64,000 nucleotides of DNA from Sulfuritalea sp. (GTDB lineage Bacteria; Pseudomonadota; Gammaproteobacteria; Burkholderiales; Rhodocyclaceae): positions 62,001-126,000 of the forward strand of contig NZ_JAFLDR010000008.1 in NCBI RefSeq assembly GCF_017302275.1, read 5' to 3'. The translations under genes and the position numbers were made by a program. Of this stretch, positions 1 to 64,000 are shown piece by piece (within the stretch, counting starts at the first letter, position 1; each line of letters begins with the position of its first letter). The notes below the pieces were generated by a model. That model had not been told where the DNA came from and did not search any database. It saw nothing but the letters and a program-made list of their open reading frames with translations.

Positions 1-1
1 C

Positions 2-127
2 GTCTGCACTCATGCGCAAACACCTGAGCAAATACTGGCCCCGAAAAGCATCGATGCCAGCGACCTTGCGCGTTGCCGGGACCTGGGAGCGGCCATGGCA
101 AGCGGACTCGCCCTGGGCGTGTTCTAA
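2..127 (+). CDS. C-terminal end of an unidentified protein, truncated by the window edge
   Basis: An open frame enters from the left edge and stops at TAA 125-127, giving about 41 residues that end ...ASGLALGVF. The frame is open from the first base and the composition is protein-like. The stop faces the end of the minus-strand aspartokinase gene, a normal convergent arrangement. I do not recognise the family from so short a tail. An overlapping 61-codon frame (12-197) is the alternative, but it runs antisense towards lysC and has no ribosome binding site. Confidence 0.35.
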   Translation, partial: VCTHAQTPEQILAPKSIDASDLARCRDLGAAMASGLALGVF

Positions 128-211
128 GGCGATAGTGGAGTCAGGCAATGACTGCAGGTGGAACTGCATCCGCCGCGCTGTCACCAGGCTGACCTGACCG
201 CCAAGGCGGGA

Positions 212-697
212 TCAGACTGCCTGGTCGAGGTCGAAGGCCTTGTGCAGCACCCTAACCGCTAGTTCCAGGTATTTTTCATCGACCACCACGGAAATCTTGA
301 TTTCGGAGGTGGAGATCATCTGGATGTTGATGCCTTCTTCGGCAAGGATGCGGAACATCTTGCTGGCAACGCCTGGATGGGAGCGCATGCCCACGCCAAC
401 CGCGGACACCTTGCAGATCTTGTTGTCACCGTCGACCGCGCGAGCGCCGACGTGCGGTCGAATCTGGTCTTCCAGCATCTTCCGCGTGCGGGCGAATTCG
501 CTGCGATTGACCGTGAAGGAAAAGTCGGTCGTGCCGTCATGGCCGACGTTCTGGATGATCATGTCGACATCGATGTTGGCGTCCGCGATCGGACCGAGGA
601 TCTGGTAGGCGATGCCCGGACGGTCGGGCACGCCGAGGACGGTCAGCTTGGCCTCGTCCCGGTTGAACGCTATGCCGGAGATGATCGGTTGTTCCAT
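212..697 (-). other. Possible internal translation start making an aspartokinase beta chain
   Basis: Within lysC an ATG at 695-697 (residue 252, MEQPIISG) is preceded on the minus strand by GAGGAAG at 706-712, an eight-base spacer. The product would be 161 residues holding both ACT domains, close to the size of known beta subunits of alpha2-beta2 aspartokinases. Seen: the site and spacing. Inference: that it is used. Confidence 0.45.
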
Positions 698-1450
698 TTT
701 GGTATCTTCCTCGAGAGTGATAAGCGTGCCCATGGTCTCCTGGCCTTCTTCCTCGAAGCTTGAGAGCACACGCAACTTGACCTTGTACTTGCCAGCGAAT
801 TCCACGGAGCGTATCTGCAGCACCTTGGACCCCAGGCTGGCCATTTCCAGCATTTCCTCGAACGTGATGCGATCGAGTTTCCGAGCTTCGGGCACGATTC
901 GCGGATCGGTCGTGTAGACGCCGTCGACATCGGTGTAAATCTGGCATTCGTCGGCCTTCAGCGCGGCGGCGAGCGCCACCGCGGAGGTATCCGAACCGCC
1001 GCGGCCGAGTGTCGTGATGTTGCCAAGGGCATCCACCCCCTGGAACCCGGCGACAACGATTACCATGTCATTATCGAGATCGCGGCGAATGCTGGCATCG
1101 TCGATTTCCAGGATCCGCGCCTTGGTGAAGGTACTGTCAGTCAGCACCTTGACCTGCCCACCGGTATAGCTGCGTGCTTTCAACCCGAGATCCCGGATCG
1201 CCATCGTCAGCAGCGCGATGGTGACCTGCTCCCCGGTTGAAATCATCACGTCGAGTTCGCGTTCATCCGGATTCGGTGACACGTCCTTGGCCAATGCGAT
1301 CAGCCTGTTGGTTTCTCCGCTCATGGCGGAAACCACCACCACAAGCTGGTGCCCCTGGGCCTTCCAGCGGGCCACCCGCTTCGCGACGCTGCGAATGCGG
1401 TCCGGCGACCCCATGGAAGTACCGCCGTATTTCTGAACGATCAATGCCAT
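212..1450 (-). CDS. lysC: Aspartate kinase (aspartokinase, alpha chain)
   Basis: Phosphorylates L-aspartate to 4-phospho-aspartate, the first step towards lysine, threonine, methionine and diaminopimelate. The 412-residue protein has the normal length of the lysine-sensitive class. The N-terminal kinase signature KYGGTS is at residues 7-12, TTLGRGGSDTSA lies near 147-158, and two ACT regulatory domains follow after about residue 265. An in-frame ATG at 697 has GAGGAAG eight bases upstream, so a separate 161-residue beta chain may be made, as in Bacillus and Corynebacterium. Divergent from the XRE regulator gene, sharing its upstream region. dapA, the next committed enzyme, is elsewhere in the window. 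Confidence 0.96.
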   Translation of the reverse strand: MALIVQKYGGTSMGSPDRIRSVAKRVARWKAQGHQLVVVVSAMSGETNRLIALAKDVSPNPDERELDVMISTGEQVTIALLTMAIRDLGLKARSYTGGQVKVLTDSTFTKARILEIDDASIRRDLDNDMVIVVAGFQGVDALGNITTLGRGGSDTSAVALAAALKADECQIYTDVDGVYTTDPRIVPEARKLDRITFEEMLEMASLGSKVLQIRSVEFAGKYKVKLRVLSSFEEEGQETMGTLITLEEDTKMEQPIISGIAFNRDEAKLTVLGVPDRPGIAYQILGPIADANIDVDMIIQNVGHDGTTDFSFTVNRSEFARTRKMLEDQIRPHVGARAVDGDNKICKVSAVGVGMRSHPGVASKMFRILAEEGINIQMISTSEIKISVVVDEKYLELAVRVLHKAFDLDQAV

Positions 1451-1551
1451 TGCCGTGGTTCTTGAGTTGGAAAGCGGCGGATTTTACCCGATAGTCGATG
1501 TCCCCATGCCTGGCAAGGGGAGTCGCCCAACGATAGCGTCGAACTATCCAT

Positions 1552-1673
1552 TTGTTCTAATGTCAGAACAATTTCCTTGTAGGGTGAGAGCAATTGTTCT
1601 ATAGTCACGCCTCTATTACGTTGGTAATAGTCTATCGAGGGCGCGAACCGATTGGACCGACGCCTGAGAACAA
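1552..1673. promoter_or_regulatory. Operator cluster: repeated TTGTTCT half-sites upstream of the XRE regulator
   Basis: A perfect inverted repeat TTGTTCT-N6-AGAACAA occupies 1552-1571. Another TTGTTCT is at 1594-1600 and a further AGAACAA at 1667-1673, just upstream of the ribosome binding site of the downstream HTH gene. Four half-sites in 122 bp between lysC and a divergent DNA-binding protein suggest autoregulation and perhaps control of lysC. The binding protein is inferred from position only. Confidence 0.6.
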
Positions 1674-1692
1674 TCAACTTGGGGAGCAAGAA

Positions 1693-1995
1693 ATGGGAGC
1701 CAGCGAAAAAATCGATGCCCGTGCAATCCGCAGCAGGATGGGACTTAACCAGCAACAATTCTGGGCCAAGCTCGGCGTGACCCAAAGTGGCGGCTCACGC
1801 TACGAAAGCGGCCGCAACATGCCCCGTCCGGTGCAGCAACTGCTACGCCTGGTTCACGTCGAACAGATCGATATCCAGAAGATCAAGCGCGAAGACTACG
1901 AGGTCGTCGAGTACTTGCGAACCGCAAAGCCCAATCTGCTCAAGGAACTCAAGAAAGAGGCCAAGGCGGCTGCGAAAAGCAGGAAAGCCGCCTGA
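1693..1995 (+). CDS. XRE-family helix-turn-helix transcriptional regulator
   Basis: A 100-residue cytoplasmic protein. The helix-turn-helix covers about residues 10-50 (RSRMGLNQQQFWAKLGVTQS, then RYESGR), typical of lambda-Cro/XRE regulators. The tail is rich in Lys and Ala. The start at 1693 is chosen because GGGGAG lies just upstream with good spacing and the family motif begins soon after. The palindromic TTGTTCT sites upstream are a likely binding target. Targets and ligand are unknown; no toxin partner is adjacent. Confidence 0.85.
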   Translation: MGASEKIDARAIRSRMGLNQQQFWAKLGVTQSGGSRYESGRNMPRPVQQLLRLVHVEQIDIQKIKREDYEVVEYLRTAKPNLLKELKKEAKAAAKSRKAA

Positions 1996-2016
1996 AGTCG
2001 CGTGCAGTACCGAGGG

Positions 2017-2862
2017 TCAGGGACTGACGCGCACGGTCAGTCCCGTTTTCCGGACACGTTCTGCGAACGCTTCCATCCACACCGCATCAATGCGCGCCAG
2101 CCGGGGCGCTTCCACCTGCAGCGAGGGACGCGCGAGGCTATACAGGTGAACACCGGCGAGCTGCAGCGCCAGCGGCGCAAGAAGCTCCAGCCAGGCAGAC
2201 AACTCCTGGTCGGCTGGGAGTTGACCATCGCGCCGAAACAGACAGGTCTGCACCCAGGTCGGCGCGAGCGCCGCGCACAACGCGAGCCTCCGCACCACGC
2301 GGTCCGGCCGAACGCGTGTGCCGTTGATGCGGGCGAAACCCGTCGAAGTGCCGGCATCCACCTTGAACCAGACCTCGCCCCCGGCGCGACCGATCCGCCC
2401 GATCCCGGCCTGTACCGCCCTGCGGTCGAGCAGGCTGCCATTGGTAATCACGCGGATGATGAGCTTGCCGGCCAGCCCATGTGACTCAAGCACCCCTTCG
2501 ACGATTGCGACCGCAGCGGCGAACTCGGTGGCGCTGGTAGGTTCGCCGTTGCCCGAAAAGGCCACATCAACCAGTCGCCGGGCGCCAAGCGGAATACGCG
2601 TCGCCATGAAGTCGCCGGAAACCGCCTCCCGCAGGAAATCGTTCAGTTCGAGTTCCAGCAACGCCAGATCAATCGGCGGCGGGCCGCCACGCTTCAGGTC
2701 CGGCACCTGGCAATAGATGCAGCGCCAGTTGCACGCATTGTTGGGATTCAGATTGATTCCGACAGAAACGCCACCGGCACGGCGCGATATCACCGGATAT
2801 ACATAGCGCATGCCGGCACTGTCGCGGGAGTGGTCGTCGGTGGCGAGCTGGATGCGTGGCAT
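2017..2862 (-). CDS. Radical SAM enzyme of unassigned reaction
   Basis: A 281-residue protein with the radical SAM cluster motif CxxxCxxC at residues 44, 48 and 51 (ACNWRCIYCQ), followed by FSGNGEPTSA, the glycine-rich SAM-contact region. It should bind a 4Fe-4S cluster and cleave S-adenosylmethionine. The start at 2862 leaves a short N-terminal extension before the conserved core; a longer frame reaching 3081 would overlap the divergent queD gene and is rejected. Being beside queD suggests, but does not prove, a link to queuosine or 7-deazaguanine biosynthesis. It is longer than typical QueE and I do not call it QueE. Confidence 0.8.
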   Translation of the reverse strand: MPRIQLATDDHSRDSAGMRYVYPVISRRAGGVSVGINLNPNNACNWRCIYCQVPDLKRGGPPPIDLALLELELNDFLREAVSGDFMATRIPLGARRLVDVAFSGNGEPTSATEFAAAVAIVEGVLESHGLAGKLIIRVITNGSLLDRRAVQAGIGRIGRAGGEVWFKVDAGTSTGFARINGTRVRPDRVVRRLALCAALAPTWVQTCLFRRDGQLPADQELSAWLELLAPLALQLAGVHLYSLARPSLQVEAPRLARIDAVWMEAFAERVRKTGLTVRVSP

Positions 2863-2887
2863 GAGGGAATGTCTGAACCGCAATGGA

Positions 2888-2912
2888 GAAAAGTCGGCGC
2901 AGGCGGAACGGC
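2888..2912 (+). repeat. Dispersed 25-bp motif, copy A (between radical SAM gene and queD)
   Basis: GAAAAGTCGGCG followed by CAGGCGGAACGGC. It lies in the divergent intergenic region. The queD -10 box TATAAT begins at 2926, so the 3' end of this copy falls roughly where a -35 box would be. See the finding on the nine-copy family. Confidence 0.8.
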
Positions 2913-2925
2913 ACGACGGCGCGGC

Positions 2926-2931
2926 TATAAT
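2926..2931 (+). promoter_or_regulatory. Probable -10 box (TATAAT) for queD
   Basis: A perfect TATAAT about 67 bp before the queD start codon. No clear consensus -35; the expected position overlaps the 25-bp motif copy A. Confidence 0.5.
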
Positions 2932-2997
2932 GCGCGCCAGCTGGCTCACCGGCCCCCGGACCACGAACACTTTGCCACAATCCCGGCTCTCCCGACC

Positions 2998-3450
2998 ATG
3001 CGCATCACCCGTCGCCTCGAATTCGATGCGGGTCATCGAATCCCGAATCACCAAAGCCAGTGCCGTCACCTGCATGGCCACCGCTATGCGCTCGAAGTCA
3101 CCCTCGCCGGTGGCGTCATCGAAGCAGCAGGCCGGCCGGATGACGGCATGGTGATGGACTTTTCAGAGGTCAAGGCCATCGCCAAGCGCCATGTGGTCGA
3201 CGTCTGGGACCATGCCTTCCTGGTCTGGTGCGACGACACCACCGTGGCCGACTTTCTTGCCGGCATCATCGGACACAAGACCGTGCTGCTCGACACAGTA
3301 CCCACTGCGGAAAACCTGGCGCGCACTGCGTTCGCCATCCTCGATCCGCTGTATCGGGACATTTACGGCACCCATCTGCACCTGGAGCGGATCCGGCTCT
3401 ACGAAACCCCCAATTGCTGGGCCGATGCGAGTCGGGACGACCTGGGCTGA
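2998..3450 (+). CDS. queD: 6-carboxytetrahydropterin synthase (6-pyruvoyl-tetrahydropterin synthase family)
   Basis: Converts 7,8-dihydroneopterin triphosphate to 6-carboxy-tetrahydropterin, the second step to preQ0 and queuosine in tRNA. The 150-residue protein has the zinc site His13, His26 and His28 and the nucleophilic Cys22 in QCRHLHGH, with a conserved TVPTAENLA segment and a late Glu-rich strand. The start at 2998 gives the usual family length. Divergent from the radical SAM gene. Confidence 0.9.
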   Translation: MRITRRLEFDAGHRIPNHQSQCRHLHGHRYALEVTLAGGVIEAAGRPDDGMVMDFSEVKAIAKRHVVDVWDHAFLVWCDDTTVADFLAGIIGHKTVLLDTVPTAENLARTAFAILDPLYRDIYGTHLHLERIRLYETPNCWADASRDDLG

Positions 3451-3601
3451 TCCATTCCTTGCGGCGCGCGGACCGGAAATGGTTCCACGCAGCGGAACTA
3501 GCCGATGCGGGACGACGTCCTGATTGTTTCGGGGTAATTCCAATGCTAAGGTTGTCTCCCGGTCTGGCGCACGACCAGGACGACCGAGAGGAGGAGTTCC
3601 C

Positions 3602-5227
<1,626 letters not shown>

Positions 5228-5228
5228 A

Positions 5229-5894
5229 TTGACGACACCGATCACCCTCTGCGGCTTCTCCGTCAGCAACTACTACAACAAGGTCAAGCTCGCGCTGCTG
5301 GAGAAGGGCATCCCCTTCACCGAGGCGCAGGTCTTTCCGTCGCAGAGCGAGGAACTGCTGAGCGAGTCGCCGATGGGCAAGGTGCCTTTCATGCGCACTC
5401 CAATGGGCGTGCTCAGCGAATCGCAGGTGCTGACCGAGTTCATCGAGGACACCTGGCCGGAGCCGCCGCTTTATCCGCGCGACCCATTTGCCCGCGCCCG
5501 TTGCCGCGAACTGATCGAGCACATCGAGTTGCATCTCGAATTGCCGGCCCGGCGCCTTTATGGCGAAGCGTTCTTCGGCGGCAAGGCTTCCGAGGAAACC
5601 AAAAAGGAAGTCGCACCGTTGCTGGAGAAAGGCCTCAGGAGCCTGCATCGCCTCGCGCGTTTTTCGCCCTTCATCGCCGGCAGCGACTTTACCCACGCCG
5701 ACTGCGCAGCCTGGGTGCATCTGCCGCTGGTCAGCCAGTCCACGCGCAAGATCTACGACCGCGATTTCGTCGAGGAGTTGGTGCCGCAGGCCAAGGCCTA
5801 CCTGAAACTGGTCGGCGAACGTCCCCACGCGCAGAGGATCAATGACGACCGCAAGGCAACCATGGACGCGTTCATGTCGCGGCCGAAGAAATGA
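5229..5894 (+). CDS. Glutathione S-transferase family protein
   Basis: A 221-residue protein with an N-terminal thioredoxin-like GST domain (LCGFSVSNYYNKVKLALLEK, then SPMGKVPFM, then ESQVLTEFIE) and an all-helical C-terminal domain. The start is taken as TTG at 5229, one base after the stop of the upstream ligase, with AGGGAG just before; no in-frame ATG fits the domain start. The end overlaps the next gene as ATGA. Reaction unknown; co-transcription with acyl-CoA genes suggests a role in the same catabolic route. Confidence 0.85.
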   Translation: MTTPITLCGFSVSNYYNKVKLALLEKGIPFTEAQVFPSQSEELLSESPMGKVPFMRTPMGVLSESQVLTEFIEDTWPEPPLYPRDPFARARCRELIEHIELHLELPARRLYGEAFFGGKASEETKKEVAPLLEKGLRSLHRLARFSPFIAGSDFTHADCAAWVHLPLVSQSTRKIYDRDFVEELVPQAKAYLKLVGERPHAQRINDDRKATMDAFMSRPKK

Positions 5895-6670
5895 ACGCGA
5901 TGGTCCGCACCCAGCTTGCCGATGGTGTGTTCCACCTGGAGATGGCACGCCCCGAAAAGAAGAACGCGCTCACCGCGGCGATGTACCGGACACTGGCTGA
6001 CGCGCTTGCCGGCGCCGACGCCGATCCTGCCGTGCAGGTGATCCTGATATCCGGCGCGGGCGGCAACTTCACCGCAGGCAACGACCTGGCCGACTTCCTC
6101 GCCACGCCGCCGATGGACGAAAGCGCACCGGTGTACCATTTCATCCAGGGCTTCGCCAAGCTGCAGAAGCCCTTCGTTGCCGCCGTCGAAGGCGTCGCCA
6201 TCGGGGTCGGCACCACCCTGCTGCTGCACTGCGACCTGGCCTATGCCGGAGCCGGCGCCCGCTTCGCCGTGCCCTTTGCCAATCTCGGCCTGACCCCCGA
6301 GGCCGCCTCCAGCCTGCTGCTGCCGCTGCGCGCCGGCCATGCCCGCGCCGCCGAAATGCTCATGCTGGGCGAAGTGTTCGGTGCGCAGGCTGCGCTTGAT
6401 GCCGGCATCGTCAATGCGGTGCTACCGGATGGCCAGGTGCTCGAACATGCCCTCGAACGCTGTCGCAAACTGACCACGCAGCCCGCCGCGTCCCTGCGCC
6501 TCACGAAGCAGTTGATGAAACGCGCGCAGAACACCATGGTGCGCGAGATCATGGACGTCGAAGCAGATGTATTCCGCCAGCGCCTGGTGTCTCCCGAAGC
6601 CAAGGAAGCATTCGCCGCATTCTTCGAAAAGCGCAAACCGGATTTCTCGCGTTTCAACCAGGACGGCTGA
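5891..6670 (+). CDS. Enoyl-CoA hydratase/isomerase family protein
   Basis: A 259-residue crotonase-fold protein, with the oxyanion-hole segments GGNFTAGNDLADF (about residues 57-69) and AVEGVAIGVGTTLLLHCDLAYA (two pieces, about 97-118). The usual first catalytic Glu position of hydratases reads LGLTPEAASS. It probably hydrates or isomerises an acyl-CoA double bond. The start overlaps the GST stop by ATGA. It ends 35 bp before tRNA-Ser. Confidence 0.92.
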   Translation: MNAMVRTQLADGVFHLEMARPEKKNALTAAMYRTLADALAGADADPAVQVILISGAGGNFTAGNDLADFLATPPMDESAPVYHFIQGFAKLQKPFVAAVEGVAIGVGTTLLLHCDLAYAGAGARFAVPFANLGLTPEAASSLLLPLRAGHARAAEMLMLGEVFGAQAALDAGIVNAVLPDGQVLEHALERCRKLTTQPAASLRLTKQLMKRAQNTMVREIMDVEADVFRQRLVSPEAKEAFAAFFEKRKPDFSRFNQDG

Positions 6671-6705
6671 AAAGCCGACACGCTGTTAAAATCCGCAGCC
6701 ACGCT

Positions 6706-6795
6706 GGAAGCGTGGCAGAGTGGTCGATTGCACCGGTCTTGAAAACCGGCAACGTCGCAAGGCGTTCGTGAGTTCGAATCTCACCGCTTCCGCCA
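6706..6795 (+). tRNA. tRNA-Ser(TGA)
   Basis: A 90-base cloverleaf with acceptor stem GGAAGCG/CGCTTCC, anticodon loop CTTGAAA (anticodon TGA), a long variable arm typical of class II serine tRNA, a GTTCGAATC T-loop and encoded CCA. It decodes UCA. Confidence 0.97.
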
Positions 6796-7112
6796 AAAGT
6801 CCGGCAATGGCAAGGCGTTTCAGGCGACGAATCGAGATACCCACCAAAACGGCCATCAATTGGTGTAGTGCTGGTATCGCCACTGAACTCGGTTGCCCCT
6901 TCCAGCGATGGGATCACCGTTCCGCCAGCGCCGACTATCGCCCTTAGGCACCAGCACCAAAGCCGGCACCTGGAAAAGTACCGGGAAATACTTTGTTGCA
7001 GGCCGGGAACCAGTAAAGGGATCCTCACCACGACGGTCTCGCGCATAAACCGGCAGGAGATCTGACGTGCAAACTGGCGCAAGAGCGATACGGTAGCCAG
7101 CGCCATGGATCA
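6796..7112. other. 317-bp stretch with no convincing gene
   Basis: Follows tRNA-Ser and precedes the end of a minus-strand membrane protein gene. Two minus-strand frames are open through it but one runs antisense across the tRNA and neither has a ribosome binding site or a recognisable domain. It contains copy H of the dispersed 25-bp motif at 6916-6940. No clear hairpin terminator was seen. Confidence 0.5.
6916..6940 (-). repeat. Dispersed 25-bp motif, copy H (downstream of tRNA-Ser)
   Basis: On the minus strand it reads CGATAGTCGGCG followed by CTGGCGGAACGGT. The final base is T rather than C and the first five bases are divergent; all other fixed positions match. Confidence 0.65.
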
Positions 7113-7619
7113 CTACTTGATCGTCCATTCGTCGCCGCATTTGCGACATTTCGCTCGAAACCAGACGCCGCCGCCACGATCCTCCAGCACGGGATCGCCA
7201 CCGTCGGGAAGTGGCGCCGGCCCTGATGAAACGACCTTGAAACTGCCATAGTCGCTGCATGCCGGACATACGGCCTGCTGGCCAAGGTGCTCGGCTACAT
7301 CGAGCAGCAAACGGTAGCGCTTCCAGCTGAACAGCGTGACAGCCAGTCCGCCCAGCAGCAGCGATACTCCGGTCAATCTGGATCCGCCGCCCGCTCCGGC
7401 CAACTCGAGGCCGCTGACAAGGAGGATCAGGCCAAGGAACCAGGTGAGCAGCCATGCATGACATTCGATCAACTGTCGCTCGTACCAGCGCCGAAATCCG
7501 TGCGTGCGTATGCGATCGAGCGAAGCCACCAAAGTCCCTCTCTGTCGGTCCGCAACCAGCTTAGACGCCTTGCTCGGGCCATGCAACATGGTTTGGCAAT
7601 GAATGGCCGGCGAAAGCAC
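7113..7619 (-). CDS. Hypothetical two-helix membrane protein with C-terminal zinc ribbon
   Basis: Up to 168 residues; an internal ATG at 7589 may be the true start. Two hydrophobic stretches (about residues 52-70 and 80-97) suggest a hairpin in the inner membrane. The C-terminal part carries two Cys pairs, CPACSDYG and CRKC, likely a zinc ribbon in the cytoplasm. I do not recognise a named family. It is divergent from the Bax-inhibitor-like gene. Confidence 0.6.
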   Translation of the reverse strand: MLSPAIHCQTMLHGPSKASKLVADRQRGTLVASLDRIRTHGFRRWYERQLIECHAWLLTWFLGLILLVSGLELAGAGGGSRLTGVSLLLGGLAVTLFSWKRYRLLLDVAEHLGQQAVCPACSDYGSFKVVSSGPAPLPDGGDPVLEDRGGGVWFRAKCRKCGDEWTIK

Positions 7620-7658
7620 ACCCGTGGCGGCCGAAGGTGCCGGTCGAGTCTGGCAGGC

Positions 7659-7664
7659 TATAAT
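7659..7664 (+). promoter_or_regulatory. Probable -10 box (TATAAT) for the Bax-inhibitor-like gene
   Basis: A perfect TATAAT in the context GGCTATAATGG about 95 bp before the start codon. No strong -35. Confidence 0.45.
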
Positions 7665-7759
7665 GGCCCTACGGTGCCCCGCCTCGTTTTTTCTGGGAAC
7701 TCGTGGAGTTCTTGCCCGTCAAATCAAGCGGACTCATCTCACAGGAGGTACAAGCGTCC

Positions 7760-8452
7760 ATGGAAAACATTCGCACCTACCCGCAATCCGCGACCCAGGA
7801 TATTGCAGGAGAGCAGCAACGCGTCCTGCGCAATACTTATGCCCTGCTTGCACTTTCGATGGCACCAACGGTGGCCGGGTCGCTGATCGGCATACAGTTG
7901 AAGTTCTCGTTCCTGGCAGGTAGCCCGTTCATCGCCTTCATGCTCTTCCTCGGTGTGGCATTCGCTTTCATGTGGGGTATCGAGCGCACCAAGAACAGCG
8001 GCATGGGCGTTGCACTGTTGCTGGGCTTTACCTTTTTCATGGGGCTCATGCTTTCCCGCATCCTGCAGGCGGCGCTCGGGTTCGCCAATGGCGGCACGTT
8101 GATCGCAATGGCCGCCGGCGGCACGGGGGCGATTTTTGTCTCCCTGGCGGGAGTCGCATCCACGACCAAACGAGATTTTTCCAATCTTGGCAAGTTCCTG
8201 TTTTCCGGAATGATCTTGCTGCTGGTCGCCATCGTGGCGAATATCTTTTTCCAGATTCCCGCCTTGGCGCTGGCAATTTCAGCGATCGCGGTGGTGATCT
8301 TTTCCGCCTATATCCTGTACGACATCAATCGCATCGTTCATGGCGGCGAAACCAATTACATCACCGCCACGCTGGCCGTCTACCTCGACATCTACAACGT
8401 GTTTGTCAGCCTGCTGAACTTGCTGATGGCGTTTTCCGGCGATCGCGACTGA
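7760..8452 (+). CDS. Bax inhibitor-1 (UPF0005/YccA-like) integral membrane protein
   Basis: A 230-residue protein with about seven hydrophobic segments, an Arg-rich short cytoplasmic N-terminus and the family's typical late segment SAYILYDINRIVHGGETNYI, followed by TATLAVYLDIYNVF. ATG at 7760 is preceded by ACAGGAGGT, a near-perfect ribosome binding site, so the longer upstream frame is rejected. The E. coli relative YccA modulates FtsH proteolysis; that role here is inference. Confidence 0.9.
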   Translation: MENIRTYPQSATQDIAGEQQRVLRNTYALLALSMAPTVAGSLIGIQLKFSFLAGSPFIAFMLFLGVAFAFMWGIERTKNSGMGVALLLGFTFFMGLMLSRILQAALGFANGGTLIAMAAGGTGAIFVSLAGVASTTKRDFSNLGKFLFSGMILLLVAIVANIFFQIPALALAISAIAVVIFSAYILYDINRIVHGGETNYITATLAVYLDIYNVFVSLLNLLMAFSGDRD

Positions 8453-8470
8453 CGCGGTCGAGCCACGCGC

Positions 8471-8495
8471 AAAAAGTCGGCGTTGGCGCTACGGC
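8471..8495 (+). repeat. Dispersed 25-bp motif, copy B (between two convergent genes)
   Basis: AAAAAGTCGGCG followed by TTGGCGCTACGGC. It begins 18 bp after the Bax-inhibitor-like stop codon and ends 10 bp before the bidirectional terminator. Confidence 0.8.
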
Positions 8496-8505
8496 GCAGG
8501 CGAGC

Positions 8506-8533
8506 GAAAACGGCGGCCTGAGTCGCCGTTTTC
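8506..8533. terminator. Bidirectional intrinsic terminator
   Basis: Perfect ten-base stem GAAAACGGCG / CGCCGTTTTC with an eight-base loop between convergent genes. A run of A on one side and T on the other lets it serve both strands. Confidence 0.85.
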
Positions 8534-8536
8534 ATT

Positions 8537-9841
8537 TCAGAGTTCGCGCTCGAACAGCGCGATTGATTCGAGGTGCGACGTATGCGGAAACATGTTGGCA
8601 ATACCCGCTGCACGCAAGCGATACCCCTTCTCATGTACCAACACCGCGGCATCCCGCGCGAGCGTGGCGGGACTGCACGACACGTAGACGATGCGGCGCG
8701 GACCGCCTTCCGACGGCAATGACTTGACGAGGGCTATCGCGCCTTCGCGTGGCGGATCGATCAGCACTTTGTCGAACTCGCCCAGTGCGGCAAAACTTTC
8801 GTCCGTCACCTCGAATAGATTGGCGACCGAAAACTCGCATTGCGCGTCCAGACGGTTCAGTGCAGCGTTCCCCCGAGCGCGATCCACCAAGGCGGCGCTT
8901 CCCTCGATCCCCACAACCCTTGCGCCGAGCCGCGCGATCGGCAAGGTAAAGTTACCCAGGCCGCAAAACAGGTCCGCAATCCGTTCGCCTCCCCGCGGCG
9001 CCAGGAGCGCCATGGCACGCCGCACCAACATGCGGTTCACGCCATGATTCACTTGGGTGAACTCCGTCGGATGAAACCGGAGTTCGAGACCGTAGTCCGG
9101 AAGCTCGTAGCTCGGCATGGGCGCAGCGGAGGGATGAAAAACGCGCACGCTGTCCAGACCTTTCGGCTGCAGATACCAAGTGATCCGACGGGCATCGGCA
9201 AATCGTTGCAACCGGTCCAGGTCGGCGGCTGCCAGCGGTTCAAGATGGCGCAACAGCAACACGGTTTCAGCGCCGCCAATCGCAACCTCGATCTGCGGCA
9301 TGCGATCCGGCCGCGTCATCCCTTCGACAAGCTCTTTCAGCGCCGGAATCAGCGCGGAGACATGGGGTGGCAAGACGCCACAGGAATCCATCAACGCCAC
9401 ATAGCTGCTGTGTTTCTCCCGAAATCCGACCAGCGTGCCCCCCTTGCTGGCAACGTAACGAACGGAGAGGCGTGCACGCAGGCGATAGCCCCATGCCGTA
9501 CCGGAGATGGGCGGTAGAACCTGGTCCGGCCGAAGTCGGGCGAGATGCCACAGCGCATCTTCCAATACCCGCTGCTTGGCCGCCGTCTGTCCCGCGGGAT
9601 GAAGATGCTGCATGGAGCATCCGCCGCAGGTGCCAAAATGCGGACAGGATGGAACCACGCGCTGGCTTGATGCTTTTAAGACCCGTACGACATGGGCCTT
9701 TTCGTAACTGGGCTTGCGCCGATAGCTGGCGTATTCGACAAGTTCGCCGGGCAAGGCGCCGTCGATGAAAATCGCCTTGCCATCGACATGGGAAATGCCT
9801 CTCCCCTCGTGGTCAAGGGATTCGATTTGTGCCAGTGGCAT
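8537..9841 (-). CDS. rlmD: 23S rRNA (uracil-1939-C5)-methyltransferase
   Basis: A 434-residue SAM-dependent RNA methyltransferase. An N-terminal TRAM domain binds RNA. A 4Fe-4S site follows ([10 protein letters not shown] near residues 64-73 plus the Cys in MDSCGVL). The SAM motif [13 protein letters not shown] is near 290 and the catalytic Cys lies in [10 protein letters not shown] near 390. Length and motif order fit RlmD rather than TrmA or RlmCD. Confidence 0.93.
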
Positions 9842-9875
9842 GATAAGGTCGTGACCGCGGACAAAGGGCGACGAT

Positions 9876-9881
9876 TATAAT
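9876..9881 (+). promoter_or_regulatory. Probable -10 box (TATAAT)
   Basis: TATAAT about 100 bp upstream of the start at 9984, with a weak GTGACC -35 candidate 19 bp earlier. Confidence 0.45.
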
Positions 9882-9983
9882 GCGCTCCCGCGCTGCGGCC
9901 TTGCTGGCTTCAAGGGACCGGAATCACCTGGCGTATTTTCCTCAACCAGTTGCGACGCGAGCGTCGCGAAGAAGGAGAGTCGA

Positions 9984-10478
9984 GTGCCTTCCATCATGAA
10001 TCCCGAATACCATCTGCTTGCCAGTGAAGCCGACTATCGGCAGGCCTGCGATACCGTCATCGGTCGTGCACAGCGGGAGATTGCCATTTTCGATCGCAAC
10101 CTGGTACCGCTGCGACTGAACGAATCCAGCCGGATCGACAAACTGGCGACGTTTTTGAAAACGGATGAAACGCGGCGTATCCGTGTGGTGATCCACGACC
10201 CTGATGACCTGGAGAAAAATGCGCCGCGGCTGATCCAATTGGCCGCACGGTTCTCGCACGCCATCGCAGTCAGACAAAGCCCGGACAACCTGCGCCATCT
10301 TGCCGATACCCACCTGCTTGGCGACGGCGAACACGGCGTACGGCGTTTCCAATTCGACCTGCCGCGCTGCGCACTGATCCTCGATGACCCATCCTACATT
10401 GGCCCGTGGCGACTGCGCTTCGACGAACTCTGGGGACTTTCTCGCCCCTGCCTCACGCTCAACACCACCGGACTCTGA
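9984..10478 (+). CDS. Hypothetical protein, phospholipase-D-like fold suspected (DUF7931 type)
   Basis: A 164-residue cytoplasmic protein. The pattern of an AQREIAIFDRNL strand, a FLKTDETRRIRVVIHD segment and RFDELWG near the end resembles conserved betaproteobacterial proteins given a PLD-like DUF. No HKD catalytic motif is visible, so it is probably not a nuclease or lipase. GTG at 9984 has GGAG seven bases upstream; an ATG at 9996 is the alternative start. Confidence 0.7.
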   Translation: MPSIMNPEYHLLASEADYRQACDTVIGRAQREIAIFDRNLVPLRLNESSRIDKLATFLKTDETRRIRVVIHDPDDLEKNAPRLIQLAARFSHAIAVRQSPDNLRHLADTHLLGDGEHGVRRFQFDLPRCALILDDPSYIGPWRLRFDELWGLSRPCLTLNTTGL

Positions 10479-10616
10479 TTTTCCGCGGCGGCATGCTGCC
10501 ATTTGCCGTGGAGCACCATCAATTTAGTCGTGATAAAATTCTCGGCTGATCGAAGTGGAAACATTCCGGTCGACCAATTGGCCAAGTAACTCCATAACGT
10601 TAAGGATCCTATCAAA

Positions 10617-10997
10617 ATGAAACAATCTCTCCTCGTAGTTGCCATCCTCGCCCTCGCAGTTTCCGCTTGTGGCAAGAAGGAAGAACCGAAGCCCGCTGCT
10701 GCCCCGGCCGCTCCCGCTGCCGCCCCGGCTGCTCCCGCTGCTCCCGCTGGCATGTCCGGTATGTCCGGTATGTCCGGTATGTCCGGTATGTCCGGCATGG
10801 AAGGTCAGAAGGGCATGGAAGGCATGTCTGGTCAGCAGGGCATGGCTGGCATGTCCGGTCAGCAAGGCATGGCTGGCATGTCCGGCATGGCTGGTGCTCC
10901 CGCTGCTGCTCCGGCCATGGCTGACAAGGCCAAGGAAGTCGCCGGTGCCGCTGCCAAGGGTGCTGTGGAAGGTGCCAAGGACGCAATGAAGAAGTAA
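10617..10997 (+). CDS. Lipoprotein with Met-Ser-Gly tandem repeats
   Basis: A 126-residue protein with a lipoprotein signal peptide (MKQSLLVVAILALAVSAC; Cys18 is the lipidated residue). Next come a charged linker, an Ala-Pro segment, then repeated G-M-S units and longer G-M-x-G-x-Q-G-M-x-G-M-S-G units, then an Ala-Lys helix. Five nearly identical 9-bp units sit at 10749-10793. Methionine is strikingly abundant. Function unknown: Met-rich repeats may bind copper or be oxidation-sensitive, but that is inference. Followed by a strong terminator, so likely monocistronic. Confidence 0.8.
   Translation: MKQSLLVVAILALAVSACGKKEEPKPAAAPAAPAAAPAAPAAPAGMSGMSGMSGMSGMSGMEGQKGMEGMSGQQGMAGMSGQQGMAGMSGMAGAPAAAPAMADKAKEVAGAAAKGAVEGAKDAMKK
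10749..10793 (+). repeat. Five 9-bp tandem repeats (GGTATGTCC) coding Gly-Met-Ser
   Basis: First unit GGCATGTCC, then four identical GGTATGTCC units in frame. A multiple of three, so a change of copy number would lengthen or shorten the protein without a frameshift. Confidence 0.9.
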
Positions 10998-11023
10998 ATC
11001 TTCAGACGCCTTTGGGCAAGAAG

Positions 11024-11049
11024 AGCCAGCCTTCGGGCTGGCTTTTTCT
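11024..11049 (+). terminator. Intrinsic terminator with UUCG tetraloop
   Basis: Stem AGCCAGCC / GGCTGGCT closed by TTCG and followed by a T-rich run, 26 bp after the repeat lipoprotein stop. Confidence 0.9.
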
Positions 11050-11065
11050 TTTCATGCAGCGCGTA

Positions 11066-11833
11066 TTAGTTCAGCACGTCGCGCCAGTCCAATCCGCTGG
11101 CCTGCGTCGCGATGCCTACCCATTCCGGCTCACATTGCAGCACTGCCGCCAGAGCCGACCGTGCCAGGGCAGGAGTATTGTTTTTCTCGGAAAGGTGCGC
11201 GGCGATGACATGGTGCAGGCTTTTTCGCTCGATCTGCGCCAGCAGCGAAGCGGCCGCGCCATTGTCGAGATGACCCCAGCGACCGCCAATACGGCGCTTC
11301 AGGGCCTCTAGATAGGGGCCTTCCTCGAGCATCGCTACGTCGTGGTTGCACTCGAGCACCAGCGCATCACAGCCATCAAGCATCGATACCATGAACGGCG
11401 TGACGTGACCCGCGTCCGTCAGCACGCCCAAGCGCCGGTCGCCGTCCGAAAACACGAACTGAACCGGCTCGCGAGCGTCATGCGGTACGGGAAAGGGATG
11501 CACCGAGATGTCGCCGATGGAAAACGGTTCGTGGCTGTCGATGAGCGTGGCAGCCATATCGCCGCCGCGTTCTCGCCATGCGGCCAGAGTGCCGTGAGTC
11601 AGGCGGACCGACCACCCGAATCGACGCGCGCAGGCTGCAACGCCGCCAATGTGATCGGAATGCTCATGCGTGACAAGCACCGCGTCGATGTCTGCTGGCA
11701 CAACACCCAGCCGTGCCAGGCGCCGCGACATTTCGGCCGGACCGAAGCCGGCGTCGACCAGCAGGCGGGTACGTCCGATTTCAACCAAAAGGGAGTTGCC
11801 GCGACTGCCGCTGCCGAGCGACGCAAAGCGCAC
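11066..11833 (-). CDS. MBL-fold metallo-hydrolase (YycJ/WalJ-like)
   Basis: A 255-residue metallo-beta-lactamase-fold protein with SLGSGSRGNSLLVE at the N-terminus and the metal motif THEHSDHIGG near residues 57-66. Further His and Asp ligands lie around 145-160 and 215-220. Relatives are putative nucleases or phosphodiesterases. It starts 10 bp after the end of bamC and so is probably the last gene of the dapA-bamC operon. Confidence 0.88.
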   Translation of the reverse strand: MRFASLGSGSRGNSLLVEIGRTRLLVDAGFGPAEMSRRLARLGVVPADIDAVLVTHEHSDHIGGVAACARRFGWSVRLTHGTLAAWRERGGDMAATLIDSHEPFSIGDISVHPFPVPHDAREPVQFVFSDGDRRLGVLTDAGHVTPFMVSMLDGCDALVLECNHDVAMLEEGPYLEALKRRIGGRWGHLDNGAAASLLAQIERKSLHHVIAAHLSEKNNTPALARSALAAVLQCEPEWVGIATQASGLDWRDVLN

Positions 11834-11843
11834 TCCGGCAAAC

Positions 11844-12992
11844 CTATTTCAGTTGCTCGTGAAGCAGGCCGAGTATGCGCCGCGAGGTATCCGACCGATC
11901 CACGCCGCCTTCGCGGGTGAGGACCTGCACGCTGGTGGCCTCGCCGGACGCCTTCAGGTGGATGCGATACTGCACCTTGTCCGGCGCGTCGCGGCCGCCG
12001 CCCTTCCAGAACATCAGCTTCGACAGGAAGCCCTTTTCCGCATCCTTCTTCTTGGCATCGCTGTCGGGATCGACATAGCGTACGAAATACATTCCCTGCG
12101 CGCGGTCGCGATCTTCCACAGTGAAACCCACCCTGTCCAGCGCAAGCCCAACACGGCGCCAGGCGCGATCGAAGGCTTCTTCGAGCAACAAGGCTCCAAC
12201 CCCATCGGTCGCTCGCGAAAGCTTCGCGCGATCCTGCCGCTGGTCGGCAGCTACCAGTGTCTTGGCACGTGACTCGTCGACCCCCAGGCGCACCATCAGG
12301 CGGCGCAGCATTTCCGCTTCAAGTTCGGGATCGGCGGGACGCGGCTGCCACTTGGTTTCGCTCCTGCCTTCGTTGGTGAAAATCTCGTACATGCCGCGAT
12401 GGCTGATATAGATTTCAACCGTCCCCGGCTCTGCGCCCTTCTCAAGGCGCGTGCGGAACTTGTCGCGTTCCGCGGTCGAATAAAGGCTGTCGAAAACCTT
12501 GCCCAGCGCACCACGAATTACGTCCTGCGGCAATTTGGCACGATTTTCCGCCCAGTCGGTTTCGATGATTCCGGCTTCCGGCATTTCGACGTTGACCAGG
12601 AAACCCAGTTCCTGCCAGAACTCCTTGACGCTGGGCCACAGCCTGTCCGGCGTCCCCGCCACCACTAGCCAGCGCTGTGTGCCAGAACGCTCGATGCGCA
12701 TCTTGTCGACTTGCGGCAGCAGGTCCTGTGCCGTCGTCGTGCGCGCCTGCCCGGCACGCTCGCTGGAATAAGCGGAATAGGTCGCCGAGCCCTTGCTGGC
12801 CGAAACGTCCGGCACCGCATAGCGCTCGTCACGGGTCTGCTGGGTAAGATCCGGCGGAATCTCAAGCGGCGGGAGCTTGCCGGCCGACTTGTACTCGATC
12901 TTTTTCGATTCCGGAAGAATGTTGCCTCCGCAGCCGGCCAACAGGCCGATCAGCAGAGACGACAGGCACAACAACGGCAGAAAACTTTTCAT
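11844..12992 (-). CDS. bamC: Outer membrane protein assembly factor BamC (lipoprotein)
   Basis: A 382-residue lipoprotein (signal peptide ending LLAGC) of the BAM complex, which folds beta-barrels into the outer membrane. An unstructured N-terminal stretch (IEYKSAGKLPPLEIPPDLT) resembles the part that contacts BamD, followed by two helix-grip domains (around residues 90-200 and 260-380). The start at 12992 is chosen for the signal peptide. It directly follows dapA, the same pairing as in E. coli. Confidence 0.9.
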   Translation of the reverse strand: MKSFLPLLCLSSLLIGLLAGCGGNILPESKKIEYKSAGKLPPLEIPPDLTQQTRDERYAVPDVSASKGSATYSAYSSERAGQARTTTAQDLLPQVDKMRIERSGTQRWLVVAGTPDRLWPSVKEFWQELGFLVNVEMPEAGIIETDWAENRAKLPQDVIRGALGKVFDSLYSTAERDKFRTRLEKGAEPGTVEIYISHRGMYEIFTNEGRSETKWQPRPADPELEAEMLRRLMVRLGVDESRAKTLVAADQRQDRAKLSRATDGVGALLLEEAFDRAWRRVGLALDRVGFTVEDRDRAQGMYFVRYVDPDSDAKKKDAEKGFLSKLMFWKGGGRDAPDKVQYRIHLKASGEATSVQVLTREGGVDRSDTSRRILGLLHEQLK

Positions 12993-13008
12993 TGAGTAAC
13001 GATTCCTG

Positions 13009-13893
13009 TCAGACGGCGATCCCGGCGCTGCGCATGGCGCTTCGAATCCGGTCATGAAACTCCGCGGAAAGTTCCGTCAGGGGCAGGCGGATGGCACCAC
13101 CCATCAGGCCCATTTGCTGCGCGGCCCACTTGACAGGAATCGGATTCGCCTCGTGGAACAGGTTGCGATGCAAACCGAGCAAACGGAAATTTGCCTCGCG
13201 CGCCGCCGCCACATCCCCCGCCAGTGCTGCGGCGCACATCTGGTGCATCAGGCGTGGTGCAACATTGGCCGTGACCGAAATCGACCCTTTCCCGCCAAGC
13301 AGCATCAGTGCGATCGCCGTCGCGTCATCCCCACTGAACACGCTGAAACCCGCCGGCGCTCGTAGCAGAAGATCCGAACCGCGTTCGATGTTGCCGGTGG
13401 CGTCCTTGATGCCGACGATGCCCGGCACCTGCGCCAAGCGCAGCGTCGTGTCATTTGCCAGATCGGCAACCGTGCGCCCGGGGACGTTATAGAGGAACAA
13501 CGGCAGGTCTACCGCTTCCGCGATCGCCCTGAAATGCCGGTAAAGGCCTTCCTGCGTCGGCTTGTTGTAATAGGGCACCACGGAAAGATGGGCATCCGCG
13601 CCAGCAGACTTGGCGAATCGCGTCAGTTCGATTGCCTCGGCAGTGGAGTTGGCCCCGGTCCCGGCGATTACCGGAATGCGCCCGGCGACATGCCTTACCG
13701 TAGTCTCGATCAGCGCGCAATGCTCTTCGTAGCTGACGGTCGGCGATTCGCCGGTGGTGCCTACGATGACTACGCCGTCGGTGCCTTCGGCGATATGCCA
13801 GTCGAGCAGGCGCTGCAGGCATGGCAAGTCAAGCGAACCATCGCCCTGCATCGGCGTGAGTATGGCGGGAATTGAACCCTGTATGGTCTTCAT
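13009..13893 (-). CDS. dapA: 4-hydroxy-tetrahydrodipicolinate synthase
   Basis: Condenses pyruvate with aspartate semialdehyde, the first committed step to diaminopimelate and lysine. The 294-residue TIM barrel has the Schiff-base lysine in GIKDATGN (about residue 163), the catalytic Tyr in LYNVPGRT (about 135) and GTTGES near 45. The start at 13893 (MKTIQGSI) matches the family; an upstream in-frame ATG adds nine unconserved residues. Heads the dapA-bamC-hydrolase run. Confidence 0.96.
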
Positions 13894-13995
13894 GAACGTA
13901 TCCGGAACCGGATGCCGCAAGCGGCCGCCAGCCTAAAGCGAAGGAAGGGAGATTCTAACGTATGGCCACAATGCCGCGCAGCCTGCAAAACCAGC

Positions 13996-14922
13996 TTACA
14001 AATCAGCCAGCACCTTGATATGGGTGGTCACGCTACGCGCCAGCGCGGACAACACATAGCCCCCCTCCAGCAGGGACACGATGCGCCCCTTCGAGAACTC
14101 CCGCGCCACCTGCTTGATCTGCTCCGTAACCCAGGCGTAGTCGGACTCGACCAATGCCAGGGATGCCATGTCATCCTCGTAATGGGCGTCGAATCCGGCC
14201 GAGATGAAGATCATCTCCGGCTGGAATTCACGCAACCGGGGAAGCCAAACGTCATGAACCACCTGCCGAAAATCATCGCCACGGGTTCCGGCGGGAAGCG
14301 GCACGTTGCACATGTTGGGCGCCGGATTCTCTGCACCGCAATAGGGATAGAAGGGATGCTGGAAGATACCCGCCATAAGAACACGCGAATCGCCGGCGAA
14401 TATCTCTTCCGTGCCATTACCGTGATGCACGTCGAAATCGATGATCGCCACGCGCGACAGCCCCCAGGCGTCGAGCGCATGCCGCGCCGCGACGGCGACA
14501 TTGTTGAAAAAACAGAATCCCATGGCCTTCGCGCGCTCGGCGTGATGCCCGGGCGGACGCACTGCGCAAAAGGCGTTATTCACCTCACCCCGCATCACCA
14601 AGTCAGTGGCATAACAACCCGCGCCTGCCGAGCGCAGTGCCGCCTGCAAGGTACCCGGCGACATCGCGGTATCCGGGTCGAGGTGGACAATGCCGTGCTC
14701 GGGACTGCTGGTCCTGACATGGTCGATGTATTCGCGCGGATGCACGCGCTGCAACTGGTCGACCTCGGCCAGCGGTGCATCGTGAAACTGGAGATAGACA
14801 TCCAGACCGGAGGCGATCAAACGATCGCTGATGGCCCCAAGCCGATCAGGGCATTCCGGATGATGAGCTCCCATGTCGTGCTGCCAGCAGTCGCGATGGG
14901 AAATGAAGGCGGTAGTTGTCAT
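13996..14922 (-). CDS. Histone-deacetylase-family protein (acetoin-utilization-like amidohydrolase)
   Basis: A 308-residue zinc hydrolase of the arginase/deacetylase fold. It has HHPECPDR at residues 20-27, RPPGHHAE (active-site His pair, about 123-130), DFDVHHGNG (zinc Asp/His, about 158-166) and the late SAGFDAH. Bacterial members remove acetyl or related groups from lysine, polyamines or small amides; the substrate here is unknown. Divergent from the MoxR operon. Confidence 0.9.
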   Translation of the reverse strand: MTTTAFISHRDCWQHDMGAHHPECPDRLGAISDRLIASGLDVYLQFHDAPLAEVDQLQRVHPREYIDHVRTSSPEHGIVHLDPDTAMSPGTLQAALRSAGAGCYATDLVMRGEVNNAFCAVRPPGHHAERAKAMGFCFFNNVAVAARHALDAWGLSRVAIIDFDVHHGNGTEEIFAGDSRVLMAGIFQHPFYPYCGAENPAPNMCNVPLPAGTRGDDFRQVVHDVWLPRLREFQPEMIFISAGFDAHYEDDMASLALVESDYAWVTEQIKQVAREFSKGRIVSLLEGGYVLSALARSVTTHIKVLADL

Positions 14923-15001
14923 GACGGGAGGCTTGCCTGATGACTTACAATGTGACGCAAAAGCATATTATCCATCAAAGTTCGCAATATACCCCGACAC
15001 C

Positions 15002-15922
<921 letters not shown>

Positions 15923-15947
15923 TTGCCGCCGCGCGGTTGTACCGACA

Positions 15948-16928
15948 ATGCTCGCCACCCTGCGCAACCGCCTGCACGAAAACTTTGTGCGCTGGGCTTT
16001 GCGCGTGCGCCCCCCGGAACCGGCACCGATCGTCCTCAACCAGCGCCGCGTCTATGTGTTGCCGACGCCCGCCGGAATCGCCTACACATCCGCGCTCGGC
16101 GTGATCCTGCTGGGCGCGATGAATTACAACCTCAGCCTGGGGCATGCGCTAGTATTCCTGCTTGCCGGATTGGGCATCGTCACCATCCTCCACACCTTCC
16201 GCAACCTGGTTCAGCTCTCGCTGAGTCCGGGCCGCTGCGAGCCAGTCTTTGCCGGCGAGCAGGCTCGTTTCGACCTTGTCGTCGAAAATCCACGGCCGGA
16301 TGCCCGCACCAGTCTGCGCCTGTTCTTCCACGACACCCCACCGCTCGAGATCGACATCGGGCCGTCGGCAACCACAATTGCCAGCCTCGGCCTTCACACG
16401 GAAAAACGAGGATGGCTGCCGATGCCGCGGGTCACGATCGAAACCAGCTGGCCGCTGGGACTCGTGCGGGCCTGGAGTTACGCCGCTCCGGACCTTGCCT
16501 GCCTGGTCTATCCGTTACCGGCGGCGAAGGCCCCGATGCTGCCATGGAGCGGCGACGATGCCCAGGGAACAACACGGGAGGGTCGCGGGGTCGACGACTT
16601 TTCCGGATTGCGCAAACACCAGGTAGCCGATCCACCGCGCCACGTCGCATGGAAGGCGGTCGCTCGACAACAGGATGGACCGCTGCTGACCAAACTCTTC
16701 ACCGGCACCGCTGCGCAGCGGCTCTGGCTCGATTGGAATCACCTGCCCGATACGATGGGCGTCGAGCAGCGCCTCTCGATATTGGCACGCTGGATGCTCG
16801 ACGCCGATGCCGCCGGATTGGCTTGGGGATTGCGCATGCCCGGCGCCCGCCGCGAACCGGAAAACGGACCGCCACACCTTGCCGCCGGCCTGCGCATCCT
16901 GGCGCTGTACGACCATGGCGCGCGTTAA
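15948..16928 (+). CDS. DUF58 domain membrane-anchored protein
   Basis: A 326-residue protein with two transmembrane helices at about residues 45-85, then a large soluble part with the DUF58 signature GVDDFSGLRKHQ...PRHVAWKAVARQ (about 205-235). It is the standard partner of MoxR ATPases and transglutaminase-like proteins. Its last bases overlap the next start (16915). Confidence 0.88.
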   Translation: MLATLRNRLHENFVRWALRVRPPEPAPIVLNQRRVYVLPTPAGIAYTSALGVILLGAMNYNLSLGHALVFLLAGLGIVTILHTFRNLVQLSLSPGRCEPVFAGEQARFDLVVENPRPDARTSLRLFFHDTPPLEIDIGPSATTIASLGLHTEKRGWLPMPRVTIETSWPLGLVRAWSYAAPDLACLVYPLPAAKAPMLPWSGDDAQGTTREGRGVDDFSGLRKHQVADPPRHVAWKAVARQQDGPLLTKLFTGTAAQRLWLDWNHLPDTMGVEQRLSILARWMLDADAAGLAWGLRMPGARREPENGPPHLAAGLRILALYDHGAR

Positions 16929-18867
16929 CCGCCCCGTCAGCCGGCGCCAGGCCTGGTGGCTGCTGGCAACCGCCATTGCCGCCTCCCTGCCGCTGCTGCA
17001 ACATGTTCCGCTCTGGCTGTCGATCGCGGCCGGACTTGCCTTCGGCTGGCGCGCCGCACTGACATGGCGGCACTGGCGACTGCCGCCGCGCTGGCTGCTG
17101 ATCCCCTTGGTGATCGCGGGCACCGTGGGGGTTTTCCTCCAGTACCGCACCATCGTCGGTCGCACGCCGGGTATTGCGCTGCTTCTGGTCTTCCTCGCAT
17201 TGAAGCTGCTTGAACTGCGCGCGGCACGCGACGCGGTAGTCACCGCCTTGCTGTGCTATTTCCTGGTCCTTGGCCAGTTCCTGTTTACCCAGACCATTCC
17301 GACGGCCATGCTGGCCTGCCTGACGGTGCTGGTCACCACCGCCGCCTTGCTGGCCGCCAGCGACGATCGTCCGGCGCCGCGCCAGCAGGTGTATCGCGCC
17401 GGAATGCTGCTGGCGCAGGCGATTCCGTTCATGTTGCTTCTGTTCCTGCTGTTCCCGCGCGTGCAGGGGCCACTCTGGGGCATACCGCAGGATCGGTTTA
17501 CCGCCGTCTCGGGGCTGTCCGAGACGATGTCGCCGGGATCGATCGCGCAGCTTTCGCAATCCGATGCCATTGCCTTCCGGGTCCGATTCAATGGCGCCGT
17601 TCCGCCGCAATCGCAACTCTACTGGCGCGGTCCGGTGATGCCGTCCTTCGACGGCCGCAGTTGGCGCGTCGCACAGACGCTGGCCGCCTACCCGACGATT
17701 CCCTACAGCAGTACGGGGCCACAGGTGGACTATGAGGTCACCCTGGAACCCCATGGAAAACACTGGCTGTTCGCACTCGAAATGCCGGCGACCCTGCCCG
17801 CCGACAGTGCAATGACAAGCGACTACCAACCCATCGCGCGCGAGGTGGTGCGCAATCGCATGCGCTACACGCAGTCGGCCTGGCCCGACAGCAATGCCGG
17901 AGCGAATGAAACCCGCGCCGCGTTGCGCGCCGCACTGGCGTTGCCAGCCAGCGGGAACCCGCGTATCCGTGCAATCAGCGCCGGCTGGCAGGCCGCTCAT
18001 GGCGATAACGGTGCCGCGATCCTGGCCGCCGCGGAAGAACTGTTCAACCGGCTATTCCTGACCTATACCCTGAATCCGCCACTGCTCGGGCCCGACATGG
18101 TCGACGAATTCCTGTTCGATACGAAACGTGGTTTTTGCGAACACTTTGCCGCCGCATTTGTCTTCAGCCTGCGCGCGGCCGGGGTGCCGGCACGCGTAGT
18201 GGCCGGCTACCAGGGCGGCGAAATCAATCCGGTGGACGGGTACCTCGAAGTACGCCAGTACGACGCACACGCGTGGACCGAGGCCTGGATCGCGGGACGC
18301 GGCTGGGTGCGCATCGATCCGACGGCGATTGCGGCTCCGAGCCGGGTCAGCAGCAATCTGGCCGCTGCGGTTCCCGCCGGCGAGGGCTTGCCTTTCCTCG
18401 CCCGATCCGACATGGCCTGGCTCAAGGAGCTGCGCTACCGGCTGGATGCGGTGACCAACGGCTGGAATCAGCGGGTGCTCGGCTACAACCCCCAACGCCA
18501 GCGGGACCTGCTGGCCAGCCTAGGCCTGCGCGAGCCGGACTGGCGCAGCATGACCGCCATCCTTTCCGTCCTGAGCGGCGCCGTATTGCTGGTGCTGACG
18601 GTCTGGATCCTGCGCAATCGCCAACGCGTGGACCCCGCTCTGGCCGCCTGGCGCCGCTTCACGGCGCGACTGGCGCGGCGCGGCATCGTCTGGCAGGCAT
18701 GGGAAGGCCCGCTGCAGTTTGCCGAACGGGCAACTCGGCTGGCACCGCAGCACGGGCGCGAGATCGGCGAAATCAGCGGTTTGTACGCCGCGCTGCGCTA
18801 TGGCCCGCACCCGCAACCCGACGAGCTGTCGCGCCTGAAATCCCGGATCGCGAGTTTCCGACCGTGA
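16915..18867 (+). CDS. TgpA-like transglutaminase membrane protein (DUF3488/transglutaminase/DUF4129)
   Basis: A 650-residue protein with five to six N-terminal transmembrane helices (DUF3488), a periplasmic transglutaminase-like domain with the triad Cys (GFCEHFAAAF), His (YDAHAWTEAW) and Asp (WVRIDPTAI) at about residues 405-470, one more helix near 555-575 and a C-terminal DUF4129 tail. The Pseudomonas homologue TgpA is essential and linked to envelope integrity. ATG at 16915 overlaps the DUF58 stop; the downstream GTG of mltB overlaps its stop. Confidence 0.92.
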   Translation: MARVNRPVSRRQAWWLLATAIAASLPLLQHVPLWLSIAAGLAFGWRAALTWRHWRLPPRWLLIPLVIAGTVGVFLQYRTIVGRTPGIALLLVFLALKLLELRAARDAVVTALLCYFLVLGQFLFTQTIPTAMLACLTVLVTTAALLAASDDRPAPRQQVYRAGMLLAQAIPFMLLLFLLFPRVQGPLWGIPQDRFTAVSGLSETMSPGSIAQLSQSDAIAFRVRFNGAVPPQSQLYWRGPVMPSFDGRSWRVAQTLAAYPTIPYSSTGPQVDYEVTLEPHGKHWLFALEMPATLPADSAMTSDYQPIAREVVRNRMRYTQSAWPDSNAGANETRAALRAALALPASGNPRIRAISAGWQAAHGDNGAAILAAAEELFNRLFLTYTLNPPLLGPDMVDEFLFDTKRGFCEHFAAAFVFSLRAAGVPARVVAGYQGGEINPVDGYLEVRQYDAHAWTEAWIAGRGWVRIDPTAIAAPSRVSSNLAAAVPAGEGLPFLARSDMAWLKELRYRLDAVTNGWNQRVLGYNPQRQRDLLASLGLREPDWRSMTAILSVLSGAVLLVLTVWILRNRQRVDPALAAWRRFTARLARRGIVWQAWEGPLQFAERATRLAPQHGREIGEISGLYAALRYGPHPQPDELSRLKSRIASFRP

Positions 18868-19904
18868 CACGCGCCCTCCTCCTGGTGGCCGCGCTCGCTT
18901 TTGGCTCGATGCTGAATGCCCATGCGGCGGGCGCAATCCGTTCGGACAGCGGCTACGCGGAGCGCGACGAGGTGAAGGCTTTCATCGCGGAGATGCGGGA
19001 CAAGCATGGCTTCGACACGGAGGTGCTCGATGCCCTGTTCCGTCGAATTCGACCCCTGCCGGCCGTCATCAAGGCCATCATGCCGCCCAGGGATCCCGGC
19101 GTGCGCTCGTGGCAGGCCTACCGATCACGGTTTGTCGAACCCATCCGGATCGCCGCCGGCAGGCGCTTCATGCGCCTGCATTCCGTAGAGATCGCCGCCG
19201 CCGCGGCGCGCTTTGGCGTGCCGGCCGAAATCATCGCCGCCATCATCGGTGTCGAAACCATTTACGGCAGGCAACTGGGGCGCTTCGGCACCTTTGCCGC
19301 GCTCGCCACGCTGACCTTCGACTATCCGCCGCGGGCCGAGCTGTTCCGGCGGGAACTGGAGGAGCTGCTGCTGCTGGCGCGCGAGGAGAATCGCAGCCTG
19401 CTGTCCTACACCGGCTCCTATGCAGGTGCAATGGGTCTGCCGCAGTTCCTGCCATCGTCGCGGCGACGCTATGCGATCGACTTCGACGGTGACGGCCGCA
19501 TCGACCTGGTCGGCAGTCCCGCCGATGCAATCGCCAGTGTGGCCAGTTTCCTCGCCAGCCACGGCTGGCAAAAGGATGCGCCGATAGCCGTCGCCGTCAG
19601 TGTGGCCGGTTCCGGCGTGGAGGCGATGATCGCCCAAGGCATTGCGCCGCGACACACGCCGCGGCAGATGGAGGAAGCCAACATTGCTGTCGCAAGAGTC
19701 GGCGCCGGCGATACGGCGACGCAACATCTCGGCGACCTGTTGCCAGAGCACCCGGCGGCGCTGATCGATTTGGTGACACCGCAGGCAGCAACCGAGTACC
19801 GCCTCGGGTACCAGAACTTCTACGTGATCACGCGCTACAACCGGAGCAGCTTCTATGCGGCTGCGGTCATCGACCTCGCTGCCGCGCTGGCAAAATCAGA
19901 GTAG
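18864..19904 (+). CDS. mltB: Lytic murein transglycosylase B
   Basis: A 346-residue periplasmic enzyme that cleaves the glycan backbone of peptidoglycan. It starts at GTG 18864 overlapping the upstream stop (GTGA). A signal peptide (LLLVAALAFGSMLNAHAAG) precedes the SLT-2 fold: catalytic Glu in GVETIYGRQLG (about residue 130), then YAGAMGLPQFLPSS and FDGDGRIDL. No lipobox is seen, unlike E. coli MltB, so it may be soluble. Residues VGAGDTA near 277-283 are encoded by a copy of the 25-bp motif. The stop overlaps rpoS on the other strand by nine bases. Confidence 0.92.
   Translation: MTRALLLVAALAFGSMLNAHAAGAIRSDSGYAERDEVKAFIAEMRDKHGFDTEVLDALFRRIRPLPAVIKAIMPPRDPGVRSWQAYRSRFVEPIRIAAGRRFMRLHSVEIAAAAARFGVPAEIIAAIIGVETIYGRQLGRFGTFAALATLTFDYPPRAELFRRELEELLLLAREENRSLLSYTGSYAGAMGLPQFLPSSRRRYAIDFDGDGRIDLVGSPADAIASVASFLASHGWQKDAPIAVAVSVAGSGVEAMIAQGIAPRHTPRQMEEANIAVARVGAGDTATQHLGDLLPEHPAALIDLVTPQAATEYRLGYQNFYVITRYNRSSFYAAAVIDLAAALAKSE
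19693..19717 (+). repeat. Dispersed 25-bp motif, copy G (inside mltB)
   Basis: CAAGAGTCGGCG followed by CCGGCGATACGGC. Read in frame as V-G-A-G-D-T-A in the C-terminal region of MltB. Confidence 0.75.
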
Positions 19905-20810
19905 CGCTTCGGGGGTAAGGCCGTCGAGCGCGATGCGCTTGCGCAGCCGTGTCAGCGCTTCCATCTGTATCTGTCGCACGCGCTCGCGCGTCAGCCCCAA
20001 ATCGCTCGCGATCTGCTCCAGGGTCGTTGCCTCGCGCCCGCCCAAGCCATAGCGACATTCGACGACCAGGCGCTGGCGATCGGAAAGTTGCGCCACCCAA
20101 TCGGCGACCAGCGATTCCGCTTCCTGCTGGGCGAGGTGGCCGGCAGGGTCCTCGGACGATTCATCGGCCATCGAATCCGCCATCGACAGATCCGGATCGA
20201 TATCGAGCGGGGAGTCGAGCGAGGCCGAGCGCTCGTTGAGTACCAGCAACTGACGGATTTCATCCGCCGGGCGATCCAGCAGGCGCGCCACTTCATCCAC
20301 CATCGCACCCGGAGCCTCATCCTCGGCCGTTCGCTCGCGGTCAAGCCGGCGCATCGCCCGCAACACGATGTTGAGTTCCTTGATGAGGTAGATCGGCAGG
20401 CGCACGGTGCGCGACTGATTCATGATCGCGCGTTCGACGTTTTGCCGGATCCACCAGGTGGCGTAGGTCGAGAAACGGAATCCGCGCTCCGGATCGAACT
20501 TCTCGAGGGCATGGATCAGGCCCAGGTTGCCTTCCTCAATCAGGTCATCAAGCGGCAGACCGCGATGCAGGTAATGCCGCGCAATGCTCACCACCAGCCG
20601 CAGGTTGGCTTCGATCATGTGCTGGCGCGCGACAAAGTCCCCGGCATGCGCCGCGCGCGCCAGCGTAACCTCTTCGTCCGCCGTCAGCAACGGAGTCGCG
20701 CCGATCTCGTGCAGATAGATCTGGGTGATGTCCTCGATGAAGCGAGGGTCGGGGGCAGCGGAAATCGCCTCGGCATCTTCGCGCTCCGGAAGGAATGCAT
20801 CGCGGCTCAT
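19896..20810 (-). CDS. rpoS: RNA polymerase sigma factor RpoS (sigma-38)
   Basis: A 304-residue sigma-70-family factor for stationary phase and general stress. Region 1.2 (DITQIYLHEIG, about 27-37), region 2 (NLRLVVSIARHY, LIEEGNLGLIHALEKFDPERGFRFSTYATWWIRQ), region 3 and region 4 with its HTH (TLEQIASDLGLTRERVRQIQ, near 265-285) are all present. Start MSRD at 20810. It lies nine bases after nlpD, as is standard; in relatives a main rpoS promoter lies inside nlpD. Confidence 0.95.
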   Translation of the reverse strand: MSRDAFLPEREDAEAISAAPDPRFIEDITQIYLHEIGATPLLTADEEVTLARAAHAGDFVARQHMIEANLRLVVSIARHYLHRGLPLDDLIEEGNLGLIHALEKFDPERGFRFSTYATWWIRQNVERAIMNQSRTVRLPIYLIKELNIVLRAMRRLDRERTAEDEAPGAMVDEVARLLDRPADEIRQLLVLNERSASLDSPLDIDPDLSMADSMADESSEDPAGHLAQQEAESLVADWVAQLSDRQRLVVECRYGLGGREATTLEQIASDLGLTRERVRQIQMEALTRLRKRIALDGLTPEALL

Positions 20811-20818
20811 CGACGCTA

Positions 20819-21745
20819 TCAGCGTGGCGGCAGGAACTTCTGCGGATCTGCCGGCTTGCCCTGGCGGCGAATCTCGAAATGCAGGCGAGGGTTCTCGGCA
20901 TCGGTGCTACCCATTTCGGCGATCTTCTGGCCCCGTGCCACGGTGTCCTTTTCCTTCACCAGCAGCTTGCTGTTGTGCGCATAGACGGAAAGGTAGGTCG
21001 CATTGTGGCGCAGAACCACCAGGTTGCCATAACCGCGCAGCCCCGCCCCGGCATACGAAACCACGCCTGCGGCGGCGGCGAGCACCGGGTCGCCGCTCTT
21101 GCCGGCGATGTCTATACCCTTGCTACCGTCAGCGAAAGCTGCCATTGGCTTGCCCTGTACCGGCCACATCCATTCGACTTCATCCCCAACGGGTGCAACC
21201 TTCTCGGCCGGCTTGTCGGCGGCTTTGGCTTCGACCGGGCGCACCTCCGGCCGGGCTTCGACGGGCTTGGCTGCCACCTCCCCTTGCCGCGCACGAGCCA
21301 GTGCGTCCTCGCTCCAGGCCAGTTTGCCGCCTTTGGGCTCCTTCTTCAGGCTTGAGGAATTTGCGGCGCCACCAGACTGGGCGGCGACCGGCTTGACCTC
21401 AACCGGCGCGCTCGAAGTCACCGGCTTGGCCACCGCCACCGGGGACCCTTCTTCCGGTGCGACGCGCAGTTGCTGGCCGACCTTGATCAGGTTTGGATTT
21501 TCCAGGTTGTTCCAGGCGGCGATGTCCTTGTAGTCCTGGCCGTGGTCAAGCGCGATGCTATAAAGCGTGTCGCCCTTCTTCACCGTGTACATGCCCCGCG
21601 ATTCCGCTGCCGTGCCGGTCGCCACCGGCGTCGTCGGCATGCTCGCCTGCGCCGCCGCACGGTCCTCCACCGGAGCCGGCACGGTACTCGCACAGCCGCC
21701 AAGGACGGGCAGCAGCACCAGCAGGATCTTGCTCGCAGTATTCAT
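20819..21745 (-). CDS. nlpD: NlpD-like lipoprotein, LysM + degenerate LytM/M23 domain
   Basis: A 308-residue lipoprotein (signal peptide ending VLGGC). A LysM peptidoglycan-binding domain ([18 protein letters not shown], about 49-92) is followed by a Pro/Ala/Lys-rich linker and a C-terminal M23 domain ([16 protein letters not shown] ... [13 protein letters not shown]). The first zinc His of active LytM peptidases is missing in SKGIDIAG, so it should be an activator of the cell-division amidase AmiC rather than a hydrolase. The start overlaps pcm by four bases. Confidence 0.92.
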
Positions 21746-22401
21746 TCCACTCCCGGCAACAGCGGCACGAAGCGTACCGCATCGAATCGTGTTTCGACAA
21801 ACCCGATTTCGCCGCGCTCGACCAGGCAGATCACTTGTTCCGCGCCGCCCAGCGGCATTACCAGACGCCCGCCCGGGGCCAGCTGTGCCAGCAGCGTCTG
21901 CGGCACAGCTGCTGCTGCCGCCGCCAATATGATGGTATCGAACGGCGCCGCCTCCGCCAGGCCCAGGTTGCCATCGGCATGCTTGAGGCGGATGTGCGAC
22001 AACTTGAGCTGCTTCAGGTTCTCCCTCGCTCGCGCCAGCAAGGGCGCAATGCGCTCCACGGCGAACACCTGCTTCGACAGCACGCCGAGGATCGCCGCCT
22101 GATAGCCGCAACCGGCGCCGATTTCGAGCGTCTTGCCCAGTTCGCGGCCGGCGATCAGGATTTCGATCATGCGCGCGACCACGAACGGCTGGGAAATGGT
22201 CTGGCCGAATCCCAGGGGCAAGGCCGTGTCATCGTAAGCGCGATTCGCCAGGGCCTGTTCGAGGAAGACGTGGCGCGGGACGACACCCATTGCGTGCAGC
22301 ACGCGCGTATCGCCGATGCCCAATGCGCGCAGGCGATCGACCATGCGCGCGCGGGTGCGCTGGGAAGTCATGCCGATGCCGGTCAATGCCGCAGAGTTCA
22401 T
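21742..22401 (-). CDS. pcm: Protein-L-isoaspartate O-methyltransferase
   Basis: A 219-residue SAM methyltransferase that repairs isoaspartyl residues in aged proteins. The SAM motif [14 protein letters not shown] lies near residues 90-103, preceded by [13 protein letters not shown], the substrate-binding signature. The ATG at 22401 overlaps the surE stop (ATGA). Part of surE-pcm-nlpD-rpoS. Confidence 0.94.
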
Positions 22402-23147
22402 TTTTCCTGGTTCAGCCAACCGCGTACTTCGCCAAGCTGCGCGGAATGCGTCAGATCGATCTGCAACGGAGTGACCGACACCCAGCCTTGCTCGACGGCG
22501 TGAAAATCGGTGCCTTCACCGGCATCCGCTGCGGGACCGGCGGGACCGATCCAGTAAAGAGTTTCGCCGCGCGGACTGACCGATTTCACCGCCGGCTCGG
22601 CCTTGTGTCGCCGACCGAGCCGCGTGACCTGGATGCCGCGCAGGTCCTCGTAGGGAACATCCGGGACGTTCACGTTCAGCAGTACGGGCTCGACGAAGGG
22701 CGCGCGGGTGAAACGCTGCACCAGTTCCCGTGCGACACGTCCGGCCGTGGCGAAATTCCGCCCCTGGAAACTGGCGAGCGATATCGCAATTGCCGGAACC
22801 CCGAGCAGGTAGCCCTCGGTGGCGGCGGCAACCGTCCCCGAATAGATGGTGTCGTCGCCCATGTTGGCTCCGAGGTTGATGCCCGAAACCACCATGTCGG
22901 GTTGCTGCTCGAGGACACCAGTCACGGCCAGATGCACGCAGTCGGTCGGGGTGCCGCTGACGTAGATGTAGCCATTCGCGGCGCGGCCCATGTGCAGTGG
23001 GAGATCGAGCGTCAGCGAGTTGCTGGCGCCGCTGCGATTGCGCTCCGGCGCCACCACCACGATGTCGCCCAGGTCGGCGAGGCTGGCGGCAAGTTGGGCG
23101 AGTCCCGGCGCAAGATAACCGTCGTCGTTGCTGAGCAGGATGCGCAT
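22398..23147 (-). CDS. surE: 5'-nucleotidase SurE
   Basis: A 249-residue metal-dependent survival phosphatase acting on nucleoside monophosphates. Metal motif SNDDG at residues 6-10, [10 protein letters not shown] near 39-48 and [20 protein letters not shown] near 89-108 (metal and phosphate site). The start at 23147 ([10 protein letters not shown]) is unambiguous for the family. First gene of the rpoS block. Confidence 0.95.
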
Positions 23148-23292
23148 TGGGGTCGGTGCCGGGAAGATGGAAATTCCGGCTTGCATTTTAGCCCATCGCG
23201 GCGCCCGCCCGATGCGCGGAACAGAACAGGACATTTCCCGCAACGTGCCTGCGGGCTTTGTTCGGGTGCGGGGCAAGGTAGGATGCCAGCCC

Positions 23293-24429
23293 ATGGAAAT
23301 CATCCTGCACGGGTCGGCCTTCGACATCCCCGACGACGAATGGAGAGCGCTCGACCACGGTGACGACCCGTTCGTCAGTCGCGCCTTCCTCGGCACGGCG
23401 GAAGAAGTCGGCGCTGGCGGCACGGCAATGGGATGGCAGGCCCAGCATCTCGCCCTGCATGACGGCGGCCGGCTGCTCGGACTGTTGCCGCTCTACCTGC
23501 GCACGCATTCTTTCGGCGACTTTTCACGCGACTGGAACTGGGCCTCGGCCTGGCAGCGCGCCGGCATCGACTACTACCCGAAGCTGGTCAGCGGCGTACC
23601 CTATACGCCCTCGCCGGGTCCGCGCCTGCTGGTCCGGCGCGATGCGGAGCGTGAGATCGTCGCGCCGGCGCTGATCGAAGCCGCGCTGGAACTGGTGGCC
23701 CGGTACCACGTGTCATCCTGGCAATGCCTGTTTGTCCGCGAAGAAGACCGCGCGCGGCTGGAAGCGGCCGGCTTGTTGATGCGGCGTGGAGTGCAGTTCC
23801 ACTGGTTCAATCAGAAGTATCGCGATTTCGATGATTTCCTCGCCGGCTTCACTTCCGAAAAGCGCAAGAAACTCAAGCGTGAGCGGCGCGCGGTCGCCGC
23901 ATCCGGATTGCGGATCGAAGCCCTGCATGGCGACGAGATCGATGCCGACCTATGGCTGGCGATCCACCGCCACTACCGCGACACGTTCGCCCGCTACGGC
24001 AACCATCCGGCCTTTCCCCCCGAATTCTTCAGCCAGGCCGGTGCCCTGCTCGGCCGGCGCATGGTGGTATTCATTGCTTTCCGGGAACGCATTCCGATCG
24101 CGTCGGCGATCTGCTACCGCGACGCCGGAACGCTTTACGGCCGGCACTGGGGCTGCGCCATGGAGGTTCCCGGCCTGCATTTCGAACTTTGCTACTACCA
24201 GGGAATCGACTACTGCATCTGTAACGGCTTGCAGCGTTTCGAACCCGGCGCGCAGGGAGAACACAAGCTGGCCCGCGGCTTCGAGCCGGTGCCGACTTGG
24301 TCGGCATTCTGGATCGCCGATCCGCGCATGCGGCAAGCCGTGGCGGACTTCGTCATGCGCGAAGACGCCGCGATGCAGGACTACGAAGCCGAAACCGCCA
24401 GCCGTCTGCCCTTCCGGCAGGAGGCTTGA
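23293..24429 (+). CDS. FemAB-like/GNAT acyltransferase (peptidogalycan biosynthesis family, DUF482)
   Basis: A 378-residue protein. N-terminal [15 protein letters not shown], central [30 protein letters not shown] and late [23 protein letters not shown] match the widespread proteobacterial family related to FemAB transferases. Biochemical role is not settled. ATG at 23293 lies 146 bp into a region divergent from surE. Residues VGAGGTA near 38-44 fall on a copy of the 25-bp motif. Confidence 0.85.
23402..23426 (+). repeat. Dispersed 25-bp motif, copy C (inside the FemAB-like gene)
   Basis: AAGAAGTCGGCG followed by CTGGCGGCACGGC. Read in frame as V-G-A-G-G-T-A, the same frame as the mltB copy. 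Confidence 0.75.
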
Positions 24430-24440
24430 AGCGCCTTGGC

Positions 24441-24659
24441 TCAGTGATTGCCCGAAGCGATCGCGAACATTCTTTCGTTGCGCTTGACGCGCGCCTCCTC
24501 GACAGTGAGGCCGACGAGACTTTCCGGAGGCAAAGGAACATCCCAGTGCTGCTGAAACAAATCCATGTCTTCGCCGGTATCGAGATGGGCCCTGTAGACC
24601 TTCTCCTGCCAGGCGGGTGCATCGGGCAGTGCAACGAGTTCAACGGATTCGATACGCAT
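24441..24659 (-). CDS. Small conserved-looking hypothetical protein
   Basis: A 72-residue acidic cytoplasmic protein beginning MRIESVELVALPDAPAWQ. It has no membrane segment or Cys motif. A GAGGA-type ribosome binding site precedes the ATG at 24659. It is convergent with the FemAB-like gene and just left of the integrated element. I do not recognise the family. Confidence 0.55.
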   Translation of the reverse strand: MRIESVELVALPDAPAWQEKVYRAHLDTGEDMDLFQQHWDVPLPPESLVGLTVEEARVKRNERMFAIASGNH

Positions 24660-24788
24660 GGGATGGGTCCTCTTCGTGCTGGAGTTTTGCGTATCCTGCG
24701 CCCGCTCTAACAGCGGCGTAATCCCGAAATTGGCGCGGAATATCCTTTTGTTTCCGCTTCTCGAATCACGGCGAGGGCGTTCGAGCCG

Positions 24789-24813
24789 AAAAGTCGGCGC
24801 CGACGATACGGCA
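24789..24813 (+). repeat. Dispersed 25-bp motif, copy D (upstream of the element's left end)
   Basis: GAAAAGTCGGCG followed by CCGACGATACGGC, intergenic, between a small minus-strand gene and the left repeat of the integrated element. Confidence 0.8.
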
Positions 24814-24878
24814 TGCAGGACCTGCATCAGCCAAAGGGGGGCGCCAGAATGCACGCGAACAGGGCAGCCAAAGAAAAA

Positions 24879-24905
24879 GGGCTTCCAGCTTGTGACTGGA
24901 AACCC
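24879..24905 (-). terminator. Terminator of the displaced tRNA-Pro 3' fragment
   Basis: On the minus strand: GGGTTTCCAG, seven-base loop, CTGGAAGCCC, then TTTTTCTTT. Matches in layout, not in exact sequence, the terminator beyond the complete tRNA-Pro at 35772-35798. Confidence 0.75.
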
Positions 24906-24963
24906 TTGGTATTACTGGTCGGGGCGGCGGGATTCGAACTCGCTACCCCTTGCACCCCATGCA
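24898..24963. repeat. Left attachment repeat (tRNA-Pro 3' part)
   Basis: A 66-bp direct repeat of 35791-35856 with one mismatch (CTCGCTACCCC versus CTCGCGACCCC). It holds CCA, acceptor 3' strand, T arm, variable region and anticodon arm of tRNA-Pro, on the minus strand. Beyond CATGCA the sequences diverge. This is the tRNA 3' half displaced by integration. Confidence 0.92.
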
Positions 24964-25071
24964 GGTTTTTTCCCTTGCCTCGCCTTGCTCTCCTGATTGC
25001 TATCTGCGCGGTAATCCTTGTTTTACATCGGTTTTGCGTCTAAACTCGTCTTAATCGCGCTTTGTCTATCC

Positions 25072-25101
25072 GGTTCCCCTGGTTCCCCTGATGGTTCCCC
25101 T
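25072..25101 (+). repeat. Three GGTTCCCCT direct repeats near the left end
   Basis: Copies at 25072-25080, 25081-25089 and 25093-25101. Two related copies lie near the right end (35730-35738 and 35742-35750), same orientation. Candidate arm-type binding sites of the integrase or its excision factor. Confidence 0.6.
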
Positions 25102-25142
25102 GGATCACCCGGATTCCAAGCCCAACTGACGCGGAGGATGCG

Positions 25143-26456
25143 ATGGCAAAAAACAACCTGAAGGTGAAGGAAGTCGAAAACGCCACCATCGAGCAAGGCG
25201 AAAAGCTGCTCGCCGATGGCGATTGCCTGTTTCTGAGGGTCCGTCCTGACTCGAAGACCTGGCTGTTCATCTATCGCCACGAAGGCGGGCGCCAGAAAAT
25301 GAGCCTCGGACACTATCCGACCGTCGGCTTGGCGTCGGCGCGCGATAAGGCGGATATTCTCCGGAAGCAACTCGCCGACGGCATTGATCCCTTCGAGGAG
25401 CGGGCGCGATTGGAAACGGAGGCTCGCGACGCCAAGGCGGTCGCGAAGGCGCAGCCGCAGAATGTCGGCGCCCTATTCGATGAGTTCATGCGGAAGGCTC
25501 TGGCGAAACGGAAGGACGGCGGCGAGTTCGCGCGCTCCCTGTTCGACAAGAATGTCCGCCCCAACATTGGCGATTTGCGCCTTGTGGCGCTTCGCCGCTC
25601 CAACATCACCGCCATCCTCGATGACATCGTTGAGCGCGGCGCCCCTCGCGTTGCCGGGATCGTGCTGGCTGACCTGCGTCAGATGTTTCGGTGGGCTATC
25701 GACCGGGAAATCGTCGCAACCGATCCAACCGCCGGCCTCAAGAAATCGAAGTGGGACACCAGCACCGAACGGGACCGCGCGCTGACCGAAACCGAAATCA
25801 AGCTGCTCGCCAAGGCGATGCCTGACACGCTGAGCGCCGACAGTCAGCGGATGGTCTGGCTCATGCTCTCAACCTGCTGTCGCGTCGGCGAGATTTCGAC
25901 GGCTGCCTGGTCCGACGTTGACCTTGCGGGCCGTTCCTGGGTGATCCCGGCCGAGCACAGCAAGAACAAGAAGCCGCACACGGTGAGCCTTTCTGCGTTC
26001 GCGCTGAACCAGCTTCAAGCCCTGCGCGAAGCCGAGGAGGCCGCGGCGAAGAAGGAGGAGCGCGAAATATCGCCGTGGGTGTTCCCGGCCCGCCATCGCA
26101 ATAGTCACGTTTGTCCGAAATCCCTATCGAAGCAGGTCGCCGACCGCCAGCGGGAGCGCGATGCCATGTCCCGGCGGTCTGCCGATATCGACGCCCTGGC
26201 CTTGCCTGGTGGCAAATGGACGCCTCACGACCTGCGTCGCACCGGCGCGACGCTGATGGTGTCGCTCGGGGTCTTGCCGGACGTGGTTGAGCGATGCCTG
26301 AACCACACCGAGGAAAACTCGATGAAGCGGACGTATCAGCGATATGACTACCAAGCCGAGAAGCGCGAGGCTTGGCGCCTACTCGGGGACCGGCTGGACC
26401 TGCTGACCCGGGCTGATGCCGACAACGTGACGACCCTGCCGAGGGCTGCGGCATGA
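25143..26456 (+). CDS. int: Tyrosine recombinase, P4/DUF4102-type integrase
   Basis: A 437-residue site-specific recombinase. It has an N-terminal arm-binding DUF4102 region (LFLRVRPDSKTWLFIYRH ... MSLGHYPTVGLASAR), a core-binding SAM-like domain (about 110-190) and a C-terminal catalytic domain with Arg in CCRVGEIS (about 247), HDLRRTGAT (about 361-369) and the nucleophilic Tyr in MKRTYQRYDY (about 399). GGAGG at 25133 sets the start. It lies 180 bp inside the left repeat, the usual place for a tRNA-targeting integrase. Its stop overlaps the next gene as ATGA. Confidence 0.95.
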   Translation: MAKNNLKVKEVENATIEQGEKLLADGDCLFLRVRPDSKTWLFIYRHEGGRQKMSLGHYPTVGLASARDKADILRKQLADGIDPFEERARLETEARDAKAVAKAQPQNVGALFDEFMRKALAKRKDGGEFARSLFDKNVRPNIGDLRLVALRRSNITAILDDIVERGAPRVAGIVLADLRQMFRWAIDREIVATDPTAGLKKSKWDTSTERDRALTETEIKLLAKAMPDTLSADSQRMVWLMLSTCCRVGEISTAAWSDVDLAGRSWVIPAEHSKNKKPHTVSLSAFALNQLQALREAEEAAAKKEEREISPWVFPARHRNSHVCPKSLSKQVADRQRERDAMSRRSADIDALALPGGKWTPHDLRRTGATLMVSLGVLPDVVERCLNHTEENSMKRTYQRYDYQAEKREAWRLLGDRLDLLTRADADNVTTLPRAAA

Positions 26457-27052
26457 GTGAAACGGCTTTCGACGGCGCTTGGCGCAGCCTGGTTGTGGAA
26501 TCTCTCGGAGTTCCTGCTGACCACGCCTTTGTTTGCGACCTGCAGACGGTTATTGAACAATGGCATTTGCGTCGCGCGTCCAGAACGAAACCGAAAGAAG
26601 CGCACGCCTCGCGCGATGGCTACAAAGCCGCGCTCAACCACTTTCGCTCGATGGCGGCAGCCCTCACGAGGGCGCGCGGCACCAACTCCTGGAACCACAC
26701 CGACCCCATACCCTTGTACGGGAAGATCGTCGCACCTGGAGTGGCGATGGCCTCGATTGAGGCTTATCTCAAGTTCTATGCCGACAGCGGCTCTGGTCGC
26801 CGGGCAATTCCCAATAGCGCAGATTCCCTGCTGATCCACCAGATTGCTGGCATTTGGGAGGCGGCTGGAAAGGCTGCGCCGAAGTCGTGGGACGTTCGCT
26901 CAGGAGAGTTCAGCCGTTTCGTTGAAATTGTTGCCGGTCGCGTCGCCAAGAGGGCCGCTGATCGTGGCCTCAAGCGATATTTCAAAGCTCGCGAAATATA
27001 CGCAGCGCGCAATCACCATCCTATTGCCAACCAGACAAATCCCCCCGCATAA
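26453..27052 (+). CDS. Hypothetical element protein translationally coupled to the integrase
   Basis: A 199-residue soluble protein, mostly helical, with no Cys cluster or membrane segment. Its ATG overlaps the integrase stop, so the two are co-translated. I recognise no domain. Position suggests a role in integration control or element maintenance, which is inference. Confidence 0.6.
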   Translation: MSETAFDGAWRSLVVESLGVPADHAFVCDLQTVIEQWHLRRASRTKPKEAHASRDGYKAALNHFRSMAAALTRARGTNSWNHTDPIPLYGKIVAPGVAMASIEAYLKFYADSGSGRRAIPNSADSLLIHQIAGIWEAAGKAAPKSWDVRSGEFSRFVEIVAGRVAKRAADRGLKRYFKAREIYAARNHHPIANQTNPPA

Positions 27053-27152
27053 GGGTTAACTCTCCCCGTAAGTGGGGGAATTCACGATTGCCAAAGTCCT
27101 ATTCTTGCTCGCAACCGTCTTAATGACGCTGTGTTAGCTAAGGAGTAAGGCA
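27053..27152 (+). promoter_or_regulatory. Intergenic control region with inverted repeat before the AlpA-like gene
   Basis: Contains CTCCCCGTAAGTGGGGGAA, an inverted repeat at about 27060-27080, then an AT-richer stretch with TTGCTC and a GGAG-like ribosome binding site before ATG 27153. Likely the promoter/operator of the regulatory and replication genes. Confidence 0.4.
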
Positions 27153-27551
27153 ATGGAAAAGCTCGCCACACCGCAGGAAGCCGTGTATCTCCGCGTTAAC
27201 GAGGTCGCCGCTCTTCTCGGCATCGCCGTTTCAACGGTCTGGACTATGGCGCAGGACGGCCGGCTGCCGAAGTCGATTCGCCTGGGAAAGAAGATCACCG
27301 TTTGGTGTCGGCACGAGGTCGAGGCCCATATCCGCAAGATCGATGTTTCCGCCCCGCCCCCGGCTGCGATATTGCGCAGCCCTCCGAAACCTCAACACCC
27401 GAACATAGTCGCCGGCCAGGGCGCCTATTGGTCGGAAATCCGCGCCGGCCTTCGAAAGCATCCGCGCGAGTCCGACGAGGCGTTCGCTGCGCGGAAGGCA
27501 AAGCTCGCCGGGGCTGCCCCTGCCCCTGCTGCTGCCGCGCTGGCCGCCTGA
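27153..27551 (+). CDS. AlpA-like transcriptional regulator/excisionase
   Basis: A 132-residue protein with an N-terminal MerR-like winged HTH of the AlpA/Xis type (YLRVNEVAALLGIAVSTVWT, then GRLPKSIRLGKKITVWCRHEVEAHI). AlpA proteins of P4-like elements switch on integrase or act as excision factors. The C-terminal half is longer than usual and Ala-Pro-rich. It heads a run of same-strand genes ending at the replication helicase. Confidence 0.85.
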   Translation: MEKLATPQEAVYLRVNEVAALLGIAVSTVWTMAQDGRLPKSIRLGKKITVWCRHEVEAHIRKIDVSAPPPAAILRSPPKPQHPNIVAGQGAYWSEIRAGLRKHPRESDEAFAARKAKLAGAAPAPAAAALAA

Positions 27552-27561
27552 GGTGTCCGCC

Positions 27562-27906
27562 ATGTCCGAAAAGAAAACGCCGCCCGGTAGCCAGCCGTGC
27601 GGCGCCGCTCCCTACAACGGAGCATTCCCAACCAAAGGAACGTCCTATTTATGCTCACCGGCTGGCCTTGTCAAGCGCCAGCCGTCGGGCCGCTGGTCGG
27701 AGAATCGCCCGGACGCTGATAGGGTATGGCGCAAGCCTGCGCCGCACCTGATGCCGTGCTGTGACTGCGGCGAGTTGACCTCGTTGCTCGGACGGTGCGC
27801 TCGCTGCCGTTCTTGGGCTGCATTCGTCGAGGCGCGCGAGGCCGGCGACCGCGAGCAGGCCGCCCACCACCTTGGGATGTTTCGGCGTGCCGGGGGAGTG
27901 CTCTGA
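27562..27906 (+). CDS. Small zinc-ribbon-like element protein
   Basis: About 114 residues. Two Cys pairs, PCCDCGEL and RCARC, near residues 71-88 suggest a zinc finger. ATG 27562 has a GAGG-type site 10 bases upstream; a GTG nine bases earlier is the alternative. The end overlaps the frame of the next gene's upstream region. Common in phage replication regions; no named family. Confidence 0.6.
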   Translation: MSEKKTPPGSQPCGAAPYNGAFPTKGTSYLCSPAGLVKRQPSGRWSENRPDADRVWRKPAPHLMPCCDCGELTSLLGRCARCRSWAAFVEAREAGDREQAAHHLGMFRRAGGVL

Positions 27907-27907
27907 T

Positions 27908-28696
27908 ATGGCCCGCATCCGAACCGTGAAGCCCGAGTTCTGGACGTCGGAGCAAATCGTCGAGTGCTCGCCGAACGCTCGGCTCCTGTTCATCGGCATG
28001 TGGTGCTTTTCCGACGATGCCGGCATTCATCCGGCCTCGACGAAGCGCGTCAAGATGGAGGTATTCCCGGCTGATCCATTCACCGATGCCGATGTTCAGG
28101 TCTGGATCGACGAGCTTCATCGTGTCGGCTTGCTCGAAACCTACGACGTCGAAGGCGCGCTCTACTGGCGCATCACCGGCTGGTCGCGTCATCAGAAGAT
28201 CGACCGTCCGACGTTCAAATTTCCTCCTCGTTCCGCTGGAAAAATCGTCGAGTGCTCGCCGAGTCCTCGGCTACATATCGCCGATTCGTCGCCGAGTCCT
28301 CGCGACGGAATGGAAGGGAATGGAATGGAAGGGAAGTTAACTGCTATGGGGGACGACGCTATCGCGTCGCCTGCCACCAGCCTGTCGGCTGGCGACCATT
28401 GCCCGCATCAGCAAATCATCGATGCTTACCATCGCATCTTGCCTATGGGTCGCCGCGTTCGGGTATGGAACGATGCACGCAAGGCCAAGCTTCGCGCTCG
28501 TTGGCGTGAGGATACAGGTCGCCAGTCCGTGGCCTGGTGGGAAAAGCTGTTCGGCTACATCGCGGAAAGCGCCTTCCTGACGGGGCGCGTTCACTCCGTC
28601 GGTCGCGCGCCGTTCGAGATTGACCTTGAGTGGATTGCGACGCCGAAGAACTTCGCCTCCCTGATCGAGGGCAAGTACCACCGGGAGGCCGCATGA
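27908..28696 (+). CDS. Phage-type replication initiator/replisome organiser-like protein
   Basis: A 262-residue protein starting MARIRTVKPEFWTSEQI, a signature of phage N-terminal winged-helix replication proteins (CSPNARLLFIGMWCFSDDAG, then WIDELHRVGLLETY). The middle is low-complexity and the C-terminal part (RARWREDTG, WWEKLFGYI) resembles helicase-loader tails of O/DnaT-like proteins. It is followed with ATGA overlap by the DnaB-like gene, supporting an origin-binding/loader role. Confidence 0.75.
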   Translation: MARIRTVKPEFWTSEQIVECSPNARLLFIGMWCFSDDAGIHPASTKRVKMEVFPADPFTDADVQVWIDELHRVGLLETYDVEGALYWRITGWSRHQKIDRPTFKFPPRSAGKIVECSPSPRLHIADSSPSPRDGMEGNGMEGKLTAMGDDAIASPATSLSAGDHCPHQQIIDAYHRILPMGRRVRVWNDARKAKLRARWREDTGRQSVAWWEKLFGYIAESAFLTGRVHSVGRAPFEIDLEWIATPKNFASLIEGKYHREAA

Positions 28697-30054
28697 ACGC
28701 CCCCGTCGAACTCCGCCTGCCGCCGCACTCGGTCGAGGCCGAGCAATCCCTGATCGGTGGCCTGCTGATCGATCCGCGTGCCTGGGACCATGTTGCCGAC
28801 CTGGTTTCCGATTCCGACTTTTTCCGCGATGACCACCGCCGCATCTTCCGCCACATCGCCCGGCTGATCGGGTCGGGCCGCCCGGTCGACGTCGTCACCG
28901 TGTTCGAGTCCGTCGAGCGGTCGAACGAAGTCGACCAGACCGGCGGGCTCGGCTACCTGGGGGAAATCGCCAACACTACCCCGTCGATTGCGAACATTCG
29001 CCGCTATGCCGAAATCATCCGGGACAAGGCGGTGCTTCGCGGGCTGATAGCGGCCGCAGACGCGCTGGCAGCGGCCTGCTTTGCGGGTGGTGTCGACGGA
29101 CCCGAGAAGATCGCACAGGCGGCCGATGCGTCCCTGGCACGCGCGCTTGATCGAGGCGCCGAAGACCCGATTACGGCGACGGATGCGATGCGGGCCGCCC
29201 TGGTTGCGGCCGACGATCGCCAGCAATCCGGACACCCCGGCGGGCTCGACACTGGGATTGCCGGCCTGGACCGGCTCACCGGCGGGCTTGTGCCTGGTCA
29301 GCTTTTCGTGGTCGCGGCGCGGCCCTCGATCGGCAAGAGCGCGATTGCGCTCGGCATCGCTGACCACATTGCACGCGCCGGTGGTCGTGTCGTCGTGTTC
29401 TCCCTCGAAATGTCTCGGCAGGAACTCGCCGCGCGCCTGCTTGCGGCCAGCTCGGGTGTTTCCGGTCGCGTGTTGCGTTCCGGGCCGTCCGACGACGAAT
29501 GGGGCCGGCTGTCGGGCGCCATGTGCGGGTCCGCTACCGACCGGATCGTCCTTGACGACAAGTCGGCGGCGACCGTCGCCTATGTCCGCGCTCGTTGCCG
29601 TCGGCTGCATCGCCAGGGTGCGCTGTCCCTGGTCGTGGTCGACTACCTGCAACTGATGACGCCGGCCGATCCGCGGGCGAACCGCTCGGAACAGGTCGGC
29701 TCGCTGTCCCGTGGGCTCAAGCACTTGGCAAAGGAAATCGGCGTGCCGGTGATTGCCCTGGCGCAACTGAACCGCTCGGTGGAGTCGCGCGCCGGTGGCA
29801 GGCCTCAACTCTCGGACCTACGCGACTCCGGCGAAATCGAGCAGGACGCCGACCTGATCGCGCTGCTGTCCCGCGTCGTTGAGCCGGCCGAGGGAGAAAA
29901 TGCCATTGTCGAACTCGCGTTGCGTAAGCACCGAAATGGTCCCTGCGGCGACGTGCTCTTGGCGTTCGATGCCGCGCGGATGACCTTTGCCCCCTATGGC
30001 GGCCCGCGTCCGTCCGGTCCTGCCCGGCCGGCGCGCTCTGGCTTTGACGGATGA
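28693..30054 (+). CDS. DnaB-type replicative DNA helicase of the element
   Basis: A 453-residue protein with the DnaB N-terminal domain (PPHSVEAEQSLIGGLL, then YLGEIANTTPSIANI) and the RecA-like helicase core: Walker A ARPSIGKSAIALGIA (Ser instead of the usual Thr), FSLEMSRQEL, Walker B LVVVDYLQLM and a late QDADLIALLSR. The chromosome would have its own dnaB; this copy makes the element able to replicate once excised. ATG 28693 overlaps the upstream stop. Confidence 0.93.
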   Translation: MNAPVELRLPPHSVEAEQSLIGGLLIDPRAWDHVADLVSDSDFFRDDHRRIFRHIARLIGSGRPVDVVTVFESVERSNEVDQTGGLGYLGEIANTTPSIANIRRYAEIIRDKAVLRGLIAAADALAAACFAGGVDGPEKIAQAADASLARALDRGAEDPITATDAMRAALVAADDRQQSGHPGGLDTGIAGLDRLTGGLVPGQLFVVAARPSIGKSAIALGIADHIARAGGRVVVFSLEMSRQELAARLLAASSGVSGRVLRSGPSDDEWGRLSGAMCGSATDRIVLDDKSAATVAYVRARCRRLHRQGALSLVVVDYLQLMTPADPRANRSEQVGSLSRGLKHLAKEIGVPVIALAQLNRSVESRAGGRPQLSDLRDSGEIEQDADLIALLSRVVEPAEGENAIVELALRKHRNGPCGDVLLAFDAARMTFAPYGGPRPSGPARPARSGFDG

Positions 30055-30061
30055 CCCGTCC

Positions 30062-30409
30062 ATGACCGCTATCACTCCTTACGTCCCGCACTCCGCCATC
30101 GCGTATCAATTCGCCGAGCTTGCGGGGCTTTTCGCCATGCGTCGGATTGACGATCTCGTCGGCGAAGACACGGGCGAGGCGAACCAGGCTATCGCGGACG
30201 AACTGTGGCGCGCGCTCCTGGGCTTGTGCAACGGCTGCCCCGGCCGAACCGCGATGGTCTTGCCGGACGCGGTTGACGTGCTGAACGATGTGTTTTTGGC
30301 CGCGCTCGCCAAGCGGGATTCGATCGAAACGCTCGCCGCGATCAACGCCGCGTTGGGATTGCTGTTCACCTTGTTCGCCCGCAGCATCGGCCCACACTCC
30401 GTGCATTGA
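30062..30409 (+). CDS. Hypothetical element protein, helical
   Basis: A 115-residue protein, mostly alpha-helical with a hydrophobic C-terminal half (AINAALGLLFTLFARSIG). It starts 8 bases after the helicase stop. No recognised family. Confidence 0.6.
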   Translation: MTAITPYVPHSAIAYQFAELAGLFAMRRIDDLVGEDTGEANQAIADELWRALLGLCNGCPGRTAMVLPDAVDVLNDVFLAALAKRDSIETLAAINAALGLLFTLFARSIGPHSVH

Positions 30410-30507
30410 ACTGTCATGCGCCTTCCCCTTCACCTCTTCATCGAAAACCGCGCCACGGCCCGACACGGCCTGCCGGCGGCGCCTTCACTCACCGAAAGGA
30501 ATCCCCA

Positions 30508-31185
30508 ATGAAAACCACGACCCGCGAATCCCTTCGACACGCCAAAGGGCCGATCCCGTTATACGGCGACGGCGTGATCCTCGGAGGCGGCCCGGCGACC
30601 CCCGCCGGCTGGACGCGGCCCTCCGGTGTTCCGGCTATCGCCCTCGCTGCGTCGGACGCGCCGAGCGTGGTCGCTGTCACCAGCTACCCCGGCGGCCGGA
30701 CCGTCGTGCAGTATTCGGACGGCACCAAGGCCGAGACCACGAGCCCGGCCCTTGCTGCCGCGAACTCGGCATTGACGAAGGCGGCAAAGGAACAAGATGC
30801 GGCCGCAAGGGCTTACGAGGCCGCGAATGCCGCTCTCAGCGCCGCGGTCGCGATGCATGCGCCTCGCTCCGCTGCCAAAGCCCCCACGCCGGCCGCTGCG
30901 CCCGCTCCTGCGCCCGCTGCTGCCTCTGCATCGGCTCCGCCCCTGGCTGCCGCAGCGAAGCCTGTCCCACCCGCTGCGCCGCGGCCCGCGCCGGCTGCCG
31001 CTCCGCCCGAGCCTTCGCTGCCGAGCCCGGCTGCCGTATTCGCCGAGCGCGCTGCCGTCGCTGCTGCTGCGGCTGCCCGTCGCACCGCCCCTGGTTCCAC
31101 TGACCGCAAGACCGCTGCACCCTCTGGCGATTCGTTCGCCGCTCTCGCTAACCGCACCTACTCCGAAAGGAATCGCAATGTCTAA
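30508..31185 (+). CDS. Alanine/proline-rich hypothetical element protein
   Basis: A 225-residue protein. The N-terminal 80 residues are ordinary (GPIPLYGDGVILGGG, then SYPGGRTVVQYSDGT); the remainder is Ala-Pro-rich, probably disordered. A ribosome binding site CGAAAGGAATC precedes ATG 30508, nearly the same as that before the next gene. Function unknown. Confidence 0.6.
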   Translation: MKTTTRESLRHAKGPIPLYGDGVILGGGPATPAGWTRPSGVPAIALAASDAPSVVAVTSYPGGRTVVQYSDGTKAETTSPALAAANSALTKAAKEQDAAARAYEAANAALSAAVAMHAPRSAAKAPTPAAAPAPAPAAASASAPPLAAAAKPVPPAAPRPAPAAAPPEPSLPSPAAVFAERAAVAAAAAARRTAPGSTDRKTAAPSGDSFAALANRTYSERNRNV

Positions 31186-31852
31186 GCCCATCACCCCGAA
31201 GTCCCCATCCGTCGCCGATTTCGACGCCGCTCTTGCGCGCCTCGCTGCGGCCGATGGCGTCGTGCTCAGCACCCGCGAGCGCATCACCGCCCTTGAGGCT
31301 CGCATCGCGGAGCTCGATGTCGCTGCCGGCCACCTCGAAACCGAGCGCGGCCGTGCCTATGCTTCCGGCGAACTCGACCAGGCCGTCAACCTCGGAAAGC
31401 AGTACGCCGCGAATCGCGCCGAGCATGGCGACGCTGTTGCTGCCGTCAAGGCAATGCACGCGTCGACGGACGACTTGATGATTGCCGTTCTGGACGCCGA
31501 AGATGAGGCCGAGCGCCTTCATGGGGCGGTCATGCATGCGTTCGCCGCGCAGGAGCGTGCGGCTCTGGTTGCCTACCTGAAACCGGCTCTATCCCGCGCC
31601 TGGCGTGCCCACTACGCCGCGGGGAATTCGATCAGTTTCGGGTCCTGGTGTCACGACTTGACCGACGAACTCGACGGCGGGCATGAGGCGGTCTTTGCCG
31701 CCGACGTGAAACTGCCGATTCAGGAACTGTGCCCGCGTTCGGGCCTGATCCCCGGCAACCCGCGCAACGGTGACCAGCGTCGTGCCGATCTGAACGCACT
31801 CCGCGAGAAGAAGCGCGCGGCCAGTGGCGCCGATCTGGCGCAGGCGGCCTAA
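31178..31852 (+). CDS. Hypothetical coiled-coil element protein
   Basis: A 224-residue protein with a long predicted coiled coil (STRERITALEARIAELDVAA, about residues 30-105). It overlaps the end of the preceding gene by eight bases and shares its ribosome binding site (CCGAAAGGAATCGCA). No recognised family. Confidence 0.6.
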   Translation: MSKPITPKSPSVADFDAALARLAAADGVVLSTRERITALEARIAELDVAAGHLETERGRAYASGELDQAVNLGKQYAANRAEHGDAVAAVKAMHASTDDLMIAVLDAEDEAERLHGAVMHAFAAQERAALVAYLKPALSRAWRAHYAAGNSISFGSWCHDLTDELDGGHEAVFAADVKLPIQELCPRSGLIPGNPRNGDQRRADLNALREKKRAASGADLAQAA

Positions 31853-31912
31853 GTTGCCCGCCCTTATGGCGTTGCCCCGCTTCCGGGGTGACGCCGCTCT
31901 CGGAGCCCTGTA

Positions 31913-32404
31913 ATGGCCGCAAAAGCATCTGCCAGAAAACTCCGCGCCGCCGAGGTTCAGGCGGGTGTCCTGCAACTGCGCAAGGCCGGGCTTCCGTTCT
32001 CGAAAATCGGTGAGCAACTCGGCATCAGCAGGGCCCACGCCTGCAAGGTTGCGAAGCGCGCCCTGGTCGAGTTCCACGTCAATGCCGCGGCCGATGCCGC
32101 CGATTTGCTGGCGTTGAGCGTTGCTCGCCTCGATCATCTGCTGACAACCCTTTGGCCGAAGGCAACCGCCGGCAACCTGGGGGCCGTGGATCGCGTTCTG
32201 GCGATCGAGCAGCGCCGCGCTCGGTTGCTCGGACTCGAAGCACCGTCCAAGATCGCGCCGGTTGATCCGAGCGGCGGTCAGGAATACAAGGGGCGCGGCC
32301 TGAGTGAGTTGCTCGCTTTGGGCGGCCTGGGTGCATTGCGCGATGCCTATCAAGCAGAAAAGCCCAACGACGCCACCCAGGAGAAACCTCATGCTGCAGA
32401 TTGA
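31913..32404 (+). CDS. HTH protein, possible small-terminase-like
   Basis: A 163-residue protein with a clear helix-turn-helix at about residues 26-47 (LPFSKIGEQLGISRAHACKV) then helices. Size, N-terminal HTH and position just before a virion gene fit phage small terminase subunits, which bind packaging sites; a plain regulator is equally possible. No large terminase follows. Overlaps the next gene start by 14 bases. Confidence 0.6.
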   Translation: MAAKASARKLRAAEVQAGVLQLRKAGLPFSKIGEQLGISRAHACKVAKRALVEFHVNAAADAADLLALSVARLDHLLTTLWPKATAGNLGAVDRVLAIEQRRARLLGLEAPSKIAPVDPSGGQEYKGRGLSELLALGGLGALRDAYQAEKPNDATQEKPHAAD

Positions 32405-32924
32405 ACCCATCGGCTTTGCCGAACTCGAAACCGCCCTGGACGCCCTACGGGATCGGGTCAGGGCCGCCGATCTACTGGATGACGTCGGCAACGCTCTCGC
32501 CGAGAATGTCCGCGCCTGTTTCGTCGCGTCCGCGTCGCCCTACGGTGTCGCCTGGTTGCCGTTGAAGCGCCGAATCGGCCAGCCGTTGCGGGATACCGGG
32601 CGATTGATGAACTCGATCACCCACCGCGTCACCGGCGATTCGGTGGAGGTCGGCACGAACGTCGGCTATGCCGGCTTCCACCAGTACGGCGCCAACGCCA
32701 TGCGGGGCCACGCCGGGGCGACGCAGGTCGGTCGCGGTGCCGGTATCCCCGCGCGGCCGTTCCTGCCTGACGCCTCGCGTGGCCTGCCGCCTGCGTGGGG
32801 TGAGGAGGTCCGCTCGATCATCGCGGCGCACGTGGGCGGGGCGACTGACGGCAACCAGCAGGCCGGCGTGAGCCACGTTGCGTCGTTGCTCGCCGGCCGC
32901 CTGCGCTCCGGAGGCGGGCGATGA
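32391..32924 (+). CDS. Phage virion morphogenesis/tail-completion protein
   Basis: A 177-residue protein of the Mu gpG / P2 gpS-like tail-completion family: LPLKRRIGQPLRDTGRLMNS, ITHRVTGDSVEVGTNVGYAG, FHQYGA and IPARPFLP are its hallmark pieces. In phages it finishes the head or tail joint. Here it stands alone with no capsid, portal or tail genes, so it may modify a helper phage's particles. ATG 32391 follows a GGAG site. Confidence 0.85.
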   Translation: MLQIEPIGFAELETALDALRDRVRAADLLDDVGNALAENVRACFVASASPYGVAWLPLKRRIGQPLRDTGRLMNSITHRVTGDSVEVGTNVGYAGFHQYGANAMRGHAGATQVGRGAGIPARPFLPDASRGLPPAWGEEVRSIIAAHVGGATDGNQQAGVSHVASLLAGRLRSGGGR

Positions 32925-33097
32925 AGTGTTGCCAGCGTTCGACCCTGCGCGGTTACTGCAGCCGGGAGGCGACCGCTCGCATGCACTTGCCGAAATCGAA
33001 GTCGAGCCACCCCTGGCAGTTGCTGTGCCCGTTTTGCGTTGAAGCGATGCGTAGGCTTCATCCGGGCGCGCGGATTCTGCCGCTCAGAAGAAATTAA
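32921..33097 (+). CDS. 58-residue Cys-rich peptide
   Basis: A short gene whose ATG overlaps the previous stop (ATGA). It has five cysteines: MKCCQR, GYCSR and LLCPFC. The pattern suggests a small metal-binding protein. Basic C-terminus. The end overlaps the convergent lipoprotein gene by 14 bases. No named family. Confidence 0.55.
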   Translation: MKCCQRSTLRGYCSREATARMHLPKSKSSHPWQLLCPFCVEAMRRLHPGARILPLRRN

Positions 33098-33425
33098 CAC
33101 CGTCGCAGATCGTCCACTGGAATGTGACTTGAGCGTCCCTGTCTGGCTTGTTGGTGATGGGGTCGTATGTCCGCCCGATGTAGTGCCACACCTCCCGGCC
33201 GTTCAGTTCCTGGGTTCTGTCGGGCTTCCCGACCGCTGCGATTACCCCATCCCAATTTTTCTCGAACACTAGGGCCTTGAACTCATAACGCGGGATCAGC
33301 TTGCGCGCCGGCTCAGCTTTGGTCTGCGGCTCTTGGGCTCGCTTCGCGGCTCCCTGGTTGCGGTCCGAACACCCGCCGGTGGCAATGGCTAAAGCCGCGA
33401 AGAAAATTGCTAGTGCAAGTCGCAT
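33084..33425 (-). CDS. Small lipoprotein carried by the element
   Basis: A 113-residue protein with a lipoprotein signal (LAIFFAALAIATGGC) followed by a Lys/Ala/Gln linker and a compact C-terminal domain with FEKNWDGVIAAVGKPDRTQ and WHYIGRTYD, reminiscent of SmpA/BamE-type small lipoproteins but not assigned. Opposite strand to the element's main genes; a likely lysogenic-conversion (moron) gene. Confidence 0.65.
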   Translation of the reverse strand: MRLALAIFFAALAIATGGCSDRNQGAAKRAQEPQTKAEPARKLIPRYEFKALVFEKNWDGVIAAVGKPDRTQELNGREVWHYIGRTYDPITNKPDRDAQVTFQWTICDGVNFF

Positions 33426-33472
33426 CGTTGGGCTCCCGGAAGGATTGAACATGGACGATCAGCCCGCGCAGC

Positions 33473-33562
33473 ATATTACCTATTCGTCCGGAATATTACC
33501 TGCCCCCTGATTTATCTTGCGGATATGCTCTCTGCGGTAATGCCAGCGTCTTGCATATTACC
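33473..33562 (+). repeat. Three ATATTACC direct copies and one inverted core upstream of 33621
   Basis: ATATTACC at 33473-33480, 33493-33500 and 33555-33562, plus inverted GGTAAT at 33536-33541, in a 195-bp intergenic region. Possible operator or iteron array. Confidence 0.5.
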
Positions 33563-33620
33563 CGCGAGGCCTGTCAGAGTGGGGCTGTAGTCCAACCCAA
33601 CCACTCGAAGGAGATTCGCC

Positions 33621-33863
33621 ATGTCCGCCACTTCCACCCGCTCCCGTGCCCGTCCTGCTGCCGCTGCCGACGCTTTCCTCGCCTCTCTGGAAAACCCCGT
33701 CACGGCGGCGATCTTCGACGCGAACCTGACGACCCGCATGCTGCTGTCCGGTGCCACCGGCGACACGTCCCCGCTGCTGCTGATCGACGGCGCCATTGCC
33801 GCCTTGCAAAAGGGTCGCGCGGCCCTGGTCCTGCAGCGCGACCTCGCTTCGCTGCAGGCCTGA
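33621..33863 (+). CDS. Small hypothetical element protein
   Basis: An 80-residue protein (ANLTTRMLLSGATGDTSPLL in the middle), helical, with GAAGGAGA upstream of the ATG. No recognised family. Confidence 0.55.
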   Translation: MSATSTRSRARPAAAADAFLASLENPVTAAIFDANLTTRMLLSGATGDTSPLLLIDGAIAALQKGRAALVLQRDLASLQA

Positions 33864-33865
33864 TC

Positions 33866-34054
33866 GTGCGCCCTGGTCGCAAGCCACCCATCATCACCGT
33901 GCGCGCTGTCGGATCGGTGCCGGCGTGCGCTGCGGAGGCCGTCGCTGCGCTGCTGTTGGCTCGGGAGCGGGGCGCTGCGGTGCCTGGCGCGGCTCCCGTG
34001 CCGGATGCTGCCCTGGCGTCGCCGCGGGCTCCTGCTGCCCGTGGTGGTGTCTGA
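33866..34054 (+). CDS. Possible 62-residue Ala-rich small protein
   Basis: GTG start three bases after the preceding stop, Ala/Pro-rich (AAEAVAALLLARERGAAVPG), ending 10 bp before a convergent gene. Composition alone could be chance in GC-rich DNA. Confidence 0.25.
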   Translation: MRPGRKPPIITVRAVGSVPACAAEAVAALLLARERGAAVPGAAPVPDAALASPRAPAARGGV

Positions 34055-34063
34055 GTTTGAAAA

Positions 34064-34789
34064 CTACTTGCCAGGAGCCTCGAACTTCGTCCCATCACCG
34101 AACAGCACCACGTCTGGCGCGAATTCGCTGGTGGTCTTGGTGGCGTCAATTGCAGCTTCCTTGCGGTCCTTGCTGTCGAACTTGCTGTAGTCCCGAGTAA
34201 GCAACAACCTCTTGGTGGCGCCAGGCGGGATGTCGCTGTCGGTCTTCAGTTTGGTTTCCATTACCTTGTCGCCGAAGGCGTCGCGCACAGTGAGCAGGCC
34301 CTTGATGCCAGTGATTGTCTTGCCACTCTTATTGTTGACGTCGATGTCCATGCGCAGGTAATCCTTGACGTCGTGGTCGCGGAACGTCGCTTCGTGAAGA
34401 TCCACCTTCGCCAGCCGCACTTCCACCACTTGGGCGAACTGCTGCGCCAGCGCCTTGCGCGCGGCCTCCGCTTTTTCGCTGGCGACCTTGGCGGCGGCTT
34501 CGGTGGCGGCGATCTTGGCGATAAATTCCTTTTGCTCGACAATGGCCTTGCGCAGCGTCATGCCTTCCGGAATCGGCTCGGCCGAGATGCCGAACAGGCC
34601 GCCGAACTTGGCGCCAATGGCGTGCCGCATCATGTATCCGGTCAGCAGGTCGCGTTCTTCGACGCTGAGCTTTTCTAACGTTGGCTTGATGTCCGCAAAC
34701 TTTTCCGCATCACGCGGCAGCGGCGTGTCGCGCGGGTCGGCGCAGCCTGCCGCGAGCGCAACGGCAAGGATCAGCAAGATTTTTTTCAT
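34064..34789 (-). CDS. Lipoprotein with coiled coil, element-carried
   Basis: A 241-residue lipoprotein (MKKILLILAVALAAGC). After the anchor come EKFADIKPTLEKLSVEERDL, TGYMMRHAIGAKFG, an Ala/Lys/Glu coiled coil (about residues 95-130) and a beta-rich domain with NNKSGKTITGIKGLLTVRDA, like proteins that respond to envelope or surface state. Minus strand. Its ribosome binding site GGAGG is strong. Likely a moron gene changing the host envelope; inference. Confidence 0.7.
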   Translation of the reverse strand: MKKILLILAVALAAGCADPRDTPLPRDAEKFADIKPTLEKLSVEERDLLTGYMMRHAIGAKFGGLFGISAEPIPEGMTLRKAIVEQKEFIAKIAATEAAAKVASEKAEAARKALAQQFAQVVEVRLAKVDLHEATFRDHDVKDYLRMDIDVNNKSGKTITGIKGLLTVRDAFGDKVMETKLKTDSDIPPGATKRLLLTRDYSKFDSKDRKEAAIDATKTTSEFAPDVVLFGDGTKFEAPGK

Positions 34790-35023
34790 GGTGTTCCTCC
34801 CTTCGAAAAATGCCATGATAACCGCATGTGGTTCGGTCGGGTTCCGGGTGGATCGTGGCGACGGACTGGTAGCGGCCGATGGGCTCGCCGATGAGGCGCG
34901 GCCATCAAAGATAGAGAAATGCAAATTGAGACACTACCCTGCGCGCTGAGGGCTTGTTGCGCGCGTCATATTGGGCTAGGCTCCCGTCATGCACCGGACC
35001 GCCTGTCCGGAGGAGGCGTGACC

Positions 35024-35353
35024 ATGTGGCTGTTCCTGTCCAATGCGGCTGTTTCCATCGTGTCCGATCGCGACGATCCCGCGCGGTTGCTGGTCCGCGG
35101 GCGCCGGCACGGGGATATTGAGGCGTTCCTGGCGCCGGTCGTTGCCGAGGGCCGGTGGCAGGTATCGGTGACGCCCGACGCCGACTATCTCTATCGGGCC
35201 TTCGTGCCCCGCGATACCGTTGCTCGCGCGGTCGCTGCCCACGCATCGGCGATCGGCTATCCGAACTTCAAGAACTCCGTGCACGACGGCCGCCGGCACT
35301 CGGCTTATTCCGACGTCTGGTCGGTCATGCACGCCTACCAGGAGGAACCCTGA
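35024..35353 (+). CDS. Conserved phage/element hypothetical protein (MW[LI]F type)
   Basis: A 109-residue protein starting MWLFLSNAAVSIVSDRDD, with LLVRGRRHGDIEAFL, DADYLYRAFVPRDTVA and a late YSDVWSVMHAY. It matches the layout of a common small protein in mobile elements beginning MWIFTKYGF; role unknown. A strong ribosome binding site (GGAGGAGG) precedes ATG 35024. Confidence 0.7.
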   Translation: MWLFLSNAAVSIVSDRDDPARLLVRGRRHGDIEAFLAPVVAEGRWQVSVTPDADYLYRAFVPRDTVARAVAAHASAIGYPNFKNSVHDGRRHSAYSDVWSVMHAYQEEP

Positions 35354-35617
35354 ATGACCGCTCCCGCTCTGCCCCTGGCTGAACTGCGCGCCCGATACGA
35401 TGCCCTCGGGAAGATCGAAGAACTCGAAGGTGAGCGGACCCACCTTACGCGCTGCGCCACGTTCGATGATTTCCTGAAATTCGGGCCGATGGTCGCGCAG
35501 GACTTCGCTGGCTGGCGCGAAAAATACCCGCCGGACCTTGAGTTTGCCGAGGAGTGCAACCCTGGGCTGTTCGCACTGATCCTCGAAGCGTGGCCTGACG
35601 CGCAACCGCGCGCCTGA
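35354..35617 (+). CDS. Small hypothetical element protein
   Basis: An 87-residue acidic protein; ATG follows the preceding stop directly. Contains TRCATFDDFLKFGPMVAQDF and EFAEECNPGLF. No recognised family. Last gene of the element. Confidence 0.55.
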   Translation: MTAPALPLAELRARYDALGKIEELEGERTHLTRCATFDDFLKFGPMVAQDFAGWREKYPPDLEFAEECNPGLFALILEAWPDAQPRA

Positions 35618-35729
35618 TCCGCTGCCCCTCGGGGCGTCCCCCTGGTTCTGAGTCACCGGTTGCGTTCGCGGCCCTGGTGGTCATGCGTCTTGCATCTACG
35701 GTCGAAATGCAGGGGTAGCGACCGCCTCC

Positions 35730-35750
35730 GGTTCCCCTAGCGGTTCCCCA
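35730..35750 (+). repeat. Two GGTTCCCC repeats near the right end
   Basis: GGTTCCCCT at 35730-35738 and GGTTCCCCA at 35742-35750, same orientation as the three near the left end. Confidence 0.55.
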
Positions 35751-35771
35751 AGGCCCGAGGCCAAAAGAAAA

Positions 35772-35798
35772 GGGTTCCCGGCGATTAACCGGAAACCC
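35772..35798 (-). terminator. Intrinsic terminator of tRNA-Pro
   Basis: On the minus strand GGGTTTCCGG, seven-base loop, CCGGGAACCC, then TTTTCTTTT. It lies on the element side of the tRNA, so the element supplies it. Confidence 0.85.
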
Positions 35799-35856
35799 TT
35801 GGTATTACTGGTCGGGGCGGCGGGATTCGAACTCGCGACCCCTTGCACCCCATGCA
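35791..35856. repeat. Right attachment repeat (within tRNA-Pro)
   Basis: 66-bp partner of 24898-24963, one mismatch. Here it continues into the intact 5' half of tRNA-Pro. Confidence 0.92.
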
Positions 35857-35885
35857 AGTGCGCTACCAGGCTGCGCCACGCCCCG
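35809..35885 (-). tRNA. tRNA-Pro(GGG)
   Basis: 77 bases including encoded CCA. Acceptor CGGGGCG/CGCCCCG with C1-G72 as in bacterial tRNA-Pro, D arm TGGCGCAGCCTGGTAGCGCA, anticodon loop ATGGGGT (anticodon GGG), T arm GAGTTCGAATCCC. It is the integration site of the element; its 3' half is element-derived. Confidence 0.96.
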
Positions 35886-35921
35886 ACTGCACGAATTATA
35901 ACAAAGGAAAAGCACGCAGCT

Positions 35922-36308
35922 TCAGGCAGCGCGCAGGAAATCGATGATTGCGGAAAGTTCGGCGCGGATCGATGTCGAATCACTGCCCGTCGGTGTCGCC
36001 GCTTGAGGTGCTTCAACCGACTCGGGCGGCTTGCCAGGGCCGTCATCGAGTCGATTTCGCGCACCGCTGATGGTGAAACCTTCCTGGTAGAGCAACTCGC
36101 GGATGCGCCTGACGAGCAGGACTTCATGGTGCTGGTAGTAGCGCCGGTTGCCGCGCCGCTTGACCGGACGCAACTGGGTGAATTCCTGTTCCCAGTAGCG
36201 CAGCACGTGCGGCTTGACGCCGCACAGCTCGCTCACCTCGCCGATGGTGAAGTAGCGCTTCGCCGGAATCGGCGGCAGTTCGTCCCGACTATTGCTGGCT
36301 GTTGCCAC
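35922..36308 (-). CDS. MerR-family transcriptional regulator
   Basis: About 128 residues: an N-terminal MerR winged HTH ([20 protein letters not shown], then [20 protein letters not shown]) and a short tail without a metal-binding Cys cluster. GTG at 36308 with GAGG upstream overlaps ihfA by 20 bases; a longer frame to 36365 exists. Regularly found after ihfA in betaproteobacteria. Target unknown. Confidence 0.88.
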
Positions 36309-36594
36309 GCGGGAATGCCTCGACCGCCGCCTTGAGTTTCTGGCTGGCGTGGAAGGTGACGACACGGCGCGCCGTGATCGGGATTTCCTCGCCGGTCTTG
36401 GGATTGCGGCCAGGACGCTGCGGCTTGTCGCGCAACTGGAAATTGCCGAAACCCGAAAGCTTCACGCTGTCACCCTTTTCCAGCGCAAGCCGTACCTCGT
36501 CGAAAAAGGCCTCGACCATGTCCTTCGCCTCACGTTTGTTGAGGCCCACTTTTTCGAACAGCAGGTCGGCGAGTTCCGCCTTGGTCAATGTCAT
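36289..36594 (-). CDS. ihfA: Integration host factor alpha subunit
   Basis: A 101-residue DNA-bending protein ([40 protein letters not shown] with the DNA-intercalating Pro in RNPKTGE). Works with IhfB in recombination, replication and sigma-54 promoters. Follows pheT as in E. coli. Confidence 0.96.
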
Positions 36595-36612
36595 TTTTTG
36601 CTCCGCCCCCTC

Positions 36613-38991
36613 TTATCCCCGCAAGGACGCAGCGAAGTCGCGACCGGCAACCGCCAGCAGATCGGCGATCACCGCATCCACTTCCGCATCCTCGAGAGTC
36701 CGTTGAGTATCTTGCATAACTATCCGGAAGGCAAGGCTTTTTTCGCTTTCGGCAAGCCCCTTGCCCTGATACACGTCGAATAAGGCAACATCGCGCACGA
36801 TGGCCGGCGCAGCCGCCTTCAGGCCCGCCAGGAGCGGCGCCAGAGCCTGGCCCAGCGGCACCACCAAAGCCAGATCGCGAACCACGGCCGGGAAGCGCGA
36901 GACCTCGACATAGGCTGGGAAAGGTGTCGCCAGCAGGGCCGGCAGTTCGAGTTCGAACACTACCGGCGCTGTACCCAATTCGTACTTCTGAACCCAGCGT
37001 GGATGCAGTTCGCCGATGTGGCCGACGCAGACGCCATCCAGCCTGACCTCGGCGCAGCGCCCGGGGTGGAGTGCCGGATGCGCGGCCTTGACGAACTCCA
37101 GCCGGCGCGGCGCGAACACGGCTTCGACGTCGGCCTTGAGGTCATAGAAATCCACGCGCCGGGTGGTCGTGCCCCACTGCTCGGGCTGCGCCGCGCCGGC
37201 CGCCAGGCCACCCACACGCAAGGGTTGGGTAAAGCCATCGACCGGGCCGGCGCCGGCCTCGCGGCGGAAGCAGCGACCGATCTCGAACACGCGCACGCGG
37301 TCGATCTGGCGCTTGCGGTTGGCCGCCAGCGTGCCGACCAGGCCGCCGACCAGCGTCGAACGCATCACGCCCATCTGGCTGGCAATCGGATTGGCCAGGA
37401 CCACCGGTGCGGCATTGGCCGCGAAGTCAGATTCCCAGGCGGCTTCGACAAAACTGTAGGTCACCACCTCGTGGTAGCCGCGCGCGGCCACCTGGCGCCG
37501 TAGCGCCATCGCCGACTTCTTCGATTCGCTCGCCGGCATCATCGCCACCCGCGCTACCGGCGGCAGCGAGGGGATGCTGTCGTAGCCGTGGATGCGGGCA
37601 ATTTCCTCGATCAGGTCTTCCTCGATCTCGATGTCGAAACGGAAGCTCGGCGGCGTGACGCGGAAGCCTCCGGCGACGCGCTCCACTTGCAGGCCCAGGC
37701 TCTTCAGCATGGCTTCGATACGCTCGTCGGGCAACGCGATGCCAAGCACCTTCGCCGCACGCGCGCTGCGCAGCGTGACCGGGCGGCGCAGCGGCAGGTG
37801 GTCGGGCGCCGCGGCCTCGACCACCGGCCCGGACTGGCCGCCGCAGTTTTCAAGGATCAATTGCGTCGCGCGCTCGATGGCGCGCCGCTGCAATTCGAAA
37901 TCGACGCCGCGCTCGTAGCGATGCGCGGCATCCGAAGAAAAGCCCAGCGCACGTGCCTTGCCGGCGATCGCCGCCGGCGGAAAGTAGGCGCTTTCGAGGA
38001 ACAGGTCGCGCGTCGAGTCCGAGATTCCGGAGTGCTCGCCGCCCATGATGCCGGCCATGGCCAGCGGCTTCTCGTCATCGGCGATCAGCGCGGTATCGGC
38101 TGCCGGCGTGACGGTCTGCTCGTTCAACAGCAGCAGCTTCTCGCCGGGGGCCGGCAGGCGCACATGAACCGCCCCGGCGAGTTCGGCATCGTCGAAGGCA
38201 TGCAGAGGCTGGCCGATTTCCAGCATCACGTAGTTGGTGACATCGACCAGGAAGGAGATCGAACGAATGCCGCTGCGCTCGATGCGCCGCTTCATCCATT
38301 CCGGCGTCGGCACGTTGGCATTGACGCCGCGCACGATGCGACCACAGTAGCGAGGACAGGAGGCCGGCGCATCGAGCTGGATCGCCCGCTGATCGTCGAT
38401 CGCGGCCGCGACCGGCTTGATCTCGGGAGCGCTCAATGGCACGCCGGTCAGGGCGGAAAGTTCGCGCGCGACGCCCAGCACGGAAAGGCAATCGGCGCGA
38501 TTCGGCGTGAGCTTGATGGTGATCCTGCGGTCATCAAGATCGAGATGCTTGCGGATGTCCTCGCCGACGACGGCATCGGCCGCCAGCGGCAGCAGGCCGC
38601 CGTGATCCTCCGACAGACCGAGTTCGCGCGCCGAACAGAGCATGCCGTGGCTCTCGATGCCGCGCACCTTGGCCTTTTTGATCTCGATGCCGGGCAAATT
38701 CGCACCGACTCGCGCACAGGGCACCTTCATGCCGGCCGCGACATTAGGCGCACCGCAAACGATCTGCAAGGGCGCCGCTTCGCCGACATCGACGCTGCAG
38801 AGCTTGAGCTTGTCGGCGTCGGGATGCTTGTCGACAGTCAACACATGGGCCACGACGACGCCGGAAAACTCGGGCGCGACGGGCTCGTTCTCCTCGACCT
38901 CAAGGCCGGCCATGGTCAGCAGGTGGCACAGCTCCTGATTCGAGAGCGCCGGATTGCACAGGCTGCGCAGCCAGGATTCGGAAAATTGCAT
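36613..38991 (-). CDS. pheT: Phenylalanine-tRNA ligase beta subunit
   Basis: A 792-residue subunit of the alpha2-beta2 enzyme that charges tRNA-Phe. N-terminal EMAP/tRNA-binding domain (GVVVAHVLTVDKHPDADKL), B3/B4 editing domain, B5 (DIEIEEDLIEEIARIHGYD) and C-terminal ferredoxin-like anticodon-binding domain (FPAVVRDLALVV). Start 38991 (MQFSESWLR) fits the family. Confidence 0.97.
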   Translation of the reverse strand: MQFSESWLRSLCNPALSNQELCHLLTMAGLEVEENEPVAPEFSGVVVAHVLTVDKHPDADKLKLCSVDVGEAAPLQIVCGAPNVAAGMKVPCARVGANLPGIEIKKAKVRGIESHGMLCSARELGLSEDHGGLLPLAADAVVGEDIRKHLDLDDRRITIKLTPNRADCLSVLGVARELSALTGVPLSAPEIKPVAAAIDDQRAIQLDAPASCPRYCGRIVRGVNANVPTPEWMKRRIERSGIRSISFLVDVTNYVMLEIGQPLHAFDDAELAGAVHVRLPAPGEKLLLLNEQTVTPAADTALIADDEKPLAMAGIMGGEHSGISDSTRDLFLESAYFPPAAIAGKARALGFSSDAAHRYERGVDFELQRRAIERATQLILENCGGQSGPVVEAAAPDHLPLRRPVTLRSARAAKVLGIALPDERIEAMLKSLGLQVERVAGGFRVTPPSFRFDIEIEEDLIEEIARIHGYDSIPSLPPVARVAMMPASESKKSAMALRRQVAARGYHEVVTYSFVEAAWESDFAANAAPVVLANPIASQMGVMRSTLVGGLVGTLAANRKRQIDRVRVFEIGRCFRREAGAGPVDGFTQPLRVGGLAAGAAQPEQWGTTTRRVDFYDLKADVEAVFAPRRLEFVKAAHPALHPGRCAEVRLDGVCVGHIGELHPRWVQKYELGTAPVVFELELPALLATPFPAYVEVSRFPAVVRDLALVVPLGQALAPLLAGLKAAAPAIVRDVALFDVYQGKGLAESEKSLAFRIVMQDTQRTLEDAEVDAVIADLLAVAGRDFAASLRG

Positions 38992-39117
38992 GTCACGCCT
39001 CCGCCGGGCCGCCCCAAGGGGGCATGCAGCCAGCACTACGGAAGCCGCGATCCCATCGCGGCTGAACCTTTGTCACCCCTTTCCTGGGGAAAGGGGATGG
39101 GGGATAGGTCGTCATGA

Positions 39118-40600
<1,483 letters not shown>

Positions 40601-40611
40601 GATGGCTCTCC

Positions 40612-40809
40612 TTAAGCGTTGGGCAGCATGGCGCGCACCGACTTGACGTCGGAGGCATGCACTTCGTGCACGCCGCGCAGCTGGCGCTTGCTCTTGGTGG
40701 TTTTCTTGGTCAGGATGTGGCGCTTGAACGCACTCCCGCGCTTGATGCCGCCGGAAGCGCGCACGATGAAGCGCTTCTTGGCACCGCTCTTGGTCTTCAT
40801 CTTCGGCAT
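40612..40809 (-). CDS. rpmI: 50S ribosomal protein L35
   Basis: 65 residues, [14 protein letters not shown]... with [13 protein letters not shown]; standard partner of rplT after infC. Confidence 0.97.
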
Positions 40810-40925
40810 CGAAGATCTCCCTATTACATGGCTGCCAGGTGTTTCCCGCCTCGGGAACGCTTGGTGACCCGCAACCACTTCTTGTATCCACATGCCGGGC
40901 ATGCGGAACAAATTCCGTTACTGCA

Positions 40926-41453
40926 TCAGTGCGGCTTTTTCTTGGAGGCCGCCAGCACCATGATCAGCTGGCGTCCCTCCATCTTCGGCCACTGCTCGAC
41001 CATCGCCTGCTGCTCGAGGTCGGTCTTGATCCGTTCCAGCATGCGCATGCCGATTTCCTGGTGCGCCATTTCGCGTCCGCGGAAACGCAGCGTTATCTTT
41101 GCCTTGTCGCCTTCGCCCAAAAACTTGATCACGTTGCGCAGCTTGATCTGGTAATCGTTTTCGTCCGTACCCGGGCGAAACTTGACTTCCTTCACCACGA
41201 CCTGCTTCTGCTTCAGCTTGGCCTCGTGCTGGCGCTTGGCTTCCTGGTACTTGAACTTGCCGATGTCCATGATCTTGCAGACTGGCGGCACTGCAGTTGG
41301 TGCAATTTCCACCAGATCCACACCGGCCTCCTCGGCCAGTGTCAGCGCCTGACGAATGGGAACTATGCCCAGTTGTTCCCCGCCTTCCCCAACCAGTCGA
41401 ACCTCGGGAGCGGTAATCTCTTCGTTGAGGCGCTGCGTTTTTTCCTGAGCGAT
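40926..41453 (-). CDS. infC: Translation initiation factor IF-3, AUC start
   Basis: A 175-residue factor that stops 50S joining and checks start codons. The N-terminal domain ([19 protein letters not shown]) and C-terminal domain ([18 protein letters not shown]) are complete only if translation begins at ATC 41451-41453, before Ala-Gln-Glu-Lys. GGAG lies nine bases upstream. A non-AUG start is the known basis of IF-3 autoregulation in E. coli (AUU). Starting at the first AUG would remove about 44 residues of the conserved domain. Confidence 0.93.
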
Positions 41454-41480
41454 GGTTTAGTTCTCCAAAAAATTAAAAAA

Positions 41481-43397
41481 TCAGACCGACGCGCTTCTGC
41501 TGCATTGTTCATGCAGCAGCCGCTCAATCAAGGCCTGAGGGGACATCTGCCCGAGATCCTGATTGCCTCGGGCACGCAAAGCGACCAACCCTGCGGCCTT
41601 TTCCTTGTCACCCACGACAGCGATGTAAGGCCGCTTCAACAAGCTATGTTCGCGTATTTTATAGTTTATTTTCTCGCCGCGCAAATCCCTCTCGACGCGG
41701 AGACCGGCCTCGCGCAGCATTTTTGCCACATTTTCGGCGTAATCGGCCTGAGCCTCGGAGATGTTCGCTACCACCACCTGTATCGGCGCCAGCCACAGCG
41801 GGAAAGCGCCGGCGTGGTTTTCGACCAAGATGCCGATGAAGCGCTCCAGCGAACCGAGGATCGCGCGGTGCAGCATCACCGGCGTATGGCGGCTGTTGTC
41901 CTCGCCCACGAACTCGGCGCCGAGGCGGCCGGGCATGGAGAAATCGACCTGCACCGTGCCGCACTGCCAGGAGCGGCCGATGGCGTCCTTGATGTGGAAT
42001 TCGATCTTGGGCCCGTAGAAGGCGCCCTCGCCCGGCAACTCCTCCCAGCTCAGGCCGCTGGCCGTCAAGGCTGCCCGCAGCGCGCTCTCGGCCTTGTCCC
42101 ACAGGTGGTCCTCGCCGACCCGCCCGTCGGGGCGCAGCGCCAGCTTGACAGCGACATCGTGGAAACCGAAATCGGCATACACCTTGCGCAGCAGGTCGTT
42201 GAAGGCCGTGACCTCGGACTGGATCTGGTCCTCGGTACAAAAAATGTGGCCGTCGTCCTGGGTGAAGGCGCGCACGCGCATCACGCCGTGCAGCGCGCCG
42301 GAAGGTTCGTTGCGGTGACAGGAACCGAACTCGCCGTAACGCAAGGGCAGCTCGCGGTAGGAGCGCACGCCGGTATTGAAGATCTGCACATGCCCCGGGC
42401 AGTTCATCGGCTTCACGGCGTAATCGCGGCTTTCCGATTCGGTGGTGAACATGTTCTGCTTGAAATGCTCCCAATGCCCCGAGCGCTCCCACAAGCTGCG
42501 ATCGAGGATCTGCGGGCAGCGCACCTCCTGATAGCCGTTGTCGCGATAGACGCGCCTCATGTACTGCTCCACCTCCTGCCATACGGTCCAGCCGTGCGGA
42601 TGCCAGAACACCATGCCGGGCGCTTCTTCCTGCACGTGGAACAGATCAAGCTGCCGCCCGAGCTTGCGGTGGTCTCGCTTCTCGGCTTCTTCCAGCATGT
42701 GCAGATAGGCATCGAGTTCATCCTTCTTCGCCCAGGCCGTGCCGTAGATGCGCTGCAACTGTTCGTTCTTCTGGTCGCCGCGCCAGTAGGCGCCGGCCAC
42801 CTTCATCAGCTTGAAGACCTTTAGCTTGCCGGTGGAAGGCACGTGCGGCCCGCGACACAGATCGATGAAATCTCCTTCGCGGTAAAGCGAGACGTCCTCC
42901 CCGGACGGGATTGCCGCAATCAGTTCCGCCTTGTAGTGCTCGCCGATGGACTTGAAAAATTCCACCGCCTTGTCGCGCGGCCAGACTTCGCGCGTGACCG
43001 GAAGATCCTTCTTCGCCAATTCGCCCATGCGCTTTTCGATCGCTTCCAGGTCTTCCGGCGTAAACGGGCGCTTGCAGGCGAAGTCGTAGTAGAAGCCGTT
43101 CTCGACCACCGGACCGATCGTCACCTGCGCCTCGGGAAACAGTTCCTTGACGGCATAGGCCATCAGGTGCGAGGTCGAATGGCGGATGATATCGAGGCCG
43201 TCGGCATCCTTGTCGGTGACGATGGCGACCTGGGCGTCACGCTCAATCAGGAACGAGGTATCGACCAGCCGGCCATCGACGCGCCCAGCCAGTGCCGCCT
43301 TGGCCAGGCCGGCGCCAATCGACGCAGCGAACTCCGCCACCGTCAGCGGCTGCGGATACTCGCGTTTCGATCCATCGGGCAGGGTGATCACCAGCAT
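41481..43397 (-). CDS. thrS: Threonine-tRNA ligase
   Basis: A 638-residue class II synthetase with TGS (residues 1-62), editing domain ([16 protein letters not shown] with HxxxH metal motif), catalytic core (RSHRNEPSG-type motif 2 as [12 protein letters not shown]) and C-terminal anticodon domain. Start 43397 (MLVITLPDG) has GGAG six bases upstream. First gene of the translation operon. Confidence 0.97.
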
Positions 43398-43419
43398 TGC
43401 GCTACTCCAGAAAAGCAAC

Positions 43420-43458
43420 AGGGCGCACGGTTCACGCGAAAATCACGCGGTGCGCCCT
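43420..43458 (-). promoter_or_regulatory. Stable hairpin in the thrS leader
   Basis: Perfect nine-base stem AGGGCGCAC / GTGCGCCCT with a 21-base loop containing a smaller CGCG..CGCG pair, 23 bases before the thrS start. No T run, so not a terminator in this direction. E. coli thrS has leader hairpins bound by ThrRS; similarity of role is inference. Confidence 0.45.
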
Positions 43459-43539
43459 GCCATTCGAATGGGCGAAATTTTATCACAGCGTTTCATCGCG
43501 TTACGGCATCATTCCACGCATCATCAAAGGAGACGGCTC

Positions 43540-43965
43540 ATGGACATCGACGGATTCATGGAAAGCTACAAGCGTGCATGGGAGACCAGCGACGAAGACC
43601 TGCTGGCATCGCTGTTCGCCGCCGAAGGCACCTACCGCAACACCCCGTTTGCCGTGCAGCAGGGACATGAGGCCATCAGGCAGTACTGGCAGCGCACCAA
43701 ACTGCAGACTGACATCCGACTCACCTATGAAGTGCTGCAGCGCCATGGTGCGGGCGGCATCGCCCACTGGCATACCACCTACCAGGTAACCTCGGAAGAC
43801 ATGTTCAAGATGTGGGCCGCCTCCAGCGGCACCAACATGCTGGCGCGCCAGCCGGGCGAACCGCTGCCGCGCCTGGCACTCGACGGCATCGCGATCATTG
43901 AATTGGATGCCAATGGACTGTGTCGTGATCTTCGCCTATGGTGGCATAGCCGAATCGACGAATAG
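43540..43965 (+). CDS. SnoaL/NTF2-like domain protein
   Basis: A 141-residue single-domain protein: FMESYKRAWETSDEDLLASL, FAAEGTYRNTPFAV, GHEAIRQYWQR and a late GLCRDLRLWWHS fit the alpha+beta cone fold of NTF2-like proteins. Such proteins may be enzymes or ligand binders; no catalytic His/Asp pair can be assigned with confidence. ATG 43540 has AAAGGAGA upstream. Divergent from thrS. Confidence 0.8.
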   Translation: MDIDGFMESYKRAWETSDEDLLASLFAAEGTYRNTPFAVQQGHEAIRQYWQRTKLQTDIRLTYEVLQRHGAGGIAHWHTTYQVTSEDMFKMWAASSGTNMLARQPGEPLPRLALDGIAIIELDANGLCRDLRLWWHSRIDE

Positions 43966-44058
43966 CGCGGATCACCATCCGCGTGCATGAAAATGCCGCT
44001 CAGTGTCGACGGAGCGGCATTGGTAGAGTTGGACCTCGCCCGGGAAGGCGACCGGGGT

Positions 44059-44196
44059 TTAGAGGTACAGCACTGCCGGAAACGTGACAACCGCTAGAAC
44101 CAGAACGATCCATTCCAGATCGTGGCGCAACAGAAAACCGGTGAAATGCAGCACCAGAATGGTGATGGCAATCACGTAAAAGATGGCAAACAGCAT
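44059..44196 (-). CDS. 45-residue two-helix membrane peptide
   Basis: MLFAIFYVIAITILVLHF, a short polar turn with RHDLEW, then IVLVLAVVTFPAVLYL. Two hydrophobic helices with a charged loop; GGAG six bases before the ATG. Too short for usual gene-calling. Function unknown; it could be a small membrane-stress or complex-accessory peptide. Confidence 0.6.
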   Translation of the reverse strand: MLFAIFYVIAITILVLHFTGFLLRHDLEWIVLVLAVVTFPAVLYL

Positions 44197-44637
44197 TGGA
44201 AGCTCCAAAAGCGGTCACGCATGGACTACAGACTGGAATTATGCCTGTAACTTAATCCATCCGCGGATCGCTCGAAAAATCCCCCGTATGGCAAATCTTG
44301 ACCGTCTCGGCCGATCTCACAACAGTCGGCGCTGACGGGACGGCAACTACGTTGACGCTCGCTGCATCCCGAAAAGTTCCCACGCCCGCCGAAAGCCTTG
44401 ATTTGACGGGGTGTTACCCAATCACTTAGTCAGATCAAAATACACGGCAATCGGAGAACATGACGCTATTCGGTGGGTCGTGCGATTTCTCGGTCGACTC
44501 TGAATTCCGGCCGGTTAGGTCGTTGCCCAAAGCTGGCTTCCGCGTTTCGCCATTCGGGACGTTGGCTCGGGGCGATAACGACGCGCGAATCCGGTTCTTT
44601 CGCGATGAGATCAAGGCAGCAAAAATGGAGACGTAAG
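44197..44637. other. 441-bp intergenic region before the outer-membrane barrel gene
   Basis: Holds copy F of the 25-bp motif (44320-44344) and a possible -35 TTGACG at 44403. No open frame with a ribosome binding site. Confidence 0.5.
44320..44344 (+). repeat. Dispersed 25-bp motif, copy F (intergenic)
   Basis: CAACAGTCGGCG followed by CTGACGGGACGGC. Confidence 0.75.
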
Positions 44638-45291
44638 ATGCACATGATCCGAAACGCTGTGCGGTGCGGAATGCTGGTGGCCATACTAAATGCATCGGCG
44701 ACTGTAATGGCGCAGGAAAAGGTCTATGGCGGCATCGGTGTCGGGCCGTCAAAAACGTACATTCCTTCGAGTGCCCTGGGCATCACCGGCGCGACGGCAA
44801 GTGAGCTGCAACGAAGCGAAAACAGTACCGGCACCAAGATATTTGCCGGCTATAAGGCCAATCCGAACATGGCCGTCGAGGTTGGCTACGTAGATCTCGG
44901 CAAGTCCCGCGCAACACGAAACATGACCGCGCCTGGAACCGGAAGCATTGGCATTGATTCGAGGAATACCGGCTGGTTTGTTGACCTGGTGGGAATGATG
45001 CCCACAGGGATCAGCGATGTTTCTGTGATCGGAAAACTGGGCGGCATCGCGACGGAAACCGGAAAGCAATTATCCACCACCGGCGCAGTAGGCCTCACTC
45101 CAGGCAGCCCATCAACATTTCAGGAACGCGAGTTGAACTGGAAATTCGGGGCGGGGGCGCAATACGACTTCAGTAAGACCATGGCAGCCCGTGGCGAATG
45201 GGAACGTTACCGCCGTATGGGCAAGGATACGGGCGTGGGCGAAAGCGAAGCCGATTTGTTTTCACTGAACCTGCTGATCCGGTTTCACTAA
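44638..45291 (+). CDS. Outer-membrane beta-barrel protein (OmpA-like/OmpW-size porin domain)
   Basis: A 217-residue protein with signal peptide (MLVAILNASATVMAQE), then alternating strands typical of an eight-stranded barrel (KVYGGIGVG, TKIFAGYKANPNMAVEVGYV, NWKFGAGAQYDFS, late AARGEWERYR) ending in aromatic-terminated FSLNLLIRFH as expected for BAM recognition. No OmpA peptidoglycan domain. Function unknown. Confidence 0.8.
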   Translation: MHMIRNAVRCGMLVAILNASATVMAQEKVYGGIGVGPSKTYIPSSALGITGATASELQRSENSTGTKIFAGYKANPNMAVEVGYVDLGKSRATRNMTAPGTGSIGIDSRNTGWFVDLVGMMPTGISDVSVIGKLGGIATETGKQLSTTGAVGLTPGSPSTFQERELNWKFGAGAQYDFSKTMAARGEWERYRRMGKDTGVGESEADLFSLNLLIRFH

Positions 45292-45328
45292 AAGAGAACG
45301 CGGAACTTCATCCAGAACATGGTTAAGC

Positions 45329-46069
45329 CTAGCGTGGTCCTGGAAAAATAAAGCTGTTTGCACCATCCTGTTGCGCGATGGCGCCAAACAGTTGTCGAAT
45401 ATCGTCGCCGACTTCCGCTCCCATCGTCGCCCGGCCGACAATACGCGGTTTCTGTCCTGGAGATTTCTCGAACGTCCCTTGAAGCATTAGCGGCCCCGAC
45501 GGTGTCGTTAGTTGCCCATGGATGTGACCACCGCGACGGAACTCGATGTCCATAAGGTAGTCCCCCAGCAAGCTGCCGGCCCTGCCTGCGCACAAACTGT
45601 CGATCTGGAGTCGCCCCTTCCCCGCGCATTGGCCCGAATCCCATCCGCAGGAAACCAATGACACGGTGATTGCCATCCGGCCCCTAGGTTGCCATGGGGC
45701 GGCCATATGCTTCGGCAACAGGCCGGTTGGCAGCGTCGATAACCGAAACTCCAGACTTCGGGCCGTCCAGCCATCAAGCGACGGATGGATCGTCCCGGCG
45801 GCACGCCCATCATGATCCAACACCAGATGGACACCGGAATCGCGACTGACTCGCCACACATAGGAAATCACGCCGGCCGGCAACCATCCATCTTTCGATC
45901 TCATGAATATCCGGCATGAGCCTGCGGCCCAAAGCCAACCAGTGCAGCCGGCCGCTTTGATTGGATTCGTGGAAGGTCCCAAACGCTCCAGGATCGCGGC
46001 TGGCGCGGACAACACCAGAAACACCAAAGTCAGGACAAAGGTGATTGCAATACCAAGACGAAGCCGCAT
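45329..46069 (-). CDS. gspN: Type II secretion system protein N
   Basis: A 246-residue inner-membrane protein with one N-terminal helix (LGIAITFVLTLVFLVLSAPA) and a periplasmic part with WLWAAGSCRI and repeated beta segments. GspN is an optional T2SS part in many betaproteobacteria. Last gene of the gspC-N operon. Confidence 0.8.
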   Translation of the reverse strand: MRLRLGIAITFVLTLVFLVLSAPAAILERLGPSTNPIKAAGCTGWLWAAGSCRIFMRSKDGWLPAGVISYVWRVSRDSGVHLVLDHDGRAAGTIHPSLDGWTARSLEFRLSTLPTGLLPKHMAAPWQPRGRMAITVSLVSCGWDSGQCAGKGRLQIDSLCAGRAGSLLGDYLMDIEFRRGGHIHGQLTTPSGPLMLQGTFEKSPGQKPRIVGRATMGAEVGDDIRQLFGAIAQQDGANSFIFPGPR

Positions 46070-46072
46070 CGG

Positions 46073-46582
46073 CTAGCGAATTTCCGGCAATGCCAAGATC
46101 GCTTCTATCTTTACCATGCCCGCTTGCCCAGTCGGCTCGATCGACGCTCGCAAAACCTGAGCACCATAGTCGGCGTGGGCTTTCGCAAGCCAGGCAATCC
46201 ATGCATCGAACTCGGCATTTCCTGACAGCCGAACCTTGCCTTGCGCATCAGGCAACACGGCCAGACCGGCAACGCCAGCGCCCCGCAAGCCGTCGGCGAA
46301 CGCGGTAAGCGCCTTCTCCGCACTGATCGGACGAATTGCTATCCCCAGCGCCTTGGCAGCCAGCATTGATGCAGCGGCCTGTCGCATTGCGTCGTTATGC
46401 GTCTGCAGTTCGGCAATCAAAACCGCGTAACGGGCTCTCGCGTGGTGCGCGGACCAAAGCAGCTGAACCCAGATCGCACCTGCAATGGTGACAAGCATTA
46501 TTGCCAGGGCGACACGCTCGCGGCCGGTCCGCTTGTCCAGGGCTCGCTCCCATTGGCGCCGCAGCGTCTCCACGAGTTTCAT
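46073..46582 (-). CDS. gspM: Type II secretion system protein M
   Basis: A 169-residue bitopic inner-membrane protein. Transmembrane helix at about residues 24-43 (VALAIMLVTIAGAIWVQLLW) with a cytoplasmic basic start (RRQWERALDKR) and periplasmic ferredoxin-like domain. Binds GspL. Its start overlaps gspL by four bases. Confidence 0.85.
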   Translation of the reverse strand: MKLVETLRRQWERALDKRTGRERVALAIMLVTIAGAIWVQLLWSAHHARARYAVLIAELQTHNDAMRQAAASMLAAKALGIAIRPISAEKALTAFADGLRGAGVAGLAVLPDAQGKVRLSGNAEFDAWIAWLAKAHADYGAQVLRASIEPTGQAGMVKIEAILALPEIR

Positions 46583-47781
46583 CGCACCGACATCCTTAAT
46601 TTGTACTCACTGCCCGCAGAGTCTCGTCGCAATACGGTGGCATCCATGTCGTAGCCGCACGCGCGCAAACGTGAAGCCATGCCAAGCGCGGCACCCTCCG
46701 GCAGCATTGCCACGAGTTCCAGAACCGAGCGATCGAAGAGAATGTGGCGGGGTTGAACTCCCGCAGGAAGTTCCTCGCTGATCGTCGCGAGCATCGCCAG
46801 CATGTCGCCGCTTCCTACCCTGCCACGCAGACGCAATACCGAATCCACCTCGCGCTGCATCTGAACGCGCGCATCAAGCAATGGAGTCTTGTTGTCAGGA
46901 AAAGTCTGGCGATAGATCGCGACACTCTCCTCCCGAAGTACCGATGCCCGGTACGCCAGCCACGCCCAGTCCGCTAGGGAGAGCATGGTATGTCCAAGGG
47001 CCAGCGCGGCAAGTGCAATTAACGCGACGCGCGACCTGCGGCCAGCCGTGTCAGATGCACCTGTTGGGGCAAATTGACCGGTGAGAAGGTTATTGGCACC
47101 TACGGTCGACGCTGCCAAAGGATCAAAACTGATTCCGGCAACCACTGGCAGGCTCAGGACAGACGCCCATCCATCAATGGTCGCTGCCTTCCCGGCCGGA
47201 AGCCTGACAACAAGTCGCGTCGGCAACTTTCCGTGAGCCCGCGCAACGGCAATAGCCAGCGCTTCCGGGGGGGCCGTCCCTGGCCAATCGATCGCCAACC
47301 CGCTTTGCGAGCCCATTCGTAAAAATGTGGATTCCCCATACCGACAAATTATCCATTCACCGTCCGCTGGCGCCGCCAATTGCATATCGACAAACAGCCT
47401 GTCCAGTTTGCGGCCCGCGGCACGAACGGCCTCGGTGATCTCTCCCAGCCGTGCCCTACCTATGGCAATTGCGGATCCGGCTTCCTTCGAAAGGACAATG
47501 TGCATCGTCTCGGGCGGCTGGATGAGCTTATCTTCCAGTGCGTAGGCAATGATCCGCGAGGCATCACGTCCCATTTTCTCCGGGAGGCTGATCGAGAGCC
47601 AGGAAACCTGGTCGGCGGTAACCACGGCCTCGCATTCGTCGGCCGCAGGCCATTCACTGGGAATTCCACTCCCCCGGTCAATGACGCGAAAATCTCTCGT
47701 GAGCAGAGCCCAGGAACAGCCAGCCTCCTCGCTCGGCCATTCGCGCGGCAGATAGAGGCGAAGAATGCGTTCGGCTTTCAT
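46579..47781 (-). CDS. gspL: Type II secretion system protein L
   Basis: A 400-residue protein. Cytoplasmic actin-like domain (LRLYLPREWPSEEAGCSW, about 1-230) that contacts GspE, one transmembrane helix near 255-275 and a periplasmic GspL ferredoxin-like domain. Links the cytoplasmic ATPase with the pseudopilus platform. Confidence 0.87.
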   Translation of the reverse strand: MKAERILRLYLPREWPSEEAGCSWALLTRDFRVIDRGSGIPSEWPAADECEAVVTADQVSWLSISLPEKMGRDASRIIAYALEDKLIQPPETMHIVLSKEAGSAIAIGRARLGEITEAVRAAGRKLDRLFVDMQLAAPADGEWIICRYGESTFLRMGSQSGLAIDWPGTAPPEALAIAVARAHGKLPTRLVVRLPAGKAATIDGWASVLSLPVVAGISFDPLAASTVGANNLLTGQFAPTGASDTAGRRSRVALIALAALALGHTMLSLADWAWLAYRASVLREESVAIYRQTFPDNKTPLLDARVQMQREVDSVLRLRGRVGSGDMLAMLATISEELPAGVQPRHILFDRSVLELVAMLPEGAALGMASRLRACGYDMDATVLRRDSAGSEYKLRMSVR

Positions 47782-48704
47782 GTATGCCGTAGCCAGACAA
47801 TCTCGGTGCGCCCTGCGTGGCGCCTGATCATGCAGACGAGTTCGATGGATGAATCCTTGTATTTGGCGGCCACATTCGCCTGAAAGTATTGACTGGCCGT
47901 CGTCAACAGCCCTTCCCGCGTATCGAAAGAGGATTTTTTAAGAGTACCACGGAAGTCCGCGAGGTCCCGGAACGGCAGGCGCTCCCGCCTGCTGGTCACC
48001 GCATCAAGATCGCTGTCCGAGTATGTTTGCTGCAAAGCCGCCAGCACCTCGCGCGGTGCAGTATTGACGTTGATGGCGGAGAATTCAGGCAACGCGGTAA
48101 CGAAGGGACGAAGTTTCTCGATGACATCGGGCGAAAATCCTCGTACCAGACGCAATTCATCCACGTGGGACAACATGGCGTTTGCTGCGCGATACGGTGA
48201 ACGCAGCGACAGATAGAAGTCATCCTCGGCTCCCCCCGTCGCGGATGACTCGCCATCGCTATCCATCCAGTCTTGAAGCGCGAACGCAAGTTCGCCCGGC
48301 AAACCGAGACTCTCCAGCAATCGTTGCATGATTTCGAACTGGTAAGGATCGGCCTTCCCGTTTCGCACAAGGTTGTTCAGATTCCATCGCCCTTGCTGGT
48401 CATCGAGAAAGCCGCCAAGCTCTCCTTCATCGATCGGTATCAAGGGAATTTTTTGTGTCCAAGATTCGCCCAGATGATCGATCGCGCTCGTGCGCGCGTC
48501 CTCGGCGAGGATTGCCTGCGCCCAATCGGTGCCACTGCGTGCCAGGCCGATCAATACGGCTTTCTCGCGTTGCATGCCAATATCCGCGATCCAGAGTTCC
48601 TGCCGCCAGAGGATCGACGATGCCAATGTTGCAACGATCGCGACGACCAGCAAGGCAAGGATCAACGCGGAGCCGGATTGCCTTGGTGCCATCGGCGTCA
48701 TCAT
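47778..48704 (-). CDS. gspK: Type II secretion system minor pseudopilin K
   Basis: A 308-residue large minor pseudopilin. Prepilin-type start RQSGSALILALLVVAIVATL, then a big alpha-domain with FSAINVNTAPREVLAAL (helix-hairpin-helix-like) and GFSPDVIEKLRP. It caps the pseudopilus with GspI and GspJ. Confidence 0.88.
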   Translation of the reverse strand: MMTPMAPRQSGSALILALLVVAIVATLASSILWRQELWIADIGMQREKAVLIGLARSGTDWAQAILAEDARTSAIDHLGESWTQKIPLIPIDEGELGGFLDDQQGRWNLNNLVRNGKADPYQFEIMQRLLESLGLPGELAFALQDWMDSDGESSATGGAEDDFYLSLRSPYRAANAMLSHVDELRLVRGFSPDVIEKLRPFVTALPEFSAINVNTAPREVLAALQQTYSDSDLDAVTSRRERLPFRDLADFRGTLKKSSFDTREGLLTTASQYFQANVAAKYKDSSIELVCMIRRHAGRTEIVWLRHT

Positions 48705-49267
48705 CGCACTGCAAACAATCGACTGATGTGCATGCCATCGTCCATTGTCACCTCAACCCGAATCGCAAACGGGATCTCGGAGCCATCCGCACGGGGTGGC
48801 CATTCCGCAGCCCACCGCCTCGAGGCATCAAGGAAAGTGAAGCGAAGCGAACGAATCGAATGCGCGATTCGGTGCACCTCTGGCACAGTCCCCGGCGCCG
48901 CATCGAAGACCGGCCACAGGCGAAGTTCCACGAAGCCGTCTTTCAAGCGATAGTGGACGTGTCGCAGAACTTGCCTGCCATCGGCAAAGGTTGCGAGCTC
49001 CAGTGATGACGCACCTCCCTTCCATACCGGCTGACGCTCGCCGGATGGCAAGCGAGGACCCCGGTTGGCGATTTGTCCAACATCATCCTGCAGGCGGCGG
49101 AAAAAAAACGAAAGTTCCCTCCAGCGTTCGGCTTCCAGGGATGTTCGATCCCGCGCGCGTAATGTCGAATCAAGCGCCCGGTAGGCCAGCAGTGAAAGCA
49201 AACCCAGGATCGCGAGCGCTACCAGCACCTCGACCAGAGTCAGCCCCCGGGACCGCTTTTCAGACAT
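48701..49267 (-). CDS. gspJ: Type II secretion system minor pseudopilin J
   Basis: 188 residues. Prepilin motif RSRG/LTLVEVLVALAI with Leu rather than Phe at +1 and the conserved Glu at +5. C-terminal part DGMHISRLFAVR. Overlaps gspK by four bases. Confidence 0.9.
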   Translation of the reverse strand: MSEKRSRGLTLVEVLVALAILGLLSLLAYRALDSTLRARDRTSLEAERWRELSFFFRRLQDDVGQIANRGPRLPSGERQPVWKGGASSLELATFADGRQVLRHVHYRLKDGFVELRLWPVFDAAPGTVPEVHRIAHSIRSLRFTFLDASRRWAAEWPPRADGSEIPFAIRVEVTMDDGMHISRLFAVR

Positions 49268-49268
49268 C

Positions 49269-49649
49269 TCAGAAGCCTGGACCCGCTATCGAGGTCACCT
49301 GCCTCGCTAGCACGGTATCCGGATCGGACTTGGCGGAAACGACGATTTCGATTCGGCGAAATCGTGAAAACTGGGTTGGCGCAACAATCTCCCGCCAGCG
49401 GAAACTCTGACCAGCCTGATCGATCACTCCTTCGCGAACCCCTACAGCAGGCCAATACCGCATCGCCCTATGCTCTTCAAGCCGATCCTGAACGATCCAG
49501 TCCGCCAACAATCTCGCCCGGAGTTGCTGCGCAAGGTCGGTGCTTTTGGACGACATGCGTATGGTTGCCGCAATCGCAATTGCGAGAACCATGAATGCGA
49601 CCATGACCTCGATGAGCGTGAATCCCGCTGCTCGACGCCACGAATTCAT
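49269..49649 (-). CDS. gspI: Type II secretion system minor pseudopilin I
   Basis: 126 residues; prepilin motif AAG/FTLIEVMVAFMVLAIA, then helix LADWIVQDRLEEHRAM typical of GspI. Overlaps gspH by four bases. Confidence 0.9.
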   Translation of the reverse strand: MNSWRRAAGFTLIEVMVAFMVLAIAIAATIRMSSKSTDLAQQLRARLLADWIVQDRLEEHRAMRYWPAVGVREGVIDQAGQSFRWREIVAPTQFSRFRRIEIVVSAKSDPDTVLARQVTSIAGPGF

Positions 49650-50137
49650 TTGATTTCACTCGCCCGTACCAATTCGACCCTTCCGAGCAACGTGGAACGC
49701 AGTTCGAACAAAGTACTTTGCTCACCACCCAAGCGAATTCTGAACAATCGAGGGTCCCTACCGGAGAGCACGAGTTCGTAAGGTGGATTCTGCAATGCGC
49801 CTTCGCTCCAGACCGATGTGATCTTGACCTGCGTGTCGAGTTCTCGCCGGGCAATGGTGCGCTCGTTCCCGCCTTCCAGTATCGTCAGCGCATACTGGTC
49901 CGGACCTCCACGCCATACGATGGGAGTACGCGCCAATCGGGAACGATCCAGAGCCGACTCGATGGTCTGCCCCAACCTGTTGCTTTCGTCTTCGACTGCC
50001 ACCACCGGACTGATACCCGCCCGCAAGCTCGCTACAGCACCGATCAAACCGACGATAAGAAGCGCCACCAGAACTTCTACCAGGGTAAATCCGCCATCGG
50101 CGCCCTGACGGCGAGGAAATCCCGGGTCTCGGATCAC
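49646..50137 (-). CDS. gspH: Type II secretion system minor pseudopilin H
   Basis: 163 residues; prepilin motif DGG/FTLVEVLVALLIVGLI and GspH-like C-terminal beta domain (late FRIRLGGEQSTLFELRS). Confidence 0.88.
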   Translation of the reverse strand: MIRDPGFPRRQGADGGFTLVEVLVALLIVGLIGAVASLRAGISPVVAVEDESNRLGQTIESALDRSRLARTPIVWRGGPDQYALTILEGGNERTIARRELDTQVKITSVWSEGALQNPPYELVLSGRDPRLFRIRLGGEQSTLFELRSTLLGRVELVRASEIK

Positions 50138-50146
50138 ATCGTCAGC

Positions 50147-50602
50147 CTATATGGCCCAGGAACCTATGTCGGCATCGGTTTCTTCGCCTCCGGGCGTGCC
50201 ATCGGCTCCATAGCTGAATACGTCGATCTCGCCGCGCACGCCGGGATTGAGATATTGATAGGGTTTGCCCCATGGATCCGCAGGCAAACGTTCGACGTAT
50301 CCGCCGGCTTTCCATCCGTCCGGAACCGGTGGCAGTTCCGGCTTGGCGACCAATGCCGCCAGACCTTGCTCGGCAGTCGGATAACGCTTGTTGTCCAATC
50401 GGTACAGCTTTAGCGCCTGGGACAGCGTTGCGATATCCTGCCTGGCCGCCATGACACGCGCCTCGTCGGGACGGCTCATCACCTTGGGGATTACCAAAGC
50501 CGCCAGCACGCCAAGAATGACAATTACCACCATGATTTCTATGAGCGTGAAACCACTTTGGTTTGCAGGCGCTAGTTCGCGCCCGGGCTGATCATATGAC
50601 AA
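50147..50602 (-). CDS. gspG: Type II secretion system major pseudopilin G
   Basis: About 151 residues. Prepilin motif QSG/FTLIEIMVVIVILGVLAA, then RYPTAEQGLAALVAKP and DPWGKPYQYLNPG with late YGADGTPGGEETDADIGSW, all classic for GspG including the calcium site. The start is uncertain: TTG at 50602 has GGAG 10 bases upstream and overlaps gspF by 11 bases; ATG at 50644 gives 14 more unconserved residues. Confidence 0.92.
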   Translation of the reverse strand: MSYDQPGRELAPANQSGFTLIEIMVVIVILGVLAALVIPKVMSRPDEARVMAARQDIATLSQALKLYRLDNKRYPTAEQGLAALVAKPELPPVPDGWKAGGYVERLPADPWGKPYQYLNPGVRGEIDVFSYGADGTPGGEETDADIGSWAI

Positions 50603-51803
50603 GTTGATTGATCTCCATGATGGGCATGAGGATTGCAAAAACAATCAGGATAACAAGCAAACCCATGGCTACGATAAGCGCGGGCTCGAATACGGCGACC
50701 CCCAGGGCGGTAAAGTGGTCAAGTTCCTTCTGTTGCTGTTCGGCGGCCCGCCGCAGCATCGCCGCCAGAGCACCGCTGGACTCGCCACTGGCGATCAGGT
50801 GAATCATCATCGGAGGAAACACTTTTTCTGTTCCAAGAGATCGAGCGATTGGCGCCCCCTCCCGGATTCTTTCGACAGCTCGTCCAACCGCCTCACTGAT
50901 CCGCAGGTTTCGTAGCGTCCTTCTTGCGGCGGTCAGCGCTTCAAGCAAAGGAACATTGCTGCCGAGAAGGATGGCGAGCGTTGCCGAAAATTTCGCGCTA
51001 TCCGAACTTCTTAACAAATTACCGAGGAGTGGAAGTTCAAGCAGCGCCGCATGCAAGCGAAAACGGGCATTGCGATACTGCATTGCCCGCTGCCAAACAA
51101 GCGGAACGACAACAGCCGCGGCGAGAAGTATCCAGCCGTAATGACGAATCAGGCTGCTGACCGCGATCAGCCCGCGGGTCAACCATGGCAAGGCCTGTTT
51201 GCCATGCGCGAAAACTGCGACAACCGTCGGCACCACGTACACCATCAGGCCGATCACAATGGCCACCGCAACGATGGATACAAGTAGCGGATAGGCCAGC
51301 GCCTGCACTAGTCGCCGACGCGCTTCATAGCGGGCCTCGAGATAGTCTGCGAGGCGTTCAAGTACGGTTCCAAGGTCGCCAGTCTTCTCGCCAGCCTTGA
51401 CCATCGCGATATAAATTTCCGGAAATACGTCGGCAAATCGCTCCAAGCCCGAGGACAGCGGATGGCCGGCCTGAATCTCGGCCCGCACTCCAACCAGAAC
51501 CTCCCGCGCCGAATCGTCATCCACTTGCTCGACGAGTGCATTCAACGTCTCTTCCAGCGACATGCCGGACACAAGCAGAATCGACCACCTTCGCGCCAGC
51601 AGAACCAGCGCGGCATTGCCCATGCGAGCGCCCCGCCATGTTGTGACTGCTTCAAGGGATCGATCGGATGCCGGTGTTACCGTTGCAGGAAACAGGTTTT
51701 GCCCGCGCAACAGCGTGCGCGCGTGGCGACCACTCTCGGCTTCGATGATGCCGCGAAGCTCATGACCGGCGAGATCGGTTGCCGTGTACCTGTAAACAGC
51801 CAT
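50592..51803 (-). CDS. gspF: Type II secretion system inner-membrane platform protein F
   Basis: A 403-residue polytopic protein with two T2SSF domains, each followed by membrane helices (about 170-190, 220-245, 375-400). N-terminal YRYTATDLAGHELRGIIEAE is typical. Interacts with GspE and GspL. Confidence 0.93.
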   Translation of the reverse strand: MAVYRYTATDLAGHELRGIIEAESGRHARTLLRGQNLFPATVTPASDRSLEAVTTWRGARMGNAALVLLARRWSILLVSGMSLEETLNALVEQVDDDSAREVLVGVRAEIQAGHPLSSGLERFADVFPEIYIAMVKAGEKTGDLGTVLERLADYLEARYEARRRLVQALAYPLLVSIVAVAIVIGLMVYVVPTVVAVFAHGKQALPWLTRGLIAVSSLIRHYGWILLAAAVVVPLVWQRAMQYRNARFRLHAALLELPLLGNLLRSSDSAKFSATLAILLGSNVPLLEALTAARRTLRNLRISEAVGRAVERIREGAPIARSLGTEKVFPPMMIHLIASGESSGALAAMLRRAAEQQQKELDHFTALGVAVFEPALIVAMGLLVILIVFAILMPIMEINQLVI

Positions 51804-53278
51804 TATCCCCGGATGACGCGCAGAACTTCTTCAAGCGAGGTTTCGCCCGAGGCGACCCAGCGCCGGGCGTCAGCACGCAATGTATGGAGTTGCCCGGCTA
51901 CGGCTTTCTCGCGAATCACCTGTTCGGCGGCACCATCATGAATGAGCGCTCGAATAGACGGATCGAGCTCGAACACCTCGAAAATGCCCGCCCGCCCGCT
52001 GTAGCCAGTTTGACCGCATTCGATGCAGCCCGATGGACGATATAGAACCTTCGGCATATCCCATTCCGGAAACAACTCGCGTTCACGCGGCCCGGACGGA
52101 TATGCTTCGCGGCAGGTTGGACACAGACGCCGAACCAGCCGCTGCGCCAGAACGCCGCTCAGGCTCGATGCGAGCAAAAACGGCTCGATCCCCATGTCCA
52201 CCAGCCGGGTAACCGCGCTTACAGAATCGTTGGTATGCAGGGTCGCCAGAACGAGGTGTCCCGTCAGGCTCGCCTGAACGGCAATCTGCGCAGTCTCGAT
52301 ATCGCGGATTTCGCCAATCATGATGACATCCGGATCCTGTCGAAGAATGGCCCGCAACGCCTTGGAAAACGTCAGGTCCGTGCGCGGATTGACTTGTATC
52401 TGGCCGATGCCGGCAAGCTCGTACTCGACCGGATCCTCTACCGTCATTATGTTCAATGCCTGCGAATCGAGTCGTCCAATCGCCGCATACAAAGTCGTCG
52501 TTTTCCCGGAGCCGGTAGGACCTGTGACCAGCACGATCCCATGCGGCTGATGCACCAGGCGATCGACTCTCTCGCGGACTGGAAGGTCCATACCAAGCGC
52601 CCCAAGATTCAGCTGCTCCGGATCCTTGTCCAGAAGACGAAGCACCACCCGTTCGCCGTGATTGGTCGGAACCGAGGAAACGCGAATATCTATCGGTCGC
52701 CCGGCAATCCTGATCGTTATCCGGCCATCCTGCGGCACGCGTCGTTCCGCTATGTCGAGATTCGCCATGATCTTGATGCGTGAAACCATCGCGGCATGAA
52801 GCGCCCGACGGGGAGATATGACGTTGCGCAGGGTTCCATCTTGCCGAAATCGGACAACGGACGCCTGCTCGAAGGGCTCGATATGAATGTCCGACGCCTT
52901 TGCCTTTACCGCCTGCGTAAGAATGACGTTGATCATTCGGATGATAGGCGCATCGTTTTGCTCGTCGAGCAAATCGTCGATCTTCGGAAGGTCCTGCAGC
53001 AGTCGGGAAAGATCAAGGTCACCACCAATGTCGTCGGCAACCGACGCGGCAGTTTCAGTAGCGGCACTGTAGATTTCAGCCAACCGCCGATCATATTCGG
53101 CGGAAGTGGCCATGACGATCGTGGTCGGGACAGCAACCATTCTCTTTGCCTCCGCCAACGCCTCGAGCGAGGCTTCGTCCCGCACCAACAACTGCGCTTG
53201 GCCACCCTTGACAGCTAACAGCATGACCCCCTGCGACTTGGCAAACGCATAGGGAAACCTGGCCGGCAGGTCGATCAT
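51803..53278 (-). CDS. gspE: Type II secretion ATPase GspE
   Basis: A 491-residue hexameric ATPase powering pseudopilus assembly. N-terminal domain, then Walker [16 protein letters not shown] (about 250-264), Asp box and Walker [14 protein letters not shown] (about 314-326), His box TLHTNDS and a C-terminal zinc motif CPTC...CIEC (about 391-428). Confidence 0.95.
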
Positions 53279-55320
53279 TGGGCCTTTGTCTCTGGGCCGG
53301 CGACTGGCTTCGCTTCCGCACTGGAAGGTACGTTTTGAGCACTCCCGGGCAACTGCGGCGGCGACGCCTCACCAGGCATTTGCCTGTCGCGGACCGCGAC
53401 CCGAGACTGCTCACGCTGCACACGACCATAATGCTGCGATGCGACGTTTTCCGTAGACGCCTCGTCGCGAAGAACCTGCGGTCTCAGGAATACCATGAGG
53501 TTGGTTTTCGTACGCTTCCTGGTTTCATAGCGAAAGAGCGCGCCGAACAGTGGTATGTCACCAAGCACGGGAACCTTTTCTTCCCCTGCGCCGTAGTTGT
53601 CTTCGATAAGCCCTCCGAGAGCTATGATCCCACCGTCCTCAACAAGCACTGTAGAATCAATGGCGCGCTTGTTGGTGACCGGTCCAAGCGAACTGGTTGT
53701 CGAGTTTACCGAGGACACCTCCTGCGAGATCTGCACTTTGACCGTCCCACCTTCGCTAATCTGAGGTTTCACCTTCAGACTCAGTCCGACATCACGACGT
53801 TCTATGGTCTGAAAGGGCGTCGGAGTCAAAGATGATCCGGTTTGGGCATACTGACCAGTGACAAACGGCAGATTCTGCCCTATGACAATCTTTCCCTCTT
53901 CATTGTCCAAAGTGATCAGGTTGGGCGTAGACAAGATGTTCGCATTTGCTTCTGTCTCGAGAAACCGGGCCAGAACCCCAAGACTTCCGGCCTTGGCCAC
54001 ACCAACAGTCAAACCCGCGCCAGCCTTCGCCGAGACGGTGCCATTTATTATCTGCTGAGCCTTGGCGGTTGCAAAGTTGGTCCCCGAAAAGAATGTAGCC
54101 GCCGTCGTCGCAGCACCGGCGAAGCTTTGCCATTGAAACCCCAACTCCGTTGCCCGATCGGCCGATATCTCGACGATCAAAGCCTCAATAAAGACTTGCG
54201 CGCGCCTGCGATCGAGCGCATCGATAACCCTGCGCAAATTGTTGAATACGGGCTCCGGAGCCACAATTATCAACGAATTCGTTGTTGCATCGGCTTGAAT
54301 CGAGCTGCCCTTGACGCCCCCCGCTCCCGATGCGGATACAACGGCGGCGCCACCGGCTCCCCCCCCGACCGCCCCGGAAACCCCCGCTGTCCCAGCATTC
54401 GCCGACGCACTGGCATCACCAGACAAAATTGCGCGCAAAGTCTGGGCAAGCTTGGCTGCCTCGGCGTTCTTCAACGTAATGACATGGATATTTCCCGATA
54501 CCACTGGTGCCTGATCAATTTCATTCAGCAAGCTCCGAATGCGTCCCAGTACGACGCTGGTATCGGTACGCACGACAACGCTATTGCTCTGCAAATCCAC
54601 GACGATAGCGGCGCGCTGCCCAGGATCCGCTGCATTCGCGGCAGAGCCTTCTCCGAATAGCTTGAACAACAAGCTTGCGGCGTCGGAAGCAGCGATATGC
54701 TTAAGCCGAAATACGGCGGTATTGTCGCTGCCACCTTGCTCAATGGTTGCTATTACCTTTTCAAGCCGTTTGATATTGTCGGCGTAGTCGGTAACGACCA
54801 AAGTGTTGTTTGCGGGATAGACGTTTATTACGTTGCTTGCACTGACCAGTGGCCTGAGTATCGGTACGAGTTGTGCTGCGGATTCGCCTCGGATCGCAAA
54901 TACCCTGGTGACAAGCCGATACTCCCCTAAGCCGCTTTGGGTTGTGGTCGGTATGGCATGTGTTTTTGCATCCGCCTCGGGAATGATCTTTGTTACACCC
55001 GTTCCATTCCCCTCAACCACCGTAAAACCCTGCAAACGCAAGGCCGATATCAGTATCGGATAGGCGAGTTCCGGCGCAATCGGGCTCGATGACACCACAT
55101 TGATGGTGCCCTTCACACGGGGGTCCAACACGAAATTTCGTCCTGAAATTATCGAGACTGCTTTCACCACGGACTCTATATCCGTATTGACGAAATTCAG
55201 CGCAATCTTCTCCTTCTCGACCGGCGCGGCACTGAAAGAGAAGGAAGGGAAAGCAAAAAGCAAGACGGCGAGAAACTTCGCGAATCGATTTGTTCCCGCC
55301 ACGGACACTGTGCGTTTCAT
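53275..55320 (-). CDS. gspD: Type II secretion secretin GspD
   Basis: A 681-residue outer-membrane secretin. Signal peptide ([17 protein letters not shown]), N0-N3 domains ([33 protein letters not shown]-type NRLVVTDY region), a Gly/Ala-rich insert around 315-335, then the secretin domain ([35 protein letters not shown]). The last bases overlap gspE by four. Confidence 0.95.
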
Positions 55321-55778
55321 TTTTTGTTCGGAAGCCTCAAGTTTATTGTTTGTCCGCGCCGCGTCAGTTCGACGTGATCATGGGCCACCCGCGACAAAAT
55401 GACGTCCGGCACGATTTCTTGTCCTACTCTAGCCGTCACTGCTTTCTTTCCCTCTACAAGAATAACTGCGACCCCGCGCTTGTCATTGCCCGACGAGACA
55501 ATTCCAGCCAGGATCATTTGCCCCGTATCGGATATCACTGACATCGCGCCAACGACTCCGCCCGCCACACCAAAAAGATGCCTCGCCTGAATCTGGTTTG
55601 CGAGTCGATCTGGCATGCCTTCCATAAAAATCGGTGGCGAAGGTAACGGTCGAACTACGAACAACCAGGACCAGTAGGCAATCATCAATGCGACCACGCT
55701 GCCAATCAAGAGCCACGCCAACACCCCACTGATTGCGTCTGGTGACCTTGATTTCTCGACCCTCATTCGCTTTTCCAT
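55317..55778 (-). CDS. gspC: Type II secretion system protein C
   Basis: A 153-residue protein. Cytoplasmic start, one transmembrane helix (VLAWLLIGSVVALMIAYWSW), then the periplasmic HR domain (RHLFGVAGG, then LAGIVSSGNDKRGVAVILV). It is shorter than E. coli GspC and lacks a PDZ domain, as in several betaproteobacteria. First gene of the operon, after a terminator. Confidence 0.85.
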   Translation of the reverse strand: MEKRMRVEKSRSPDAISGVLAWLLIGSVVALMIAYWSWLFVVRPLPSPPIFMEGMPDRLANQIQARHLFGVAGGVVGAMSVISDTGQMILAGIVSSGNDKRGVAVILVEGKKAVTARVGQEIVPDVILSRVAHDHVELTRRGQTINLRLPNKK

Positions 55779-55844
55779 GAATTGCCAGCCCTTGCGTTGA
55801 ATTGTCCGCCATCTCCGAACTCCTTGGTAGCCGGAGATGAAAGC

Positions 55845-55871
55845 AAAAAACCCGCCGAAGCGGGTTTTTTG
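55845..55871. terminator. Intrinsic terminator after the PEP-CTERM gene
   Basis: AAAAAACCCGC, four-base loop, GCGGGTTTTTT: seven or more paired bases flanked by A and T runs, able to work on both strands. Separates the PEP-CTERM gene from gspC. Confidence 0.9.
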
Positions 55872-55888
55872 TTCAGAGCAAATGCCAG

Positions 55889-56617
55889 TTAGGCCGTGGC
55901 AGACTGCTTGCGACGTCGGGCAACGAAACCCATCAGACCCAGACCGGCAAGCAGCATCGCGTAGGTTTCGGGTTCCGGAACCGCATTAACACCGATCACG
56001 AAGTCGTCCCAATCGCCCAAGGTTGCTTGACCGGCGCTGTCGTTGTAGCCGAGAACGTAGGCGTAAGTCTTACCCGCGACAACCATATTGGTACCGATCA
56101 GGCCAATGGAAGTTGTGTCCGACCAGCCAGCAACACCTGCGGGACTCCAAGCAGCATGAAGCACGCGATCATTGTAGGCCCTGTTTACGCCATAGGTATT
56201 GTCACCTTCGAACATGAAGTCGACCGCGCCGGCGCTGGTCATTTGAAGATTAATCGAAGTCACCCCAAGCACGCTTGGAACATACCCGGTAGGGACCCGA
56301 CTAGGGTTGTCGGAGTCATCGTAAAGCGTGGCCCCACCTACGTACAAGCTCTTAAGAACATTGTCGTAGGCAGCTTCCGATCCAAGATAGGTAAACCGCA
56401 ACTCCATTGCAGAGTCGGCCATGAGCGCACCCGTACTAACTAAAGACCCCGAACCACGCGCGGCGACATCCGCCGCTGAAAAAGCGGTGTCGATACCATT
56501 GCCGGGCTTACCAAAAGCTTCAGTGCGGGTCTCCGTGGAAAGAACCGAGAACGACAACCCGGCGTTGGCGGCGCCGGTGGCAGCGAGTAGCGCTGTTGCA
56601 AAAATAATACGTTTCAT
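55889..56617 (-). CDS. PEP-CTERM sorting-domain protein (secreted)
   Basis: A 242-residue protein. Signal peptide (FATALLAATGAANAG), an unremarkable beta-rich body and a C-terminal sorting signal: VPEPETYAMLLAGLGLMG followed by FVARRRKQ. The PEP motif, hydrophobic helix and Arg cluster are what exosortases recognise. GGAGGG precedes ATG 56617. Upstream (56618-56792) has no other gene. Likely a surface or biofilm protein; no enzyme motif seen. Confidence 0.92.
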   Translation of the reverse strand: MKRIIFATALLAATGAANAGLSFSVLSTETRTEAFGKPGNGIDTAFSAADVAARGSGSLVSTGALMADSAMELRFTYLGSEAAYDNVLKSLYVGGATLYDDSDNPSRVPTGYVPSVLGVTSINLQMTSAGAVDFMFEGDNTYGVNRAYNDRVLHAAWSPAGVAGWSDTTSIGLIGTNMVVAGKTYAYVLGYNDSAGQATLGDWDDFVIGVNAVPEPETYAMLLAGLGLMGFVARRRKQSATA

Positions 56618-56792
56618 GTTAGCAACCCTCCATACAGAAATTAACCAACTCGCCAACCTACCCAACGAGCCCTGCCTTACACATCTGGTTAAATTATTGC
56701 ACGGCGTTTTCGCCTCTGCAATGATCCGTTCGGACTAATCGTACCAAGTACCGTGGGTCTCGAAGCGCAAGACCTCACACACCGAATGGAGC

Positions 56793-58211
56793 TCAATAGG
56801 CGCTTGACTGCCCCCGGGCAATTACCAGTATCGTCTTGAAAATAATGTAAATATCCAGGCGCAATGACCAGTTCCGCAGGTAGTCGAGGTCGTATTCGAC
56901 GCGGCCACGCATCTTTTCGACGGTTTCAGTTTCGCCGCGATAGCCGTTTACCTGCGCCCAACCCGTGATACCCGGCCGCACCTTGTGGCGAACCATATAA
57001 CCCTTAATGATCTTGCGATAAAGTTCGTTATGCGCCACCGCATGCGGACGCGGTCCAACTATGCTCATTCGCCCTTGTAACACGTTGAAGAACTGTGGTA
57101 ATTCATCAAGAGAAGTACGCCGCAGAAACGCACCTAGCGGCGTAATGCGGCTGTCCCCTTTTTGCGCCTGGCGGATACTGTCTCCATCCTCGCAAACCGT
57201 CATCGAACGAAACTTGTAAACCAAGATCTCTGCTCCATCAAGGCCGTAGCGGCGCTGTTTAAAGATAACAGGCCCCGGTGAAGTGAGCTTTACCCCGATG
57301 GAAACGGCAACCAGCAATGGCGAAATGATCAGTAAAATGACAATGGCAAGAACTATGTCGCTGATCCTCTTTACCAATCCATCCGCCCCGCGAAATGGGG
57401 TTTCACAAACTGCGACAACCGGCATGCCACAAACCATGTCGATCCGACCTTGGATAAGGTCAGTAACGAAAAAGTCGGGTACGAAATAGATTGAGGCGGT
57501 GGTATCTCGCATGTCATCCAACAGATCCAGTATTCGCGGCTGTGATGCCATCGGTAGCGAAATGTAGATAGTTTGGACGTGCCGAGACTTGATGAAAGGT
57601 GCGAGATCGGCGATTCGTCCCAGCAGCGGAAACATGTCGTCGCCATTAAGCCTATCCATTTTCCTGTCATCGAAAAAACCTAACAAATGGGTAGATCCGT
57701 AAGGGCTTTCCGAGATGCGTCGCGCCAGCGCAAGACCTTGATCGTTCATTCCGACAATCACTGTGGGGCGGGAAGTCCCATCGACTTCCGAAAAAAACGG
57801 TGCCATGAAACGAATAAGCAAATGGGCCACGATCTGTGCAAGCGGGGCCACCCATAGATAGGCAAATACCAGATTCTTCGGGAATATGCGCAGGTACCTG
57901 CTGGCATAGCCTAGTAACATCAGCAACGCGGCAAGCAGAAGCCAACCAAGAACGATATTCCGGGCTGCGCGCCAAAGTGGCTGATCGAGCCTGGCGGACC
58001 CCGGAAAAGTCAATGCAAAAAGTACCACTGACAAGATCAGGTACTGCGGCAGCAACTCACCTTCAAAATAAACAGCGACCATCCAAAGTGACAGTACCAA
58101 CGCCAGAGGCTCAAGAAGAGCCTCGGCAATGTCCAGCAAGTTGTCTCTTCCAATGGTAAGGGTAGACGCGCGTCGAAAACGCGACGCAACGCTTTTCCCG
58201 GACTCAGGCAT
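56793..58211 (-). CDS. epsB: Undecaprenyl-phosphate glucose phosphotransferase (EpsB/WcaJ type)
   Basis: A 472-residue initiating glycosyltransferase of exopolysaccharide synthesis. Four N-terminal membrane helices, a CoA-binding-like domain (TVIVGMNDQGLALARRISE) and the C-terminal bacterial sugar transferase domain (KRISDIVLAIVILLIISPLL, KLTSPGPVIFKQRRYG, LDELPQFFNVLQGRMSIVGPRP). Transfers a sugar-1-phosphate, probably glucose, to undecaprenyl phosphate. Overlaps the upstream regulator gene by eight bases. Confidence 0.93.
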   Translation of the reverse strand: MPESGKSVASRFRRASTLTIGRDNLLDIAEALLEPLALVLSLWMVAVYFEGELLPQYLILSVVLFALTFPGSARLDQPLWRAARNIVLGWLLLAALLMLLGYASRYLRIFPKNLVFAYLWVAPLAQIVAHLLIRFMAPFFSEVDGTSRPTVIVGMNDQGLALARRISESPYGSTHLLGFFDDRKMDRLNGDDMFPLLGRIADLAPFIKSRHVQTIYISLPMASQPRILDLLDDMRDTTASIYFVPDFFVTDLIQGRIDMVCGMPVVAVCETPFRGADGLVKRISDIVLAIVILLIISPLLVAVSIGVKLTSPGPVIFKQRRYGLDGAEILVYKFRSMTVCEDGDSIRQAQKGDSRITPLGAFLRRTSLDELPQFFNVLQGRMSIVGPRPHAVAHNELYRKIIKGYMVRHKVRPGITGWAQVNGYRGETETVEKMRGRVEYDLDYLRNWSLRLDIYIIFKTILVIARGQSSAY

Positions 58212-59067
58212 CTTGCTTCAGCCGATTGAGTTTCTCAACTGCTTGGGCGCGATTGGATGCATCCAATTTTCTGAAAATTCGCTGCAGATGATTCTTAACC
58301 GTGAATGCGCTGATATTCAGAATCATCGCGACTTCAAAATTTGTCTTGCCGATACGCACCCATTCCATGATCTCAACCTCTCTTTGGCTAAGGCCTGACA
58401 GATCACCGGATTCGTCTTTTACAGACGCATTCGAACTGGTATCGTCGCCCTGAATTGGAAGATGGGAAACCTGCCGCAGGCTATGATCCAGATAGGGCAG
58501 GAAGAATCGCAGACTGCGCCGGTAAACTGTATCGGACAGATCCTTGGAACTCAGGAATATATATATGCATTCAAGCTTTCCACGCTGATCGCTGAATCCA
58601 TGGACCAAACTCGACCGCATGCTGCCAAGAAGTTTTGCCGCGTCGCGATCGCAACGCTGGCAGATAAAGGCAAAATCGTCTTCAGTTGTAGTCTTGAGGG
58701 CCACATAAGGACGACACCGATGGCCCAGCCATCGATCCCGCATATCCAATAAGAACGAAAACGCACCGCACCGCCTTGTTCCTATCGGCTTGCTATCTTC
58801 GAGACACATCGAAACTCCGCTAGGGCTCAGGTTGCCAAACCCGTACTTTCCTTCCGGCCGCAAATGAGGGGATGCAGATAGAATATTGAAAGTAATACTG
58901 CTTGCACCAAAATCACCCCACGCGGCAATGAGGACTTCATGGGGAAGAAAGCTCTGGACGTCGCCCTGTAACCACTGAACCAAATCACGATGATCCCGGA
59001 TACGAAGCGACGCCTCCGCCGTCTGCAGAATTCCTATCCCGTCGTTATGAATGTTTACATCACGCAT
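58204..59067 (-). CDS. epsA: LuxR-type regulator EpsA (exosortase-B/PEP-CTERM associated)
   Basis: A 287-residue regulator. A long N-terminal sensor-like part without an obvious autoinducer motif and a C-terminal LuxR HTH (GLSQREVEIMEWVRIGKTNF, then EVAMILNISAFTVKNHLQRI). Co-transcribed with epsB and matches the regulator seen at the start of exosortase-B loci. It probably activates the exopolysaccharide genes. Confidence 0.88.
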   Translation of the reverse strand: MRDVNIHNDGIGILQTAEASLRIRDHRDLVQWLQGDVQSFLPHEVLIAAWGDFGASSITFNILSASPHLRPEGKYGFGNLSPSGVSMCLEDSKPIGTRRCGAFSFLLDMRDRWLGHRCRPYVALKTTTEDDFAFICQRCDRDAAKLLGSMRSSLVHGFSDQRGKLECIYIFLSSKDLSDTVYRRSLRFFLPYLDHSLRQVSHLPIQGDDTSSNASVKDESGDLSGLSQREVEIMEWVRIGKTNFEVAMILNISAFTVKNHLQRIFRKLDASNRAQAVEKLNRLKQDA

Positions 59068-59681
59068 TACTGTCCGACGGATACCCTAAAAAATGCGCAT
59101 ACCGGAAGTGCGACATGCCCCATCCGAGCAATCCGCAAAAAATAACAGGTAACCAAAAAGATCTCATCGCTGTCTGTGAGCGCGAACAAGCCTTCCATCA
59201 AAAACCACCCACGTGACGTCGACAACAATAGCGGCGCTAACACCGACAAACTGAGCGCCCAGACTGCCTTTCCTTGCTACCTCATAAGTATCATTGTAAT
59301 GGACTTGCTTGAAAGAATTCTGACGTTCATCTCAATTTTCCGAACTCAATATCGTGGCAACACTTTCGAACGCAGGTCGTTGCATTACGGCGCGCTTTTC
59401 CTGCAAAATCTCAAACAGACACCAGTCCCAAACACTTCACAGGAACCGGCAACCCGCGAGCACGCAATTAACTGTAAATCAATGAGTCAATTGGCTTAGG
59501 ATTTGCCTCATAGATTGACGCGCCTTCATCCAGATTTTCCCTGAACTTTTTCCAAACCGCTCCGAGGTTTCCCGTTATGGCTAACCCAAGCCCAGCAAGA
59601 TGGAAAAATTGCACCAAAAGTGGTAACTTGTCGCTACACTGAATTGCATTGGTATTCTTTTGGATAGCCGTTAAACTGGAA
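59068..59681. promoter_or_regulatory. 614-bp divergent intergenic region upstream of epsA and the cyclic-nucleotide-binding gene
   Basis: AT-richer than its surroundings, with no gene I can support. It should hold the promoters for both directions. A loose inverted repeat (TCAATGAG ... CTCATAGATTGA) lies at about 59480-59520. No sigma-54 -24/-12 pair was seen with correct spacing. Confidence 0.4.
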
Positions 59682-60263
59682 ATGCCACGCGACGCACACG
59701 GAAACCATCTTCCGGAGGAAATGCCCAGCATTAACCTGAACAGGCCTTTGCTGTCTGCTTTGGAAGGTTTCGCCAGTTTGGGTAGCGCGTCGCGGTACGA
59801 GGAAGAGATATTTGGAATAATCGATCACATAACGCTGTTCGAGGATCTTCGCTATGCCGAGATCTCACAGCTTTGCTCGAAAATGGAGTGTTATTGCGCC
59901 AACCGCGGCGACGTGATCATGAAAGAAAATGAAGACGGTGATTTTCTTGTAATCGTCCTTACCGGAGAGGTTGCGGTTGTAAAGCAGGGTGCCGCCGGCG
60001 AGGAAAAACAGTTAGCCGTCGTCGGACCCGGGGCTTCACTGGGTGAGATGTCCCTAATCAACGGCAAGCCGAGATTTGCTACGTGCATCGCCAGAGAGCC
60101 AACCGATATTGCCGTCCTGACTAGAGATACCATTTACGATATCCTCGTGTTGCATCCGTCGTTGGGCAACAAGATACTGTTGATCCTCCTGCAGATCACT
60201 TCCCAGCGCTTGCGAGAAACCAGCGACCGACTGCTCCCATTTATTGGCAGCGCAGCAAGTTGA
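59682..60263 (+). CDS. Cyclic-nucleotide-binding domain protein
   Basis: A 193-residue protein with one Crp-type cNMP domain (about residues 50-165): GDVIMKENEDGDFLVIVLTG, GEMSLINGKPRFATCIARE (phosphate-binding cassette) and late RLRETSDRLLPF. No HTH follows, so it is not a classical DNA-binding Crp. The start at 59682 is uncertain: ATG 59721 has GGAGG too close. It precedes epsL with no gap, so it belongs to the exopolysaccharide locus and may sense c-di-GMP or cAMP. Confidence 0.85.
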   Translation: MPRDAHGNHLPEEMPSINLNRPLLSALEGFASLGSASRYEEEIFGIIDHITLFEDLRYAEISQLCSKMECYCANRGDVIMKENEDGDFLVIVLTGEVAVVKQGAAGEEKQLAVVGPGASLGEMSLINGKPRFATCIAREPTDIAVLTRDTIYDILVLHPSLGNKILLILLQITSQRLRETSDRLLPFIGSAAS

Positions 60264-61442
60264 ATGAGCGCGGTTGATCGGGTGCACTTCTGCCTAGGTG
60301 CGCTGCTTGTTCTCGCGATCACTCCTGCAGTGGCAGGAGTTGAGGACTTGTTTGCAGCCAATGTGGTCGTATCCCGTACCTATTTCGACAATCTATTCAA
60401 ACGCTCGTCGGATGCAGGCGTATCACGCGACCAACTCACTTCGACCCAGGTTACGGTCGCAGCCCGTAAATCGGTATCATTACAGGGCTTTGACCTGAGC
60501 GCGACCCTGGTCGACAATAGGTATCGAAAATTCGATTCACTGAACTCTCAGAACAACAACTACAGTGCTGCTTGGCGATGGCAGGTCACGCCGCATCTGA
60601 CGGGAACCATCAGTTCCTCGCGTCAGCAATCGCAATCCGACTTTGCTGATTTCCGAGGTACCGGACAGAATCTACGCACTTCCGAATCGCGCCGCGCAAA
60701 TGCCGAGTGGAACATCATTGGCGGCTGGACAGTGGGAACAGGATTGACGCAATCGAAGCAAATCAATAGCCAAACCTTTGTCGAGGATGCAAGTAACGAA
60801 CAACGAGTCGCCGACGTGCTGGTCCGCTATGCTTTTCTGTCAGGAACGACGATCGCGCTGAATCGCAGCAAGAGCAATGGAGACTTTTCGCGCGCCCCCA
60901 ATCCACTGACTCTGAGCGATAGTCGATTTTCCGACACACGCGAGGACTTTAGCCTAGCTTGGCCGGTAACTGGCAAAACGAGACTGACAGCTGGCTTGGG
61001 CCGCGTATCTAGGCAATACAAAAATTTTGGCGTTCGCGATTTCGCTGGACGGAACGGCAATCTCAGCCTTGCGTGGGCGGCTACAGCCAAAACGAGTCTC
61101 ACGCTGGCTCGGACACGTACTACCGATAGCTGGGAAGATACAGCAAGCAGTTTTGCTATACGCAACTTAACCGATCTGTCGGGAAACGTCCTGCTGAGCG
61201 GAAAATTGTCCATGCGTGCAAGCATAGGTCGCGAAACACGTACGTTCGGCGGATTCGCACTGGTTCCAGGGGCATTCAGCCGCATAGACAAGACCGGCAG
61301 GGAATCCCTCAGCTTGAGTTGGACGCCGATGCGCAGCGTAACGGTTACGGCATCCATCCAGCAGTCAAGACGTGCTTCAACGACTCCTGGGACCGATTAT
61401 TCGGACAGGTCAGCCACGATGAGCGCTACGGCTTCGTTTTGA
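60264..61442 (+). CDS. epsL: Outer-membrane exopolysaccharide protein EpsL (exosortase-B locus)
   Basis: A 392-residue protein. Signal peptide (LGALLVLAITPAVAGV), then repeated beta strands of a large outer-membrane barrel (DLSATLVDNRYRKFDS, late SLSLSWTPMRSVTVTASI) ending TMSATASF. Fits the EpsL family. ATG directly after the upstream TGA. Probably takes part in polysaccharide export. Confidence 0.88.
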   Translation: MSAVDRVHFCLGALLVLAITPAVAGVEDLFAANVVVSRTYFDNLFKRSSDAGVSRDQLTSTQVTVAARKSVSLQGFDLSATLVDNRYRKFDSLNSQNNNYSAAWRWQVTPHLTGTISSSRQQSQSDFADFRGTGQNLRTSESRRANAEWNIIGGWTVGTGLTQSKQINSQTFVEDASNEQRVADVLVRYAFLSGTTIALNRSKSNGDFSRAPNPLTLSDSRFSDTREDFSLAWPVTGKTRLTAGLGRVSRQYKNFGVRDFAGRNGNLSLAWAATAKTSLTLARTRTTDSWEDTASSFAIRNLTDLSGNVLLSGKLSMRASIGRETRTFGGFALVPGAFSRIDKTGRESLSLSWTPMRSVTVTASIQQSRRASTTPGTDYSDRSATMSATASF

Positions 61443-61579
61443 TCCGAACGGTGCGGACAATTGACATCGACAGGTCAATTGACTAAATACCGACAACGAC
61501 TATTATGTGGCCCCACGACAGTCATCGAGTCAATCAAAATTTGGCAACATCCAACGTAGCATCCTTGAAAGTGAACACT
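61443..61579. other. 137-bp gap between epsL and epsD
   Basis: No gene or strong hairpin. Contains palindrome-like TTGACATCGACAGGTCAA near 61460. Confidence 0.4.
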
Positions 61580-62572
61580 ATGCAATCTCATCGAATCGGA
61601 ATCCTTGCCAGCACGATTCTCGTTTCCTCGCTTGCCATCATGGGCTGTGACAAAAAAGAGGAAAAGGCCAAAAAGCCGTCTACGCAAATAGTAGCAAAGG
61701 TGGACTCGGAAGAGATTTCCGTCCATCAGTTGAACTCGGTGCTTTCAAAATCCAGTGGACTTACCCGAGAGAACGTCGGTCAAGCAAAGTGGGAAGTCCT
61801 CGGCAAACTCATCGAACAACAACTGGCAGTAAATAAGGCGCTTGAGCGTCGCCTTGACCGCAAGCCGGAAGTCCTGATGGCCATAGAAAATGCCCGACGC
61901 GAAATTCTCGCGCGCGCCTACCTGCAGGAACTTGCCGCTGCGCAGACCAAACCGACGACTGAGGAAATCAGAACCTACTACGACGCGCATCCGGAACTGT
62001 TTTCCGCACGGCGGATTTATCGCCTTCAAGAACTTACATTGCAGAAGAATGACGAACTAATGCCAGCATTGCGCGACAAGGTGGCCAGCAGCAAGAGCAT
62101 GGAAGATATCGCCGCCTGGCTCAAGAGCAGAAACATTCCGTTCAAGGCCGGTGGCGGTGTTCGCGCTGCGGAACAACTTCCCATGGAGGTTCTGCCAAAA
62201 GTACATGCAATGAAGGACGGACAAATTTCTCTGATTGCATCCACAGAAGGCGCCGTAATTATCCGCGTTGCGGGTTCCGAATCGCAACCGGTCGATGAAG
62301 CGAAAAGTGCGCCCCGGATCCAGACATTCTTGAGCAACCAGCGTTCTTCCGAAGCCATCCAGCGCGAAATGAAAGCGCTCAAGGAAAAAGCAAAAATCGA
62401 ATACCTCGGTGAGTTTGCAGGTGGCGTGCCACCAAAACCAGTTGAACCGCCACCCCCTCCGCCCAAGCCGGCCGCGCCCCCAAAGCGCATTGAGGCCCCT
62501 CCGCCGAAGCCCTCCGCAGCACCAGCGGCCGACAGCAAACTGATCGAAAAGGGAATCTCCGGTCTGAAATAG
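61580..62572 (+). CDS. epsD: EpsD-family lipoprotein, peptidyl-prolyl cis-trans isomerase-like
   Basis: A 330-residue lipoprotein (signal peptide ending SSLAIMGC). It resembles SurA/PpiD-type parvulin: N-terminal NTF-like chaperone helices (VDSEEISVHQLNSVLS, REILARAYLQELAA), a rotamase region (about 135-225) and a Pro-rich tail. ATG 61580 is chosen for the signal peptide. Acts in the envelope, probably folding export components of the exopolysaccharide machine. Confidence 0.88.
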   Translation: MQSHRIGILASTILVSSLAIMGCDKKEEKAKKPSTQIVAKVDSEEISVHQLNSVLSKSSGLTRENVGQAKWEVLGKLIEQQLAVNKALERRLDRKPEVLMAIENARREILARAYLQELAAAQTKPTTEEIRTYYDAHPELFSARRIYRLQELTLQKNDELMPALRDKVASSKSMEDIAAWLKSRNIPFKAGGGVRAAEQLPMEVLPKVHAMKDGQISLIASTEGAVIIRVAGSESQPVDEAKSAPRIQTFLSNQRSSEAIQREMKALKEKAKIEYLGEFAGGVPPKPVEPPPPPPKPAAPPKRIEAPPPKPSAAPAADSKLIEKGISGLK

Positions 62573-62738
62573 GTGCTTCTGCCGCAGACAGAACTGGCTT
62601 CTGATCTGCAGCAGCGCTCGCTCTGCATTGCGAAGTCAGAAAACGCAGAAGACATTGCACTGGTCGGGCGCTCGCGTCGTATAACAATTCGAAATCCGAA
62701 AAGTCGGCGTCGGCAATACGGCAGTGAGATCACAAGGG
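62573..62738. other. 166-bp convergent gap with 25-bp motif
   Basis: Lies between the stops of epsD and epsI and contains copy E of the dispersed motif. No obvious terminator. Confidence 0.4.
62698..62722 (+). repeat. Dispersed 25-bp motif, copy E (between epsD and epsI)
   Basis: GAAAAGTCGGCG followed by TCGGCAATACGGC, in the convergent intergenic region. Confidence 0.8.
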
Positions 62739-63425
62739 CTAAATTGCTCCACCAAGTCCGCTAAGTCGAACTCGATCGCTTACTGAAACTGACTTGAGAA
62801 GTTCATTGACGAACAGGTCGTGATAGCGATTGGCCCGGCCTTGATTCTCGTCGATTGACGATACCCGAAACAGCAAACCATCCGGAATACGCCCGGTCAG
62901 ACCATAAGCCAAATCAACAAGGCGCTTCTGAATTTTTCCCTGCACCACCTTTTCGCCCACTGTAAACCAATATGTCACTGGCTCTTTACGCGGCCCCATT
63001 GACGTAAAAAGCCGCTGCGCTGCGATATCGCCCACGGGGGTTGAGAGTGGCGCAGACACCGTACTATGCAGCTTGAACCCCTGTGCTGGGTAGCAGACTT
63101 CCGGCTTATGCGCCTGGAGGCTGCCCCGCTGGTCCGAGCCATAGGCGAGCGACAGCATTATTCGATATCCATCGGCATGAACGTAAGTTCTTGTCAGAAT
63201 CTGGCTGTATAGCTTGTCGAGCAGCTCCTGCGTATGTGGATTCACTATCTGCCCGAGCTTTTTCGGCTCTTCTCTCCAATCGCCAAAATGCTGCGGAATC
63301 ATCGTCTCCAAGGATATTTTGGGACCCACGTCCGCATGCTTGACAGTCGGACGCGCAACATATGCGCCGACACTCGCGGCGCCCATCAACACAGAAAGAA
63401 CGATAGCGATTTTTGTTGAAGTCAT
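62739..63425 (-). CDS. epsI: Exosortase-associated protein EpsI (DUF3485)
   Basis: A 228-residue protein with an N-terminal signal anchor (IAIVLSVLMGAASVGAYVA) and the conserved EpsI segments: HFGDWREEP, LSLAYGSDQRGSLQAH, KPEVCYPAQGF and the late YHDLFVNELL. It is normally adjacent or fused to an exosortase. Here the gene to its left is epsD on the other strand and the one upstream is a glycosyltransferase; no exosortase is in view. Confidence 0.9.
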   Translation of the reverse strand: MTSTKIAIVLSVLMGAASVGAYVARPTVKHADVGPKISLETMIPQHFGDWREEPKKLGQIVNPHTQELLDKLYSQILTRTYVHADGYRIMLSLAYGSDQRGSLQAHKPEVCYPAQGFKLHSTVSAPLSTPVGDIAAQRLFTSMGPRKEPVTYWFTVGEKVVQGKIQKRLVDLAYGLTGRIPDGLLFRVSSIDENQGRANRYHDLFVNELLKSVSVSDRVRLSGLGGAI

Positions 63426-63591
63426 GGGCAGAGTTTAAAAATTCGAGACACAACCGACGCCAAAATAAGAAGCGAAAAGCAAATATACACCGCGCGAATT
63501 GATTGGGAAACCCGCGCCCAACGAATACAACTTTTTCGCACTCGGAAGAAACTACAACCTGGATCGCCTTCCTTCGGCGTATCACAAGAAA
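63426..63591. other. 166-bp gap upstream of epsI
   Basis: AT-rich, no gene. Probably holds the epsI promoter or ribosome binding region. Confidence 0.4.
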
Positions 63592-64000
63592 TCAAGGTAC
63601 CTCCAACTTCCGAGCCGGGAGATCAGAGCCCATCAATGCAAGTTGCAACTGGTGTTCAAACATATCGGTAGCGTCCTCCCAGGTAAATCCCTGAACTGAA
63701 TCATAGGCTTTGCGCGAAAGCAATCGCCAGTCGTTGCTATCAAGTGTCAAGATTTCGACGATGGCATCTGCCATCGCTGCCGGATCCCCATGGGGGATCA
63801 ATCGGCCGCCGCCTGATTTCAACAACTGCGGGGCGGCACCCGCCGGTGTAGCAACAACGGGGGTACGACAGGCCATGGCCTCAACTATTGGAAGACCGAA
63901 TCCCTCAAGCGTGCTGGCAAACACCCATACGTCGCATCTTGAATAGATAGAAGGCAAATCGTGGTCATCGGCGAAATGAAAAAATTCACTGCCCTCCGGC
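63592..64000 (-). CDS. Glycosyltransferase family 1/4 (GT-B), 5' end beyond the window
   Basis: The C-terminal 135 residues of a group-1 glycosyltransferase: LPSIYSRCDVWVFASTLEGF, then GLPIVEAMACRTPVVATPAG with the EGFGLPxxEAM donor-sugar motif. The frame is open to the edge (EGSEFFHFADDHD before it), so the gene continues beyond 64000. Presumably adds a sugar in the exopolysaccharide. Confidence 0.9.
   Translation of the reverse strand, partial: PEGSEFFHFADDHDLPSIYSRCDVWVFASTLEGFGLPIVEAMACRTPVVATPAGAAPQLLKSGGGRLIPHGDPAAMADAIVEILTLDSNDWRLLSRKAYDSVQGFTWEDATDMFEHQLQLALMGSDLPARKLEVP

What the first reader, a model, noticed from the sequence alone, without database searches (positions are those of the whole stretch)
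2888..62722. A dispersed, directional 25-bp motif in nine places across the window
Nine sites align without gaps: five variable bases ending A, then GTCGGCG, then Y-N-G-R-C-R-N-N and finally ACGG(C/T). In all nine, AGTCGGCG and ACGG are fixed at constant spacing. Coordinates: 2888, 8471, 19693, 23402, 24789, 44320 and 62698 on plus; 6916 and 39942 on minus. Six are intergenic, three lie in genes. Flanking DNA shows no shared sequence and the motif is not palindromic, so it is not a REP or terminator. Seven of nine point the same way whatever the gene direction, as expected for a chromosome-orienting, uptake or protein-binding signal. By fixed positions alone the expected number in random DNA of this length is far below one.
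Basis: partly seen in the sequence, partly recalled or inferred. Interest (0 to 1): 0.75.

Follow-up and report, generated by a model that had tools for sequence, protein, structure and literature searches.

The report
Probable DNA-uptake signature in Sulfuritalea relatives
A 26-letter DNA tag repeated hundreds of times through the genomes of Sulfuritalea-type freshwater bacteria, spelled differently in different lineages, looks like a 'self' label for taking up kin DNA, a trick so far described in only two other bacterial families.

Summary
All nine sites exist, plus a tenth (37498-37517, minus). The genome holds 592 copies (297/295 by strand; reversed control 0). A closed congeneric genome shows no replichore polarity, so the chromosome-orienting idea fails. 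The unit is about 26 bp, rAAAGTCGGCGCTGGCGnnACGGCGa, with no shared flanks. In two genome samples 60% and 72% of copies lie in genes, on either strand, below the coding fraction. Copies persist at orthologous positions while flanks diverge. All 31 genomes searched in the genus carry it (three reduced), and five other genera of the family strongly, but most genera do not. Lineages use distinct spellings, e.g. AGTTGGCG with 320-397 copies in three genomes. This matches the genome-wide signature of DNA uptake sequences in Neisseriaceae and Pasteurellaceae. My best reading is a third, independent family of uptake signal sequences. Uptake itself is inferred: ComEC and minor pilins are present, but no carrier-specific receptor was found, and reduced genomes keep ComEC. 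My searches found no paper linking uptake sequences to these bacteria.

The parts
2892..2912 (+). motif copy AGTCGGCGCAGGCGGAACGGC, probably intergenic upstream of a radical-SAM gene; orthologous copy at <=1 mismatch in 10 of 11 alignable relatives, 2 mismatches in the other
6916..6936 (-). motif copy, intergenic, downstream of tRNA-Ser
8475..8495 (+). motif copy between convergent genes (Bax1-I family +, tRNA U5-methyltransferase family -); <=1 mismatch in 14 of 14 alignable relatives
19697..19717 (+). motif copy in a lytic transglycosylase (SLT_2) gene; <=1 mismatch in 10 of 17 alignable relatives, 2 mismatches in one, absent in six
23406..23426 (+). motif copy inside a FemAB-like gene; 3 alignable relatives with 0, 0 and 2 mismatches
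24792..24812 (+). motif copy, intergenic
39942..39962 (-). motif copy inside pheS
44324..44344 (+). motif copy, intergenic
62702..62722 (+). motif copy, intergenic

Best explanation
The motif is a DNA uptake signal sequence, functionally like the DUS of Neisseriaceae and the USS of Pasteurellaceae but unrelated in sequence. A surface protein of the type IV pilus uptake machine is inferred to bind rAAAGTCGGCGCTGGCGnnACGGCGa on free double-stranded DNA, so kin DNA is taken up preferentially. Recombination of incoming copies then restores and spreads the motif (molecular drive), keeping hundreds of copies at permissive sites. When the receptor's specificity shifts, the whole genomic set follows, giving lineage dialects. 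Shown: copy number, extent of the motif, both-strand distribution without polarity, coding deficit, persistence at orthologous positions, dialects, restriction to part of the family. Inferred: receptor binding, biased uptake, drive.
For: 592 copies vs 0 in the reversed control. Mismatch spectrum over 14 fixed positions: G000 sample (438,825 b) 58 exact, 23 one-off, 22 two-off, against means 0, 0.5, 13.7 for 12 permuted patterns and 0, 1, 20 for the reversed one; G002 sample (400 kb) 63, 16, 23 against 0.1, 1.0, 15.6 and 0, 3, 19. Each half used alone recovers the other half. Genic 49 of 82 and 57 of 79 against coding fractions 0.831 and 0.873 (p 7e-7, 3e-4), 54 with and 52 against the gene, with phase bias. 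No polarity. Orthologous positions: 298 of 383 pairs at <=1 mismatch vs 83 of 1149 control windows; 19 of 19 distinct alignable places, about 12 independent loci, vs 1 of 27 control. Dialects: AGTTGGCG 320/363/397 copies in G001/G016/G027, 0-13 in the other 28, at the same orthologous places in G001 and G027; AGTCGGTG 16 of 21 in G061 and ACGGCA 17 of 20 in G132; AGTCGACG in 29 of 31 matches of G098. Own genome has ComEC and a minor pilin scoring to Pfam ComP_DUS beside a GspH/FimT pilin. Passages of PMC7811141, PMC3630211 and PMC12616744 describe DUS/USS as not inserted elements, underrepresented in coding DNA, relatively evenly spread and with clade dialects.
Against: No uptake experiment exists here, and I found no report of competence in these species. 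The ComP_DUS-type pilin occurs in 112 of 121 family genomes, non-carriers included, and is not found in carrier G098; the FimT profile matches 120 of 121, with high scores in non-carriers (G135 204 bits) and weak ones in carriers G165 (89) and G091 (70). So no receptor tracks the motif. ComEC is found in 30 of 31 genus genomes, including the motif-poor G017 and G025; the one without a match, G030 (79% complete), is a carrier; and ComEC also rings in 10 of 14 control genomes. Density (1 per 6-7 kb) is lower than I recall for Neisseria or Haemophilus (about 1 per kb). With a longer pattern (20 fixed positions) exact copies do not outnumber one-offs in G000 (15 vs 24; G002 43 vs 21). Spacing in one of three G000 contigs is not more even than random.
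Confidence: 0.75

Rival explanations
1. Genome-wide binding site of an intracellular chromosome-organising or nucleoid protein, each copy kept by ordinary selection; dialects follow changes in that protein.
For: Long, strictly spaced motif; positional persistence; spacing somewhat even in G002 (CV 0.75 vs 0.97 +/- 0.13) and in two of three G000 contigs.
Against: No polarity; about 600 copies of a site carrying more than 30 bits is more than I know for any such protein; three congeneric genomes hold far fewer copies; most sister genera lack it.
Confidence: 0.14
2. Self-recognition mark for defence or restriction-modification (protected or methylated site).
For: High copy number, lineage spellings.
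Against: Recognition sites of such systems are, as I recall, much shorter, and I know of none that selects for hundreds of 20-bp sites. The motif also occurs in IMG/VR contigs (158 sites in 1.06 Mb of loci fetched because they held at least one).
Confidence: 0.05
3. Dispersed mobile or palindromic repeat (REP/BIME, MITE, IS target).
For: Many dispersed copies.
Against: Conservation stops at about -3 and +22; not palindromic; copies sit inside pheS and pheT; in G001 and G027 another spelling occupies the same orthologous places.
Confidence: 0.02
4. Transcriptional operator or terminator element.
For: Enriched outside genes; 12 of 31 classifiable intergenic copies in G000 and 6 of 20 in G002 lie between convergent genes.
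Against: 106 of 161 copies are inside genes, on either strand.
Confidence: 0.04

Closest known systems
DNA uptake sequence (DUS) and its dialects, Neisseriaceae; receptor ComP
   Same: Hundreds of short copies genome-wide, genic and intergenic, clade-specific dialects with a shared inner core
   Different: Unrelated sequence; about 26 bp with a variable 2-base gap rather than a continuous motif of up to about 13 bases; lower density (recalled comparison); different bacterial family; uptake untested
Uptake signal sequence (USS), Pasteurellaceae
   Same: Extended discontinuous motif, coding deficit, not an inserted element
   Different: Unrelated, GC-rich sequence without the AT-rich downstream tracts; different class; lower density (recalled comparison)
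KOPS-type chromosome-orienting sequences (recalled)
   Same: Dispersed, non-palindromic, overrepresented
   Different: No replichore polarity; far longer

Membership tests
DNA uptake sequences as a functional class (DUS/USS) | Strong genome-wide overrepresentation of one short motif | tested here: met
   592 vs 0 control; 30 of 30 congeners above their control, the lowest G017 with 22
DNA uptake sequences as a functional class (DUS/USS) | Both orientations, no replichore polarity, coding deficit | tested here: met
   (gene calls by a home-made finder)
DNA uptake sequences as a functional class (DUS/USS) | Copies arise by substitution, are not inserted elements | tested here: inconclusive
   No shared flank and respelled copies at the same orthologous places speak for it; the origin of a single copy was not traced
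DNA uptake sequences as a functional class (DUS/USS) | Clade-specific dialects | tested here: met
   no tree was built
DNA uptake sequences as a functional class (DUS/USS) | Underrepresented in newly acquired DNA | tested here: inconclusive
   An 18.4-kb motif-free stretch of lower GC in the window is suggestive only
DNA uptake sequences as a functional class (DUS/USS) | Uptake machinery present (ComEC, type IV minor pilins) | tested here: met
   not specific to carriers; ComEA and DprA were not searched
DNA uptake sequences as a functional class (DUS/USS) | Cognate receptor that tracks the motif | tested here: inconclusive
   ComP_DUS and FimT profiles match carriers and non-carriers, and carrier G098 has no ComP_DUS match
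DNA uptake sequences as a functional class (DUS/USS) | Motif raises DNA uptake or transformation | not testable with these tools
   needs experiment
Neisserial DUS or pasteurellacean USS proper | Cores as printed: AAGTGCGGT or ACAAGCGGT (USS); CTG within the neisserial DUS | tested here: not met
   The consensus contains neither USS core quoted; CTG occurs but without the rest of the DUS (the DUS decamer is recalled)
KOPS-type orienting sequence | Skewed strand on each replichore | tested here: not met
   137 of 300 shuffles as polar as observed (100 sites listed of 120)
REP/BIME or mobile repeat | Palindrome or conserved larger unit | tested here: not met

The most novel reading that the evidence does not exclude
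A third, independently evolved family of self-DNA uptake sequences, outside Neisseriaceae and Pasteurellaceae: a 26-bp bipartite motif with at least five spellings across Sulfuritalea, Sulfurisoma, Rugosibacter and related genera of free-living betaproteobacteria, with natural lineages where it is eroding.
Probability: 0.72. Interest if true: 0.9.

Novelty: new variant of a known kind. Interest (0 to 1): 0.82.

Why it matters
Sequence-biased DNA uptake is described as a trait of species in two families, which mainly occur in mucosal habitats (PMC7811141, passages). A third case in free-living bacteria would suggest that uptake specificity evolves repeatedly and outside hosts. It would also give a natural series (standard spelling, other spellings, reduced, absent) to test whether the motifs spread by molecular drive and how receptor and motif co-evolve. 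It would make the motif a practical marker of DNA exchange among uncultivated Rhodocyclales: clusters of copies in otherwise motif-poor genomes (e.g. G135) look like acquired tracts.

Tried and rejected
Chromosome-orienting signal: rejected, strands mixed. The all-plus list for G002 was a listing artefact, shown, which lists minus sites among the same coordinates. Receptor by presence/absence: PF16732 and a FimT profile built from 12 sequences of carriers match carriers and non-carriers alike, so neither is claimed. A second ComP_DUS-scoring pilin in the AGTT genomes G001, G016, G027 first looked dialect-specific; similar, shorter pilins occur in G007, G018 and G091, so I dropped it. Loss of ComEC as cause of motif loss in G017, G021, G025: not supported (G021's hit is cut by a contig end). 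Rfam and tRNA scans of the window: two tRNAs only. PDB sequence search with the ComP_DUS-type pilin: type IV pilins in general.

Literature: 'DNA uptake sequence' + Rhodocyclales 0 papers; 'uptake sequence' + Rhodocyclaceae 0; 'uptake sequences' + 'natural transformation' + Sulfuritalea 0; the 14-mer AGTCGGCGCTGGCG 0; some searches gave listings in whose titles and abstract starts I saw no such claim. Only open-licence papers are held, so a subscription paper could be missed.
Full report
OBSERVATION. The nine sites are as reported (shuffles 0). A tenth copy lies at 37498-37517 minus. The window is G000:C78:62001-126000 of a 4.41-Mb genome in 88 contigs; the whole genome holds 297 forward and 295 reverse copies of AGTCGGCGNNNNCNNNACGG, while the same pattern read backwards occurs 0 times. 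That is one copy per 7.4 kb. Forty copies (from 30 loci and the window) give a consensus conserved from about -3 to +22, rAAAGTCGGCGCTGGCGnnACGGCGa, with nothing shared beyond. Using only the 5' half as the search seed recovers the 3' half, and the reverse, so the two halves are one unit.

WHO CARRIES IT. Thirty of 30 other genomes of the genus carry 22-556 strict copies; 30 genomes of other genera sampled with them carry 0-3. In 121 genomes of the family (up to two mismatches, 22-base pattern), 12 genomes of six genera hold 200 or more; next come G076 (40), G098 (31), G109 (18), G094 (14) and G166 (10), and the rest hold 8 or fewer, with controls of 0-3. Counts in 12 of those records: 151 in S. 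sediminicola, 112 and 131 in two Rugosibacter bins, 369 in a Sulfurisoma bin, 258-464 in six others, but 2 in a bin titled Zoogloea and 8 in one titled Sulfurimicrobium. That the genus is Sulfuritalea is my inference from these titles.

ANATOMY OF THE POPULATION OF COPIES. Over 14 fixed positions, the G000 sample (438,825 b) has 58 exact, 23 one-off and 22 two-off copies, against 0, 0.5 and 13.7 for the mean of 12 permuted patterns and 0, 1 and 20 for the reversed pattern; the G002 sample (400 kb) has 63, 16 and 23 against 0.1, 1.0 and 15.6, and 0, 3 and 19. Over 20 fixed positions the peak is less sharp: G000 15, 24, 17, 16 and G002 43, 21, 16, 7 copies at 0-3 mismatches. With a home-made gene finder, 49 of 82 copies (up to one mismatch) in the G000 sample and 57 of 79 in G002 lie inside genes, below the coding fractions 0.831 and 0.873 (p 7e-7 and 3e-4). 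Inside genes 54 run with and 52 against the gene, with biased reading phase. Genic copies in the window sit in pheS, pheT, a lytic transglycosylase gene and a FemAB-like gene. In the closed 3.80-Mb genome G002 strands are mixed; the best two-arc split of the 100 listed sites (of 120) is matched by 137 of 300 shuffles. Spacing: CV 0.75 in 400 kb of G002 against 0.97 +/- 0.13 at random; 0.73, 0.66 and 1.01 in three G000 contigs against 0.94 +/- 0.18, so evenness is only hinted at.

PERSISTENCE. The block around window 1-20000 is alignable in relatives, the main matches at about 73-85% identity. I fetched 20 stretches from 18 other genomes. Thirty-seven copies gave 383 usable pairwise comparisons: 298 keep the motif at one mismatch or less, against 83 of 1149 neighbouring control windows. 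These pairs are not independent; they concern a handful of loci, and queries were chosen for having the motif. A second test with further loci gave 27 pairs at 19 distinct alignable places (about 12 independent loci), of which 19 of 19 keep the motif, in one of the two spellings, at one mismatch or less; control 1 of 27. Pairs over 95% identical were dropped as likely the same genome, and only places whose flanks align were counted. At the locus of site 19697, six of 17 relatives lack it.

DIALECTS. Genomes G001, G016 and G027 are poor in the standard spelling (43, 57, 48) but hold 320, 363 and 397 copies of AGTTGGCGNNNNCNNNACGG, against 0-13 in the 28 others. In the syntenic block all recognisable copies of G001 and G027 are AGTTGGCG, at the same places where others have AGTCGGCG (G016 was not among the stretches). 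G061 uses AGTCGGTG (16 of 21) and G132 ends ACGGCA (17 of 20) where Sulfuritalea mostly ends ACGGCG (120 and 140 kb read). G098 has AGTCGACG in 29 of 31 matches. Departures at single loci occur in G011, G025, G029 and G030. G017, G021 and G025 hold reduced and apparently eroded sets: 22, 80 and 103 strict copies, but 95, 230 and 305 at up to three mismatches of the 22-base pattern, controls 8, 3 and 4. Coordinated respelling of hundreds of sites implies a trans-acting reader. No tree was built, so how often spellings changed is open.

MECHANISM. Published features of uptake sequences are: not inserted elements, accumulation through uptake bias plus recombination, underrepresentation in coding and newly acquired DNA, relatively even distribution, clade dialects with a shared inner core (passages of PMC7811141, PMC3630211 and PMC12616744 seen; I did not read the papers in full). 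The motif here shows the coding deficit and the dialects clearly, no inserted unit, some evenness, and only a hint on newly acquired DNA. The own genome has ComEC and, at C6, a minor pilin hitting Pfam ComP_DUS (42.8 bits, cut-off 27.3) beside a GspH/FimT pilin. Reader, binding and uptake bias remain inferred. Against: these pilins are as common in non-carriers (112 of 121 and 120 of 121 genomes); carrier G098 has no ComP_DUS match; carriers G165 and G091 match the FimT profile only weakly (89 and 70 bits) while non-carrier G135 scores 204; and the motif-poor G017 and G025 keep ComEC. So I name no receptor. The strongest rival is an intracellular chromosome-wide binding protein; it shares the persistence and dialect evidence but shows no polarity and does not easily explain reduction and patchy distribution.

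NOVELTY. The passages I saw state that strong sequence preference is found in species of two families, Pasteurellaceae and Neisseriaceae. My searches found no paper linking uptake sequences to these bacteria; only open-licence full texts are held. The consensus contains neither printed USS core nor the DUS (recalled). I therefore call it a new variant of a known kind, at about 0.75 confidence that it works by biased uptake.

Noticed in passing
window 44345-62701: An 18.4-kb stretch without any copy coincides with lower GC (0.51-0.58) and holds a type II secretion operon (GspD, E, F, K, L, M) next to a bacterial sugar-transferase gene; possibly acquired later. The gap alone is not remarkable.
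   Followed up: partly
G135:C1:1461265-1502264: Five of six near-matches of an otherwise motif-poor genome lie within 41 kb, as if a tract came from a carrier; G108:C50 and G109:C104 show similar clusters.
   Followed up: no
L148-L267 (IMG/VR contigs): The 120 viral-collection loci holding the motif carry 158 copies in 1.06 Mb; beyond the one that brought each in, about one per 28 kb, sparser than the host. Whether these are phage or host flanks was not checked.
   Followed up: partly
   Followed up: partly
L366 8543-10200 (G000:C6) and equivalents: Minor-pilin cluster with a ComP_DUS-type pilin and a long FimT, seen in most of the 33 pilin loci read and in two sequence types within the genus.
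   Followed up: partly
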